Shown: piece by piece, positions 1 through 64,000 of the stretch | Numbering within the stretch: the stretch's first letter is position 1 | How the letters are laid out: each line of letters begins with the position of its first letter | Origin: Polytrichum commune | Lineage: Eukaryota > Streptophyta > Polytrichopsida > Polytrichales > Polytrichaceae | Direction: 5' to 3' | Assembly: GCA_950295325.1 (NCBI GenBank) | Contig: OX485808.1 | Coordinates: forward strand, 27,300,527-27,364,526 | DNA: 64,000 nt | Translations under genes and position numbers: made by a program | The notes under the pieces: model-generated | Told to the model about the DNA's origin: nothing | Database searches by the model: none | Seen by the model: the letters and a program-made list of their open reading frames with translations, nothing else

Positions 1-2139
1 TTTCCGACATCACTGTCGCGGGAGCCATCAGCACCGCGACGCACGGCTCCGGCGCCAGGAACGGCAACCTCGCGACGTCCGTATCGGCATTGCAATTCGT
101 CACCGCGAACGGCAAGGTAAGGTCACATAATCTTTTTCCTCATAACGAATTTCCATACATCACTTCTACTCACACTTTTGGCTACTTTGGCGCTGGTAAT
201 GGGGACAAATTTTCGTGGTGGTTTCGTATATATTACCATTACTTGAGACTTGTTCTAATTCTGTTTCAAGCTACTTCACAATTGTGATGATGTCGTGGAT
301 TAATAACATCTGTGAACCGCAAACGGCAAGGCAAGGTTTGGAGGTCGTGGGATATTCCATCACTCCTCACAGTTTTGGGTTTGGCGCCCTTAGTATGAAT
401 AGAATGTGTACAAATTGGTGGCGTTTTCTGTAATTACATTACTTAAGATTTGTTGCAGTGCAGGGATTCCATCATGCCCTACTAACAATTTTGGTGCTCG
501 TAGCAATACAATGTGAACAAATTGGTCCACAGCATAGCTTGAGTAGTGAACTTCTCTTTATGTTTTACGTCCATGTCGGCATTGCAATTCGTTTTGGTAC
601 TTTTGATTTTGGCGCTCATAGGGCGCTGATAGCAACAGAATGTGAACAAATTGGTGGCGTATTGGTGCATAACAGTACTTCGGCTGTGATGATGTCGTTA
701 GAATGTCTGCAAGCCGCAAACGGCAAGGCGAGGAGGTCGTGAGGAAACTCGATGACACATCCAGTTAATTTGGCTTATAGCAACAGAATATGAACGTCAC
801 TCTAAAAGTCGTGTGACGTTTTTGCGGTCATCAGCACCGCTTGCCTAGTGTTTTCTTTCTGTTTCACTCAGCTACTTCATCACAGCTGTGAAGATGCCCG
901 AATGTCAGTAGATTGCGATGACATCAACCGCGGAGCTAAAACCATCTCAAAGCCAGGTCGAAACTTGTGATTTGGTTCTGGAAATAATTCCATGGACATC
1001 GAAATTCCACTGCAAAAACCTTGAATATCATCATACAAGGGTTTCGCTGTGAAAAACTGTTGAAGAGAGAAAGATGACGCCAGCTGTAGGTTAGGTTGAC
1101 GGGAATGACAGACGCTTCACCTTTGATCAAAGCCGCAAACAAAGCCGCAAACTCAAATTTAAACCGGAGGCGGATTTCTACGAGCATGGCTGAGGGGCTA
1201 GGCCTACGGAGGTGGGTCAGTTTTGGGAGAAATTGTTGAAACTGTATATGTTTGTTGCAAAAGTTTCTCATGTGGTGTGTCCAGGTGGTGGAGTTTTCCC
1301 GTCGATCTCACGGGCACGACGAGTTTCCGGGCGTCGTGGTCGGGCTCGGAGCGATCGGCGTTCTCACCAAGATCACGCTGGATCTACAACCCGCATTCAC
1401 GGTGCGTCAATACGTGTACCAAAACCTGCCGCTCGCGAGCATCAAGAATCACTTCGAAACGATCATGACGCGAGCATACAGCGTGAGCGTGTTCACGACT
1501 TGGCAGAACCAGACAATCGAGCAGGTGTGGCTTAAGGTCCGGGATGGGGATAAAGACCATGAACCCTTTGACGGCCCAAAGGAGTTTTTCGGCGGGAAGC
1601 TCGCGACGAAGAATCTTCATCCCATCGGATTTATGTCGGCCGAGAATACCACCCAGCAGATGGGCGTCCCGGGGCCGTGGTACGACCGGTTGCCGCATTT
1701 CCGCGCGGGCCGAACCGCGAGCGTCGGCCACGAGCTCCAATCCGAGTACTTCGTCCCACGCGCCAAAGCCGTCGAGGCCATTCTGGCGATAGAGGAAACC
1801 CTACGCGACCAGATTGGCCCGCACCTGTATATCACGGAGATCCGGATGATCGCGGCGGACGAGTTGTGGATGAGCACCGCGTATCAGCGGGACAGCGTCA
1901 CGATCCATTTCACGTGGAAGCTGGAGTGGGAGGCCGTGCGTAAATTGTTGCCGCAAATCGAGAAAGTGCTCAAACCCTTCCACCCGCGCCCGCACTGGGG
2001 CAAGCTCTTCACCCTGTCGCCGTCGCGGGTGCAATCCTCGTACGAGAAGCTCGATGATTTCCGCCGCCTCGCTGCCAAGCATGATCCGACACACAAGTTC
2101 CGGAACGATTTCCTCAACACCAACGTCTTCTCTTCGTAG
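1..2139 (+). CDS. Alditol (xylitol) oxidase, bacterial type, 5' truncated by window edge
   Basis: A flavin-dependent oxidase that would convert alditols such as xylitol or sorbitol to aldoses with release of H2O2. Two exons are visible: 3-116 (38 codons) and 1285-2139 (284 codons plus stop), joined in phase 0 across a 1168-nt GT-AG intron. The first carries the FAD-domain motif ATHGSGARNGNLAT. The second carries GLGAIGVLTKITLDL, GVPGPWYDRLPHF and LQSEYFVP, then TEIRMIAADELW, IHFTWK and HWGKLF. In bacterial AldO these last segments supply the active-site Glu/Arg, His/Thr and Lys, and all are present here. The C-terminal DPTHKFRNDFL is also family-typical. The N-terminal part, about 80-100 residues with the flavin-linking His, lies before the window. 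The exons are much richer in G/C than the flanking DNA. Sugar-lactone oxidases (GULO/ALO type) are the nearest alternative, but the motif set fits alditol oxidase better. Confidence 0.88.
117..1284 (+). repeat. Alditol oxidase intron containing duplicated exon-end segments
   Basis: This intron runs from GTAAGG at 117 to CCAG at 1284. It contains copies of the preceding exon's end. TCGGCATTGCAATTCGT at 84-100 recurs exactly at 576-592. The exon terminus CCGCGAACGGCAAG at 103-116 recurs as CCGCAAACGGCAAG at 317-330 and 714-727. Intronic blocks recur too, for example the GTGAACAAATTGGT-like segments near 403, 512 and 642. This looks like two or three rounds of local duplication spanning the exon-intron junction, since diverged. 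No other gene is seen in it. Confidence 0.75.
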
Positions 2140-2254
2140 AAAGAAAGTGAGATTTTAAGATTACGACGACTCCGATGTTGGCGCCGGCATTAGCTATGCC
2201 GTTGCTTCATCGGGATGGGTTGTTAGTCCAAGTCTATTACGTAAAGTGGGTCTT

Positions 2255-2430
2255 AAATGGTTAACTTCTTCACACTAGCCCACTTCTTGTAGGACATGAA
2301 ACACGCAATTAGTGCAAGATGGATAGCGAATCCAAAATCGAGGCCATAGCCTCGTTCCACATGATTTCCGGAGCTCATATGAATATGTTCATCATCAAAG
2401 TGAAGATTCTCGTGCTCATTCTGTTCTGAT
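2255..2430. repeat. Dispersed repeat family D, partial copy
   Basis: The segment from ACTAGCCCACTTCTTG through CAAAGTGAAGATTCTCG recurs, diverged, at about 21540-21700 and 23680-23790. It occurs inverted at about 41600-41735 and 45430-45640. The family is non-coding. Its longer copies continue into a block with GACTATTGA...ATGGTTA (see 5815, 21285, 21725, 23795 and 54950). Termini were not resolved. Confidence 0.6.
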
Positions 2431-5400
2431 AATGCTCGCTATTCATTTTTCCTTCGATTATGATCAGCTTCCCAATGGCCTTCCAACTCATGCAATCGCA
2501 AACCATGATGCTCCCTCCTCCGTGCTTCACAGTTCTTACTAACCACATGTTTGCTTAGGGGTTCCCCAAGCCACTTCCAACACCACTCTTGACCATCATA
2601 GCCCACAATGTTGGATTTACTTTTATATGAGAATACGACTTTCCTCCATTGCTCATGCATCCAATCCTTATGTTTTTTTGTACATTCATGCCTTAATTGT
2701 ATGTGATGATCCGAAAGGAGAGGCTTCTTCTTCTCAACTGGAGGCGTTGTAGTGTTCTTACTGTGTTAGGAGAAGCTATGATATTTGACACCTCTCGAAG
2801 AGCTATGACATTTAGCTACAGTACTTTATTCTTTTGTTTGCACCAATTGTACCAAGTAATGATCATCCCTCTCAATAACAATGCATGGACACCTTGACCT
2901 ACCTTAATCCTCCAACTTCCCCATAGCTCCGTTACATTTCATGATGCAACTAATCATTGATGATCTTGTTCAATATGGAAGGCAACAACATGTGCACGGA
3001 TTTTTAAGGAAGTCTTGGGCATGGTGGAAGGGGGAATTGAACTATGAGCCATATTTTAGGCTAATAGTTTCACTGTAGACATTTTAGTCATATTTTGATG
3101 AAGATTGCACTTAGATGAATGGAAGTAGCGAACTATGAATGGAGTTACGCGGTTAGAACTATAAACATGGGCTTAGGAGCCCGTATCGGTTCGAAACATC
3201 TTCTTCCTCAGCTCGTCATAAGGAGGCAAAGGGAGGAGGAGACAGGTAGACATTTCTTTGATCAATTTTGAGCACATTGTTAAATTTATAGTCTTGTCTC
3301 CCTCGATATAGAGATTGTACAAGGTCAATAGCTAAACTATTTTCTTTGAACAACTAGCAGTCGCCCAGTGATTGTGGGACTGTGATTTTGGGATAAAGAT
3401 GATTGATTCTTATGGAATATGAGTTATACTCCTAGGTTGCCGATGTTGGATTAAACCATCTTCTATGAGATTGAATTGAGATGTCGCACACCTCTCCGTG
3501 GGGAATGCCCTAAACACCATGGGCATAAGGGGGGTGGCATGGAGTGACATCTGAGACTTGTGGCGCCATTGGTGAGAGGGCCCAAGTGATCCTAGAGTGG
3601 GTGAGGGCCCCGGGCGTTGAGAATGCCTCCTACCCACATAGACTAGGAGTCACGAGGGTAAGGCCATGAGCTATGAGTAGCTTATGGCGTCTAGATTCTA
3701 GAATGCTCAAGAACACCTCAGTCGGAGGTGTGAGCTAGGAGATTTGCCTAGTGTGGGGACATATTTGCCTAGTATGATTCGGGTTGTTGTAGTGTTGCTC
3801 GAACAACACAAGGATCAACTAAAGATTAGACTTTCGGGAATGGAATGTGAAGGGTTAGCGCTTGTCACCCTTGCTAGAATTGAGAAAATGGTGAAGATAG
3901 TTAAGGGGACCTAGCAAGGGTTGTGACATGAGAACTATTGTCGTGTGAGTGAAATGCAATCGATTGAGTGAATGGAAATTATGACATGAGATTGACAAAG
4001 TGTGATTGACGCTATGGGTGAGTTTGTAATGTGAATGAACCAATATTGATCTTTGTGAGTTAAGAAATGGAACAAAGAGAATCATTTGGATAGACAATAA
4101 GTTATATAAAGGAGTTGAAGTGAAGAGGAATCTTCTTGCATCAAAGCAAAGTGAGATAAATTTGAACAATATGCTTTGAGAAATTGTCAGCATTGTGAAG
4201 CCATTGTATGAGAGTTTGGAAGCCTTCCACATTGGAGAGAGGAAGAATGAATTAGATGAAAATATTGTGGTAGAAAAGTGAAAAGGAGATAAAATGTACA
4301 ACTATTGTCAAGAATATAGAGGTTGATAAGAGCAAATGTAAAAACGTTGCCCGAGGAAGGTGTTACCACATAGAGCTAGGTTAAACCATAGCATGTCAAT
4401 GTTAAAAGAGAGTTGAGTCATTAGGTCATAGCCAAGTGATGAGTTAGTCGAATGGAGGTTGAAAGCAAAGACCATTATTAATTGAAAGGAAGAAGGACCA
4501 TGTGCTAGAAAAAGATTGAGTGATATCTAGGGTTACTTGAAAGAGGAATCACTTGAGTGTAATTAAGTCATGTGAAAGGCACATTAAATGTTAGGGAGAG
4601 AGAAGTTCAACGGTCAGTCTAAGAAAAAAACCACTTCAAAATCTATTAAAACATGTGAAAGGTGGAGGACAATATGTGTCCTAATATTAGAATTGTGATT
4701 ATAGTTGAACAAATGACTATAATCTTGCTTGTGAGTTTGTAAGAGTTGAGATAAGTAAACCTTTTACCAACATAATATGATGAGGATAAAATTATGATCA
4801 ATTAGGTAATTGTGGGGATGATAGATTGAGAGTTAATATTTATAGTAGTGATAAGACAAACTTTGGGTTACCAGGGATAGCTAGGCATGAGTCATCCTAG
4901 GGCTAGAAGGAATCTTAGATTAATACTTAGTTTAGGAACTATGATCTATGGGAATGAAGTGTAGATTTGCCAAATTAACTATTGTCTTGCTTGTTACCCT
5001 TGTTGTTGATGCAGGTTAAGCAAAGCAATCTAGACTATAGCTTGACCTTGGTTTTAGCTATTAATTGCATAATTGTGAGTGATAATCAACTCCTAGAAAT
5101 AATGAATACAAGTTTGTCTTGTATTGGAATCAACATTGGCCAATTAATGAAAGAACTTGTTGTGATTTGAAGATGTATTGGTCAATGAATACAAGGACCA
5201 TTATTAACACTCAAAGATCTTCATTATCAAATACTATTATTACACTTTACCATGATCGAATGAAAGCTTACAAACCACATCCAAAAAATAATACGGAATG
5301 AGGTACTAAAAGAGAGGTCCGGAGAGGAACCCTTGAAGGAAAGAAGAGTGAAGGATATGTCAATTGTGTTCTTACAATGAAATAGCAATATTTTTGTCTA

Positions 5401-5814
5401 ATTAATGAACTGTAAGGACAGATGCTTGTAATAAAGACCAGTCAAGCCTTCCTTGAGAGTCTATACCTTGGGTTTTGGTTATTTTAAGTCATAGCAATAA
5501 CCCAACTACATGAACCAAGGACCTTGTGAATGCAAAGCAAAAGTGTATTAGTGAGTTATTGCATACTATAACATGATTTGCTCCCGTAATTTAGCAAATT
5601 TGGAGTTCCAAAGTAACACAACACCCCAAAATCATGTTTTAACCATTGATTGTTAATTTGTGGGTTTGATCACCATGGAAATTGAAGTGAGGCTAGCTAC
5701 TTACTCTATTAGCATGTTTTGGCACCATAGGACAAAAGGTTTCTTCGAGAAAATATCAATTTTGTATATTTGTAAAGGGTGTTGCATTACTTTTACTAGT
5801 CATTGTATGTCCCC

Positions 5815-5990
5815 CCAATTATGTTGATTATTGAACCTAGGATGGTTATCATATTTTGAGCGCGTAGTCCAACCTCTTTTGTACACATGACATCTTTTTG
5901 GTATTCGTTGTTGAAGGTACACCTAACCACATACCACTCAAATATAGGTGTTCAATTAAGAAAGGAATTGAATTAGGTACGTCTATGTTA
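5815..5990. repeat. Dispersed repeat family D, second-half copy
   Basis: This block runs from TTATGTTGATTATTGAACC to CACTCAAATATAGGTG. Diverged copies lie at 21285-21440, 21725-21870, 23795-23930 and 54950-55085, all in the same orientation. An inverted copy at about 45030-45420 is interrupted by another repeat. It has no coding potential. Confidence 0.6.
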
Positions 5991-7394
5991 GGACTTGAAG
6001 GCAATCCAAACATGATCGACTCACCCAAGGGCAAGCCCCTAGGTTTCCACATGGTTCGTTGAAAATATATCGTTCGCTCGGATTGCCCAATGTGATTTAG
6101 GTAGATAACAGTGGTAGGGTGCACCAAAAATAAAGTGCTAGGAAGGTTAAGGAATACTTCTATGTATTGGCCATTTTGGAAAGAAAAGTAGAGTTTACTG
6201 AAATAAACGATTCAACTTTTCCCAGTATCTCCAAGTATCTATTTAGTAGAGCAATTCCATGAAGAGTAAGGGGGCCCAAAATGTGAGATAGTAGATTTGT
6301 CTTGTCCAACATGCAAGTTGGAGTGTGGTTGTCCTCACACTTATGTGGCACTTTGAGTGTTGCATGAATAGATGGATTGAACTTTCTATCTTGAGTTACT
6401 AGAAAAATGAAAATAAATCCAATAACTATGAAAACTTTGAGTAAGGTTTGAATAATAAGAATATGGCACATGAAAATTTCAATTTAAAATACAACAATTT
6501 TATGCAAGTCAAATGAAAGTCAATCTCCAAGTTATGAAAAACAGAGGCAATCTGAAGCCCCCCAAGTCCTCAAACTTTCCCCTACAATTGTGCCAGGCTA
6601 TTGATTTTTGTTCTCTAGTAAACTTCCATGTAGGAAGGGGTCCAAATTTTTGTCATCTAGTGGTTTTCACCGATTTTGCCAGCACATGAACATGTGCCCT
6701 CAGTCTGAAATCACCAAAGTTGATTCCAAGTCAAGATTGTACAAGTTTTTGTAATAAACAAATTACTCACCCACCACGACCAATAATATAGTCAAATCAT
6801 TACGCTCGTAATCAAATTTTCCTACGAGTCTTGCAGTTGATGACTAAAAATATATGTGACCCTGTTGTGGTCACCTCCGACTTCATAGACATGTATGACC
6901 GTTGGATCAAATCGGGAATTGTCTCATCTAATTAGCAAGTGCGAAGCACGCACAATGTCGTTCCAAGATCTTATAGTCAGAGTCGAGATGCAGAAGTCAT
7001 AAAAGATCGATAACTGCATTCCTTGTAATTTCAGCTGAATTGTATTCGAGTCCCGAAATTGAATGGCATCGATGAAAGACTAGGAAACCGGAATACACTA
7101 GGTGTGAAAAATTAAACACATCCACCACAAAGGCCATGTAATGACCCTTTCCAAAGAGCAAAACATATCCTTAGATAGCACTGCAAAATTACAACAACCA
7201 GAAAAACAATAATTTTTTTTGATTAGGCAGAATTCAATATGATTGTTACAATGTGCGACTGTTGATGAGCATATTATAAGTTTTGTATGATAAATGCGTG
7301 GTAGGTTTGATCCCATAGTACCTTTACAACTTCGGCTATTTATAGGGAAACACTTATTTTACATCCTATTTTAAGATATAGGAATAAGTGCCTG

Positions 7395-7620
7395 GGAAAT
7401 GTTTGGGCATATATAGTCGGTCAAGATCCATGTGATTCTAAATCCAGCTAGTTACATGTTGACATCTTCCGGTTTTGCGTTCATTCATTCGAGGTATATT
7501 CTTCAATAGATTCCCTCTAAAATGATCGTTAATTCTCCTGAAGCCTACAACTTCAACCGGTCATTTCTCAAACTCAACCGGTTCATCTGTAACGAACCGC
7601 CAGTTCTCCCAAGACAGTCG
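7395..7620. repeat. Dispersed repeat family E, copy 1
   Basis: A stretch of about 225 bp from GTTTGGGCATATATAGTCGG to ACGAACCGCCAGTTCTCC. It contains CAACCGGT...TTTCTCAAACTCAACCGGTTC. Diverged copies in the same orientation are at about 22727-22925 and 45095-45320. No terminal inverted repeats or coding frame were found. Confidence 0.65.
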
Positions 7621-8219
7621 TAACATTCTTCATATCCATAACATTGTTTTGTGGGGCTGGTAGAGTCTAAATGTGGGGAATATTCAAGAATATTACATGG
7701 AATATTGTCAGTCCCACATAACACTATTATGGATCTGAATAAGGTTATGGTGACAGGAATCCCGGATTTAAAGGAAAAAATCAAATGTTTCTATATTCAT
7801 TTTTTACATTTTAAAAAGAAATTTTCCATATAATTTCTGTTCTACGTCATCACACTTCGCTTGATCTTCACAGATAGCATCCAGAGTATTGCAACACGAT
7901 TCTGGTATCCTTGTATAGCTGAATTTCGAGGTTGCTGTAGAAATTCGCTCAGGGTCGCTTTATACACGGACCAAGAGTTATGACCATGAAAATGTAAGGG
8001 CCCTTGAAAATCATGCAAAGGCCGTTACTGTGGGAAGTAGAAATCCAATTTTGTAATTGATGGGCCCTCAAGCTTAGTGAAGTGAAAGTGGAGGTCGCCA
8101 TGTTGAGGGACTGCAACATATTTTATGGACACTTCAAAATAATAGGTTGTTCGGGAGTCCACTATGATACTATAGTATTTCAAGAAGCTAATGACAATTT
8201 AATTGCTTGCCACGGTCTT

Positions 8220-8490
8220 TAGTTTTGTGTTAGACCACCCTCTTTTTGATGGACTTTACGAAATGTTTTGTAGACCATGATTCCTTATCCACTTGATGCC
8301 ATGTAGGATGCCATGTAGTTATTTTTTCTTCCACTCGAATCTTTGGTCCCTCGACATACCCTCAAGGTCGAGTGTAAGGTCAACTTGGACTGTCTCCGGC
8401 CTCTCGACCAATCACAAAAATTGTATATCACGGATCAAAGGCCCTCAAACTCTACTAGTTAGTGGCCCTCGGTATAAGGGCATCATAAAA
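8220..8490. repeat. Dispersed repeat, shared with glycosyltransferase intron
   Basis: The segment with TTAGACCACCCTCTTTTTG, GTAGACCATGA and AAAGGCCCTCAAACTCTAC is matched, diverged, at about 12820-13075 inside a glycosyltransferase intron (CGACCAACCTCTTTGAGG, GTAGACCATGAAAC, CACAGGCCCTTAAGTTCTAC). It is an old non-coding dispersed element of unknown class. Confidence 0.5.
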
Positions 8491-8638
8491 TAGCCTCATG
8501 AAAATAAGTTTAGAAGGCATCCACACTAGAAAGAATAAACGTTGAATGCAATGGTCAAAGCTTTGTTGCACCATTGCCAAGCTTTGATTTTACTTTTCTT
8601 GGGGGAGAGGAGTTTTACTTTGATAGTCATGATGGATA

Positions 8639-8858
8639 CTCCCTCTGTTTCAAAATAAAATTGTGGTTTCTATTTCAGTGCGGGATTAAGAACAGTGACC
8701 GGATTTGAACCACAATGCGCTTTTTAACCAAAATTGGGAGTTGCCGAAAAGTTGCCGACGTCTCTGTCATGCCCGGAGGAGGTCTGTAACGAAACCATGG
8801 TTTTATTCTGGCACGGAGTTTATGCAGAAACCATGGTTTTATTGTGAAACAGAGGGAG
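8639..8858. mobile_element. Stowaway-type MITE (Tc1/mariner)
   Basis: A 220-bp element bounded by inverted repeats. It starts CTCCCTCTGTTTCAAAATA and ends, read inward on the other strand, CTCCCTCTGTTTCACAATA. Both ends are flanked by TA (8637-8638 and 8859-8860). TIRs beginning CTCCCTC with a TA target duplication are the signature of Stowaway elements. It is too short to encode a transposase. The interior CCATGGTTTTATT motif occurs twice near the right end. Confidence 0.9.
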
Positions 8859-10340
8859 TATCTTTTAAGAAGAAAACCTTGAGTCATTTTGGACTTCAAA
8901 GTTGATTATCAATTGTACCTTTGTCAAGGTTATTTACCTCTTTATGTGTTTTGATGGCCTCGAGACATATAATAAACACCCAGAAAGAAGACTCGTAACC
9001 ATGACTCATTTTGGATTGCAGAATCAAATGTCATTGCATCATTGTCAAGTGTTTTACTCGTAGTTTTGAGTAGTGATGGTGGTAGATGACAAATGTACTA
9101 CTATGTTTTCGGACATAGTTTGTTGGTTACCCTAGAGCAGAGCTCTCAATTTCCTTCATTATTGCACTCATAAGTTTAGCCCTAAATTCACATCTACATA
9201 TGAATGTGAAAACTAGATAACTAAAATGTGGATGACGCTAAGTTATCTTTAGATAACTAGAAATTCATGTAAGAGACTAGATAGAGTTATCTAGAACCTA
9301 AATTAACTCGCACTTTCAAAATAAGGCATAGTGGGGAGCATATTTCGAACAGAGGTCAACATACTACAACACAACAACTTTCAACAATTAGTTATTTCGT
9401 CCAACTCCCACACGTATATATTAATGAAAGAAATGCTATTATGTCATGTTAGAAACCCATGTAACATGTGCTGGTGCAATGAAAGTCTACGTTGGGTGGA
9501 TCCAAATGAGGAAATTGTTATTAATAGAGCTCCGAGATGTTCAGATGAAGAGGCCGGGGGAAAGGCATAGAGCCAGAGAGCAAGATCAACAAACAAGGAG
9601 CTACAGATATGTCTTTACTAGGAGAATGTTGCTGCTTCGACCAAAACTGTTGGCAAGTTCGAGCTCACAAAAACAGAAGAGGAAGAGGAGGCGGCAAGGC
9701 GAAGATTAAATGATGGTCAGGAGCACCAGGAACCAGGTGGGTTGTGTACCATGAGCTTGTCTAAATGACGAAAGAGTACAAGTGATTGAGATCAAGCCAC
9801 ATTGGTGGTTGATGAAGATCGCGCCCCACTACTCCAAATTCAAAGATGTCGAAGATTCTGGAGCCCACAAAATGCCTAAAGGTAGAAGCAGCTAGTTTAA
9901 AGGCTAAGCACTCAAATTTTTTGATTCTACACCTTCAGAACAATCCTCAAAATTCAGGCTTCAATCCTTCATACTTTCAGGATTGAATTCTTACAAGTTG
10001 GCATAGGAAGGTGAAAGAATAGAAATTACACGTTTGTACAAACCTATGAAGAGGATGCCGCAGCAAATATCTCAATCAAGTTTTTTCATAGATTTATATC
10101 TTGAATAAATTGATCATGGATTTACCATCTGAACACCATGGGACATCTGTTGAAAAACACTTCACCTCCTGCTTGGATAGGTACTGAAATCCTGGCACCC
10201 TTAAATGGACTAAAAAGTACTCAACTTCATGAGAAAGATAAAGCAATTGAGATGCAAGAATGTTGGGTGGATAGGTGTTCTTATGCATGAAAAATAGAAC
10301 AAAATTACAATATTTGGTCTGACCCAGATAAGATAGTTTG
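8859..10340. other. Intergenic spacer and glycosyltransferase 3' UTR region
   Basis: No gene is recognised. The short frame near 9446-9709 ends in a low-complexity Arg/Lys/Gln tract and shows no family motif. The last few hundred bases before 10340 are expected to hold the 3' UTR of the minus-strand glycosyltransferase. Confidence 0.5.
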
Positions 10341-13300
10341 TCAAACAGCAGTTTTCAATGAATGTGAAGCCAATAATTGTTCTAAACTCGGAGGGGATGA
10401 TGGGGGCACAGCGCTCTCTACAAATGTAGTATTCTTTCCTACAGGCAATCCATTCTGTTCAGTGTGAGGTCCCCCAGGTTTGCTTGAAAATTCTAATGTT
10501 TTCGAGGCATCCAAGGCTGGTCCTCTCTCATTTGGTTTGTGAAGAGCATCTTGAGCTGCTCGCAATGCATCACTGAAAACTCCAGCCTCTCGCAATCCCT
10601 GCACAATTACCTGGACAAAGAAAAAAGATGTGACTTTTTTTTAAACTACAGGATGAATACTGAGGACATTGTGAGAGTGGATACTGTTTCAAGAATCTGG
10701 TCGAAGGGGCGAATTATCAAAATTGAGGTGACTTAAGATGAAATTTTTCAAAGATGTTGTTTACATTAGAGAAAATTTGTTACATACAGTTGAAAGCTAA
10801 TTTATCTAGACATAACAAAAACCCATATACAATATATAAAATTCCAACATTCATAAACAGTTCATGGAAAGGTATTATTTGATGGGATTATATCCCAAGG
10901 CTCAGAACTACAGTAGCTTATGTTCAACATAGTTTAAATATTTTAACAATCATTGTATACTCTGAAATGTACAATCATGTCTATGAACTATGTATGAGCA
11001 GTCAATAACAGCAAACGCCTCAGCATGTCACCTTAAAGCCCAGAATGGCCCTCTGGGACCTTTCAAGTATTAAACAGACAACTCATCTTTTGGCCAAGAG
11101 TTAATAAAACTATGTCTCAAGCAATTCCAATGAACTACTAATGCTCCACTATATATCATCTATTTCCTTGAACAATTTAATGTGCATTGCAATGGTGATG
11201 TGTAATAGTGTTGCAATGACAAACACTCACCTGAGGGGCATAAATACGTGTTAGCAGGCCTTTCCTCATCAGCTTCAAGTTCAGCTCTGAGTCTGTCCAC
11301 ACAACATGTTCCCTGTACCTGCAAGTCGCAATAATACAGTTTAAAAGACTACACAAAATATGATATTTAGTGTTTGCTTAGATTTAGTGTTTTACCACCC
11401 TACTCTGCTCAACACTAATTTTCAATTCTTTAATAATCAGTGTTAGACATAAATGCGGCGCCGCCGCCTTCCCTGTTGCCACCTCTTTCCTGTGAAACAA
11501 TCAATCGCCTTCCATGTTGCCACCTCTTTCCTACTAAACACTAAATTCGTGCATGTAACTTTCACATATACCATAGATGATATTTAGTGTTTGAGTTTAC
11601 ATTTAATGTTACTTACTTTCATAGGGTTAGTGATATTTAGTGTAGTGTTCGTATTTAGTGTATCTAACACTAAATATCATATTTAGTGTAGTGAGAAGAT
11701 AGGTAGGTAGTCATGTAGAATTAATATTAGTGTCCAGCCATTTTATTAGTCAGCAGTCAAAAGGGATTGAAAACAAGCACTAAAATTGACATTTGGGGTG
11801 CAAACATACCAGCGCTTCATCTCCTCTGGTGAAGCTGTTGATGCGATTATGAAAGCCTGGAGATAACAGAGCACATTTCAATTCAAAAAAACATGTGAAT
11901 CTTATGGTACAAAAAAAAACAAGACACAGCAAAAGCAAATAAAAGCCTCATAGGTATTTTGTACTCATCGTAAGGCATCAACTACAACACATCAACTAAA
12001 ATGAGAGGCCATTAGAGATATCCATGAAGTCTTCAGGCAGACCATGGGTGAGTTGGCTAAAAGGTGACATTGAGTGATTATGCAATAAGTCACCCAAGTT
12101 TTAATGAGGCTTAAATTAATATGCCAAAAGAGTGGAGTTGGGTTATGAAAAACCGGCTTTTCAGCTTGTCAAACTAGGATCCATGGGCCACGCTAGCCTT
12201 GCATAGGCCAACCCGGAATTTAATGTGACAGGTTCCCTCAAAAAACTTGTGGGTTGAAGTGGTACGCTTACCGCTCGATCAAACTCAAGCATGAAGCATC
12301 GCTTCACATCCTCTTTGGTAGGCTTACAATGACACCGATCACGCCGTGATGTCAAATCCGAAAACTTTGTGTAAGTGAAGTGTAATACCGCAGCCTCCTC
12401 GAACTTAATTTCACTGTCTCCAACAAGACACAAAAGTTACAAGAACTGATGTATCCTTTTACAATCATTGTAATGGACGGGTACTACCATTTCTGTGAAG
12501 AAGTTGAATATGAAACACTCAAATGGTAAAAAAAATTGCTCACTTTGGTGTTTTCATGTAATTGTGCCACCTATGAGCACCATTGGGTCTCAGGTTGTCT
12601 TGAATTCGAGCAGCAGCCTTTCCATTACCATAGGTCAGAAAATAGTTGGGGTTGCCACGTGTCGCTTCTCGATACATACCAAAATAGGTCTCCTTTGTGA
12701 CATGATCATAGTTCTTCTTGAACATGGTAACCTGTATCATCCAACCTATTCATGTGGCACCTTCTTTTATAGAATAAGTTACAATAAATCAAGGGTTGTG
12801 AGATTTTGAAGTGTCATGGTTGTGTTCGACCAACCTCTTTGAGGTCAGGTTGTCGCAAAATTGGGTAGACCATGAAACATTATCAATTGCATGCCATTTA
12901 AGACTCCATATAGGTAGAACTTCATCCATTGAACCTTCCTTGGTCACTTAGGCCCTACAGCTCTAGTGTAAAGTGAAGTGGGGCGTTCTCGGTATTTTCC
13001 ACCAATGAGAGATTTTAGAGTTCAATGGTCACAGGCCCTTAAGTTCTACTGTGAAGTGCCCCTTATAAGCTCCTCCAAGGACACAAAAAGAAAGTGACAA
13101 GAAATTACCTCACTAAAAGGATCCTCAATGTCCTCCCGCTCAATTGCACTTTCCTGCAAAAATATCCGCAATTATCAGTGACCTTGTCGCTTGTCCAGGT
13201 GCAGAATAGAAAAATGCAAATCTGAGTTGATAAAAGGAGGAACTCACATAATTGGGAAACACAACCATATCCACATCAGCAGCCACATCATGAAGCAAGC

Positions 13301-16300
13301 GTTGCAATGAATATTCTTGTGCTCCCGCAGGGTGCAACAACTCATCTGTGTCCAAATGGATGATCCAATCCATTCTTAACTCCTGTTGAAGGAAAATAAT
13401 TTTCAGAGGTAATTAATCCAAGTATGGAGCAACCACTAACTACAAGAAACATTGTACTGAACCAATCCACTGATGACAACTGGCACACATTCTAATGCAA
13501 TAAATAAAAGTCACCACATATGTATGCCACTTTGATTACAATGTTGAAAAACATCAGAGATTTTCAATTAACATTGTGAAATTGCATGAGTTTCACATTT
13601 TCATCTATTATGTGCCACATGATACCACTACAAAGCAAATTGATACATGAGATTAACATATATATATATATATGATATAATTTAATATACAACACCCTTT
13701 GGAAATTTGTGATGCACCCACCCTGAATCAAATACTTGGATTCCTTTGGCCAATTTTAGAACAACCAAGTGATACTAAGTAGCATTTGGTATCTTGTATC
13801 GGTATAGAGCTCACCCTTGCAAACACTATAGCCATTTCCATGTTAAGGGACTGTTTCACAAAGAGCTCGTAGTTGCATGGGCGAAAGAAGAAACCCGATA
13901 GCCAGGTCTCACCCCATATCCGGCTGCGACAGAGAAAAAATGCGTTATGCAAGCCACCCTACAAAATAGTGGTTTAAGGGATCTAAAGACTATTTGCATC
14001 CAGAAATTCAGAAAGTAAGTAATGAAGGTAAGATGGTTGCACCTTTTTGCTTGCTTCTCTTCAAGCTCTTTTGTGCGATGAATAACCTTCACGCCCTGTA
14101 AAGATCCAACCCCCATTATCGTTCTTGCATTATGGTCACAAATCAAAGAAAAAAATTCAATTAAAGTAATCAGATTGCCCTGGCACTTCCCTTCACAGGA
14201 TGACAGATGAAGCTGTGTCTAAATTTTTGTCATACATTTCCAACACCGATTACAAATAGAACATTGACATGAGCAAACATGCGGATGATCTTGAACAAAA
14301 AAAAAAGATAAAAATCACATACAGGAATAGCCTCCAGAACTGCTGTTGACTTGACAGATGCTGCTTGACCTTCCACAAATAAAATGTAATTCGTAACTCC
14401 GATTACTTGGTGGTAATACAACCATGGCAGGATCTGGTCCAGGCCAGCTGACGTGCTTGATGTGATAGCAATCTGTTGCATTTCCAGTCACGTCAAATCT
14501 GAGTTGCTAGAAAAAAGGAGTGTGCTTCAAAAATTTCATGTCCTTGTGAGTATCACTGTTCAAAAATCAACAAGTGCAGATAAAAGGTAACCGGTAAAAA
14601 GTAAAATAAGAATAGAGATATAGTTCATCTAAAGCCTTTAGAGATACTTACTAAACACAAGCAATCAAAAATGAGAATTAAAATAATACAAATCAGACAA
14701 ACTTCTACATCAGTTCCCACTTCAGGGTTTTGTCTTGTCAAAAACAGAAGCCAAAGTTGGGTTCACTCGAGAAAGCACCCTGTTTTATTCCTTCAAAAAG
14801 CTGATCCTGAGTGTGAAATTTCAGAGCCATTTCAAGACCATATGAAAGCAGTACACTGAAGTCTCTTTAAAAACCAAGACTGTCAGTGGCAAGAACTTAG
14901 AAACAGCATCATCATCACCCTTTGAAGAAATAGAAATATGGGAAAGGAGAGAAGTGCAAAACCCTGAAGTGGGAAAGCCAAAACCCTAAAGTTGGGTTTA
15001 CATGAGAAAACACCCTACTTTTTCCTCTTTTAAGTTTTTCTTTAAAAGTTAATCCTGTGTGCAACTTTAGAATCAATTCACAGTACCGCAGTCCACTGAA
15101 GTCTTGTCCAAAACCAAGAGTGCCAGTTGCAAGGGCAAAGTAACACCACCCATCGCCCTTTGAAGAAATCCACGTACGATCTAACTAACTAATAGATCAG
15201 ATGGTACAATTCCTGGAGGAATTTGACTTCATCAAACAGAACCAAGCCAAGCTAGGGATTCAATGAACCATCTTCAAACTAACTACCTAATGCAGCAGAA
15301 CTTATTTAAGAGAGTTTAAGAGAGGAAACAACGTATTTTAGTTCTTCAAAACCTATGCTTCATAAGCTTATCCTGTGTGAATTTTCAGAGCCATTTCAAG
15401 ACCAACTGAAAAGCAGCACACAGTGAAGCCTCATCAGAAACTAAGAGCGCCAGTCACAAGAACACAGTAACAGAAACAGCATCTGCGAACTAACTAACTA
15501 ACTAACTGATGCAGCAGATGGTACAATTTCTGAAGAAATTTGACATGATCAACAAAATAGGGTTTCAATGCACACGTTTGAAGAAATTCACAAACGAACA
15601 AACAAACAAACAAACTGATGCCACAGATGCTGCAATTCCTGGAGGAAATTGACCTATCAAAACAGAATAGGGATGCGCAAACAGATTAGGGATTCAATGC
15701 ACACCTTTGAAGAAAATAGCAAAATGAACTGACTGGGAACAGATAATACAATTCCTGGAGAAAGTTTGACTTGATCGAAACAGAATAGGGTATGGATTTG
15801 ATGCACAGCAGAACAGAGTTCCAATGCAAACCTTTGAAAATTTCTTGAACAAAACAAATTAACTTACTGATCCAACAGATGCTACAATTCCTGGAGGAAA
15901 TAGACTTGATCAAACCAGAACAGGGCATGGTTTCGATGCACAAACAATATGGGGTTTCGATGCAAAGCTTTGAAGGAAATCTGCGACCAATTGAACAAGC
16001 CGATGCAACAGATGCTACAATTCCTGGGCGAAATTTGACTTGATCAAAACAGAGTAGGCTAGGGTTTCAACGCACATTACCTTGGAACTAGTACCATTGC
16101 CAAGTGCATATTGCCATGCAGGGTGGTGTGGAAACAAGCCCACTTTTGGAAGCCGGTTTTTGGAGCAATCTGAAATTCGAGTGCCAGTGCGTCCACCCAA
16201 AGGAGTCAAGCTGTTGGAGTCGAGCTGCACACCCGGTAATCGTTGTGCATCACCAGACGCATCCCCGAGTCGTGCGGTTTCCACCAAGTCCCCTCCTCTC

Positions 16301-16416
16301 CATTGCAAAGTGAAGGCAAAGATGGCCAGTGACAAAGAGAGTGCAGTGGACACTAACAAAATTTTGTGGGAGCTCGATTGCGAAGGTGCAAACCGCGACC
16401 CGTATCCTCCTGGCAT
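10341..16416 (-). CDS. Glycosyltransferase-like type II membrane protein (GT2-like, Glyco_tranf_2_4 family)
   Basis: Predicted 520-residue plant glycosyltransferase. Coding exons in order: 16416-16081, 14472-14323, 14095-14043, 13923-13815, 13382-13248, 13153-13109, 12731-12544, 12413-12272, 11856-11810, 11318-11231 and 10610-10341. All junctions are GT-AG and in phase. Residues about 18-39 ([18 protein letters not shown]) form one signal-anchor helix, so a Golgi-lumenal enzyme is likely. The catalytic domain starts [20 protein letters not shown]. It carries the metal/nucleotide-sugar motif [12 protein letters not shown] (exon 5), then [21 protein letters not shown] and [28 protein letters not shown] and [19 protein letters not shown] precede a Pro/Ser-rich tail. 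The order matches the uncharacterised Arabidopsis group to which At3g57200 belongs, from memory. Donor and acceptor substrates are unknown. All key motifs are intact. Confidence 0.88.
11360..11710. repeat. TTTAGTGT-rich palindromic repeat cluster in intron
   Basis: Within a glycosyltransferase intron, TATTTAGTGT or its complement occurs many times. A palindrome reading ACACTAAATAT-CATATTTAGTGT lies near 11664-11690. This matches the terminal repeats of the TA-flanked elements at 20604, 21907 and 39879, and suggests fragments of the same family. Confidence 0.55.
12105..12250. repeat. Dispersed repeat shared between two gene introns
   Basis: The block from CACCCAAGTTTTAATG to TGACAGGTTCCC includes GCCTTGCATAGGCCAA. 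It is matched, diverged, at about 32572-32720 inside an aminopeptidase intron (CACCCGAGTTTTATTATGG ... GGCAGGTCCC). Both copies lie in introns of minus-strand genes in the same orientation. The class is unknown. Confidence 0.6.
15190..16080 (-). repeat. Tandem repeat array abutting the exon-1 splice donor of the glycosyltransferase gene
   Basis: About six diverged units of 100-140 bp. Each contains CAATTCCTGGAGGAAATT, ACTTGATCAAAACAG and, on the plus strand, AGGGTTTCAATGCACAC-CTTTGAAG. The unit nearest exon 1 ends at the donor itself: on the minus strand CCAAG|GTAATGTGCGTTGAAACCC, where the bar marks the junction at 16081/16080. Inner units carry CAAAG|GTGTGCATTGAATCCC, a donor-like cognate. 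Short runs of (ACTA)n and (AACA)n near 15485 and 15597 are embedded. Confidence 0.8.
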
Positions 16417-17717
16417 TTTACCAACATAGAGTGAAAAAACTCTTCCACGCCCGTGTACAAGAATCCTTAGAGGAATCCTTGCACAAACCGAGAGAGTGCA
16501 AATGATGACCCCATCATCATCATATGAACATTGCTTGGATCAATGATTTTGGGCTTGTGGTTCCTCCATGAAATCATATTCTGTATTGCAGTTGTTAGGC
16601 TTCAAAACTGCAATAATGTGTCGCCTAAACCTCAGTTTCGCTCATAAGTGTGCCAATTCAATTTGCTGGTTTTGGATATGTTCTAAGTTCCTAACCCCTG
16701 CTGCTACCGACAGCGAGGTTCCTCAACGTCCAAATCTCTCCAGAGAACTCATTGGGTCGTCTCATTAAACAGGTTTTTTTGGTTGCTTCGTGGTTCTGAT
16801 GCAAGTTGTAGAACCTGCACATGGTGGATCTAGGACCCGAAGTCTCAGATCTGTGCAATTTTGAATTCCTCAGCTCCTTCCTTCTTTCTTTCTTTCTTTC
16901 CACTTAGGTTACCTGAAAACCAAGTAGACAAAAATATGAGCATCTGGATGCGTGTAAACCGGGATCGTCTCAAACCACAAAACCCACAGATCTGCTAACT
17001 GCCAGCTCGAGATGCAAGAGGAAAAACTCTCAAGAAAAGCAAAATCCGAGCCCGACCAAATTCAAGTCCACAAACTCATCATCTTTCCTCTTCTTTTTGC
17101 AAGTGACTCAACTCGGCAGTAAGTTAACCTAGAAACCAAATTTTCTCAACACTCATGAAAGCCCAGATTCCTAACCCAATTCTTCCCCTCAGAAAATAAC
17201 CCGAATAATCAAAATCCCTCCCAAATCGACACAACCTCGCATTACTTACCAAGATTCACTCACTCCGACTTACCCAAATGCGCAACCAAAAAAACGCAAA
17301 CCAAAAAACGTGATCCAACACAGCTACTTCGAGAGGATAAGAAACCCAATCGGGCGAATTCTCGCCCGCATCTACCCAACAAAAATAAATAAATAAAAAT
17401 AAAAACAATTCCCTCCCTCCTAACAAGAGTTGATGTCCTCCTCACCACGGAGATCGTGTGACCCAATACGACAAGTTGGGGACGGTGAAGCCGAAATGAA
17501 AGAAGATGTGAGTAACGGCCAATATGGCGAAGTTGTGTGAGAAGTATTTTACCTTTCTTTATTGTTGTTGCGACGGCGAATTGTTCATCTTTGATGCTGG
17601 CACCCAGGCAGGACTCAAGCGCTCCTCAAACTTGAACCTTCGTCGTAGTGGGAGCAGTGATTTCGATTTCTAAGTTAAGTAATGCGCGCAAAACTTCAAC
17701 ATCACACACACCGTCTA
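16417..17717. other. Upstream region of glycosyltransferase gene
   Basis: No convincing coding frame. It should hold the promoter and 5' UTR of the minus-strand glycosyltransferase. It is less AT-rich around 17250-17480 and contains a CTTTC run near 16878-16899. A 5' UTR intron is possible but cannot be placed. Confidence 0.45.
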
Positions 17718-18579
17718 TGGCATTTAGTGGCACCCACACTATCTGTGAGAATCCTAAACTAGGTGCCTAGAGGTCTCAAAGTGTCACGTCCGCTAATTGC
17801 GTTCATGATAAAGAACTTTCTTGAGTGAAGTTTTATTTATATTGTGGCATTTAGTGTAGTATATTGGGATACTTGAGATGATGATTTTGCGTTTTAGTAT
17901 GCAAGGGAGATTACTATTGAGCGTACTAATGGCAGGTGTCATGTGTATGGTAATTTAGTATGTAAGAGGAAGATATTCTTGAGCATATTAATGCCACATG
18001 TCATTTGTGTGCATTTTAGTCAACTTGTAGATCATTTGGTGTAACATAGGTGTACAGCTCATACTACTATTGAACATACACATTAAGCTCCGTAACATCA
18101 TGCTTGTGGCAGCCAAGGTGCACATGATATTAAGGAGTTTTGTAGTGTTACCATGGATATGAAAAGAGAATTAGTGTAGCATGATGCATTGTGGAATTAC
18201 ACAAAGTCAACATTGCAATAATGACAATAGTTACAATTATGACAATGTGATCCATGCAAGCGCGTGGTTTGAAATCTTTGGTGGTTTATTTTGATGTCAA
18301 ATCCATGATATATGGGAGGGAAACGTGATAACAAGGAGTGAGATTTAAACTGAGAACATCCGTATCTCTGGGGTTTCAGGATATAAGAGAAGGGCTGACA
18401 CTGAGGAGGTTGATATTACAGAGTTTAGAGTGTATTCATGCCAAGATATTAGTAAGCGCACTTGAACGCCAAATGTCATGAGGTGATACTAATGGTGAAT
18501 TTGTCGATCATTAGTGTAACCTATCATACACCTCAAAATAGGGCAAGTAGCACTATTATGCATGTGACACTAAATACCA
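17718..18579. mobile_element. TA-flanked MITE (family A, TIR TGGYATTTAGTGTCAC), interrupted copy
   Basis: The ends are inverted repeats: TGGCATTTAGTGGCAC at the left and GTGACACTAAATACCA at the right, flanked by TA on both sides. A second, shorter copy lies inverted at 41738-42194. That copy lacks the internal segment 18079-18432, which is itself a separate TA-flanked element. It is non-coding and mobilised, if at all, by a Tc1/mariner-type enzyme, inferred from the TA duplication. Confidence 0.8.
18079..18432. mobile_element. MITE family B nested inside family A element
   Basis: A 354-bp element with TIRs CACATTAAGCTCCGTAACATC and, from the right on the other strand, CACTCTAAACTCTGTAATATC, flanked by TA. 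The uninterrupted target is seen in the other family A copy (inverted, near 41875-41885), where AACATACTCATG reads through. A second family B copy, inverted, is at 24210-24558. It has no coding frame. Confidence 0.82.
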
Positions 18580-20603
18580 TAAACTACGTACTTCAATTGA
18601 TGAAGGGTGGGTTTACATTAGGGTCCGGGTCCAAGAAGCATGAGGTCGAAAATATCCCTCCACCTTCATGAACCTTAGATTTAGACTCAAGGTTGGACCC
18701 AAGCTTGACGTTTGGCTTCTCCTAACCAATCATTCGTCCAATAGCATAGTGGTTATCAAAACACGTAATATTTTTTCATCCATGGAGACATAGTATCATT
18801 CATATTATGTCCACGACTTCATCGGTTATGGCCGATCAGGAGCTCATTGAGTAAGTATTGACAAGTAAGTAACGACTCATTGTTTCACTAGCTTGTCATC
18901 CGCTCTCCTCATGTCGGTTATTTAGTCCAAATAAGATAGATGGACCTTATTTGATGATTTTTTTTGTTATAACCTACTACTTTATCCTCCTCGGATTCAT
19001 AAGGTTGGAATTTTTGAGCGTCCGAAATATTACATTTGAGGAAGTTGGGATCGGTCCCTTAAAGTTTGTGGGCTAATCTTAGATTGTTATGAATCATCAA
19101 AGTCTTCGGATAGTGAGCCATAAAAAAAGCCACACGGGTCTCCCCGTTTATGTTGGCAACAAAATATAGAATGATGAAGGCACATAATAGTTGTCAACAA
19201 ATTGTAAATATCGCTCAAAGGACCAAATTTATCCCTTGCCTAGCGGATTGATAACTTTAAGGATGAGGACATGGGGACGCTACATGACACGACTTGGTAC
19301 AATGTTTCCAATCATATGAGCAAGGTCATTCCGGCCCTCACGGGAAAGCGTGAACTAAAAAAAGGATGGATAAAGGGGGGGTGATTCATTTTGCCCACAA
19401 TGAACATTTGTCTTGAAGAATGGGTCCAAAAGATTGAAAAAGAAAATTTGGGGCTATACATTATGCCCTAAAGTCTTATTTACCATAACATCACTAAGCA
19501 TTGTGCAACTATTTCTAATTGCTAGGATACAACTTACGCACGGTATTGTACACTACAATGTCAAGTCAACAACCTGTCAACAAGATTCATCAATCTCTTA
19601 TCCTTTCAAGAAGATCCATGTCACAACAATGCTTTACACTTTGACATATCTAAACTGAAATCAACGATTGTGAAGCAAATGTACATGTGCTTTAATCATC
19701 ACTATTATTCCAAGACACATAAAGTATGCGAACCCTACTGACTAAAGGTTATTACAAGGTGATAATACAAGAGGTAATTGACATTTTTTTTTAGAAGTCA
19801 AAGTGTAGACCACCTACCCTTGTGTAGGTGTGATAAGGGGTTATATGAAAATTTCAAGCCTAGGGACATGCCCATGGACATTTGGCTCTTTTTTTCATGG
19901 TTTGGGTGAGTATGAAAGCTAAATTGGTGGGGAGTTGGTGGGAGGAATTATGCTTTGGCCCATAGTTTGGCATAGTAGGTATGATTATGGTGTGTTGGCC
20001 ACTATTGACAGTGAGTGTGCATTTTGCACTTATCAAACCTACCTCGTAGCCATTAATTAAAAAGGACCCCCCCCCCCACACACACACACTCCTTTAGCAT
20101 ACCAAACACAAATTCAATGTTTTTATTTTATTTTCTCAACTGTATTTTTCACAACAATTCAACAAGTTTTAGCAAGCCTTTAACATGAAACAACATAGAA
20201 CATAAATCCCTTAGTGTTGGACTTTAAACAAGACTCAAATTTCCATTAGGTCTAAAAATCTTATTTCGAAATATGTTTAATCTCGTTTTCATCCATTCCC
20301 CAATTCGCTTGTAAAACACTATTCATCCACTTTCCAAAATGGAAGGGAAATGATGGGAGCTTAATTAAGTTATGTCAACTATTAATAATAGTCAACATGT
20401 TACATAATAAAGTTGTAATATGATTATGTCTTGTAACATGTGGTGGGGTGTGGGCCTAATGTGGCGACTATCATTGGAATGATGAGGACATATATGTATG
20501 ACAACTCACACATATATCCAAATGTATGCTTTGCTTCATGGTTCAATTGGAAGCATGATTGTAACAAGTGAGGTTTCATGGGACTAAGTTAGTCACAAAA
20601 CTA
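18580..20603. other. Intergenic spacer, no gene recognised
   Basis: Only short, unconvincing frames. Simple-sequence features are a poly-C followed by (CA)n near 20068-20090. No terminal repeats were found around this stretch. Confidence 0.5.
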
Positions 20604-21054
20604 CACTATAATATTGTATTTAGTCTCACCAATCATAATGTGGGGAATATCCGAGAATACTAAACAAAATAATGTCAATCCCACATAACATTGTTATGGA
20701 TCTGAATAATGTTATGTTTCTAATTGTCTTGCTCTATACTAATTTGTAAACCTAACATTACTTGTCACTCCTTGCAAAAAATAAATTACATAATTAAAAT
20801 TGGGCATATAGATTCACAATGTTGCAAATATTGTCACTTACTAAGTGATTTTTCATCCAAATTTCAGTCATCCATGATAACATTTCGATACAAAATGTTA
20901 GGATGCATAAGACAACAAACTTTATTTTGGAATTTGGATGAACTTAAAGTAAGTTGGGATGATAGTGCTTGTAAACTTATTTACAAAAGTGTCATTAGAC
21001 AAGTTACCACGGTAAAATAAAAAAGCCTTATGACACCATATACAATATCTAGTG
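20604..21054. mobile_element. TA-flanked MITE with palindromic CACTAAATAT-type TIRs (family C), copy 1
   Basis: A 451-bp element beginning CACTATAATATTGTATTTAG and ending CATATACAATATCTAGTG, with TA on each side. The TIR is nearly palindromic in itself (CACTAAATATnATATTTAGTG). The interior matches the inverted copy at 21907-22682: TTGTCTTGCTCTATACTAA near the end and GTCACTTACTAAGTGA further in. It resembles CACTA termini, but the TA duplication argues for a Tc1/mariner-type origin. Confidence 0.75.
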
Positions 21055-21284
21055 TAAGAATCCATGTAAGAATCTACAAAATGCCATGTAGATCCAAGGA
21101 ATAGGAATAGCTTTAAGGTAAATGGGCCTTAAACGGACATTGTTAGCTTTGCACCCACTTCTCATATGATCTAAAGTATACATTCAGTGCAAGATGTTTA
21201 GCAACATCAAATCTTGATGTTTACATTGTATACATTGTCAGAGTGAAAATCAACTTTCTTATTAGAAGTTCATATCCCCCCCCC

Positions 21285-21870
21285 AAATTGTGTTGACTAT
21301 TGAGCCCATAATGGTTATCAAATTTTGAGCACATAGTTCAATTTTTTATTTTTATTTTTTTCTAATCACATGTCTTTTTGGTTTTCATTCTTAATTCCAC
21401 ACCTAAACCACACACCACTCCAACATAGATGGTTCTTTAACATGAGTAACCAAAATCAACTAAAATATAAGTATGTAGCTCAACTACATGTTTTGGTGCG
21501 TCTCTTTGACACTCAAGGGTTAGGTAAGCATGTCTTAAACACTTTTCTCCATGCACCGCTTCTAGTATGATATGAAACACGCAATCAGTACAAAATGATT
21601 AGCAAATCCAAAACGTTCATGTAGCCATGTTCCTCATTTTTTTGGGAGCTCGTATAAATATCCTATTCATTGTCAAAGCGAAGATTCTATGAGTTATTAA
21701 ACGATCATACATGTCTTCCTTGTTTTGTTGACTATTGCGTTTAGAATGGTTAATCCATTTTGGACACATAACCTAGTTCAATCTCTTTTCAACACATGTT
21801 TTTTTGGTGTCCATTCTTAGGTTCACAACCACCCATACACCACTCAAATCAAGGTGTCCATTTAAGACCA
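21285..21870. repeat. Dispersed repeat family D, two adjacent copies
   Basis: Two successive copies of the family D second half (about 21285-21440 and 21725-21870) flank one first-half block (about 21540-21700). This suggests a tandem or recombined arrangement. It is non-coding, with blocks such as TTGACTATTGAGCCC and GTTTAGAATGGTTAATCC. Confidence 0.55.
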
Positions 21871-21906
21871 TAACACACAATTAGGCACATTTACCTCAAT
21901 GTACTA

Positions 21907-22682
21907 CACTAAATATGATATTTAATGTCATATGGTATTTTATGTTCCTATGGTAATTTTTTAGTTGACATTTCTTAAGAACAAATATTGTCATGGATGA
22001 GTTCATCCATTGGCCAAAACCCTACCTTCCCTTGTCAGCAACTTGTGATGAAACATTGTCATGGTTAATTGATACTCAGATGAAAATCACTTGGTAAGTG
22101 ACGGTAATTACAACACTGTAAATCTGTAATCCCCCCAAAAAATTACAAGGATGACAAATAATATTGGATTAAGAGCGTCCCCACCAGACCGGGCATAGGG
22201 CATGCCAATGCCAAAAATGGGGCATCCCGGGTTCTTAGGTGGCAGTACCGGCATAAATTGAGCCCCACCAATGTCCGGTCCGGCATAATTTAGAACCGGC
22301 CCGGGTATAGTAAAGGCCTTCCCCCGCCATAAATGGTTCATATGGCGGCCCTCCTCCGGCCCGCCAAGAGATTACTTTAATATCAGATACTCCGATATCC
22401 TACTTTATCCCATGTCAGATAATAGGTGTCGTTGTCTTATTGATTGCTTCCTAATTATACCGGGAGTATGCCTAGGCTTTGGTGGGCTCTGACTCAAGAT
22501 GAGCTGCCCCGCCCAAGATGGAGGGCTCCCCAAAGGTATAAAATATTATATACTCTATTTGGCGTGTACCCGGTCTGGTGGGGACGCTCTAAGATTTGGT
22601 GTTGGTGATACTAGCACTGCGGTTTACAATTCGTATTGAGCAAGACAATTAGAATTGGTGACACTAAATATCATATTTAGTG
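21907..22682. mobile_element. Family C MITE, copy 2, interrupted by a PIF/Harbinger-type MITE
   Basis: It begins CACTAAATATGATATTTAATG and ends TAAATATCATATTTAGTG, flanked by TA (21905-21906 and 22683-22684). Next to the right end, GTATTGAGCAAGACAATTAG is the inverted counterpart of the block near the left end of copy 1. The segment 22173-22589 is foreign to copy 1 and is a separate element; without it the length is about 356 bp. Confidence 0.75.
22173..22589. mobile_element. PIF/Harbinger (Tourist-like) MITE
   Basis: A 417-bp element with perfect inverted repeats of at least 20 bp beginning GAGCGTCCCCACCAGACC. Both ends are flanked by the trinucleotide TAA (22170-22172 and 22590-22592). A TWA target duplication and GAGC-initial TIRs are typical of PIF/Harbinger MITEs. 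It is GC-rich and CCGG-rich, unlike its surroundings, which suggests a recent insertion. It is nested in a family C MITE. Confidence 0.9.
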
Positions 22683-22726
22683 TACTTAAACCTCGTGATC
22701 CATTATTGGAGTCAACTGTCTGCCAA

Positions 22727-22925
22727 ATGTTTTGGGCATAATCAGTCAAAAGCATAGTGTTTCAAAGTCCAACCACTTAAATGTTGTTATCTTTACTGAT
22801 TTGAGGTGTGTTCCATACATTCCTTCGAGATCCATGCTTTCCCTGAAATCTTAAACTTCAACCGGTAATTTCTCAAACTCAACCGGTTCTTCTGTAACCT
22901 GCAGTCGGTTCTCCCGGTTCATTAA
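22727..22925. repeat. Dispersed repeat family E, copy 2
   Basis: It runs from TTTTGGGCATAATCAGTC to CAGTCGGTTCTCCCGG. It carries CAACCGGTAATTTCTCAAAC, matching the copies at 7395 and 45095. It lies just downstream of the membrane-protein gene's 3' end. Confidence 0.65.
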
Positions 22926-23306
22926 TTGGAGTGCCACAGCTGACTGTTGACAACGATGAATACATTCATCTAAACATTCACCCATCCTTGATAAATTGAA
23001 TGACTCACACAGCACTGAGATGACTAAAGTGGGACAATGCCACTGCAGCTGTAAGAAGATCTACTGCTGGAAAAATTGACACCTCTATATGTTTTCTGGA
23101 AAACTTTGTACACAACCACCCTCGGACTTTCTCTATTCAAGGTTACAAAGTACAAGCCATGTCTACAAGCACACAACTAATCTACAGTTGATCTTTGAAC
23201 AACACGTGTGTAGATCGATCTCAAAAAGGAATCAAAACCAACTTCGATTTTTAGTTTCGAGAGCTGATGGGAACTGTGGGTTGGGTGAGAAGAACGTTCA
23301 CGGCAA

Positions 23307-26300
23307 TCAATGGCTTGCAAGCTGTTTCTCCAGTTCAGCCCTGCGTCTATGCACCTCCTGCAACACGGAAACAATTTCAAGTAAAATGGCAAGTACATGA
23401 CATTATTCAGCTAGGTGGGGCCGCAAATAAGCCAGATTCTATTCAGAATTATACACTGTTAATTCACACAGCAGAGCACTGCACTGCTCTGGCAGATTCA
23501 GGCTGAAAAACTACTCAGGTGCAGCAGTGCGCTGATATTATTAGAATGAAACAGCTGATAACAGTAAAGTATAAGGTTGATATTATTAGAATGAAACGGC
23601 TTATAGCAGTAAAGTATAAGGTTAGATAAATCTTGAATGGTTAAATTTTTTGCTGGTTAGCTTACTTCTCCTGGATATGGTAACACTCTTATTAGTATGA
23701 GATGGGTAGTAAATCTAAATTGCCACCATAGCCTACTTCCTCATAAATTTTGGAGCTCAATGTGAAGATTGTTGTGTTTATTTAGAGGTCATATATGTTG
23801 ACTATTGACCCTAAAATGGTTAACATATGAGAGCATGTTGTCCAATCTCTTCTAACACATAATACCTTTTTGGTGTCCATTCTTCAACACACACATAACC
23901 ATACATACCTCAAATATAGTTGTCCATTTAAGATAAGTAACCAAATTAGGATTAGGCACATCTACCTTATGTGAGCAAAGGTATAAGTGATCATTTTGTC
24001 CATCACAACACAACACAATGCAATTCATACTATACTATCTCACTATTTTGATCAAAATATGTGGCAGTGCATGTTTCGAAAACTCATAGAAAAAGTAACT
24101 TTTGATCGTTTTTTTTTCAGGCAGTGGCTACAAAGTGTGCAGTCAACAAGGACAAAGAAACCCCAGACTTTGTAATGACATGTCCGCCAAAATTCAATAC
24201 AACCTAATAGACTCGAAACTCCATAACATCAACCTCCTTAATGTCACTCCTTTTCTAATGTCCCAAAACCCCGAAACCCAAGGGAACGGATGTTCTCAGT
24301 TTAAATCTCACCCCTTGTTGTCACCTTCCCTCCCATATATCACGGATTTTGACATTAAAATAAACCACCAAAGAATTCAAACCAAATGCTTGCACACTTT
24401 ACATTGTCATTAATGCAATGTTGCACTTCATGTTATTCCACACTGTCAACATACTACACTAATTCTCTTTTATAACGCATCCATGTTAACACTACAGAAC
24501 TCCTTAATATCATGTGCACTTTGGTTTCCACGAGAGTGGTATTACGGAGTTTGGAGTGTAGTTTGAAACAGGAAATATAAACATAATAGGAAACATAGTA
24601 CTGGTGTCAAACGGCATCTTTGTGCATTTTATAATCTGCGGCAATTATTAAATTCATACTCTCTCTTTCACAAAAATAGTCAGGGAGAAGGCAGTCTATA
24701 CCTCGAGGTCTTTCTGGGCTTGTTGGCGCCAATTCACCTGTTTCATATGACTACGCTTTACATTGCCGATGCATAGCAAACCCTGCAAAAGAGGTTCCAC
24801 AATATATTTAGTGCAAGTAGAATAAATTGTCCGTTATCCTACTAAACCACACAAATACACTACATAAGCAGGTCAAATGGGTTCATCCCAACATAAGTGA
24901 TATCAAACTCTCCTAGGAATTTTTCTCTCAGAATTTGGAGAAAGACATTGATTGTTGCATAACCAACTAAAAGAATGACCTGCTCAAATCACAGCTTGAC
25001 AAAAATCAGCAACTTTGCTTGCCAACAAAGTCAATACACTACCCACTGAGAATATGTACTTATTTCAGAACAAAAATGTGCATTCTCCTCTGCACTACAA
25101 AGCTATAACAGCAGGGAACAGAGAAAGATAAAATGGCAACTTTACACAGCTCTGCCAAAGTGTACAGTTATCTGGCCTAGCACCTTCTGATTGTAGACAC
25201 AGAACTTTACAAAGGAAAAAACACAATGACCACCTCAGAAGGTTTTTTGAGGTGAAATTTTCACTTGATGTAGAAAATAGTCCAGTGATTGTGGCTAGTT
25301 TGATTTGTCCTGGAAAAGTCACATTGTCGTGACGAATCCAGAGCCTTCAAGAAAGTGGAAAGAAAACTCACCGCTACAATATAGAGGATTCCACAAGCAA
25401 AGAGCCACCAGCTGGCTATTTCATGCAACAAACCCTCAGCTCTGGTCTCCCCGCTTGCTCTCGCCAGCACTTTCGTCATTGCTGCCACCCTGGAGACCCA
25501 AGTTTGTATCACCACTTCAAGCTCTTCCTTGTTTAAGTAAGGCAGTGAAAGATTAGAAACAGAGTATGGGATATAATTAATTTTCAGATTACAATAATTC
25601 TTATGCGTAGCAACATATAGTTCTTTTTGAACCAAGCCTGGAACAAGGTCATCAAACCAAGAAAAGGTGCACCCGACACAGGTTGTATGGACATGAGAGA
25701 ACTTACAAAATTTGGAGAGCACCACGACCTACCCAGTACTCCAACACCTGCACAGAATTTCTAGTGTCAATTGTGTTCCAACCTTAATACCCATTTGAAC
25801 TACCATCAAAAGACAAGCCCACAGAAACCAATTCAATGATTTATAACCACCACCACAGTGGTAGAAAACTGCATTTCAATGTGGAGGTGAAAGCAATGTA
25901 ATCCATGCAGTCCTGAATTTTAAGTAAATGCTTACACATAATTGCCAAAAACAATAAAATTGCACTAGTGCCAGAACCATTAATAAATGATCCAGCATAT
26001 ATGACTACCACCATACAAAGTGCCACGAGAAATAACATTCCGCAGTCACACATACCCTCCAAAACTTGAAGATAGGCTCCCATTCAGTCTCCGCGATGGT
26101 TACTAGAAAGGCAAAGGCAACGGTGTACACACGCACAATGCCAACAAAAACCTGCCACAAGAATAAAAGATCAACCGTCAGAAGAAACCCTACCAGGAGC
26201 TTTTCCTTCATGGTCATCGGTTTTATAATCAGTTTAAAACCCACATCTTATCATTGCCATGCCGTCAAATTCATTTCCACACTGCTAGAAAGCCTCAAAA

Positions 26301-27708
26301 ACCACAGTGAAATATATCACATTCTCTGTTTATAACCCCGACCCGCCACTGAGCAACTGAGATTGCCCACTTGAGAGAGAGAGAGAGAGAGAGATATAGA
26401 GAGTAAGTAGGTATGGAGCGAAAATAAGAAGAGGTTCAATCCTGTGGGTTATCTTTCTTCCAACAAAAAAATGCGAAAGTTGCATCCCCCAACCCATCAT
26501 TGCGCTGTTCTCGAATTCAGTGACACACTTTCAGAAAGCCTCAAAAATCACAGTGAAACATTGCACATGCAGTGGATGTTGATTTTGTAAACCCAAGGTC
26601 ACTGAGCAACAGAGATTGCCCTTGAGGAGAGGTTCAATTTGCGAAGTTCTCCTTCTTCCAAGAAAAACATGCGACGTTTGTTTGTATCAAGGTGTCCATG
26701 TAAATACTCAAGAAATTATGCAGGCAGGAATAACCCAAATTTCAGAACAAAGTGTGCTCCTATGCTGATCCTTCGTGCAATCCATATCTACTTATTCGGA
26801 CTTGATATTTCGAACTGGCAGTCAAGAGAGAAAGGGAAAGAAATCTGCAAGAGCGTCCTTCTGGGAATCCATACCTACTTATTTCGGGGCTTGAGAGTAA
26901 GTAGCCATGGAGTGAAGATAAGAGAGGTTCAGTCCTGTGGGTTATCTCCTCTCTCTTCCAACAAAAACAAGCAATGTTTGTTTGTTTGTTTCAAACTGGC
27001 AGTCGAGAGAAAGAGAAAGAAATCTGCAAGAGTGTGCGTTGGGCAATCCATACCCACTTATTCAAAACTTCAGGGTAAGTAGCCATAGAGTGAGGATAAT
27101 AAAGAGAGGTGTAATCCTGTGGGTGATCTTTCTTCCAACGAAGAAACATGCAACAGAGATTGCCCACTTGCGAGAGTAAGTAGCCATGGAGTGAAGATAA
27201 AGCGAGGTTCAGTCCCTTGGGTATCCTTGGGGTATCGCATCTCTCTTCCAACAAAAACATGCATAATTCGTTTGTTTGTTTCAAATTGGCAGTGAAGAAA
27301 GGAAGAGAAAGAAATCTGCAAGAGAAAGAGAAAGAGAGTGAAATCTGCACATACACTGACGCGGTAGTCGAAGCCCCGGTAGTCGAAAGAACGAAGAAGC
27401 GAGATGAGGTTAACCACCATGCACAGCAAGGCGCCAACAGCAGTGACGATGCTCAACACAGCACACACATACAACAACGTGTCCCTCTCTCTTCCCGGAG
27501 GTGCATTCTCCAACACAGGTGGATGACGAAGCGCATCAGCTTCTTCCTCCATCAAAGGTGCCTCCAAATCATCATCCCGACTCATTTGTCCGCCAGCCAT
27601 GGCAGGAGGAGGAGGAGGAGGAGGAGGAGGATGAGGAGGCTCTGCCACTTCTCCCTTATGCGCTATATCCCTCTCCCTTAAATCTTCAAACATATCCTTG
27701 TCCCCCAT
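23307..27708 (-). CDS. Small multi-pass membrane protein, TVP15/COPI-associated-like
   Basis: Predicted 246 residues. Exons: 27708-27355, 26151-26056, 25747-25707, 25489-25372, 24782-24702 and 23357-23307 (stop TGA), all GT-AG and in phase. The N-terminal ~75 residues are cytosolic-looking, with a run of nine prolines encoded by a GGA-type repeat (27605-27630) and the acidic DDDLEAPLMEEEAD. Hydrophobic segments follow: LLYVCAVLSIVTAVGALLCM, then VFVGIVRVYTVAFAFLVTIA, then WWLFACGILYIVAGLLCIGN. Between them are ETEWEPIFKFWRVLEYWVGR and a GALQIL loop. The E(T/F)xW and W..RG pattern recalls the Golgi TVP15/COPI-associated family, a tentative link from memory. The tail is basic and coiled-coil-like (EVHRRRAELEKQLASH). 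The exon 1 end holds a direct repeat, TTCGACTACCG twice. Gene structure is firm; function is not. Confidence 0.72.
24210..24558. mobile_element. MITE family B, copy 2, in intron
   Basis: A 349-bp element with TIRs GACTCGAAACTCCATAACATC and, from the right on the other strand, CACTCCAAACTCCGTAATACC, flanked by TA. It is the inverted counterpart of 18079-18432 over its whole length, for example CTCAGTTTAAATCTCACCCC. It sits inside the last intron of the membrane-protein gene. Confidence 0.82.
26390..27354 (-). repeat. Tandem repeats in intron 1 of the membrane-protein gene, reaching the splice donor
   Basis: Four or five diverged units. On the plus strand they carry GTAAGTAGCCATGGAGTGAAG, GAGGTTCAGTCCTGTGGG and TCTTCCAACAAAAACATGC. 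Each then continues into TTTGTTTGTTTCAAACTGGC and GAAAGAAATCTGCAAGAG. On the gene strand the last block (TGCAGATTTC...TTTCTC) starts only six bases inside the intron, directly after the donor GTATGTGCAG. A (GA)n run lies at about 26372-26390. Confidence 0.75.
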
Positions 27709-29921
27709 TTCCCTTGGAATACAGCAATCCCCTCAACAAACTATGCAACAGGATCGATGCAAAAGTTAGGGGTTGGAAACTTCACCCCCACTTCACATAA
27801 AAAGGACCGGTTCAGCTCACTCCAACAAACGTATTCAATCGAAGAAGAAGAAGAAGAAGAAGAGTTCATCAACCCCCAAATCCCAAATTTTCGTTGCCGG
27901 CCTTCTTCCCAGAATACTAAACTGCAACCTCGGTCTTGTTGTTGTTGAGGACTGAGTTTGGATTCCTGCTGCGCTGTTCTCAAGGTCGATGTGTCATCAC
28001 CAAGCTAACCCCTGGCACCACGTCACAAATATCATGTGCTCAAATAATGAGGAAGTTATTGTATGTCCTTATTAAGTAGAGGTTTTTTCACAGTCACTGT
28101 ACTGATGTGCGGTAAAGGTAAGTAACAATTTGTTTGAGCTGATGAGATACAATTTTTTTGTCATTTTCGAAGGAAGGATTTGGAGCTTTAAGCTTACTGC
28201 TGAATGCAGGATAAGTGGGTTCAAATCCTCCATTGCTGGCAGCTTCCACTTGGCGCCTCCTGGAGCTCCACGTAGATGGCGGACATCAACGTGGCGGACC
28301 ATCCTGCATGCATTCCGTAGTTTCTTTCCTTTTCCCCCCCAATTTTGGCCGCTTCTGACGTGGATAAGTTGCAACTTACACCATGTAGGTAAAGTAGGCA
28401 GAGCTTTGTCCAGGTGCTTCAACTAGGTAAGTAGTATGGTAATAATAAACCCTAAATCACTTGAGCAAAAGTGAGAGAATCCTCCAAATTCATATTCTTT
28501 GACAGAAAAATCTGTTGTAAGTTATGGCAATGGTTCCTGTCCTGCAGACTTGAAATTGAAATGCATGGAATAAGGTTAAGGACAGTGCGACAGCTTCTCT
28601 GTATATTTGCACACAATTCCCAAGTTATTGAATGTTTTTCTATATGTCTTGAAGAGAATGGTAATCTGATATTAATCAGCAACTACTGAACACTTCACAT
28701 TTAACTACTGCACTGAATTAAGTGTTCTACATATCAGTACTGGTGTACCCTATATAACTTGTGCGAAAGTGAAAGAATTCTTTAAATTCAGCTTCATTTT
28801 GACAACCAGATTCACAGTAAAATGATTCCCTTGCAAATGAGAAATTGAAATGTATGGGAATGGTACATAAGGATAGAATCACAGCTTATTGGCTCTATGT
28901 TATTTGACACTGTTTATTGGCACGTTATCTCTAAGTCAGTAGAAGTTTGGTGTGTTGCAAATTGTCTGCACAGAAGGCAGGCGTTTGAAAATTGCAGTCA
29001 ACTGATTCTAATCAGCAGTTATTGCACGCTTGTGTTTCAGTGGATTAGCATCTCTTTCACCATTTCAGTGAAAATACTCAAACCTCAATGCCATGGAAGT
29101 TACTCGACAGCAATGGAGGCGTGAGATAATTACCAGTGTTGATCTGTATATAGATGAATGCATGTTATCAATAATCAACATCAATACCATGGTATCAATG
29201 AACTTACCTGTGGGTATCAGTATTGTAATACCAATCAAATGTAGATTTTTGACGGGTATGTCAAATTGAGGGAATCTTTATATACCTAAGTTATTATGTG
29301 GATCAATACCACTCTACACTGAGACTAGCGCAATTTCGCCTAGGTATGAACCTCCTTAGTATGGTATATCCACCCAAATGGTATTGAAAACAGAAACAAA
29401 ATACCATCAAAGATCTATACTATACTGGTATCAGTATATGTGAAATCCTCATTATAGATACCCAAATGGTATCACAAAAAGATGACAGGGTTGGGATTTA
29501 TGGCGTCTATGTAAACTCATCCATAGTGGATAAGGAGCTTTAGTAAAAAAGTCCCATACAAATGTGGAAAGGCCAATACATTCTAACAAGACCCTGCTAG
29601 ATTAATTCAGAGTCTCTGATGCCATTTCCGGAGCCTAATACTCTAAAAATAGTCCTTATGGCTATAAATTGTTCGCTGCGATCCACATTCCTAATGGATG
29701 AGTTTACAAAGACACCACGAATCCTAGCCAAGAGAATATAAGACCAACACTGGTAATTACTTGTGCTGTTAGAGACGTCAGATATATACACACATAAGAT
29801 GCAACCAGTTTTGAGCATTACAATAAATTATTGCAAGGTTGCCATATAGCAAGCTGACAGTTTTTTCATGGCATCCACACAACCTCTGCTTGTCTGGAAT
29901 TCACTACTTTGAAATAAAAAT
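27709..29921. other. Intergenic spacer between membrane-protein and aminopeptidase genes
   Basis: The part next to 27708 should be the membrane-protein promoter and 5' UTR, with a (GAA)n run at 27841-27863. A diverged tandem duplication of about 300 bp covers roughly 28450-28700 and 28755-29030 (GAGCAAAAGTGAGAGAATCC versus GCGAAAGTGAAAGAATTC; TTAATCAGCAACTACTG versus CTAATCAGCAGTTATTG). 29140-29480 has many GGTATCA/AATACC words. The bases before 29922 are the aminopeptidase 3' UTR. Confidence 0.55.
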
Positions 29922-32900
29922 TCAAGGCTCATCAACTGTAAGCTGCGCATCGAGAGCAGAAAACTCCTCAAAGAAAGCCTTGAAGTGGTTGTATGAGTAT
30001 CCAACATCATCCACTCCACACATTTCTCGGATGCTATGCATCGACAATTGAGGTGCCCCAACATCGACTGTGCGGATGCCAATCCCGCTGGCCAAGATTG
30101 GGCCTATTGTAGAACCACATTGCATATCATTTCTCACCACGAAATCCTGTGCGAAACAAGGAATCAAAGAGTGAGAGGCTATAAATCCATTGACCTAAAT
30201 CACTTCAGATTCAAAATATATCTGTTCTTCACAACACAAAAGTTGCATGTTAGGAGAAACAAGAGATATAAGAGACAGCCCAGCTCTGTGTAAAGATATG
30301 GGATAGATAAGAAAGAGAAACACCTGCTTAATCATATGATCAAGCTGTTATGGTTATTATGATCATTTGGCAACATATTACATACCAATTTGTTTCTTCA
30401 AGGACATTTAAATTCATGAAACCCCTAAGTAATTTGCAAGCAAAGTGATACTTTCTTGCTTGATGTAACCAGTTCCCACCTGCGCAACCAAGGAGTTGAT
30501 GGAATCATCAAACCATCAACTTGATGTGACTAATACGATAATTTGGAAAGGTGATGGACACAGGTACCTGAGTGGGAAGGCCTCGCATTTTTCCTATCTC
30601 TCGGAACTTAAATGAGGTGATTGCATTGGTAGCATAGCGCTGGTTGGCATTTTGTTTGATCACGAGTCCTTTGTGCATCTTGGGTTGATGAAATTCCTCA
30701 TGCTTGTCCTGTATTATAGATTTTTTTTTAAATATGCCACATCAGAAGGGAACTTGAAGTATTGAAGGGTAATATCATATGATCAATCAGAATTAGAGCT
30801 TAATACTCACTGAATACATCAACATGCTATACCACATTATCTCAAATCTGATTGCTGGTTTTATAGCTAAGTCCTAGTAACTGAGAAGTCTCTACTTCAA
30901 AAGAAATATTTATAGAAAGTCATCAATTAAGAGGATGGTGCATTGAGACACACCGGGTAGTTGGGGTGCAAACTATGGGCCATGTCTGCAGAAACCAAAA
31001 AGCTTGCCTGAACAGCTCTCTCCAAAAGCCCCTGACATTACATCCATTACGCACAATTGAATAAGCATCATCCAGATCTTAACTTATTCTGGACTTCTTC
31101 AGGCATGAAAGAGAGATTATTTGTGAGAGTTATTCTTTAAGTCAATAAGACTTTTCTTCAGGAGTTGGGTCACCTACAATTTTCCATTGGTTGATTTGTA
31201 TACAAAATCAATAATTCATTTCCACTTGTAGTACATCCTTGGAGATGGTGTTTAATTTTGAATGAAGAGCAATGTATGGGGACCAAACCCATCTTAGCAC
31301 CAATACAGACTCTCAAGAAACCAATATAGAATGTTCTTCATTCCAACCTCCACACTACCTCCAAACATGCACCAAAAAACTTATCAAATATGGCAGGTGT
31401 TGCATGCAAAACAACCAACTAATGACCAGAAGTTATGGTGAGTTAAAGCATTACTCTAATATGTGAATGCCATATTGTCCATAAGATTGTTCCAGGAATT
31501 CTGCAAACTAACCTAGCAGATTGGAAACCTGATCAAAGCTCCATATCATACAAAGTTCTATAATTGGCTAATACGAAAGCCTTGCCCATTATAGCACCTC
31601 CTAATCATTCTCATTGTGATGATCAGCATATGTTCTTCAAGTGGGCAAGATAGCCAAAGTGGTGATTAAAATTGTAGTGAAGTAACTATTGCCATTACTA
31701 TATAAAGTACAATTTGGACAGGTTTCAACAATCATCCCAAGTACGTAAAATTGTTTAGAAAGTTTGAGCAACATTGTTCTAGAATTTGGAGAGGAATTGG
31801 CAAAAAATGATGAGTTTTCAACAGAATATCCTTAAATAAAGATTCGACTCAAGGAATTGGCAAAATTTTGGCAAGTCTAAATACATTGGTGATGATGTAT
31901 ACCTTTTCCGAAGCGTCTCCAAAGTGAGATGTAATACGCCTCAAGGCATCAATGAGAACAGGTGATCCAGCACCTTGTGCTGAGTCAGACCCAACTTCTT
32001 CATGGTCAAACAGGGCCACCATGCGGATTCCTGTCTCCTCACCCAAATTTGATGATGCATCTATTAATGCCTGAATTACCCAGGACACATGACATAAATG
32101 AGATTAATGTAAATGTAACAACGTTGAACCACTTAGTGTGGCAGGGTACATGTTCTAGCAATGAATATATTAAATAGGCCCAACACACAAAAGATAAGAT
32201 GTGACAATTGTCCTATCTCTGCACTTTATAGTATTTCTCTCTATTACTCCTCTTCACCTTTAAAGAACAGAAAGAGCTGCATAGGTTGTCAAGACGGCCT
32301 GAGAAGATGAACTCCTTGAGAGCACCACCAATGACGCTGGGTTGGGTATCACAAACTTGCAGTTCAAAATCACAAATTTCTTCAGGATTGCATGCCAGCT
32401 CTTCAGACAACAACTGCTCCATCAAACCACCACATCCAACCCAGGAAATAATCAAATTGTGCAGGCTTATCAGATAACTCTAATATCTGTTACAGTATTG
32501 AGAACCTGATCACTCCATAATCAGCTCGTGCAAACTTATGGCAGTTGAACACCCCAACCTCATGCATAAAGTCACCCGAGTTTTATTATGGCTTACATTA
32601 ACATGCTAAAAGAGTGGGGGCCGGGTTATAAAAAGTTGGCTTTCTAGCTTGCCTTGCTAGGATTGGTGGGCCAAACTAGCCTTGCATAGGCCAAGCCAGG
32701 ATTTAGGGTGGCAGGTCCCATGCATCAGACCCTATTTTGGATCCTGAAGTTCTCTCAATTTTTTGGGGATTGAAAGTGGAGGTCCAAGGAGATTGACCCA
32801 TGTTTCAAAATCGGGCTCTGACACAAGACACTCTAACGAGCTCTTAATGGAAAATTCTTCAAACAGGCACCAAACTCCTTGTTTGGAGTTTGGTGCCTCT

Positions 32901-35900
32901 TTGAAGGACTTTGCAGATAACTCTACTGAACTACCAACAAACTACCAACAAACTTTCCATTTCCAATGAGGCTGACATAAACAACGAGTATAGTCCACTC
33001 ATGACATCCAGAATAGATATGTGCTGTTCTTTGCTAAGTATTCAGACAGGTAGAGAAAAGATTCACGACTTTAAGTTTACTTAATTATCCATCCACTTCT
33101 GTGAGGTTGCCAGCTGAGGCAGCCTCTACATTAGAGCCCATCGAAGAATCAGAGCTACATTGATACAAAAATGAATCCATGAACAAACTAATGCAACTGT
33201 CTTCAGAATAAACAGAAGTTGAGATTTGTAAATACCTGCAATAGGAGGGGATGATGGTAAGCAACATCTGTATTTTGTGCACCTGCTGGCTTGCTTTCAG
33301 AAGGTGAGGCTCCTTCAGCCACCTTCATATCAGCTCCGCCCTTGGCATCAGCAGGCTTGTTCACTTCAGCCTGTCAATCACTCTCCCACATTGCCCATTA
33401 AAAACATAACAAAAAGATTGAAGTTGTCAAAAAAAATTGCCTTAACTGTGACAAAGAACTACTACTGTCATTGGTTTCAGATACAAATCCACATGCCCCT
33501 AAGGTGGCAGAAACAACATGAAAGCTCGTAGGTTTCTTTTCACAAACCCATATACATTGAGCTCAAAGATAAGCCCACTCCCCTTACTAAGTTGGCACCC
33601 TCCACCTACATCTGATCAATCAGAATGTGCTCAGATGGAGGTTCCAGCAGTCCTAATATGTAGTGTCTCTGTTTTTAGTTTCACTAATAACCTGCTTAAT
33701 CAATCTACTTTTTCATGAGAGGCCAATAACTGAATTGGTGAGGATTTCAGGAGCTGGACCTCACTTTGATAATTGAAGCCAGAACAGGTGCAAGATGTGT
33801 CTGTGTGTTAACCTTGAACCCATCAGCATTTCTGCAACCACAAGCCCGTCACTCAATATATTGCTCCTTAGTACAACATTTAGGACGTCAGGTATGCCAC
33901 AGGGGGGTGTCAAGATATTGTAAGTATCGTTGCCTGTAAGAGTGTCAAGGTGCAGTTACACACAACAACCATTTTGCAGTTGATGGTTGTGGTCTACATT
34001 CCTTGGCTCTATTTTGCTTGTACTTACTATGTGGCACCATGAGAGAACTTCAATGCCGAAGCATGGGAGAGGCAATTACTCTTAGACAACCTTTCTACTA
34101 GAATCCATAAATTGATTTCTTCACTACAAGAATTGCACCAATAGGAGGGACAATCTATGAGGTCAAATGCACTCGTCAACTACAAGAGTAGGTGTGTGTA
34201 CACCAAAAAAAAGTAAAATTTTATATTAAATCATAGTTGTGGTTGAAATTGGGCCCAAACCACAACTCAACTCACCTACAAAAAGTCATTGGGGCAATAA
34301 TGTGATGTCAATGTAATCAACTGAAGCAAGAGATGAAAGCATAGAAGATTTTTAGTACCTGTCTAGGTGAATAGCCAATGTTGGTATCCGCATAATTGGT
34401 TGTTGGATCCAAACAAGCTCATGAGAATAAGCACCTTTATCTCCTGTTGCAGGTTTGCACTTGAGCACCACCCGTCCTGCAACCGTCAGGTCCCGATCAA
34501 ACCAAGTGTGCCACAAACCACCTCCATATGGGGATACACCAACCTCCAAGAAGCCTGACTTTGTCACCTGCTCATTGCACGCAACACATCTCACAATCCT
34601 CCAATTCCAAATCCAAAATCATACGCTTCACTTGACCAAACTGGGTCCAGATTTCAGTACAAAACAAAAGAGTTATCCTTTAACTTAATGGGACATTTTG
34701 TCGAAAGTTGGTCCCCTATGATTTTTCATTGGTTGGTTTGCATACAATATCAATAATTTCTTTCCACTTGTGGTGCATGCTCAATGGTAGTGTTCGAATT
34801 TGAGTGAAGAGCAACCTATTTCAGATCATAAAGGGCCAAACTCAGTTTAGCACCTCTTAGTATGCCAAATGAGTTCGACCCTCAATGAACCAATATAGAA
34901 TGCTCTTTGTTGAATCTGCCACACTACCTTCAAGCGTGTCACTGAAACTTATCAAACATGGAAGGCGTTGTATGCAAAACAACAACTCCCGACCAAAAGT
35001 CATGTTAAGTTAGTGCATAACTCTAATACAGCTGAAAATCACTTGTTCCACTCAAACCTCCCAGTCAGATTAGCTTGTGAGAACACTTTGATGAGGAGAT
35101 GATGAAAACACCTTTGAGACAGGTTTTAGTTTTGGGCATGGACTGTCTGTGTGAGCACCTATGATGAGAAAGCCATTTCCAGGAGTGTACCTGCACAAAA
35201 ACGGCAATCCGGTATGAACCTTCTTGTGGTTCTCTGGCTCAAAGGCACTCTTTAACTCCGGTAGACATTTTGCTTGCACTTCAAGCTTTTCTAGCAACAG
35301 AAGAGAGATCTTGACCTTGACAAATGATTTGATATAGAGATGATCAAGGTTTATTAGCAAGGAACCCATATGAGAGGCAGTTTCGTCCATCCTACAATTG
35401 AGATAGGGAATGTATCGGATCATCAATTGGAAGACATAATTTAGGAGAATAAAGGCACACATTTTCTAGAACAACTCATTGAAGTGACAAAGTGTACATG
35501 AATCTTTCCTACTCTGGAACAATCTGATCATACACCTTAAAAAAACTTGCAGCATGAGAACAGCCGCAAACAAAATGTGAAAAATAACATTTCATACTTC
35601 GTGAGGTAAAAGTAGTGCACTAAATAGTGTATTTATTGTCACCAATTCTATTTGTCTTGCTCAATACTAATTGTAAACTGCCCATGTAGTGTCTTAATAC
35701 TACATGTAAACCTAACATTATTTGTCATTCCTTGTAATTATAGATCTACAACTTTGCACTGTCACTCACTGTAGCAAGATTAAGTTCAGATTAACTTACT
35801 TTTTACCAACTGCAAAAGCAACAATGGTGGAAAAATTGCGTGTAAAAAAGTATTTTCCCCCTGCTTCCAAGGTCCACTCTGCCCTCTCTGATAATTGCAC

Positions 35901-37487
35901 ATAGCCCACCTTCTGTAGTCTACATTTTGCTTCGTCTGTGTGCACAAAAGTAAATCACCAGTTACCTCACCTCAAACATGCATCTTTCAGTTTCATGCAA
36001 ATTTCAGACATCTATCATGTCCATGCCTTGTAAACAAAATGTAGACAATCACAATGAAGATTAACAGTTACTGAGCCTCTCCCTAACATTTCTCTCCTGG
36101 TGAAAAAATCATCCTCAAGTGCAACTAAACACCACAAAAAACATGTTACAGTTGTTCAAAGAGGGTTTGAAATATCAAAACGAAGTGCAGGATACTGAAA
36201 CCAGACAAGCTGCCTAGAATATTATTACAACCCAGTCTAGAACATGTTAAGCTCAAGGATGCAAACATTCAATGCTGATCACAATCAAATTTCTTTCATA
36301 GAAGTTTGTTCATAAAAGAGTGTCTCAGAAATTAACTCTACCAGCAATTGAGTCCCACCTACCATTTCAGCTTGAAGGAAATTCATCACCATGTATATTA
36401 GCACAACCAATTCACTACCCACATCAATGTCAAAACTCATTCTGTTCTCCAAGGCAATCTGAAACTCAACTCAAATTCCTCAACTCACATTTACATTCAA
36501 CTGAGGCTCTCCCACTGAGTTACTAACACTGCCATCTTCTCATTACTAAAGCTTACGCATAAGCAATCGTCAGCACACAGTGCAATAGGCCGTCACAGTG
36601 TACACTGCAACACAATTCGGCTACAAACATCAATGTCAAACTCGTTTTATTCTCAAAGGCAACCTGAATACTCAACTCAAAATCCTCAACTCACAATCAA
36701 CTGAGGCTCTACCACCGAGCTACTAACACTGCCATCTTCTCATAACTAAGCTCACGCATATGCAATCATCAGCACAGAGTACAAAAGGCCGTCAGAATGT
36801 ACACTGGCACACACAAATTGCTACCAACGTGAACGTCAAATTCTACTCCCCAAGGCAATCTGGAAACTCAATTCATAATCATCAAACTCACATTCCAAAG
36901 AGGCTCTCCCACTGAGCTACAACACCTCCATCAGTATCGTACACAATGGCGTATAAACCCTGAACCCATATTTTCCACACACACCACCCATCACCAAAAT
37001 ACTTTAACACAACGGATTAAGCCCAGCTAATTAATTACAACTTCGTCACAATGCATACATACTAACACACCGAATATGCTCCCAACATCAATGGCATAAT
37101 CACAATCCAAAATCCTCAACTGACATTAAACTGAGGCAGCACTCCCAATGAGCTACTTACGCATATGCAATCGTCAGCAAACAGAACAACAGGCCGTATC
37201 AAAAGTTCAAGCCAAATCCAATGCCACATTCTCCACATCACCACCCCATCGCCATGACAATGCATCCAACGGATTCCTTCTTCATAATTGTGAGAGAGCC
37301 AATTAGGATCCAAAACATTCATCCCATACTTCAATCTCCTCAGCTCGCAACCACCTAATTCTCTGGAACCTAAAGAAACAAATGTGGGGACGGAATTGAG
37401 ACGATCGAGGGACGTACGGACGGCATGGAAAGGGGTGGGGGATGCGTTGAGGAAATCCACAAGCTCCTGCGCTACGGTGTCCGCCAT
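29922..37487 (-). CDS. DAP1: Aspartyl aminopeptidase (M18), one-base frame break in exon 6
   Basis: A zinc metallopeptidase that removes N-terminal Asp/Glu from peptides in the cytosol. Exons: 37487-37392 (or to 37161), 35912-35800, 35190-35112, 34567-34359, 33831-33765, 33371-33236, 32413-32258, 32070-31903, 31031-30954, 30708-30568 and 30146-29922. Metal and catalytic motifs are all present: GAHTDSPCPKLKP (His), SGRLDNLCSSF (Asp), ALFDHEEVGSDSAQGAGSP (Glu-Glu), SADMAHSLHPNYP (Asp) and SMHSIREMC (His). KYFFTRNFSTIVAFAVG and GGGLWHTWFDRDLTVAGRV are family-typical. The start MADTVAQELVDFLNASPTPF matches family N-termini; an in-frame ATG seven codons upstream (37508) is less likely. Two problems remain. 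The end of exon 1 is unclear, and exon 6 has one base too many (see findings), so function of this allele is uncertain. Confidence 0.9.
31150..31460. repeat. Dispersed repeat in aminopeptidase intron, copy 1
   Basis: About 310 bp, including TTTTCCATTGGTTGATTTG, ACCAATATAGAATGTTCTT, CTTATCAAATATGGCAGG and GTTGCATGCAAAACAAC. It is matched in the same orientation by 34690-35030 in another intron of the same gene. It is non-coding with no TIR detected. Confidence 0.65.
32572..32720. repeat. Dispersed repeat, second copy of the 12105 element
   Basis: CACCCGAGTTTTATTATGG through GGCAGGTCCCATG, with GCCTTGCATAGGCCAA in common with 12105-12250. It lies in an aminopeptidase intron. Confidence 0.6.
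34690..35030. repeat. Dispersed repeat in aminopeptidase intron, copy 2
   Basis: Diverged copy of 31150-31460: TTTTTCATTGGTTGGTTTG, ACCAATATAGAATGCTCTT, CTTATCAAACATGGAAGG. It carries small extra segments. It could be an intragenic segmental copy or two insertions of one element. Confidence 0.65.
36360..37170 (-). repeat. Tandem repeats (period near 200 bp) overlapping the end of the aminopeptidase first open frame
   Basis: About four diverged units. On the gene strand each has ACGGCCT...TGCTGACGATTGC(A/T)TATGC, a GT donor, then GCCTCAGTT...GAGTTGAGGATTTTG. Donor-like sites are GTAAGT (G at 37160), GTGAGC (G at 36755) and GTAAGC (G at 36556), spaced 405 and 199 bp. A degenerate unit lies between the first two. 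The array lies in the intron between the N-terminal exon and the exon at 35912. Confidence 0.82.
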
Positions 37488-37793
37488 GGATTCTGGTGAC
37501 AAATGCAATGATCGGAGAGGAGAAATCCTTGAACCCTAATAACCTTCGGCCCCCTGTTGTGCTCCTCGCGTTGACGGAGATACTAATAAGTGAGCGTGTT
37601 GGATTTGCATTCTTCGAAGTTCGATGCGTTACGATTGAGCTGGCGCTCGAATCTCCTCCGATGCTTATATCGCCTGACTCTCTGAGTGCGTGATGATTTT
37701 TTGTTTCATAATCGATCGCTCATCCAAGAGTAGAAGGGTTACTAAAGCTGGTTGGAAATTTTCATCCACGGAGGAGAAATATCATCCATAATT
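37488..37793 (-). promoter_or_regulatory. Presumed aminopeptidase promoter and 5' UTR, with hairpin-derived direct repeat
   Basis: No clear TATA box could be fixed. The stretch 37721-37793 (CATCCAAGAGTAGAAGGG ... TATCATCCATAATTCC) is a direct copy of 37970-38039, which is inside the left arm of the neighbouring hairpin. A fragment of the hairpin element therefore lies within about 230 bp of the start codon. Confidence 0.45.
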
Positions 37794-38424
37794 CCTCAAA
37801 TTTGGACACACAATATGAGTAAAAGTTGACCTTCCCATAGCATCCTTAATACTTCTACATTACATATTACACGTAAACTTTCAACTTGGTTAAAACTAGC
37901 GAGGTCAACATCAGAGAGAAAGACAAGCGCAACTCTCTAATTACCCCACCCATACCCTATCACTCATCCAAGAGCAGAAGGGTTACGAAAGCTGGTTGGA
38001 AATTTTCATCCACGGAGGAGAAATATCATCCATAATTCCCATATTCTTTCCATGAGCTACTCAGTTATGACTAATAACCAATGAGAGGAAAGTGGATGAC
38101 AAGCCACTCTCGCGGCTCGTCATCCACCTACTCGAGTTGCTTATTGGACATAACCAATCAGCTCATGGACGAAATCTAGGAATTATGAATGATATCATGC
38201 CTCCACGGATGAAAATTTGCAATCAACTTTAGTAACCCCTCTGCTCTTGGATGAGTGATAGGGTATGGGTAGGGTAATTAGGGAGTTGCGCTTGTCTTTC
38301 TCTCTGATATTGACCTCGTTGATTTTAACCAAGTTGAAAATTTACGTGTAATATGTAATGTAGAAGTATTAAGGATGCCATGGAAAGGTCAACTTTTACT
38401 CATATTGTGTGTCCAAATTTGAGG
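37794..38424. mobile_element. 631-bp foldback (hairpin) element
   Basis: Two arms of about 315 bp are near-perfect inverted copies with almost no spacer, centred near 38109 (GGATGACAAGCC-ACTCTCGC-GGCTCGTCATCC). The left arm begins CCTCAAATTTGGACACAC and the right arm ends GTGTCCAAATTTGAGG. Arm blocks include CCATACCCTATCACTCATCC opposite GGATGAGTGATAGGGTATGG. There is no coding frame. It is probably a foldback MITE; transcription would give long double-stranded RNA. No target duplication was settled. Confidence 0.88.
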
Positions 38425-39254
38425 AGTTGACAGGAAAATATGTCTTGTACTGTCATTGACATCTTGAACTTGTAGAACTTGCAAATGCATTAAATAAATT
38501 CTTCATAGGGATTTCTAGAATTTGTAAAATAGATTGAAAAGTAGACTTCAAGATGTTTATTTCAATAGTTGAGCTCGTAAATAATCAAAATCATCTTCTA
38601 GGTAGAATTGAAGTTTGACATAACAAGAAGCTTTGAGGGGCTTCCTCGTGCAATTAAGGGTTAACTCCTTAAGAGTCCAAGGGGAGTAAGCTTCTATGAA
38701 AGCCCAAATGATATCATGTTTTATATTCTAACACTATTGAGCCACTTTCTCTACAATCGGTTTTCGTGCAATCAGTCGGACCATATAGCCAACTCCAAAA
38801 CCTACCCATTTGAACAAATTTCAAGGCATTTGGATCATACACGAGATCAAGAGAGCCCGTCATGGTTGAAGTTTTCAAGTTGGAGCGATATTGAATAAAC
38901 ACACTTTCCTAATCTTGAGTTATTGGATTTATGACTATTTCATGCACCATTCATATTGATATGTATAATTATCTAGAAATAGGTTTCAAAACTTGATAAT
39001 CGGGCTTGACAAATTGTAGACACCTCGTTGAGAACCTTGAAGTGAGATTTTTTTTTTGGGGGGGGGGGTGAATGTTTCTACAATAACTATGTGATGAAGT
39101 GGCCCCACTAATGTGGCAATACTTGGAGTTCCTTGCAAGTGGTGACCTCTCAACAATTAGGGTTCAAGTATAACAATTCTTAGGTCCCATGCGAATATAT
39201 GTGGGCCCACAACATATGGAATTGTGTTGGGGTAGTTATAAAAAGACACATTGA
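38425..39254. other. Intergenic spacer, no gene recognised
   Basis: Frames here are short and show no family motif. A G-run of about nine bases lies at 39059-39068. Confidence 0.5.
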
Positions 39255-39775
39255 TGCCCCCTTCCCAACTGACTTTACCAGATAACCAAAGTCTTTCCTA
39301 AAAACTAGATAAAGCTCCCTCAGTTATAGCAAAGGCATCCGGCTATCCCAATGCACCAACAAGAACTTGATCATGAGATTTTTTAGTAGGTTTTAGTTAA
39401 GTAGCTTTCACTCATGTTCATTATTTTATCTACCAATCAATGACATGTTGGATAGTTTTTGTCCCATCCCCAAATGCCTTACTACTCATCTATCTTACCA
39501 ATGGCTTTGGTTAATGAAGCTCCTCGTGCCCTCATAGCTTAGAATAAAAGCAACCAATCACAAGGGCGGAAGGCGACCCTTTTAAAAGTCCTACATTCTT
39601 GCCTCATGTCTAGGTACCATTGGGAGGGTCGGTGTTGGAGCCTTAAAACCTCCACTTTTAAACCATGCCACACCATTTGCTAACTAGGCTCGGTACTAGA
39701 ATATGTCGATAGTGCGAAGGCCGTGTTTTATAAACCAACTTTTCGGCTTAGCTAAAGTCAAGTGGGAAGGGGGCA
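39255..39775. mobile_element. TIR element family F (TGCCCCC termini), copy 1
   Basis: 521 bp with inverted termini TGCCCCCTTCCCAACTGACTT and, from the right, TGCCCCCTTCCCACTTGACTT. A near full-length inverted copy is at 53609-54130. Internal landmarks are GGCATCCGGCTATCCCAATG and CCTCATGTCTAGGTACCA. The flanking duplication may be TGA, but this does not hold for copy 2. Class uncertain; non-coding. Confidence 0.82.
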
Positions 39776-41069
39776 TGAGAGGCCTTATTAAACATTGCAT
39801 AAAGGGAACTCCTTTCTTTCGTTAGCACACCACATATGTGTTAGAAGTACAATGCAATCAGTTGTATTGCGTTCACTACACTAAATATTGTATTTAGTGT
39901 CATTAAATCTATTTGTTTGTCCTTGTTAAAAGAATTTAAAGCAATATAGATTTACAATATTGCAGCGATTATCAATTACTAGATAATGTCTCATCCAAAT
40001 TCAATCATCCATTCATGGTCCGATTTCTTAAAAAACCAATTTACAACGCCTTTGGGCTCCTCACTAGGTGCAAACCGAGTGTGGACCAAGAGGAATGATC
40101 ATGCACCCAAAAGTGAATGTGCTCATTTTTTATTAGTAAATTGCCTCAAAACGGAAGTTTTGAATAAAAATAAAGTTTGATCATTTTGTTGTCATCTCTT
40201 GTTTTCACCTTCTCTTCCCCAAAAAAATTCCTTAAATTATAATAACATTTCTCTGCCATGGGCCCTTGCCTTTTTCTATTAGAGCACCTCTTTTGCCTCT
40301 CCCACCGCAAAACTCATTGGACCATGTCAATGGATAATCCAGGCCTTAAAATATGTCTTGTGGGGACCTCAAACTCCATGATCACTCTCACATTTTTTCC
40401 TCGGTGTAAACCAAAGTGGTCGTGGGACAAGTTTGACAACCAATCACAAATTTTACATGGCCTTGGGACGACTTCCATGGTGTAAACAACCCCTTAGTGT
40501 AACATGATTTTCCAATAACAACCGTGTCATGTTCCATGTTCAATAACATTCAACCACCTTCACTCCGACGGGTTGCATTGAATTGGCCTCCAACCACATG
40601 ACGATGTTCACCAGTTACCCTCCTATTTATTACAATGGGCAAAGCTTGTGAGGATTTATCATTGGAAATTAAATCCCAACAAGATGTTGAATAATAAAGT
40701 TACGAACCCTAAAATGCTTCTAACTAATTAGCAATCGTATTAAAAATGCATTCTCTTTTATATGGGATGATTTGAAACCTCCATCAAACTCTTCATGGGT
40801 TACTTTGTGTGGGTGTTAAGAAGTGTAACCTTGTAAGACAACAAGCTATCACAATTTACCAAAAAGTCGCATCAAGATGTATATGCAATTTATATAACCA
40901 AAATATCATATGTACGAGTGGCTCAAATTTTCACTCCAAAATGTTTTAGGGGATGAAAGAGCCAAATACATACACAATTTTTTTAACCAAGTGAATCAAG
41001 TCTGCAATTTATATTTTTCCTATTTATGCATTTGACATTGTAGGAAGTCACTCGTATTTAAGTGAATTT

Positions 41070-41141
<72 letters not shown>

Positions 41142-41737
41142 GTTGAATAGTGAGAATACAATCAAACCAATTGATATAGTAAAATCATAATTGACTTTAC
41201 ATATTCTATTGGAGGATCTTAGACTCTAATCCTATAATAGATTTCATCATGTTATATTTATGGACATGGGCTTAATCCAATTTTACTTAAACATCAATCA
41301 AGTAAAATATCATATACCAAAATTCAAATCAATACCCCTTTTGTCACTCATGTATAGTCGTACGTGTTTGGTACAATGTACTCCCGAGCTCCCATCCATG
41401 AGCTATGAGAAGGACGGCAACTCCTTCGGTACAACTAAAACCAATATAGAAAAAGGACATGTATTACTTGCTAACTATTGTTATGGCTAGTACATTGATT
41501 ATCTCAATTAGTGTGTGTAATTATTTGGAGTTACGCAGTGCAATAACGCCTCACTAACGAAAGTTCAATAGGTTGTTAGAGTGTAATTAGAGGGACCCAT
41601 ATGATTGTTTAATGAGTACGAGAATCTTCACTTTGATAATGAACAATTTATCCATACGAGCTCCAAAGCTTATGAGGAAAGTGGCTACGACTTTGATATG
41701 GATTTGCTAAGCTAGCCATCTTGCAGTACACCATTTA
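39776..41737. other. Repeat-rich spacer
   Basis: CACTAAATATTGTATTTAGTG at 39879 marks the left end of another family C fragment; its right end was not found. A microsatellite of (CA)n then (TA)n occupies 41073-41141. A family D first-half block, inverted, occupies about 41600-41735 and is broken by the family A element at 41738. No gene is recognised. Confidence 0.55.
41073..41141. repeat. Compound (CA)n(TA)n microsatellite
   Basis: An uninterrupted CA dinucleotide run of roughly 45 bases runs straight into a TA run. It is likely length-polymorphic. Confidence 0.97.
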
Positions 41738-42194
41738 TGGTATTAGTGTCACATGCATAATAATGTCACTTACCCTATTCTGAGGCGGATGGTAGGCTAC
41801 ATCGATGATTAACGACTTCATAATAAGTGTCACCTCGTGTCATTTGGCATTCAAGTGCGCTTACTTATATCTTGGCATGAGTATGTTCAATAGTGCTACG
41901 AGGTGCATGCGTATGTTACACAATGGTCTACAAGTTGATTAAAATGTAAACACTTGACACTTGCCATTAGTACGCTCAAAGATATCTTCCCCTTGCATAC
42001 TAAAACACAAGACTATCATCTAAAGTATCCCAATGTGTTACTCTTAATGTTATAATGTATATATATTTTTTGCATTTGAAGAACTTACTTATGTTGACGA
42101 ATGGAATCATATTGGCAAATAGCGGGCATGACACTTTGAGACCTCTAGGCACCTAGTTGGGCCCTTCGCAAATAGTGTATGTGACACTAAATAT
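41738..42194. mobile_element. MITE family A, copy 2, inserted in a family D repeat
   Basis: TIRs TGGTATTAGTGTCACATGC and, from the right, TGATATTTAGTGTCACATAC, flanked by TA. It is the inverted counterpart of 17718-18579 without the family B insert. It interrupts a family D copy: TTTGCTAAGCTAGCC lies just to the left and AGAAGTGGGCTAGTAGG to the right. These blocks lie close together in the copy at 45430-45640. Confidence 0.8.
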
Positions 42195-44571
42195 CATAGT
42201 GGTGTAATCTCGTCTTCTATATCTTACGAGAAGTGGGCTAGTAGGAGAAAATAACCATTTAAGGCCCATCTACCTTAACACTTTTAGAGGGCCGACTATA
42301 AAATAGGTACGTAAATAATGCATAGGGGGAAACAACCTATATATTGGTATCTTGGCAGATGAATCAATCGGTGAGAGTCTCATCATGAGTCAAGTTAGTT
42401 AACTCCAGGTTTATGCCTGGTTGACCCATGTGTCATCCCCTGTCCCTACTGATCCCTTGGCCCCACCTTCTCCCACGTGTCACCACTGTCGTGGTTGAGT
42501 GCCTTGCTTGCCTTTGCTCTCACTTATCCTGCCTCTCGCTCCACTTACCACAATGCATTTGCATCCATCTTGTCTCCGCCTCCACTCCGCCCATGTTTGC
42601 ACTTTGGCCTTGGTGAGAATCTTTGGCATTGGTCCTTTTTTGAAGTGCCAAATTTTTGTTTCGGGTTTAGGGTTTCTCTAGTAATTGTTCCTAATGTGTT
42701 CACACGCAATTTTGTGGTTGGAGATGTGCAGAAGTGTAGGGATTAACTAGTTAATTAACTAATGTAGGCCTTAAAAAAAATGCCCCATACTTGTGCATTG
42801 CCACCATTTCTTAAATTTTATCCAAGTGGCTCTTACTTTCTGTAACTTTTGGACTTGTGTAATTATGCTCATTGTGAGTTTGTAGTCTACCTCATTTTGT
42901 ATTCATTGATTGATTTCAATTTAGAACATATATTTGTAGCTTTAGGGTTTGGAATGACAATAAATTGTCAGAATTTAGGATGCATAATTTAGATGGAATG
43001 TTATATTCTATTTACTTATGTGCAATTGGGTATGTGTTGAACTTTGGGTTGAAGGAGTGTGCAATTCATGATTACCTTAAAGGTTTAGGAATTAGGGTCG
43101 TGGTTTGAATTTCTTTAATTTCAATATATTTGGAATTGCTTCCAAGTAGGATAATAATAGTTTTGCAATAGGTTAGAAATTGTGCTTTCATGGACTTCAA
43201 TCTTTGTTGCAATGACTTTTGAATTGTCTTTCATTGAATTTACAACCCTCTTTCAATGTACATGGCATTGTTTTGCAATTGGATGGGAATTGACATGCAA
43301 TGCATTAGGGTTTTGAGCTCCAATGGGTTGAGATTAGTGATATACGGCGGCTGTAGTGCACTAGGATAGTTTACATTATAGATTTTTCATTCAATTGGGG
43401 TTTCAATTCCACACTATGCTTAGAATTTATGGCAAACCTCATTGCTTTCTACAATTGTCATTTTCATTGGTATCCATTGGTATTTATTGGTGTGTAGGCA
43501 TGATGAGGATGACAAGTGATAGTGGTGATGGTGGTGATGTGCCCATTATGGAGGAAACCTTGGGAGAGGATCTTGAGGATCAACATAGGAAAAAACTCTC
43601 CAATCTGAAAGTGTCATGCTATTGCCTTGTGAAGCAAGCGATATGAATATATGTCACTATGGCCCATTAAAAAACAAGTATTACTTGAATGATCTTACGA
43701 GGAAGACTTATTCTTTATATATTCCCAAACTGAAGCTAGGGCCCAAGGTAAAGAACATTGTCAAGAGATGTGCAAGAAAGAAAGCAAGGGTTGTCAATTC
43801 CGAGGCCATAAAATTTCAAGGTTTTGACATGCTCATTCAAAAGGACAAGAAAATAGTTGCGGAAGAAATCAATGCAATAGGAGGTAGAGGGCTCCAGTTG
43901 CATGGGAGAAATTGGAGACAAAGATCAAATAAAATGAACCTCAAGATCCATGTCCTATCACTTTGTCTCTCATTAAGAGTTGAAATAAATTAAGTTGATG
44001 ACCTCTTAGAGATTAATTCCTTGGGCAAAGAAGTGGTTATTCTTGGCAAATTTTAGAAATGACATAATTCTCAAGTTCTAGCTAGTTTGGTGCTCAAGTG
44101 CCCAACTTCTAACAAAATACTAACCAAATCTACAAGGAGTTACTTTGTCTAGTACCCAGCCATGTTGTGTTGGTTCTAGGCAATCTAGACAATGAAGGTG
44201 GGGGGGGTCCTTGTCATATCCAAGGTTATCATACACGGGGGCCTAGGGATTGTAGTAAGGAAGCTAGTGTTTTGACTTTGAATACTCATCAAATATTCAA
44301 TCGAGGCTAATTTTTCTTCTTCTTTATACATATGTTTAGCCCAAAAGCTAATACGAATATATATATATATATATATATATATCAACCACATAACCATATG
44401 TATGTGCAATAGCTTAAAATGTTAGTTTAAGCACCCTCTACTTTAGTTTGTATATCATGGGTTAAGGGCCCTCAAGATCTAGTGTGAAGTGGCCCTAACT
44501 TACCCAATTCATGATTTGGTAGATTTGACAAGCCTAGAGAAGATTAATCATAGTAAGAGTCATTAGAACAT
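42195..44571. other. Spacer with weak open frames, no gene recognised
   Basis: Short frames at 43395-43646 and 43616-43993 (rich in Lys/Arg, for example VKRCARKKARVV) overlap in different frames and show no family motif. They could be remnants of a decayed gene or chance. GGTTTAGGGTTTCTC-like words near 42660 are not telomeric arrays. A (TA)n run lies at 44358-44382. Confidence 0.45.
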
Positions 44572-44912
44572 GGGGTCCCAAGTCTAACTCATGTTAGCAA
44601 GTCCCAACACGCGCGGAGGCAAAGTCCCAACTTTTGAGCCTCAATAAACTATTAAAATATGGTTAATTATCATTGTCTTTATTATTTTATGAAACTATTT
44701 GTGGGACTTGTTTTGAGAGTTGGATTTAGCTTTCTGCTCAACCCAACTCTCAACACAAGTCCCAAGCCTGAACTCCAAAAAGTGTTGCCATGTAGGCATT
44801 CATGTCATACTTGGGACCCATGTGAAGTGGTAAGTCCCAACTTCCATGCTCTCAACGGTTGAGATTGCACAATTTGACCTCAAGTGACTTGGGACTTAGG
44901 ACTTGGGACCCC
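44572..44912. mobile_element. TIR element (GGGGTCCCAAGTC termini)
   Basis: 341 bp bounded by GGGGTCCCAAGTCTAA at the left and its inverted counterpart ACTTGGGACCCC at the right. Sub-terminal copies of CAAGTCCCAA recur inside both ends. It is non-coding. No clean target duplication was seen, so the superfamily is open (hAT or Mutator would need 8-9 bp). Confidence 0.7.
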
Positions 44913-45029
44913 GTGTCAACCGTCCCTTAGAGTAATAACATGTAGTGATCATTGGCCACAACATGTCAACCAACCGTTAGAGTTCGGACTGAGGTATACA
45001 TGCCTAAATCGAACACAATAATAATCTTG

Positions 45030-45640
45030 ACACCTATATTTGAGTGGTATGTGGAGGTTATGTGTAAATAAAAAACTAAAATCAATACACAAGGGACATT
45101 TTTGGGGCATAATCGGTCAATATCCTAGTATTTCCAAGTCCAATTGGTTAATTACATGTTGTGATCTTTTAGGGTATCCTTTATTAGTTAAAGGCATATT
45201 CCGTAGATCCCCCCATAGAGTGGTTGGTAATTTTCCTCAAGTCTTGAACTTCAACTGTTTATTTCTCAAACTCAACTAGTTCATCTATAACTAACGGTCG
45301 GTTCTCCTTGTTCATTGGAAAGAATTGATACCAAAAAGCCATGTGTTTAGAAGAAATTGAACTATTGGCTCAAAATATGTTAACCATTATAGACTCAAAA
45401 GTCAACATGATTTGAGAGAACCTATATGACCACTTAATAAGCAGAAGAATCTCCACTTTAACAATGAATAATATATTCATACAAGCTCCGCAAATTATAA
45501 GGGAAGTGGCTATGGTGGCGGCCTTGATATGGATTTGCTAACTACCTTGTATGTTAAGTACTAATCACATGTTTCACATCCTACAAAGAAGTGGGCTAGT
45601 CAGGGAAAAAGTAACCATTCAAGACCCATCTACCTTAGTC
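45030..45640. repeat. Inverted family D copy interrupted by family E
   Basis: Family D sequence (ACACCTATATTTGAGTGGTATG ... ) is broken at about 45095 by a family E copy (GGGCATAATCGGTCAATATC ... CGGTCGGTTCTCC) ending near 45320. It then resumes with GATACCAAAAAGCCATGTG and CTCAAAATATGTTAACCAT. The remainder to 45640 is the first-half block of D. Confidence 0.65.
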
Positions 45641-47171
45641 CAACGGCATCAGGACCATGGGAACGCATTAGATGCTCTTCGTTCCCGGAATGGGGAACCT
45701 CCACTATCCCAAAATAGAAGCGAGCCTTTCGGCCACCCTCCTAAACTTGGGGTCTTAGCCCAGAGCTGAGGCTCGGCACACCGGACCTACGTGGGAGAGC
45801 CGTTGGTTAGGCTCGGCCCCACGGGTTGCAGTGGCCTCTGCTGCCATCGCTCGCTGTCTCGCTCGTTCTCGCCGGTTTGTTGCCGTTTCCCTCAGTGCAG
45901 GCTTCTCGTCGTTGCGACGGGCGGGTGGGATGATCCAGGAACCAAAAGAACAAAATCCTCTTAGTCAATGCTTGCCGCGCTCGTCTCCTCAACGTTTGTC
46001 AAGTGGTCTAACTTACAGATTCTGAGCCCGAGTAGCGAAAGAGGGTGCAATTGACGTGCATTGCGTGAGAGATTCGGGTGTGTCGACGGTTTTGTGATTG
46101 TGTTCGCTTGTTCTGGCGTTTTCTTTCAACAGGAGAGCTTGGGTTGGATTGGGTTTGGTTGGGTGTGTGTTGCTTTCAGTACGCAGTGGTAAACTTAGTC
46201 CTGCGGGCGGAACTACGTGATTGACGACAGTGGTGGGTGGTGGTCTGTTTTTCTCGGTTTTTGTGAGGTTGAAGTGTTGTTGCTCGCTCTCAGCTAATTC
46301 GATCACGTGTCACGCTGGTCATGCGAGCAATGCGACGAGCAAGTCACGAGCAGTCGAGTGAGTTGTGAAGTGGATTTCGCTGTAACGTCTCGTTTGTTGT
46401 GGGAAGTAGGATAAGTCGTAGTTTGGGACTCTGAGCCGCTGTGATATTTACTCTTGGTTTGAGCGTCATTTGAGGCTCCTTTTAGGCTGAGGATTAAGCA
46501 AGGGCGCGAGTGCAAGACTAGTGACTTCTGGTGCTCTGCTCCGATTTTTGTGGGATTTCAAATTAGGGGCTGAAGGTTAATTTTTCGTATTGTCCAATGT
46601 GGTAACACATTTTTATTTATTAGTGACGAGCTTTTAAAGGGTAACGGAAAGAGAAATTGCACCTGTGGCTGGTGCATTCGGCGCTTGTTTACGTCGGTTC
46701 AGTGAGTGGTGAGCATACGTACAGAAGGTGGTACTGGTCGCCATAGCCGCAATCTCTTTAGAGCCTGTGAAGGGTTAAAGAAGGTAGGATACAATTGAGT
46801 TCGTTAGAGATTGGAGGGTTTGGTGTCCTAGTGCTTTCGACCTTGGAGTGGAATTCGATTGATACTCACTGCCATGTTCAGAGGCGTTGACGTCGTTGAG
46901 ATCTCTCATTTAGCTTTCACAACTCTGATTTCATCGGCGTGCGTCAAATTTCTGTTCCCTACGTGTTTACACAATGTCGCCAGACTACGTATGATCAAGT
47001 AACGACTTTCTCCTCCGTCTTTTAGTGGCTATACTCCTACAAATGTTTCTGGATCTGAAGTTGAGACTTCTCTGGAGCACTTGAAGATTTTTTATGCAAG
47101 GGACCAGGGAATGCAGAGGTTTGTGTTGGTGATCCTCTTAAGATAATTGCAGTCTGAGATTAGCGTGAGAG
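45641..47171 (+). promoter_or_regulatory. Presumed shugoshin promoter and long 5' leader
   Basis: Less AT-rich than the flanks, with CG-containing words (CGCTCGCTGTCTCGCTCG near 45848). The frame 45831-46025 begins MASAAIARCLARSRRF, resembling an organelle-targeting peptide, but it ends without a domain. It is more likely leader sequence with upstream ATGs. No TATA box was fixed. Confidence 0.4.
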
Positions 47172-50100
47172 ATGGTGGGGGAGAGGGCGAGCAGGAGGAC
47201 GTTGGGTACTACTCCAACGAACAGGAGTCGTCTCTCGAACATCACCAACCTCGTAAACAGCAGCAGCTGGTCGAATGAGAATGAGCATGTCAAAAACACG
47301 TACCATACCAATGAATTCCAACTTCAGCAGGTGAATGACGGACTTCTCCTAGGGCCTACATATAGACAGAGAAAGCAGGCATTATCAATGAGCGCTTCCA
47401 TATATGACAATGAATAAACGGTATTGTCTTCTAGAGAGAAGAGAGCTCATAAGAGTGAACAAGATAATAAGAGAAGCTGAAATATCAAGTAGTGTAGTTT
47501 CCAAAAGAATCAAAATGCTTTCGACAATTGAAATATGATCGGACCAACCAGGTAAATCATCTTCTGTATACTTCCTTCCTGCATGTCAACACGGTTGTGT
47601 GGATGCAACATGTGACCCGCGGCTTCTGCTCACTAAAAGCGTGAAGCAGACTGCAGAAATATCTTCCTGTGCTTGTTAATCCCAAAACGAAATGCATCTT
47701 TGTTTCACTATGTCGTGGGAGGTGATCCAGTCAAATTTCACTATTCGCAAGCTTCGGGTGAAAAGTCTGGTAATTCCCATATATGTGTCGCCAATATGTT
47801 CAAAAGGGTAGAGCCGAAGGAGGAAGTGGGGGTACATTGCAGTGTTAACTGAATTCAATAATTTTTTTTCACAATTAAACGGTTCTAACGTCAATTCTTC
47901 TCTGGTTGTAACAGGAGATTAAGAAGCTTCAACAGACAATCATTGAGAAAGAGTATCCACCACCAGTATATTGCTTGGGTTCCATGCATATTAGATGCTA
48001 ATTCTGTTCTTCTGGCACACAATCAACTCAGGTCAAATGTTCTATTCTGGAGCTATTTTCAGTTTATCCTCTTAGTCACCTACAAATGTTTGTCCGTTGT
48101 CAATCTCAATTACCTGCATTACACTGGTAGTATACTTGCAAGTTTGCTTAACCAACACCCTCACAGCCAGGAGATTGAGTCTCAGAAACTCTTCATGCAC
48201 AAAATGCAAAGAGAATATTACGCCAATATGTCTAAGCGGGCTCAGCAGAATGAAGAGATTATTGGGTACAATTGTCGCCTCTCCAAGGTTAGTTTGACAA
48301 AGCCCCTTAAACTGTCGTAAGCAGATGACCTAATTTCTACTCCCGACACCTTTCATCTGTATTTTCTTGGTGTCTCAAGTAAGGGTAGCCGATGAGCTTC
48401 GCACGCCAGCGGGTAGATTTTTTACTCGAAGGAATTTTGATGGTTTCAATAGTCCTTTTACTATGAAATGACAGTAGACCTAATCCTTGTGTGCCATGTT
48501 GATGTATTCGCCACTGGCAGGAGCTGAGCACCATGAAGGATCAAGTAAGCTCTCTTTGAACAGCTGTAGAATTCACTACTTCTGTTTCTGTAATGACTCC
48601 AACACACTCAGCATTCTGTTCTGTTTGGTAGTCCTGTATCCAGCCCGTCACTTCCCATCACTCATTATATAATCTGCCACCTTTTTTCTCGATGTCCTTA
48701 ATCTTTTCTTCGATGTGCTCAGTTGAAGTTGTTACAGCATGAGAGCATTCAGATGGCAATGGTGTTCAAAATCAATGAAAGCGAGCTGCAGGTACACTTT
48801 AAAACTTTCACAATACACTGGTTTTGGGTACATTTCATCATTGAATTAAGTGATCAAATGAGTGACCGTACACACAACGTTATCGTCACTGAAATTGACT
48901 CACCTCAGAAATCTTCGTGATATTCCTCAAGAAGGACATACTCTTAAGGTGTCAAGAGGGCTCACCTCGGTTGTGTTTGCTCAAAAGTGGATTGTATTGC
49001 TGACAGCATTGGCTTGGTGATCTGGGCAGATGAGACTTGCAGAGACTCAAGACCAGCTAAAGCGAGCGCTTGAAGAGAAGAAAGATAAGGTAGGACGAGG
49101 ATAAGGGGTTTCGTTTAAGCATGAACTATTGGTGGTGGGTGTGTATAGTTGGATCTTTTAACTACAGACGATCATATTGATAAGGGTGGCAATTCACATA
49201 GATGACTATTCATAATTTGGCATAGAAGTTTGTGTCTCTGACGGCCTGATCACAAAGGAAGTGGTAGTATCTGCAAAGTCAGAGTTACATGTACTTTTTG
49301 AGCAGAGAACTCTAATTTCTTCAAGAAGAACATCGGCGTTGTGATTAACGTGTTCTTTCTCTCGACTCAGGCTTCATATGATATTGTCAATACTGATGGG
49401 TTTCCAAGTAGCGTATCACGGCGCACACGGACTTCTGGTCGAAGACATTCAATGATTGGAGGTGAACGCTACTTATTTTGCATCCTTGGATTATGCGGCT
49501 CCATTAGAGCTCTCTTTGATCGCACTATGAGCACTTTAAGAGAGAGGATACCTTTTCTGTCTGCACTCCTTTAAAACTGCTACCGATGTACATGTGAGGG
49601 ACTGGGGGCTTAGGATTTGTGGTAGTCATGTTAGGGTCCTTTTGAATTTTTACCTCTATAGGTTCATAGTTGCTTCATCCCAACGTAATATCACTAGACA
49701 AAAAAGGTCCATGATGATAATTCCGGGGTCAAATCTGTTGAAAAAAAGAATTTCTGATCTGTTAACGGTTCCAATGTTTTCTCCTTCAACTTACATGGCG
49801 GGCACGGATCCGTGGCCGGGGCTGGTGTCCCCTCTCCTGTCCTAGAGCTCACATTATTCTAATGTGGTTGGGCATGGCTAATTTTGATATTCGACATGTT
49901 TTCATCGATATCTATCTTCCAAATCTGACCGGTGCCCACATTATGCTGTTTTGACCATTTGATAGGTTGAACTGGATTTTTCCCAAATAACCTTCCACAT
50001 ACTAAGGTCTTACACCTGACGCATATCTTGGCGTCTGTCTGATGCTGTACCGTGTCTTATCAGTGGGACTTGAGGCAGATATTTGGAATCCCTCGACAAA

Positions 50101-51533
50101 CACCAGCTCCACCAGTTGCATTGACTCTACTACAGTGACCACAAGGTAAGACCATTCACTGTCCAAATGGTTATTAGTGACCGGGTGAAACGAAGAATTC
50201 AGTTGTTTTGCGACTTGTTAAGGATGGCCTTGGCACAAACTTACCATGGCTGTATGTGCGACTACTATTGTCAGTATCATAAGGTTTTTGAGCGGATATC
50301 TACCAAATGAAAGGGCAGCTGCCGTTGGGATGTTGTGTGGTACTACATTGATGTCAAGGTTTCTATCATTGGCAGGACTGGGATGCGTCAGAAATCAAGT
50401 GGCCTACCTCAAAAGGATAGCTCCTTGAAGACCAAGATCAGGCAACTTGACTGCGCACCGGTGCCCACAATCGGTACGCTCAAACATAGTTCTCAAACAT
50501 GCATATTCTAAAGCCAGCTGTAGAGCACATCGAGTCTTGAATATATACTCGTCTTTGATGTTCTGCCACTCATTGCATGACTTGTGATCAATGGCGACAA
50601 TCTCTCATGTGCAGCCATCATTTGTAGTAAGAAGGAACCCTGATGTGCTTGCTGCCCTCCTGAGGTATATGTATGAAAAGATCATTCGGCATCCTTGAAA
50701 TGTATGATAAAGGGACATCCTCCCATTGACCGAGATCACTCTGTTTGGTGCACAGAACCTTCTCTTCCTGCTATCATCACCACGTGCCCGACAAAGCGAT
50801 ACAATAATCGCTATGGTCATCTGAACGGTCTGGAAACCATGGAAGAGCTTGCCGAGGAGACTGAACCGCAACCGACCGGTAGTGTCACTTCGCGTCGCTC
50901 CCGGGGGCATCCGTCATTTGAATGTATGTCCACTGAGGTGGCAGAAACCGATGTCACAATTCAATCATCCTCCAATGGCCGGCGGAATGGCGAAGTGGCT
51001 TCGACTAGTGAGACCAAGACATGTGGAGCGGCAAGGTCTTCGGAGCGCAGTCGGCCGAGTGAGAAAATCCCTCCCCCTGCAAGGCCCAACACGCCTCAAA
51101 GGAGAGCAGCCTCTCAGCCAACAACCCCTCGAAAGATCCATGTTACTCCGCAGGTACTGGCCCATACTGTCTGTCTGCCGCAATAGTTGCGTCGTTCATT
51201 CTCGATGTCCACTAAGATAGCTGTGTACTCTTGTGGTATTTACTGCAATTCAAATGTTGGGTTGCTTAAGATAATTCTACGATTTTGCAGAGGAAGGCCG
51301 CTTCACAGCCAGGTACACCTGGCTCCACATCCCCAGTTCACCACGCCGAGCTACCCCCACGAGGCTCGTCCATTAGAGCTCAGTCGTCGTCACCGTATAC
51401 GCATAAGGAAGCGGACCACCCCCAACCCACCTCAAGAATGTCGTTGGGCACGCGCCCCTCACGACGAGCGGTAGAGAACGTGGTGTCTTATAAGGAGCCA
51501 TCCCTGGTAACCAAAATGCGAAGACCGCACTAA
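47172..51533 (+). CDS. SGO: Shugoshin, plant type
   Basis: Guards centromeric cohesin in meiosis and mitosis by recruiting PP2A; nuclear, pericentromeric. Predicted 467 residues. Exons: 47172-47330, 47915-47951, 47995-48031, 48167-48287, 48521-48544, 48723-48791, 49030-49089, 49371-49461, 50079-50145, 50376-50473, 50756-51153 and 51291-51533 (stop). The start MVGERASRRTLG is followed by SRLSNITNL, the conserved N-terminal box. A coiled coil over exons 2-7 (EIKKLQQTIIEK ... MRLAETQDQLKRALEEKKDK) should bind PP2A. The middle is basic, Ser/Pro-rich and poorly conserved. The C-terminus GTRPSRRAVENVVSYKEP then SLVTKMRRPH is the plant shugoshin motif that binds phosphorylated H2A. Exons 2 and 3 are separated by only 43 nt. 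Other introns are GT-AG and in phase. SGO1 versus SGO2 cannot be told. Confidence 0.9.
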
Positions 51534-53608
51534 AAATCTATCTGCCAATTCTCCCTCCCCCAGTCCTGCTTTTTCCTCATGCTTCTCCAGATCTCAAGGT
51601 TAGTGCGGAATTGCACTCTGAATTGCACCCTCTGCAATTTTGTTCAAGAGAAATTGATGCCTTTCGTAGCCTGACAGACTCCACCTCCAACGCTACCTCC
51701 CTCCCTCCATCTTCCTAGTGTACACATTAGTTCCTATTCGTCTTTTGGATTATGTTACTTCCATTTATTTTTCTTCGGGCCTTGGTTATCCCTCTTCAAT
51801 GCAGGGGACTCTTGAGCTTTGTCTATTGTGCTATTGGGCCAATGCCTGTAGAGTACCGCGGCGTACGGTTGATTATCTGCGAACTTATCGCATCCCTTTG
51901 TGTCTGGCCTCGACCAAAGTGGAGGAGAATCCGACTCTCTGGCTGTAACATAAAGGTTTGTGCCGATAGTGGAGATGCCTTGAGGTTTTGTATCATAGCC
52001 CGGGACACTGCAGCTCAATAAAATTTGGTTCTGCTCTCGGATACCAGCTTTTCTATGTGTCTACCATTCTGATTGTGCGTAATCGTTGGCGTCATCTGAT
52101 TGCTGTTAATGATTTGTGGAAAAAGAGTGTACCGAGTTTCTGGGCCCTTCGAGGTGCACCGTGCAATATACGGGAGATCCGATTTGTTGAGCACATCAGA
52201 GATACATGTCGAATACCCTCAACAAATCGAGATTTAGTCGTGCTGTAGGCGTAGCATGTAAATGGAGTTGAAGCTTAATTCTCAAGCAACTCCACGCACA
52301 AGAACGTATATTTGAGCTACATGATTTTAGTTTGAGCTAATTTTGTCAAAAATTACCATATCTAAAATTAAACTCATCTAAAAAGTGTTATTTTTGTAAG
52401 AATTGGTTGAATATTTTACGTCATTGACAATTTAGGTTCTAATATACGGCTTGAGAACCCTTGCATTCAAATATACAGCTTGGGTACAAATGCATACTTT
52501 GCGTTTTGATCATTGCTATTAATATATTGTATTTTATTGTATTTTATGAGCTAATGTACTCAATAACATCAAATAACCCAAATCTTAAAATTCAGACCAT
52601 GTATGATAAGGATCGAAGCACTATGTCCCTTTTAGGATTCCGACGTTGATGCATATATCACTCCACCCACGTTTCCTCCATGGTGAGTTCTTCCACACCT
52701 GCTCCCAATTTTCAAACTTGATACAGTACACACCCCCCTTTCTTCCACAAGCGAGTAATGAATTTTTTTAGGGCGATATCTTGTAGTTCCTGCTATTTCC
52801 TTAAAACAGGATATGAAAATATCCTTGACAATGATCAAATCTTGAATTGCTCATAACTATCGCGTGGCATTGCCACCTTCGCCGGTTTGTTTACCTTCCT
52901 CCTCCATCTGTTGCAGCCCGCCCTCACTTCACGCCCCTTCCATCGTGTTCATGCACTCTATCCCATCCCTGCATCGTTTGAACCTCAGCCCACAATGTTC
53001 GAGCATCGCACTTTCATTCTCCATCCCTTATGCGCACTTTCATTTGGCCATTGTCCAATTCCTCCATCCATCGCCCTCGCTCTCTTGTGGGTTGCAGTCA
53101 GCCTCCACATTTGATCGACAATGCCTTGCGTTGTTGATGCGATTGAGGGCACTGCAAATCAAGATCTTTTTTAGGTAGAGTTATTGGGTTATTGGATTTG
53201 CTGCCAATAATGCGGATTGTTGTAGGTGTGGAGACTTGGAGGCGGCGTTGGCGATGGCAGTGGCGTAGAGTTATGGAATTCAGAGCGAGGCATGTGAGCT
53301 CCAAATCCTAGTGTGCATGTGCTTCCTTTTCCTTGATTCTTCGTTGAGAGTTTGCGCTGTGATGCATCTAGCAACTTGGATGAGGGTTTTCTGGAGCTTT
53401 GGCATTGGGCATTTTGAGTTTCTGGCTGTCTAGAGCTTTGGGTGAGGGTTTTCTGGAGCTTTGGCACTGGGCATTCACGCCTGTGAGTACACTTGTGACA
53501 TTGCCATGAATTGTTGCCTTTGTGACCCTACCTTTGCTTCTCACTTTGGAGCTTGTGACAAGGATGATGTTGTTGAAAACACTATGAAGATGATTCTTGC
53601 TACTCTTA
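51534..53608. other. Shugoshin 3' region and spacer
   Basis: 51534 to about 52260 keeps moderate GC content and has no convincing frame; it is probably 3' UTR. A short exon-like piece at 52635-52679 (AG before GATTCCGACGTTG, GTGAGT after CCTCCATG) is isolated. At 53375-53475, GAGCTTTGG...GGGCATT occurs twice in tandem. Confidence 0.45.
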
Positions 53609-54130
53609 TGCCCCCTCCCCACCTAACTTTAGCAAAGCCAAAAAGTTGGTCTTAAAAACACGGCCTCCACATCATTGACATTATCTAGTGCCAAGCCTAG
53701 TTGGCAAATGATGTGGCATGGCTTAAAAGTGGAGGTTTTAAGCCCCAAGCACCGACCCTCCCATCAGTACCTAGACATGAGGCAAGGATATAGGACTTTT
53801 AAAAGTGTCGCCTCCTGCCCTTGTGATTGGTTGCTTTTTAGTCTTAGCTATGAGGGCACGAGGGGCTTCATTAACAAAAACCGATGATAAGATAGATGAG
53901 TAGTAAGGCATTTGGGGATGGGACAAAAACTATCCAACATGTCATTGCTTGGTAGATAAAACCATGAACATGTGTGAAAGCTACTTAACTAAAACCTACT
54001 CAAAAATCTCCAAAGCAAGTTCTTGTAGGTGCATTGGGATAGCCGGATGCCTCCCCTATAACCGAGGGAGCTTTACCTGGGTTTTAGGAAAGACTTTGGT
54101 TATTTGGTAAAGTCAGGTGGGGAGGGGGCA
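53609..54130. mobile_element. TIR element family F, copy 2 (inverted)
   Basis: 522 bp with termini TGCCCCCTCCCCACCTAACTT and, from the right, TGCCCCCTCCCCACCTGACTT. It aligns end to end with the reverse of 39255-39775: GGCATCCGGCTATCCCAATG appears reversed near 54030-54050. Confidence 0.82.
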
Positions 54131-57100
54131 ATACTAACCAAGGTAGGGTAGATAGTAGGGTTTCTATCCTACTCATTATCTCCAATTGTGAGGCCGGTAG
54201 ATTGTGAGGTTGCTTCGATGCACCACACAATGCATGCCTTGTGTGTGACGCATAAAACATTTGCAACTTATTAGTAATGTTGTTCTTCTTGCTTCATAGG
54301 ACTGAAGCATCTGCCCCAAATGCCATGAATTGGTCCCTAATTTGATGGGGTGGTGCTCTTACTAACCAATCTTTTGTTTGAGTATTGCACCCTCTTGGTG
54401 AATATGTGCTTGAATCAATTTGTGAAACCGAGAAACCTCGTTGCCAACATAATCCATGAACGCATCGCTAACATCAAATATTTGTTGGCCTTGGTTACGG
54501 TGGTTCCCATTCTCAAGTCGGTAAAGGCTTTGGATTTTTTTGCACAATCACCCTTGGTTTATGTATGTGATTTCCAAGGACTTTGAATCAATGCACACAA
54601 TAATGTGCATGATTTGTGTGGCTCTGACAAAATATTCAACTTGGATGCATTTTCATGCTTCATTTGGTTTTGTGACCTCTCTCACATGAGGGCATACCCT
54701 TGAGGTGGCATTTGAATGTCAATGATTGTGTTGAGCACTTTAGGTATGTGGGTGTCATTTGTTTCGTTTTTCATATTCTTCAACTTATGTGAATTACATT
54801 TACACAACAAAATTCATGTTGCAATAGCAAATCTACAATGAAACATATGCAAAATTGGATTGAAAATTGGACCTCCCCTTATTTAGTTATATTTATCATA
54901 AGTGCAAGTTTGTTGATTTCTTAACTAGATCCATAAGTCCTCCCAATTGTGTTCACTATTGAGTGTAGAGTAGTTATTAATATTTGAAGACATAGTCCAA
55001 TCTCTTTTAAACATGTGTCTTCATGATGTTTTCTCTTTGATCCTCATTGAACCACATACCAAATAAATATAGGGGTCCGATTAAGAAAATGAGCTAGTTA
55101 AGACCCATCTATCGTAGTCTTTGACACCCACTTGTCCACTTCAGTCTTGTCACATCTCAATGCTACCTACATCAACCCTCAAACTCACATGGAGACTTTT
55201 GTAACAAACTAGTTATTTGACATCATCGTTTTAGAGGTGAAGGGCGAGGTTGTAGATACGTTCTTCTAGGTTTCTTTTATCTTCTTTTAAAAAAAAATCT
55301 TCATGAGTTTGTTATTGATGTTTGTTGTGTTCTAGTGTTTGTTTATATGCATGTGGGTTTGATGTATTGATGCTTGCTTGTTCATGCGGCATAATTGATG
55401 GTAATGGAACTTGAAAGTTTGTTTCCATCAAGTGATGTGATGAATGCACTATCAATTGTGTACCCTCAATTTTGGCTTACCTAGGGCATGAGGGCAAGCT
55501 AGCAGGTCTCATGAACACTTTGAAGCCCACATTTGGTCACTCAAGAATATTTCTAGTACTCTACTAGTGTATGAAACTAGCCCAACAATGTTAAACTAGC
55601 AGTTGCACTAGTTTGCAATGGCAAATATGGTGAATACTTATCGACATGCAATGCATACAATTGACTTGAATGTCTATCCCATATATGAGGTTTGGCGCAA
55701 TTGTGGCAATTGTCTATTGAAAGGGATGTTTCTAGAGGTCTTTAACCTCACAAAAATGTGATGATCCAAGTATGATCTTATTTATTATGATTTTAGTGTT
55801 ATTTTAGCTTCATTTCTTGTTGGTTATGTGGATGTTGACTCTTTGTTGATTTTGGATTGTTGCTTCACATTTTGTAGGTTCTCGCAATGGGAGTTTAGAG
55901 GATGAAAGAACATTCTCCAATGTTTCTTTCTTGAAGAACAAACTTTGCAACCGCTTGACGGAGCACTTGCCTCTTGTTAGAAGCATGTTCTCACAAAAGC
56001 AATACATATCAACTTCATTTCCTTACAAGGAAGTTGTTTGGATTAGAGATCTTGCAAGCCAAGACATGTATGTATATTAATAAGGAGTGTTTTCCTTCTA
56101 TACAATCCTAAAATGTATTATGGCTTCAATTTTGCGTTCTATATTTTATCTTTAGTTGATGAAACAATTTGCCTTGAAACTTATTTATTTATTATTTTTT
56201 TTGGCACTTAGTTAAATCTCCTAGCCACTTGAAGTTTATCCGCATTTGTAATGAAGAACTGAATCTATATGGTAATTATATAGAGTCAATTCTAATCAAT
56301 GCCTCCATATTATTCACAAAGTTTTAAACTTCTATTCATTTCCACATCGCCTCTAGTACACTAGGCACATTTCATAAAATAATTACTTCACCTCCAAGAC
56401 AACAATGAAAGCAAGTTCGGTACATGTGACCCATTAGAAATAAACTTCCTACATTGTGAGAATGTAGTACTAGGGAGTCTCAGGTCTTTCTTCCAATTGG
56501 ATCATGAAGTTGATAATAATCTTTGTCTTGTAGAAGCAACCGTGATTTGTTGCTCAAGGGAAGTAGCACATTCGACACCATCTTGATATACTTTTAGTCC
56601 CACAAGCCATTTGGCCTCCGCACTTTTAAATCAATCTTATTTCATAAACAATACATTATCCCCAAACATCCATCCAAAGAAAAATGGACATAAAATAAAA
56701 TCTTAGGGACCTCTTGAGGTTGCGAACTCAAACCTTGACAGTCACAAATTTTGTTCCTCGCCAATTGGCCCATGTAACAATGAGAGGCTAACAAGCAAGA
56801 CCCCTTTTGCAATATCAATGAACTTGTCTTTTGGATAGTAAGAGGCTTATTTCTTAAAACTATGCGAATTTTTGTAGGCTACATATGAATTTATTTATTA
56901 GTTTTTTAAAATTTTATACAAGCTGCAAACTCTTTATAGTTTTGCAAATCTATGGATTTGTTGGCTTTGTCTCTAGGACAGAGATTATGCATCAACTTAA
57001 CTGATTCAAGTGCAAATTTCCTGACGACTTTGCATTTACACTTAGAAGTTAATGATTCGCGTTATTTTTTTTAATCTAGTTTAGGGATGAATGTTGGGAG

Positions 57101-57450
57101 CTACGAGTTACGTGAGGTGCAAGTCATGGTTTCTAGTTGAACGTTGGGAGCAAGTTAGGGTTTCTTGTTTGTAACCCCCCGCCTTCGATTCCCTTCTCTA
57201 AACGCGAGTTGCAAAGAGCTTGCAGCCCTGCGACCGCCATAGCCAAAACCACCACGCACCATTTCACAAAGCCCGTCACCTGCATTTGTCTGCATGTTCC
57301 TCCAACTACCTTACTCACACCCCGCACATTCTAAGTTGTTTTTCACAAACTTCGTCTCGGAAAGAAAGAAGAGGAAATTAGAGTGTTTCCTCTCTTTGGT
57401 GTCTTTGCTATTCAAAACAAGGTCTTGTACAAACTCCTAGACATACGTCT
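54131..57450. other. Intergenic spacer, no gene recognised
   Basis: It contains a family D second-half copy (about 54950-55085). The remaining frames are short and motif-free. The frame 57137-57334 (MNVGSKLGFLVCNPPPS) is rich in Pro/Thr and unassigned. Confidence 0.45.
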
Positions 57451-57560
57451 CGAGCAAGGATTTATGAATTAAGTTTTTCAATGAAAATATGACAGTCGAG
57501 ATGGTACTCTAATTGGTATCAAAGAACATTGAAGTTTGCAATGATCCACTTTGACTAGAT
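57370..57560 (+). mobile_element. Possible LTR-retrotransposon primer-binding-site relic
   Basis: TTGGTATCAAAGAACATTG near 57511 resembles the TGGTATCAGAGC primer-binding site (complementary to initiator Met tRNA) that follows the 5' LTR of plant Copia elements. No gag or pol frame follows, no second LTR was found, and the match is imperfect. At best it is a decayed relic. Confidence 0.25.
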
Positions 57561-57899
57561 GTGTAGTTGATTTCTTCCCAAATTCTTCACGATTTTTCTG
57601 CTTCTTTGAAGTAGTCGTTTGTTGGTTTTGTTTGTGCACTTATTTCACTTGTATGATGTGGTCATTATTTCTTTTGCTTCTCGTCTACGACCTCTAGGAT
57701 TTGCGTTTTTAGCAATTTGGGCTATGGATCTTAGTTGTGGACTATGCTATTTACCGATCTAAGGATTTTAATGTTAGGAGGATTACAAACAGAATGGTGG
57801 TTTTCCAGCTATTAGGATTTCTTAGTTGTCCTAAATGAAAACTTGAATCTGATAGTGGTTGGCCAAGAGGGAGTTACAAACATTCAAGAGAGATACGTG

Positions 57900-58629
57900 G
57901 TTGAAAAGCTTGTAGTTAAAAATACGATAGCTGCTGAATCTAGATAAGAGGTAGTGGATCGTACAAAAGGAAGAGATAAACCAATTTGTTTATTATAATT
58001 TATTTGAAATCTTGAGGCATTTTTATCCATATTAAGGCATGATCATGTTCATTGTTTTGCGCTTGAAATTCAGTAACAAAAAAATCAATAATTTTTCTTT
58101 TATTATTATTTTATTGAATATTGTGGAACGATGATTATAATACAATGCACAAGTCACTAGTTCTGATCTAATTAATAATGTTATATGAGTAGATTCAAAT
58201 AAATGAAGATCAAACAATTTTAGAACATTGGGATTCAATTTATATAAATATTTTAATAGTGGCATCCATAAACGCTATGCATTGGCCAATGCAATAAAAA
58301 AATGAAGGGAGGGGCTAATTATCTTATCATAGGATTTTTATTTCTTTCTTAAACCTTGTGTATAGTATGGAGATGTACGGAGTCGCTCTAAATCATGAAA
58401 ACCAATATATGATTGAATTTTTTTATCCAAATTAGGGTCTTGTATAATTTAACTAGTTATTAACGTCCTTCCACTTAATTTGTTTTTTTAATACAAATCC
58501 AATTATAATTTTTTACTTTTCTGATCTAAATGTTGACGGCTTTGAAAAATATTTTCTGAATATTTCGAAAAAAATCATGATTTTTATATAGAAGCTTCCA
58601 TTTTGCAATAACATGATAAGAAAATTTAT

Positions 58630-58676
<47 letters not shown>

Positions 58677-60450
58677 AAGGAGAACCATAAAATAATGTGA
58701 AAATTTTAATTTTTCACCATAATTGTCTTAGAAATGACCTGTATGGTGGTATTTTTTACTAGATGCAATTTAAGGATGAACGAACTTAAAAAAAAAAAAT
58801 TAGATTGTATTGGAGTAGATTGAAACTAAAAAATGTAAAATGAAATTCAATGTAGCATTTTCTTTCCAATTACCTTGCTTATCAAAATGATATTTGTTAT
58901 ACCTAGCTAAATATGATGTGGAAGTGAGGCTAAATCTGCTGGAAAGACGAAGTTGAAATTTTTTTTCTTCTTATTTTAATAAATTATTTTGTAAACATAC
59001 AAATTAAAAGAGATCACCACTCTGATTCTACAAACAATTAAATATCTTGAATATTTGTTGCAAAATTTCTATATTTAATAAAAGATAATAATTATATTAT
59101 TTGGTTACATTCATAATTTCTGTAATAATATGTATTAGTGAATATCAAAGCTATTTTCTCTACATTACAAGTTTGACAAATACGTTTGAATGACGAAATT
59201 GTTGGATTTATAACTGATAAATAAGCTTAAATCTATGATATCAACCATTAATTAGTTAGTATGTATATGTTGATAGAATAATACAATCTACATATATATA
59301 ATATTATACATATAGTATGTATAATATACATACATATAGTATATATAATAGATATAAAAATTATATTCATACATTATAGAAAATGCATACATATAAAATC
59401 CTAATATTATATAATAATAATATTATTATTATTATCATAATTTATTTCTATGAAATCTACTTAAATACAGTTGTAAATTCTTAAATAATATTGAGTAACC
59501 TTTTGCATTCTTCCTTATCAATCCCTGGAGTATCAAAAGTCAATGCGTTCGTTTAACAAGGAAAATATATTTATTCTCACATACACTCCTACATGAAATT
59601 TGTCTTCATGATGATGTATTACATCACCAGCAATTGTCATCGTAATAATGTTGATATAATCCCGACTATCAAATCACAATGTAAGTAAGGAAAAACAAAT
59701 TAAATTTGATTCTCTCTTTAAAATTCCACAATAGATATAATCAAAAGTACTATATCTATTTAAAATTTTGCTATGAAACCAAACATCTCTACAATTCTTG
59801 TTTATATTAGTGATACATTTGACAGCCTTAAAAAGTCTGCTGATGCTAGTAGTCGCCATGATAGTGTCAAACTGTGGGAAATATATTTTTCGATATATTT
59901 TATAATACAATATTGTGTGATCTTAATCATATATGAGAACAATTATATATTCAATCACATCAGCAATGTGCACAATTATTATCACCTAAATCCAGATATA
60001 GCAAAAATCATCCAACGTTGTGCACGTAAATTTTGTATTTTCAACGAAAATGTTACTTAAAAATGAATGAAGCGCGGCAAACCTTAAATGTCAAGGCCAC
60101 AAATACGTTTATACTTAGTTGATTATAAAAAATATAAAAACCTAAAATATAACATTTTTAATCAAACAAATTAATTAAAAAACTTACTTATGATATATAG
60201 CAAATTGATGTTTTTACCAAAAAATTATCATTTTCAAGTTTTTGAAAAAAATTAAAATTTACAATGACAAACTCCATATAAGGTAAGTGCGCCAATGACC
60301 CCACGATCAATCTTCAAATCCTTGTAAATACAAATTTACAAGCTTAAATTGTTTCAAATTTTGAAGGATTGTTAATTATGAAGTGGAGATTCTCCTACAA
60401 ATAAATAAAAATAAAAATAATTTTGATTTGTGAAAGCTATCACAAATTGA
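57900..60450. other. Very AT-rich block
   Basis: Base composition drops sharply in G+C compared with both flanks and the rest of the window. It includes (TA)n at 58632-58670 and TATA/ATAAT mixtures at 59270-59440. The longest frame (59773-60060, MKPNISTILVYISDTFDS) is Ile/Tyr/Asn-rich as expected by composition. No organellar gene, rRNA or tRNA was recognised. Confidence 0.7.
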
Positions 60451-61520
60451 ATCCAAACATACACAGGTGGATCTCAAAATCTTAGTGAGCCCTTCACCGC
60501 ACACTGTGCGGTACTTGTACGTTCACGTTTTCTTCAAATACCCTGAACGTTCCCATTTTTGTTCTCCATCAAAGACTTGGATGAATTTCATTCTGAAAGC
60601 GGATGTGCCTGTTAGGTTAGGTCTTCTCCTCATAGGGTCAGGCATGGACTTTAGGGTTTTTGTTTTGCTCCAAGGTTGGTTATTGTCTGCAGCATCTGGA
60701 GCACCGCAACACCTATGCCGTACCTTGGTCGCATCATTCTTGATGGGAGTTGTACCAAGTTACAGAGACCCACACAGAAGAGTGATGTGTACTTATTCGG
60801 CGTGGTGTTGCTAAATATTATCACATGCATGTCTCATTTTCAATAGCATGCTGCTGGAGAACTCAATCTTGTGTTGTGAATGCATGTCGCTCTTCAAGAG
60901 AAGAAGGTTTTGTTCAAGATCTTGGATGCTTGCTTGCTCAAACTTTGCAGGTAAATTGCTCATCCTGCAACTCTATACTTTGGACGCAATATCAATGTGA
61001 TATTCACTGCAATATTTTGTTGGAAGTCTTAGCAAACATATATCTTAGCAAGAACAGCTGTTTGTGGAGTTTGATCAAAGTTGTTGTCAACCTCGTGGAA
61101 TGAGAAAATGCTTGAGAGGGGATGTGGAAAGTGGTCAAGTTCTTGATTTTGTCTCAGGACCATTGCTTGAAGATGGATGTCTATTATTTACTGTCTGATC
61201 GGAGATCTCGACACTCTATGTTTTACCTAGTCCTACTCGAGGCTATGTGTTCCGAGAATGGGTGTTGGATATGTGGAAAGAGGCAGGTTCCTAATAGTTT
61301 TTTTATTAATTTTTTATAATTTTTTATTGTGGTGGTTTCAGTGAAACATACAAATATTTTGACCTGCCATTCTACCATCCTAAAGGTTTGTACTTCTCTC
61401 CCTCCCGCAGGTTGGCATTGTTTGCGATCCTGACTTGCTGTACATGCTACGATTGTGGTGTGCGAACAATCCGGAGGACTGTGCCTGGGTTTACATGCTG
61501 CATATTAGTATAGGAGTGTA
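60451..61520 (+). other. Unassigned region with exon-like frames
   Basis: Composition returns to normal abruptly at about 60450. Open stretches at 60467-60814, 60825-61103, 61122-61319 and 61411-61520 lie on one strand. The last follows a good acceptor (TCCCTCCCGCAG) and reads VGIVCDPDLLYMLRLWC, then CANNPEDCAWVYM, before a stop. No family was recognised and the frames do not join convincingly. It could be the end of an unknown gene, a pseudogene or a non-coding transcript. Confidence 0.3.
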
Positions 61521-61989
61521 GAGGTGGAAAACTTTACTGTATAAAGGGGGCTCAAGTCTTGTTCAGTTACTAGGCCTACTTCAAGCTTGGGAAATAATTA
61601 TTGGTGAACAAGTGATAAGACATATGTTTATTAACTTCTGTTTGAAAGGGCTATTTGGATGCAAAATAGCTTTGTTGTAGAAATAGTCATTGCATCAATA
61701 CATGTGATTATAGGTTCAAATAGTCAGACTTTCAGATGGATATGGATTCTAATAAGCAACTTGCTACGACAGTTGAAGGCTCTTACTAAGGGAAAACTAT
61801 ATTTTCTAATGTTCCAGGTTAGGAACATACTTCTGACAGGATGTCTATTATGATAGGAAAGTGTTGAAGTTGTGCAACAAGCTTCGTGACACATAGTGGG
61901 CATTTGAATATCAATTCATTTCAATATGAACTCAGATGCAAACAAATCAAATCAATGAGTTAATTGGGTTGAAGTGCTTGAGAGTAAGG

Positions 61990-64000
61990 TTAGTCAACTT
62001 TCTTCTCCATCTCTTTGATCCACTTCTTAACCATGGCATCAACTCCAAGGTTTTCTTTTTCTTTTTTCTTTTCTGCCTTTGCCAGCTTCTTTTGCTCAAT
62101 AGCTATTTCCTTCATTCTTTTTGCTTCTTCTTTTGCCCTTGTCTCAGCAAGGAACCCTTCACTTGTTAGCAATCTACCATGACAATGAGAATTGTTGGTC
62201 TTCTTTCTAGATGTAGATGCACCAAATCTTGGAGTTGCTAGAATTTGTGACAGTATTTAGCCTTTGCCTTTCTCAATGTTCTCTGGCCTATATCTAGGAA
62301 CAGAAGGTTGATGAAAAGGTGTGGAGCATTGGAGCAATGTCAAGGGAAGGATCCACTTGAGGGAGAATAGTTGGTTCTGGCAAAAATCCATATTTTGTTG
62401 GAGATAGATGAGGCTCTCTTGAGAGTTGTTCTTTCTCCATACAGTTGTGAAACCATCCTTGGTAGTCCGCGGAAATATCTTCGGTGAGATCAATTGCTCT
62501 CTCATCCTCATTAGCTGCATCTGTCCTGTTATAGCTACACACAATGAGCTAATAATCAATAACAAGACCATGAATTATAAAATTATTGAATCAGATCATG
62601 CACTTTACACTTATTTAACAATATCATGCATCATGTGAAAAAATTCGTGAATAGGAAAAGTGATTGCCATCTACTGACCTTGAATTGTTTGATGTCAAAT
62701 CTACAGGTGTAGGTCCTTGTTTCTCTAAGATATCAAGCTCTTCATCAGAAACATATAAGTGTAATAGGGATTGTCCTCATCAAGCGAATTACTTAAGTTG
62801 GATTCCTCTCTTGCATGAGTCGAAGGTGAGTCTTATTGGGATAGTCTTCCATGAGGTAGTAAGTTTATTGTGGGTGATGGGACAAGATTAAGTTCAGGGA
62901 ATAGGCTTGGAATGGGTGATGAAATTGGTGAAAATCCTGATTGTGGGAATAAGTTGCAAATGGGTGATTGCACTTGGTCTCTGTGGTCATCTTGTTTTCT
63001 TTCTCCTAGACTTGCCATTTCTACTTCATCATCTTGTTCTGTTGATGTTATTCCTCTGTTGTAAACCACATCAATACCCAGTTTTGACTCCATTTCTTTT
63101 TTATTCAAAGGATATAAACCAGTAGTTGCAAAACCAACCTTAATGCTTTCTAGTTTGAGTGCCTTGGTGAGGGCCCTTGAAACCATTTCAGCAAGAGTGA
63201 TTTTTAATATAGATCCCTTCGCCCAATTAGGGTCTTTCCTCATCATTTTTGCTTTCTCTTGTGCCAAGTTGAGTTTAAATGAATAAAATATTGCCACGTC
63301 CAATGGCTGCAGCTCATGAGTAGAATGAGCTGGGAGGGTGAGAATATCTAGCCCAATTTCCAATCCATACAACACTGTTTCTTTTGTGACATGGCTACAA
63401 TGTCCATCTATGATGAGTAAATGCTTGTTGTCTCTTGATATTCCTCCAGGTACATTAGCTTTGAAGTGTTGTAGCCATTCTGGGAATATCTCAGCTGTCA
63501 TATACCCATTCTCTTGCCATGACATCGCAACATTTGGCTCACAAATTCTGATGTAGTTAATAATTGGTTTCGTCTTTCTTTTGAAGATGTATAGGTTTGG
63601 GATTGAAGACCCAGCTGCATTTACACATGTCATTATACTCAACCATTTTCTATCATCTACAATTGTACATCTGACTGCTTTGCTTTTTTTCTTTTGCCAC
63701 CACTTTCATTGTTGAGTTCCCCCCTCCTGCACACACCCCAGTTTCATCTGAATTCCAGATGTGATTTGGGTGATACTCATGTGCATTGTAGACTTGCTCA
63801 AGAATGTTGTAGAAATAGGTTGCAGAGTCCCTATTGAGACCCAATGCTCTCTTCATTTCCAAACCATTTGCACACCTCAGGGATATATCGGGGTGCCTTT
63901 TTTTGAACCCAACCCACCACTTGTGCCCTGATATTCCATTTCTAAAGGGGTGTGTTCTTGGTGCATTTTTCAGGATGGTTTGGATGGTGCATTTCAACAT
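61990..64000 (-). pseudogene. Degenerate pogo/Tc1-mariner-type transposase (DDE_1, CENP-B-like), cut by window end
   Basis: Read from 64000 downward. A CENP-B-type DNA-binding segment (HKWWVGFKKRHPDISLR) is followed by the catalytic acids in NSDETGV, LLIIDGHCSH and HELQPLDVAIF. These are the three Asp of a pogo/jerky DDD enzyme. A C-terminal tail follows, with DEELDILEKQGPTPVD, a GT-AG intron (acceptor near 62543), TDAANEDERAIDLTEDIS and RFGASTSRKK. It ends in the Lys/Glu coiled coil LLTSEGFLAETRAKEE. Lesions: a one-base shift in the A-run at 63684-63695, frame changes near 62830 and 62300-62340, and an in-frame TAA at 62257-62259. The N-terminus lies beyond the window. Element ends were not found. 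Activity is unlikely. Confidence 0.85.

What the first reader, a model, noticed from the sequence alone, without database searches (positions are those of the whole stretch)
1..37170. Four neighbouring genes each have exon-end or splice-donor sequence repeated within the following intron
In the alditol oxidase (117-1284), glycosyltransferase (15190-16080), membrane-protein gene (26390-27354) and aminopeptidase (36360-37170), the first visible intron starts with diverged tandem or near-tandem copies of sequence at or next to the exon-intron junction. In the oxidase and aminopeptidase the copied unit includes exon sequence. The four units are unrelated to each other, so this is not one transposon family. 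It points to a recurrent local process, such as replication slippage or template switching at the start of transcribed regions, that multiplies candidate 5' splice sites. Both transcription directions are represented.
Basis: partly seen in the sequence, partly recalled or inferred. Interest (0 to 1): 0.72.

Follow-up and report, generated by a model that had tools for sequence, protein, structure and literature searches.

The report
Tandem arrays confined to first introns
In this stretch of what looks like plant DNA, old tandem duplications sit almost only in the first introns of four unrelated neighbouring genes; they seldom copy exon ends and do not multiply splice sites, so the surprise is where local duplication accumulates, not splicing.

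Summary
Local direct repeats in this window are concentrated in four introns: the oxidase intron 117-1284 and the first coding introns of a KOBITO1-like glycosyltransferase, a small membrane protein and an M18 aminopeptidase. These hold 2791 of 3345 local-repeat bases, a density of 0.51 against 0.0095 elsewhere; 0 of 400 shifts of the intervals by 2 kb or more reached that (maximum 1145). At that threshold 0 of 19 later introns hold any. Units are unrelated between genes and not dispersed in the window. The oxidase array is by far the weakest.

Exon-end copying is clear only in the oxidase (0 of 300 shuffles as high). The aminopeptidase exon end was misplaced: its donor is at 37417 and its array starts 221 bp inside the intron. 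Donor-like sites do not exceed shuffles.

Best reading: repeated plant-type small tandem duplication by break repair, accumulating or surviving mainly in promoter-proximal introns. Whether this holds genome-wide could not be tested: no genome is held.

The parts
117..1284 (+). Oxidase (alditol/xylitol-oxidase-like) first visible intron, with short diverged copies of exon end and intron start
   Evidence: Exon joint ANGK|VVEFS aligns to bacterial oxidases with no gap at the joint; self-hits
26..116 (+). Oxidase exon stretch with copies inside the intron: exon -42..-17 at 567-592, exon -15..+7 at 316-337, exon -14..-1 at 714-727, and a 12-base match of exon -91..-80 at 829-840
   Evidence: best exon-intron score 42 against a 300-shuffle maximum of 26; the two shortest matches are weak on their own (E=0.053 and 0.015)
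14473..16080 (-). First coding intron of the KOBITO1-like glycosyltransferase gene (1608 bp)
   Evidence: Exon joint [13 protein letters not shown] with CAG acceptor; gene name recalled
14753..16076 (-). Tandem array in that intron: units of about 90-136 bp at 15486-16076 plus a second set at 14753-15483; first matched base is intron +5
26152..27360 (-). First coding intron of the small membrane-protein (COPI-associated-like) gene (1209 bp); donor at 27360 or 27354
   Evidence: Exon joint FDYR|VFVGIVR; PF08507 E=0.00065, below its cut-off
26250..27324 (-). Tandem array in that intron (spacings of about 180, 250 and 290 bp)
35936..37417 (-).
36391..37197 (-). Tandem array in that intron (units of about 200 bp, 4 partial copies), starting 221 bp after the donor; wholly intronic
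37418..37487 (-). Exon 1 (coding part) of the aminopeptidase (MADTVAQELVDFLNASPTPFHAV)

Best explanation
These are independent, old local tandem arrays. Each seems to have arisen by repeated small tandem duplication of the sequence lying in a promoter-proximal intron. The likely route is the plant pathway in which two nearby nicks or a staggered break are filled in and joined, giving a head-to-tail copy; an existing repeat then allows more copies by unequal pairing. A duplication that starts in the exon (oxidase) is tolerated because the upstream donor is still used and the extra exon end is spliced out. The concentration in first introns would reflect more breaks in open, transcribed 5' chromatin, or longer survival there because transposon insertions are rarer. 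Shown: the arrays, their concentration within this window, their independence, their divergence. Inferred: break repair as the source, and the reason for the 5' bias.
For: Density of local direct repeats is 0.51 in the four introns and 0.0095 in the rest at E<=1e-3; 0.47 and 0.003 at E<=1e-6; 0 of 400 circular shifts of 2 kb or more reach the observed value. 0 of 20000 random placements reach the observed sum, and 3 of 20000 give at least 150 bases in all four. 0 of 19 later introns placed hold a local repeat at window-level E<=1e-3 (regions listed), although five of them are 609-883 bp long. The units are unrelated between genes and not dispersed in the window; no Pfam domain in 6 of 6 ORFs overlapping the arrays or the aminopeptidase intron; no Rfam family. 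The best pair of 60 bp or more is 73-84% alike in each of the four. Of 13 far direct pairs over 60 bits none touches a first intron, while four of their members lie in later introns. [quoted passage not shown] nearby nicks or breaks with 3' overhangs produce them (PMC8355091, passages).
Against: Many units or spacings here (about 90-300 bp) exceed the size where the rice paper finds such duplications most common: their share declines beyond 125 bp, from 70% to 5% by 200 bp. No pair of 60 bp or more exceeds 84.3% identity, so nothing shows the process acting now (some shorter pairs reach 85-100%). GC skew of the sense strand is inconsistent (0.10, 0.04, -0.04, 0.36), so an R-loop cause has no support. 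The oxidase signal is much weaker (174 bases at E<=1e-3, 0 at E<=1e-6). In the looser per-intron test 3 of 19 later introns show weak hits, and one (glycosyltransferase intron 9) is covered to the same fraction, 0.26, as the oxidase intron. Only four introns in one window; later-intron borders are approximate.
Confidence: 0.5

Rival explanations
1. Ordinary minisatellites that by chance happen to lie in these four introns; no 5' bias exists in the genome.
For: Only one window, and the finding comes from a reader who noticed the pattern; the oxidase signal is weak and one later intron reaches the same covered fraction in the loose test.
Against: 0 of 400 distant shifts and 0 of 20000 random placements; 4 of 4 against 0 of 19 introns at window-level E<=1e-3, 1 in 8855 by hand count, or 1 in 1540 with only the three proven first coding introns.
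Confidence: 0.22
2. The arrays are kept by selection: repeated enhancer-like or intron-mediated-enhancement elements in first introns.
For: First introns of plants are known sites of enhancement (PMC8157754, passages); the arrays persist although diverged.
Against: The TTNGATYTG motif is not concentrated in the units: exact matches 1 in the four first introns (outside the array, at aminopeptidase +197) and 2 in 19 later ones; with up to one mismatch 18 in 5467 bp and 18 in 7875 bp. No unusual RNA fold in 10 stretches (z from -1.1 to 1.5). Other motifs were not searched for.
Confidence: 0.13
3. Survival bias: tandem duplications form everywhere, but elsewhere they are broken up by transposons and deletions, so only first introns keep them.
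For: Dispersed repeats lie in later introns and intergenic DNA but not in the four first introns.
Against: 15 of 19 later introns hold no member of the 13 far pairs and still have no local repeat at window-level E<=1e-3.
Confidence: 0.1
4. One reading: slippage or template switching at the exon-intron junction that multiplies 5' splice sites.
For: Oxidase exon-end copies are real. The glycosyltransferase array starts at +5 and its unit borders read TTCAAAG against exon TTCCAAG (6 of 7 matches to TTCAAAG occur at 0.27% of window positions, but the register was chosen after looking). Sense donor-like sites are slightly denser than antisense or later-intron ones at score >=2.5.
Against: 3 of 4 exons are not significantly copied; the aminopeptidase junction was misplaced; donor-like sites do not exceed shuffles.
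Confidence: 0.04
5. Four separate transposon families, or, for the oxidase, an intron gained by duplication of an AGGT exon segment.
For: The oxidase resembles bacterial enzymes, so its intron may be young.
Against: No dispersed copies in the window. By my reading of the AGGT model the start of the following exon and the end of the preceding one should be found at the ends of the intron; the first 150 bp of the following exon score 21 against the intron (17 of 200 shuffles as high) and the preceding exon scores 13 against the last 250 bp of the intron (159 of 200). Age could have erased such copies.
Confidence: 0.01

Closest known systems
Small tandem duplications in plants from repair of nearby nicks or breaks (rice; PMC7971508, passages only; its references 17 and 20 were not held)
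   Same: Head-to-tail local copies of unique sequence, no transposon, unit differs at each site
   Different: Here units are often longer, reiterated to several partial copies, old, and concentrated in first introns; the rice passages that I saw mention no first-intron bias
Minisatellites and tandem arrays in introns (e.g. C. elegans, PMC4039745, passages)
   Same: Tandem repeats inside introns; that paper also reports a 609-base array found in one gene only (frm-1)
   Different: Its main element (CeRep25B) is one multi-copy family linked to alternative splicing; here each of four neighbouring genes has its own unit, in the first intron
[quoted passage not shown] potato RdRp, PMC4974935, passages)
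   Same: Oxidase: exon sequence duplicated into the intron
   Different: The following exon is not detectably copied; in the other three genes the exon is not significantly copied

Membership tests
Plant break-repair tandem duplication | Direct, adjacent or near-adjacent copies of local sequence | tested here: met
Plant break-repair tandem duplication | Typical length up to about 125-200 bp | tested here: inconclusive
   Units about 90-136 bp in the glycosyltransferase, about 200 bp in the aminopeptidase, spacings 179-292 bp for the longest pairs in the membrane protein; size decline from PMC7971508
Plant break-repair tandem duplication | Ancestral single-copy state in relatives | not testable with these tools
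   No genome held for the window and no plant genome collection among the tools
Transposon families | Dispersed copies | tested here: not met
   within the window only
Transposon families | Coding hallmarks | tested here: not met
   No Pfam match in 6 of 6 ORFs overlapping the arrays or first intron
Transposon families | Terminal inverted repeats or target-site duplications at array ends | not tested
   Inverted repeats were sought only upstream of the three - strand genes
Intron gain by AGGT duplication (oxidase) | Exon copies at the two ends of the intron, following exon included | tested here: not met
   (mononucleotide shuffles, 200); decay with age could hide them
Intron gain by AGGT duplication (oxidase) | Intronless ancestor | not tested
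   Only bacterial relatives were seen
Structured intronic RNA cluster | Known RNA family or unusually stable fold | tested here: not met
   whole window, 0 matches; 10 stretches

The most novel reading that the evidence does not exclude
In this lineage the promoter-proximal intron of most genes is a hot spot of local tandem duplication: first introns grow by tandem duplication while later introns grow by transposon insertion, so intron position decides the kind of mutation that builds the intron.
Probability: 0.35. Interest if true: 0.75.

Novelty: new variant of a known kind. Interest (0 to 1): 0.45.

Why it matters
First introns tend to be longer than later ones (in Arabidopsis a mean of 260 against 161 bp, PMC8157754, passage). 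A genome where first introns hold local duplications and later introns hold dispersed repeats would show that position along the transcription unit sets the mutational input, or the survival, of intron DNA. This is directly testable by computation on any assembled genome, and young duplications would separate mutation from survival.

Tried and rejected
Tried without result: whole-genome search (no genome held); Rfam on the window and tRNA scan (nothing; one U6atac match in the glycosyltransferase intron, E=0.22, below its cut-off); Pfam on 10 further long ORFs (0 of 10; one search listed 140 ORFs of 75 codons or more, so other genes in the window are not excluded); RNA folding of 10 stretches; enhancement motif count; GC skew as a sign of R-loops (inconsistent).

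Searches looked for first-intron tandem repeats or duplications and listed 3, 0, 3, 0, 3, 12 of 32, 1 and 12 of 999 papers. By titles, opening lines of abstracts and the passages read from PMC8157754 and PMC4039745, none reports this pattern; the library lacks most subscription journals, so absence from print is not shown. Searches (9 of 9 listed; 8 of 13 listed) covered intron gain and break-repair duplications. All papers cited were seen as passages only.

The pair 37707-38039 belongs to a foldback element and 21288-21848 to a dispersed repeat; both were kept in the counts of bases outside first introns.

Limits: borders of the 19 later introns were set by eye; the assumed start of 9 of the 23 introns has no GT in place, so those borders are off by some bases. 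At least one aminopeptidase intron and the end of the membrane-protein gene were left out because exons were not placed. One search looked at direct pairs only; one search covered both strands for the four first introns, with low-complexity masking. The donor matrix, the plant homologues used to place exons, the organism of 4dyo, and the names KOBITO1 and land plant are recalled; the oxidase, M18, weak COPI_assoc and weak glycosyltransferase matches come.
Full report
WHAT IS THERE. The window carries spliced genes and no genome is held for it. I placed four genes by protein homology. The oxidase on the + strand matches bacterial-type alditol/xylitol oxidases (PDB 8ot8, 2vfr), with its visible exon ending at 116 and the next starting at 1285. 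On the - strand are a glycosyltransferase with ten introns placed (KOBITO1-like by recall; Pfam Glyco_tranf_2_4 E=3.8e-05, below its cut-off), a small membrane protein (Pfam COPI_assoc E=0.00065, below its cut-off), and an M18 aspartyl aminopeptidase (E=7.3e-77 for joined later exons; for the first exons). Land-plant origin is my inference.

THE REPEATS. A self-comparison of the whole window, direct orientation, gave 74 pairs at E<=1e-3. Those with spacing under 3 kb lie in the four introns, apart from three groups: a dispersed repeat at 21288-23967, a weak pair at 28449-28804, and a pair at 37707-38039 in a foldback element. With spacing under 1.5 kb, 2791 of 3345 covered bases lie in the four introns: 174, 1145, 840 and 632 in order of position. 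At E<=1e-6 the rest of the window keeps 178 bases, equal in number to the two 89-nt copies of the foldback element, but the oxidase then keeps none.

IS IT CHANCE? Sliding the four intervals by 2 kb or more, 400 shifts, never gave more than 1145 bases against 2791. A finer series of 639 shifts that included small ones gave a maximum of 2789. Random placement reached the observed sum in 0 of 20000, and gave at least 150 bases in all four in 3 of 20000. Of 23 introns placed, 4 of 4 first (or first visible) and 0 of 19 later introns carry local repeats at window-level E<=1e-3. In the looser per-intron test, 3 of 19 later introns show hits of 26-37 bits against 45-279 in the first introns; glycosyltransferase intron 9 is then covered to 0.26 of its length, the same fraction as the oxidase intron, so the oxidase alone would not stand out. 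Length alone does not explain the other three: five later introns are 609-883 bp long and have 0, 0, 0, 0 and 28 covered bases.

WHERE THE ARRAYS START. Relative to the donor: oxidase about -42 (exon included), glycosyltransferase +5, membrane protein +12 (or +6, as the donor is ambiguous between 27360 and 27354), aminopeptidase +221. Exon against own intron is significant only in the oxidase, with 0 of 300 shuffles as high; the others gave 229, 21 and 284 of 300. In the glycosyltransferase the unit borders read TTCAAAGG where the exon reads TTCCAAGG, a hint that the unit once reached about 8 bases into the exon; 6 of 7 matches to TTCAAAG occur at 0.27% of window positions, though I chose the register after looking.

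THE AMINOPEPTIDASE CORRECTION. My joined protein aligns to aspartyl aminopeptidase 4dyo without a gap through SPTPFHAV-HEAKCRLQKVGY. If the stretch 37156-37417 is tested as though it were exon, it is copied (score 59, 0 of 300), which explains the impression. The donor TCC|GTACGT is weak, so a cDNA check is worthwhile.

SPLICE SITES. With a recalled plant donor matrix, sense donor-like sites in the four introns number 22, 13 and 3 at cut-offs 1.5, 2.5 and 3.5, against 27.6, 14.8 and 7.5 in mononucleotide shuffles; later introns give 25, 13 and 6 against 33.8, 17.6 and 8.9. Two oxidase exon copies have lost the donor GT. The GTAAGT repeated in the membrane-protein intron is antisense.

WHAT KIND OF THING. 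The units are unrelated between genes and not dispersed here, without a protein domain (0 of 6 ORFs), known RNA or unusual fold. The most similar pair of 60 bp or more is 73, 84, 84 and 81% identical in the four introns, in order of position, so the arrays look old; some shorter pairs are closer (85-100%). Later introns contain dispersed repeats (12080-12236 with 32562-32719; 31126-31461 with 34669-35028); none of the 13 far direct pairs over 60 bits touches a first intron. This contrast is the most interesting feature.

MECHANISM. [quoted passage not shown] Small tandem duplications form by fill-in at breaks with 3' overhangs (mouse cells, PMC8355091, passages). That known process could explain the arrays. 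It does not by itself explain the first-intron bias, which I attribute, by inference, to more breaks or better survival in promoter-proximal transcribed DNA. Sense GC skew is inconsistent among the four, so an R-loop cause is unsupported.

VERDICT. Its generality is unknown.

Noticed in passing
window 37707-38428: Foldback element with 292-nt arms (88% complementary) and a 93% identical 89-nt direct repeat, just upstream of the aminopeptidase gene.
   Followed up: partly
window 62836-64000, - strand: DDE transposase ORF (Pfam DDE_1, E=1.1e-22 for 62836-63705; no Pfam match for 63656-64000).
   Followed up: partly
window 12080-12236 and 32562-32719; 31126-31461 and 34669-35028: Dispersed repeats in later introns of the glycosyltransferase and aminopeptidase genes.
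   Followed up: partly
window 27361-27387, - strand: The end of membrane-protein exon 1 carries a small in-frame duplication, FDYRGFDYR.
   Followed up: no
window 1-2138: The oxidase resembles bacterial enzymes (49-55% identity to three bacterial loci) yet has an intron: a possible transferred gene that gained or kept an intron.
   Followed up: partly
window 58001-60000: Very A+T-rich stretch (24% G+C) with TA-rich short tandem repeats.
   Followed up: no
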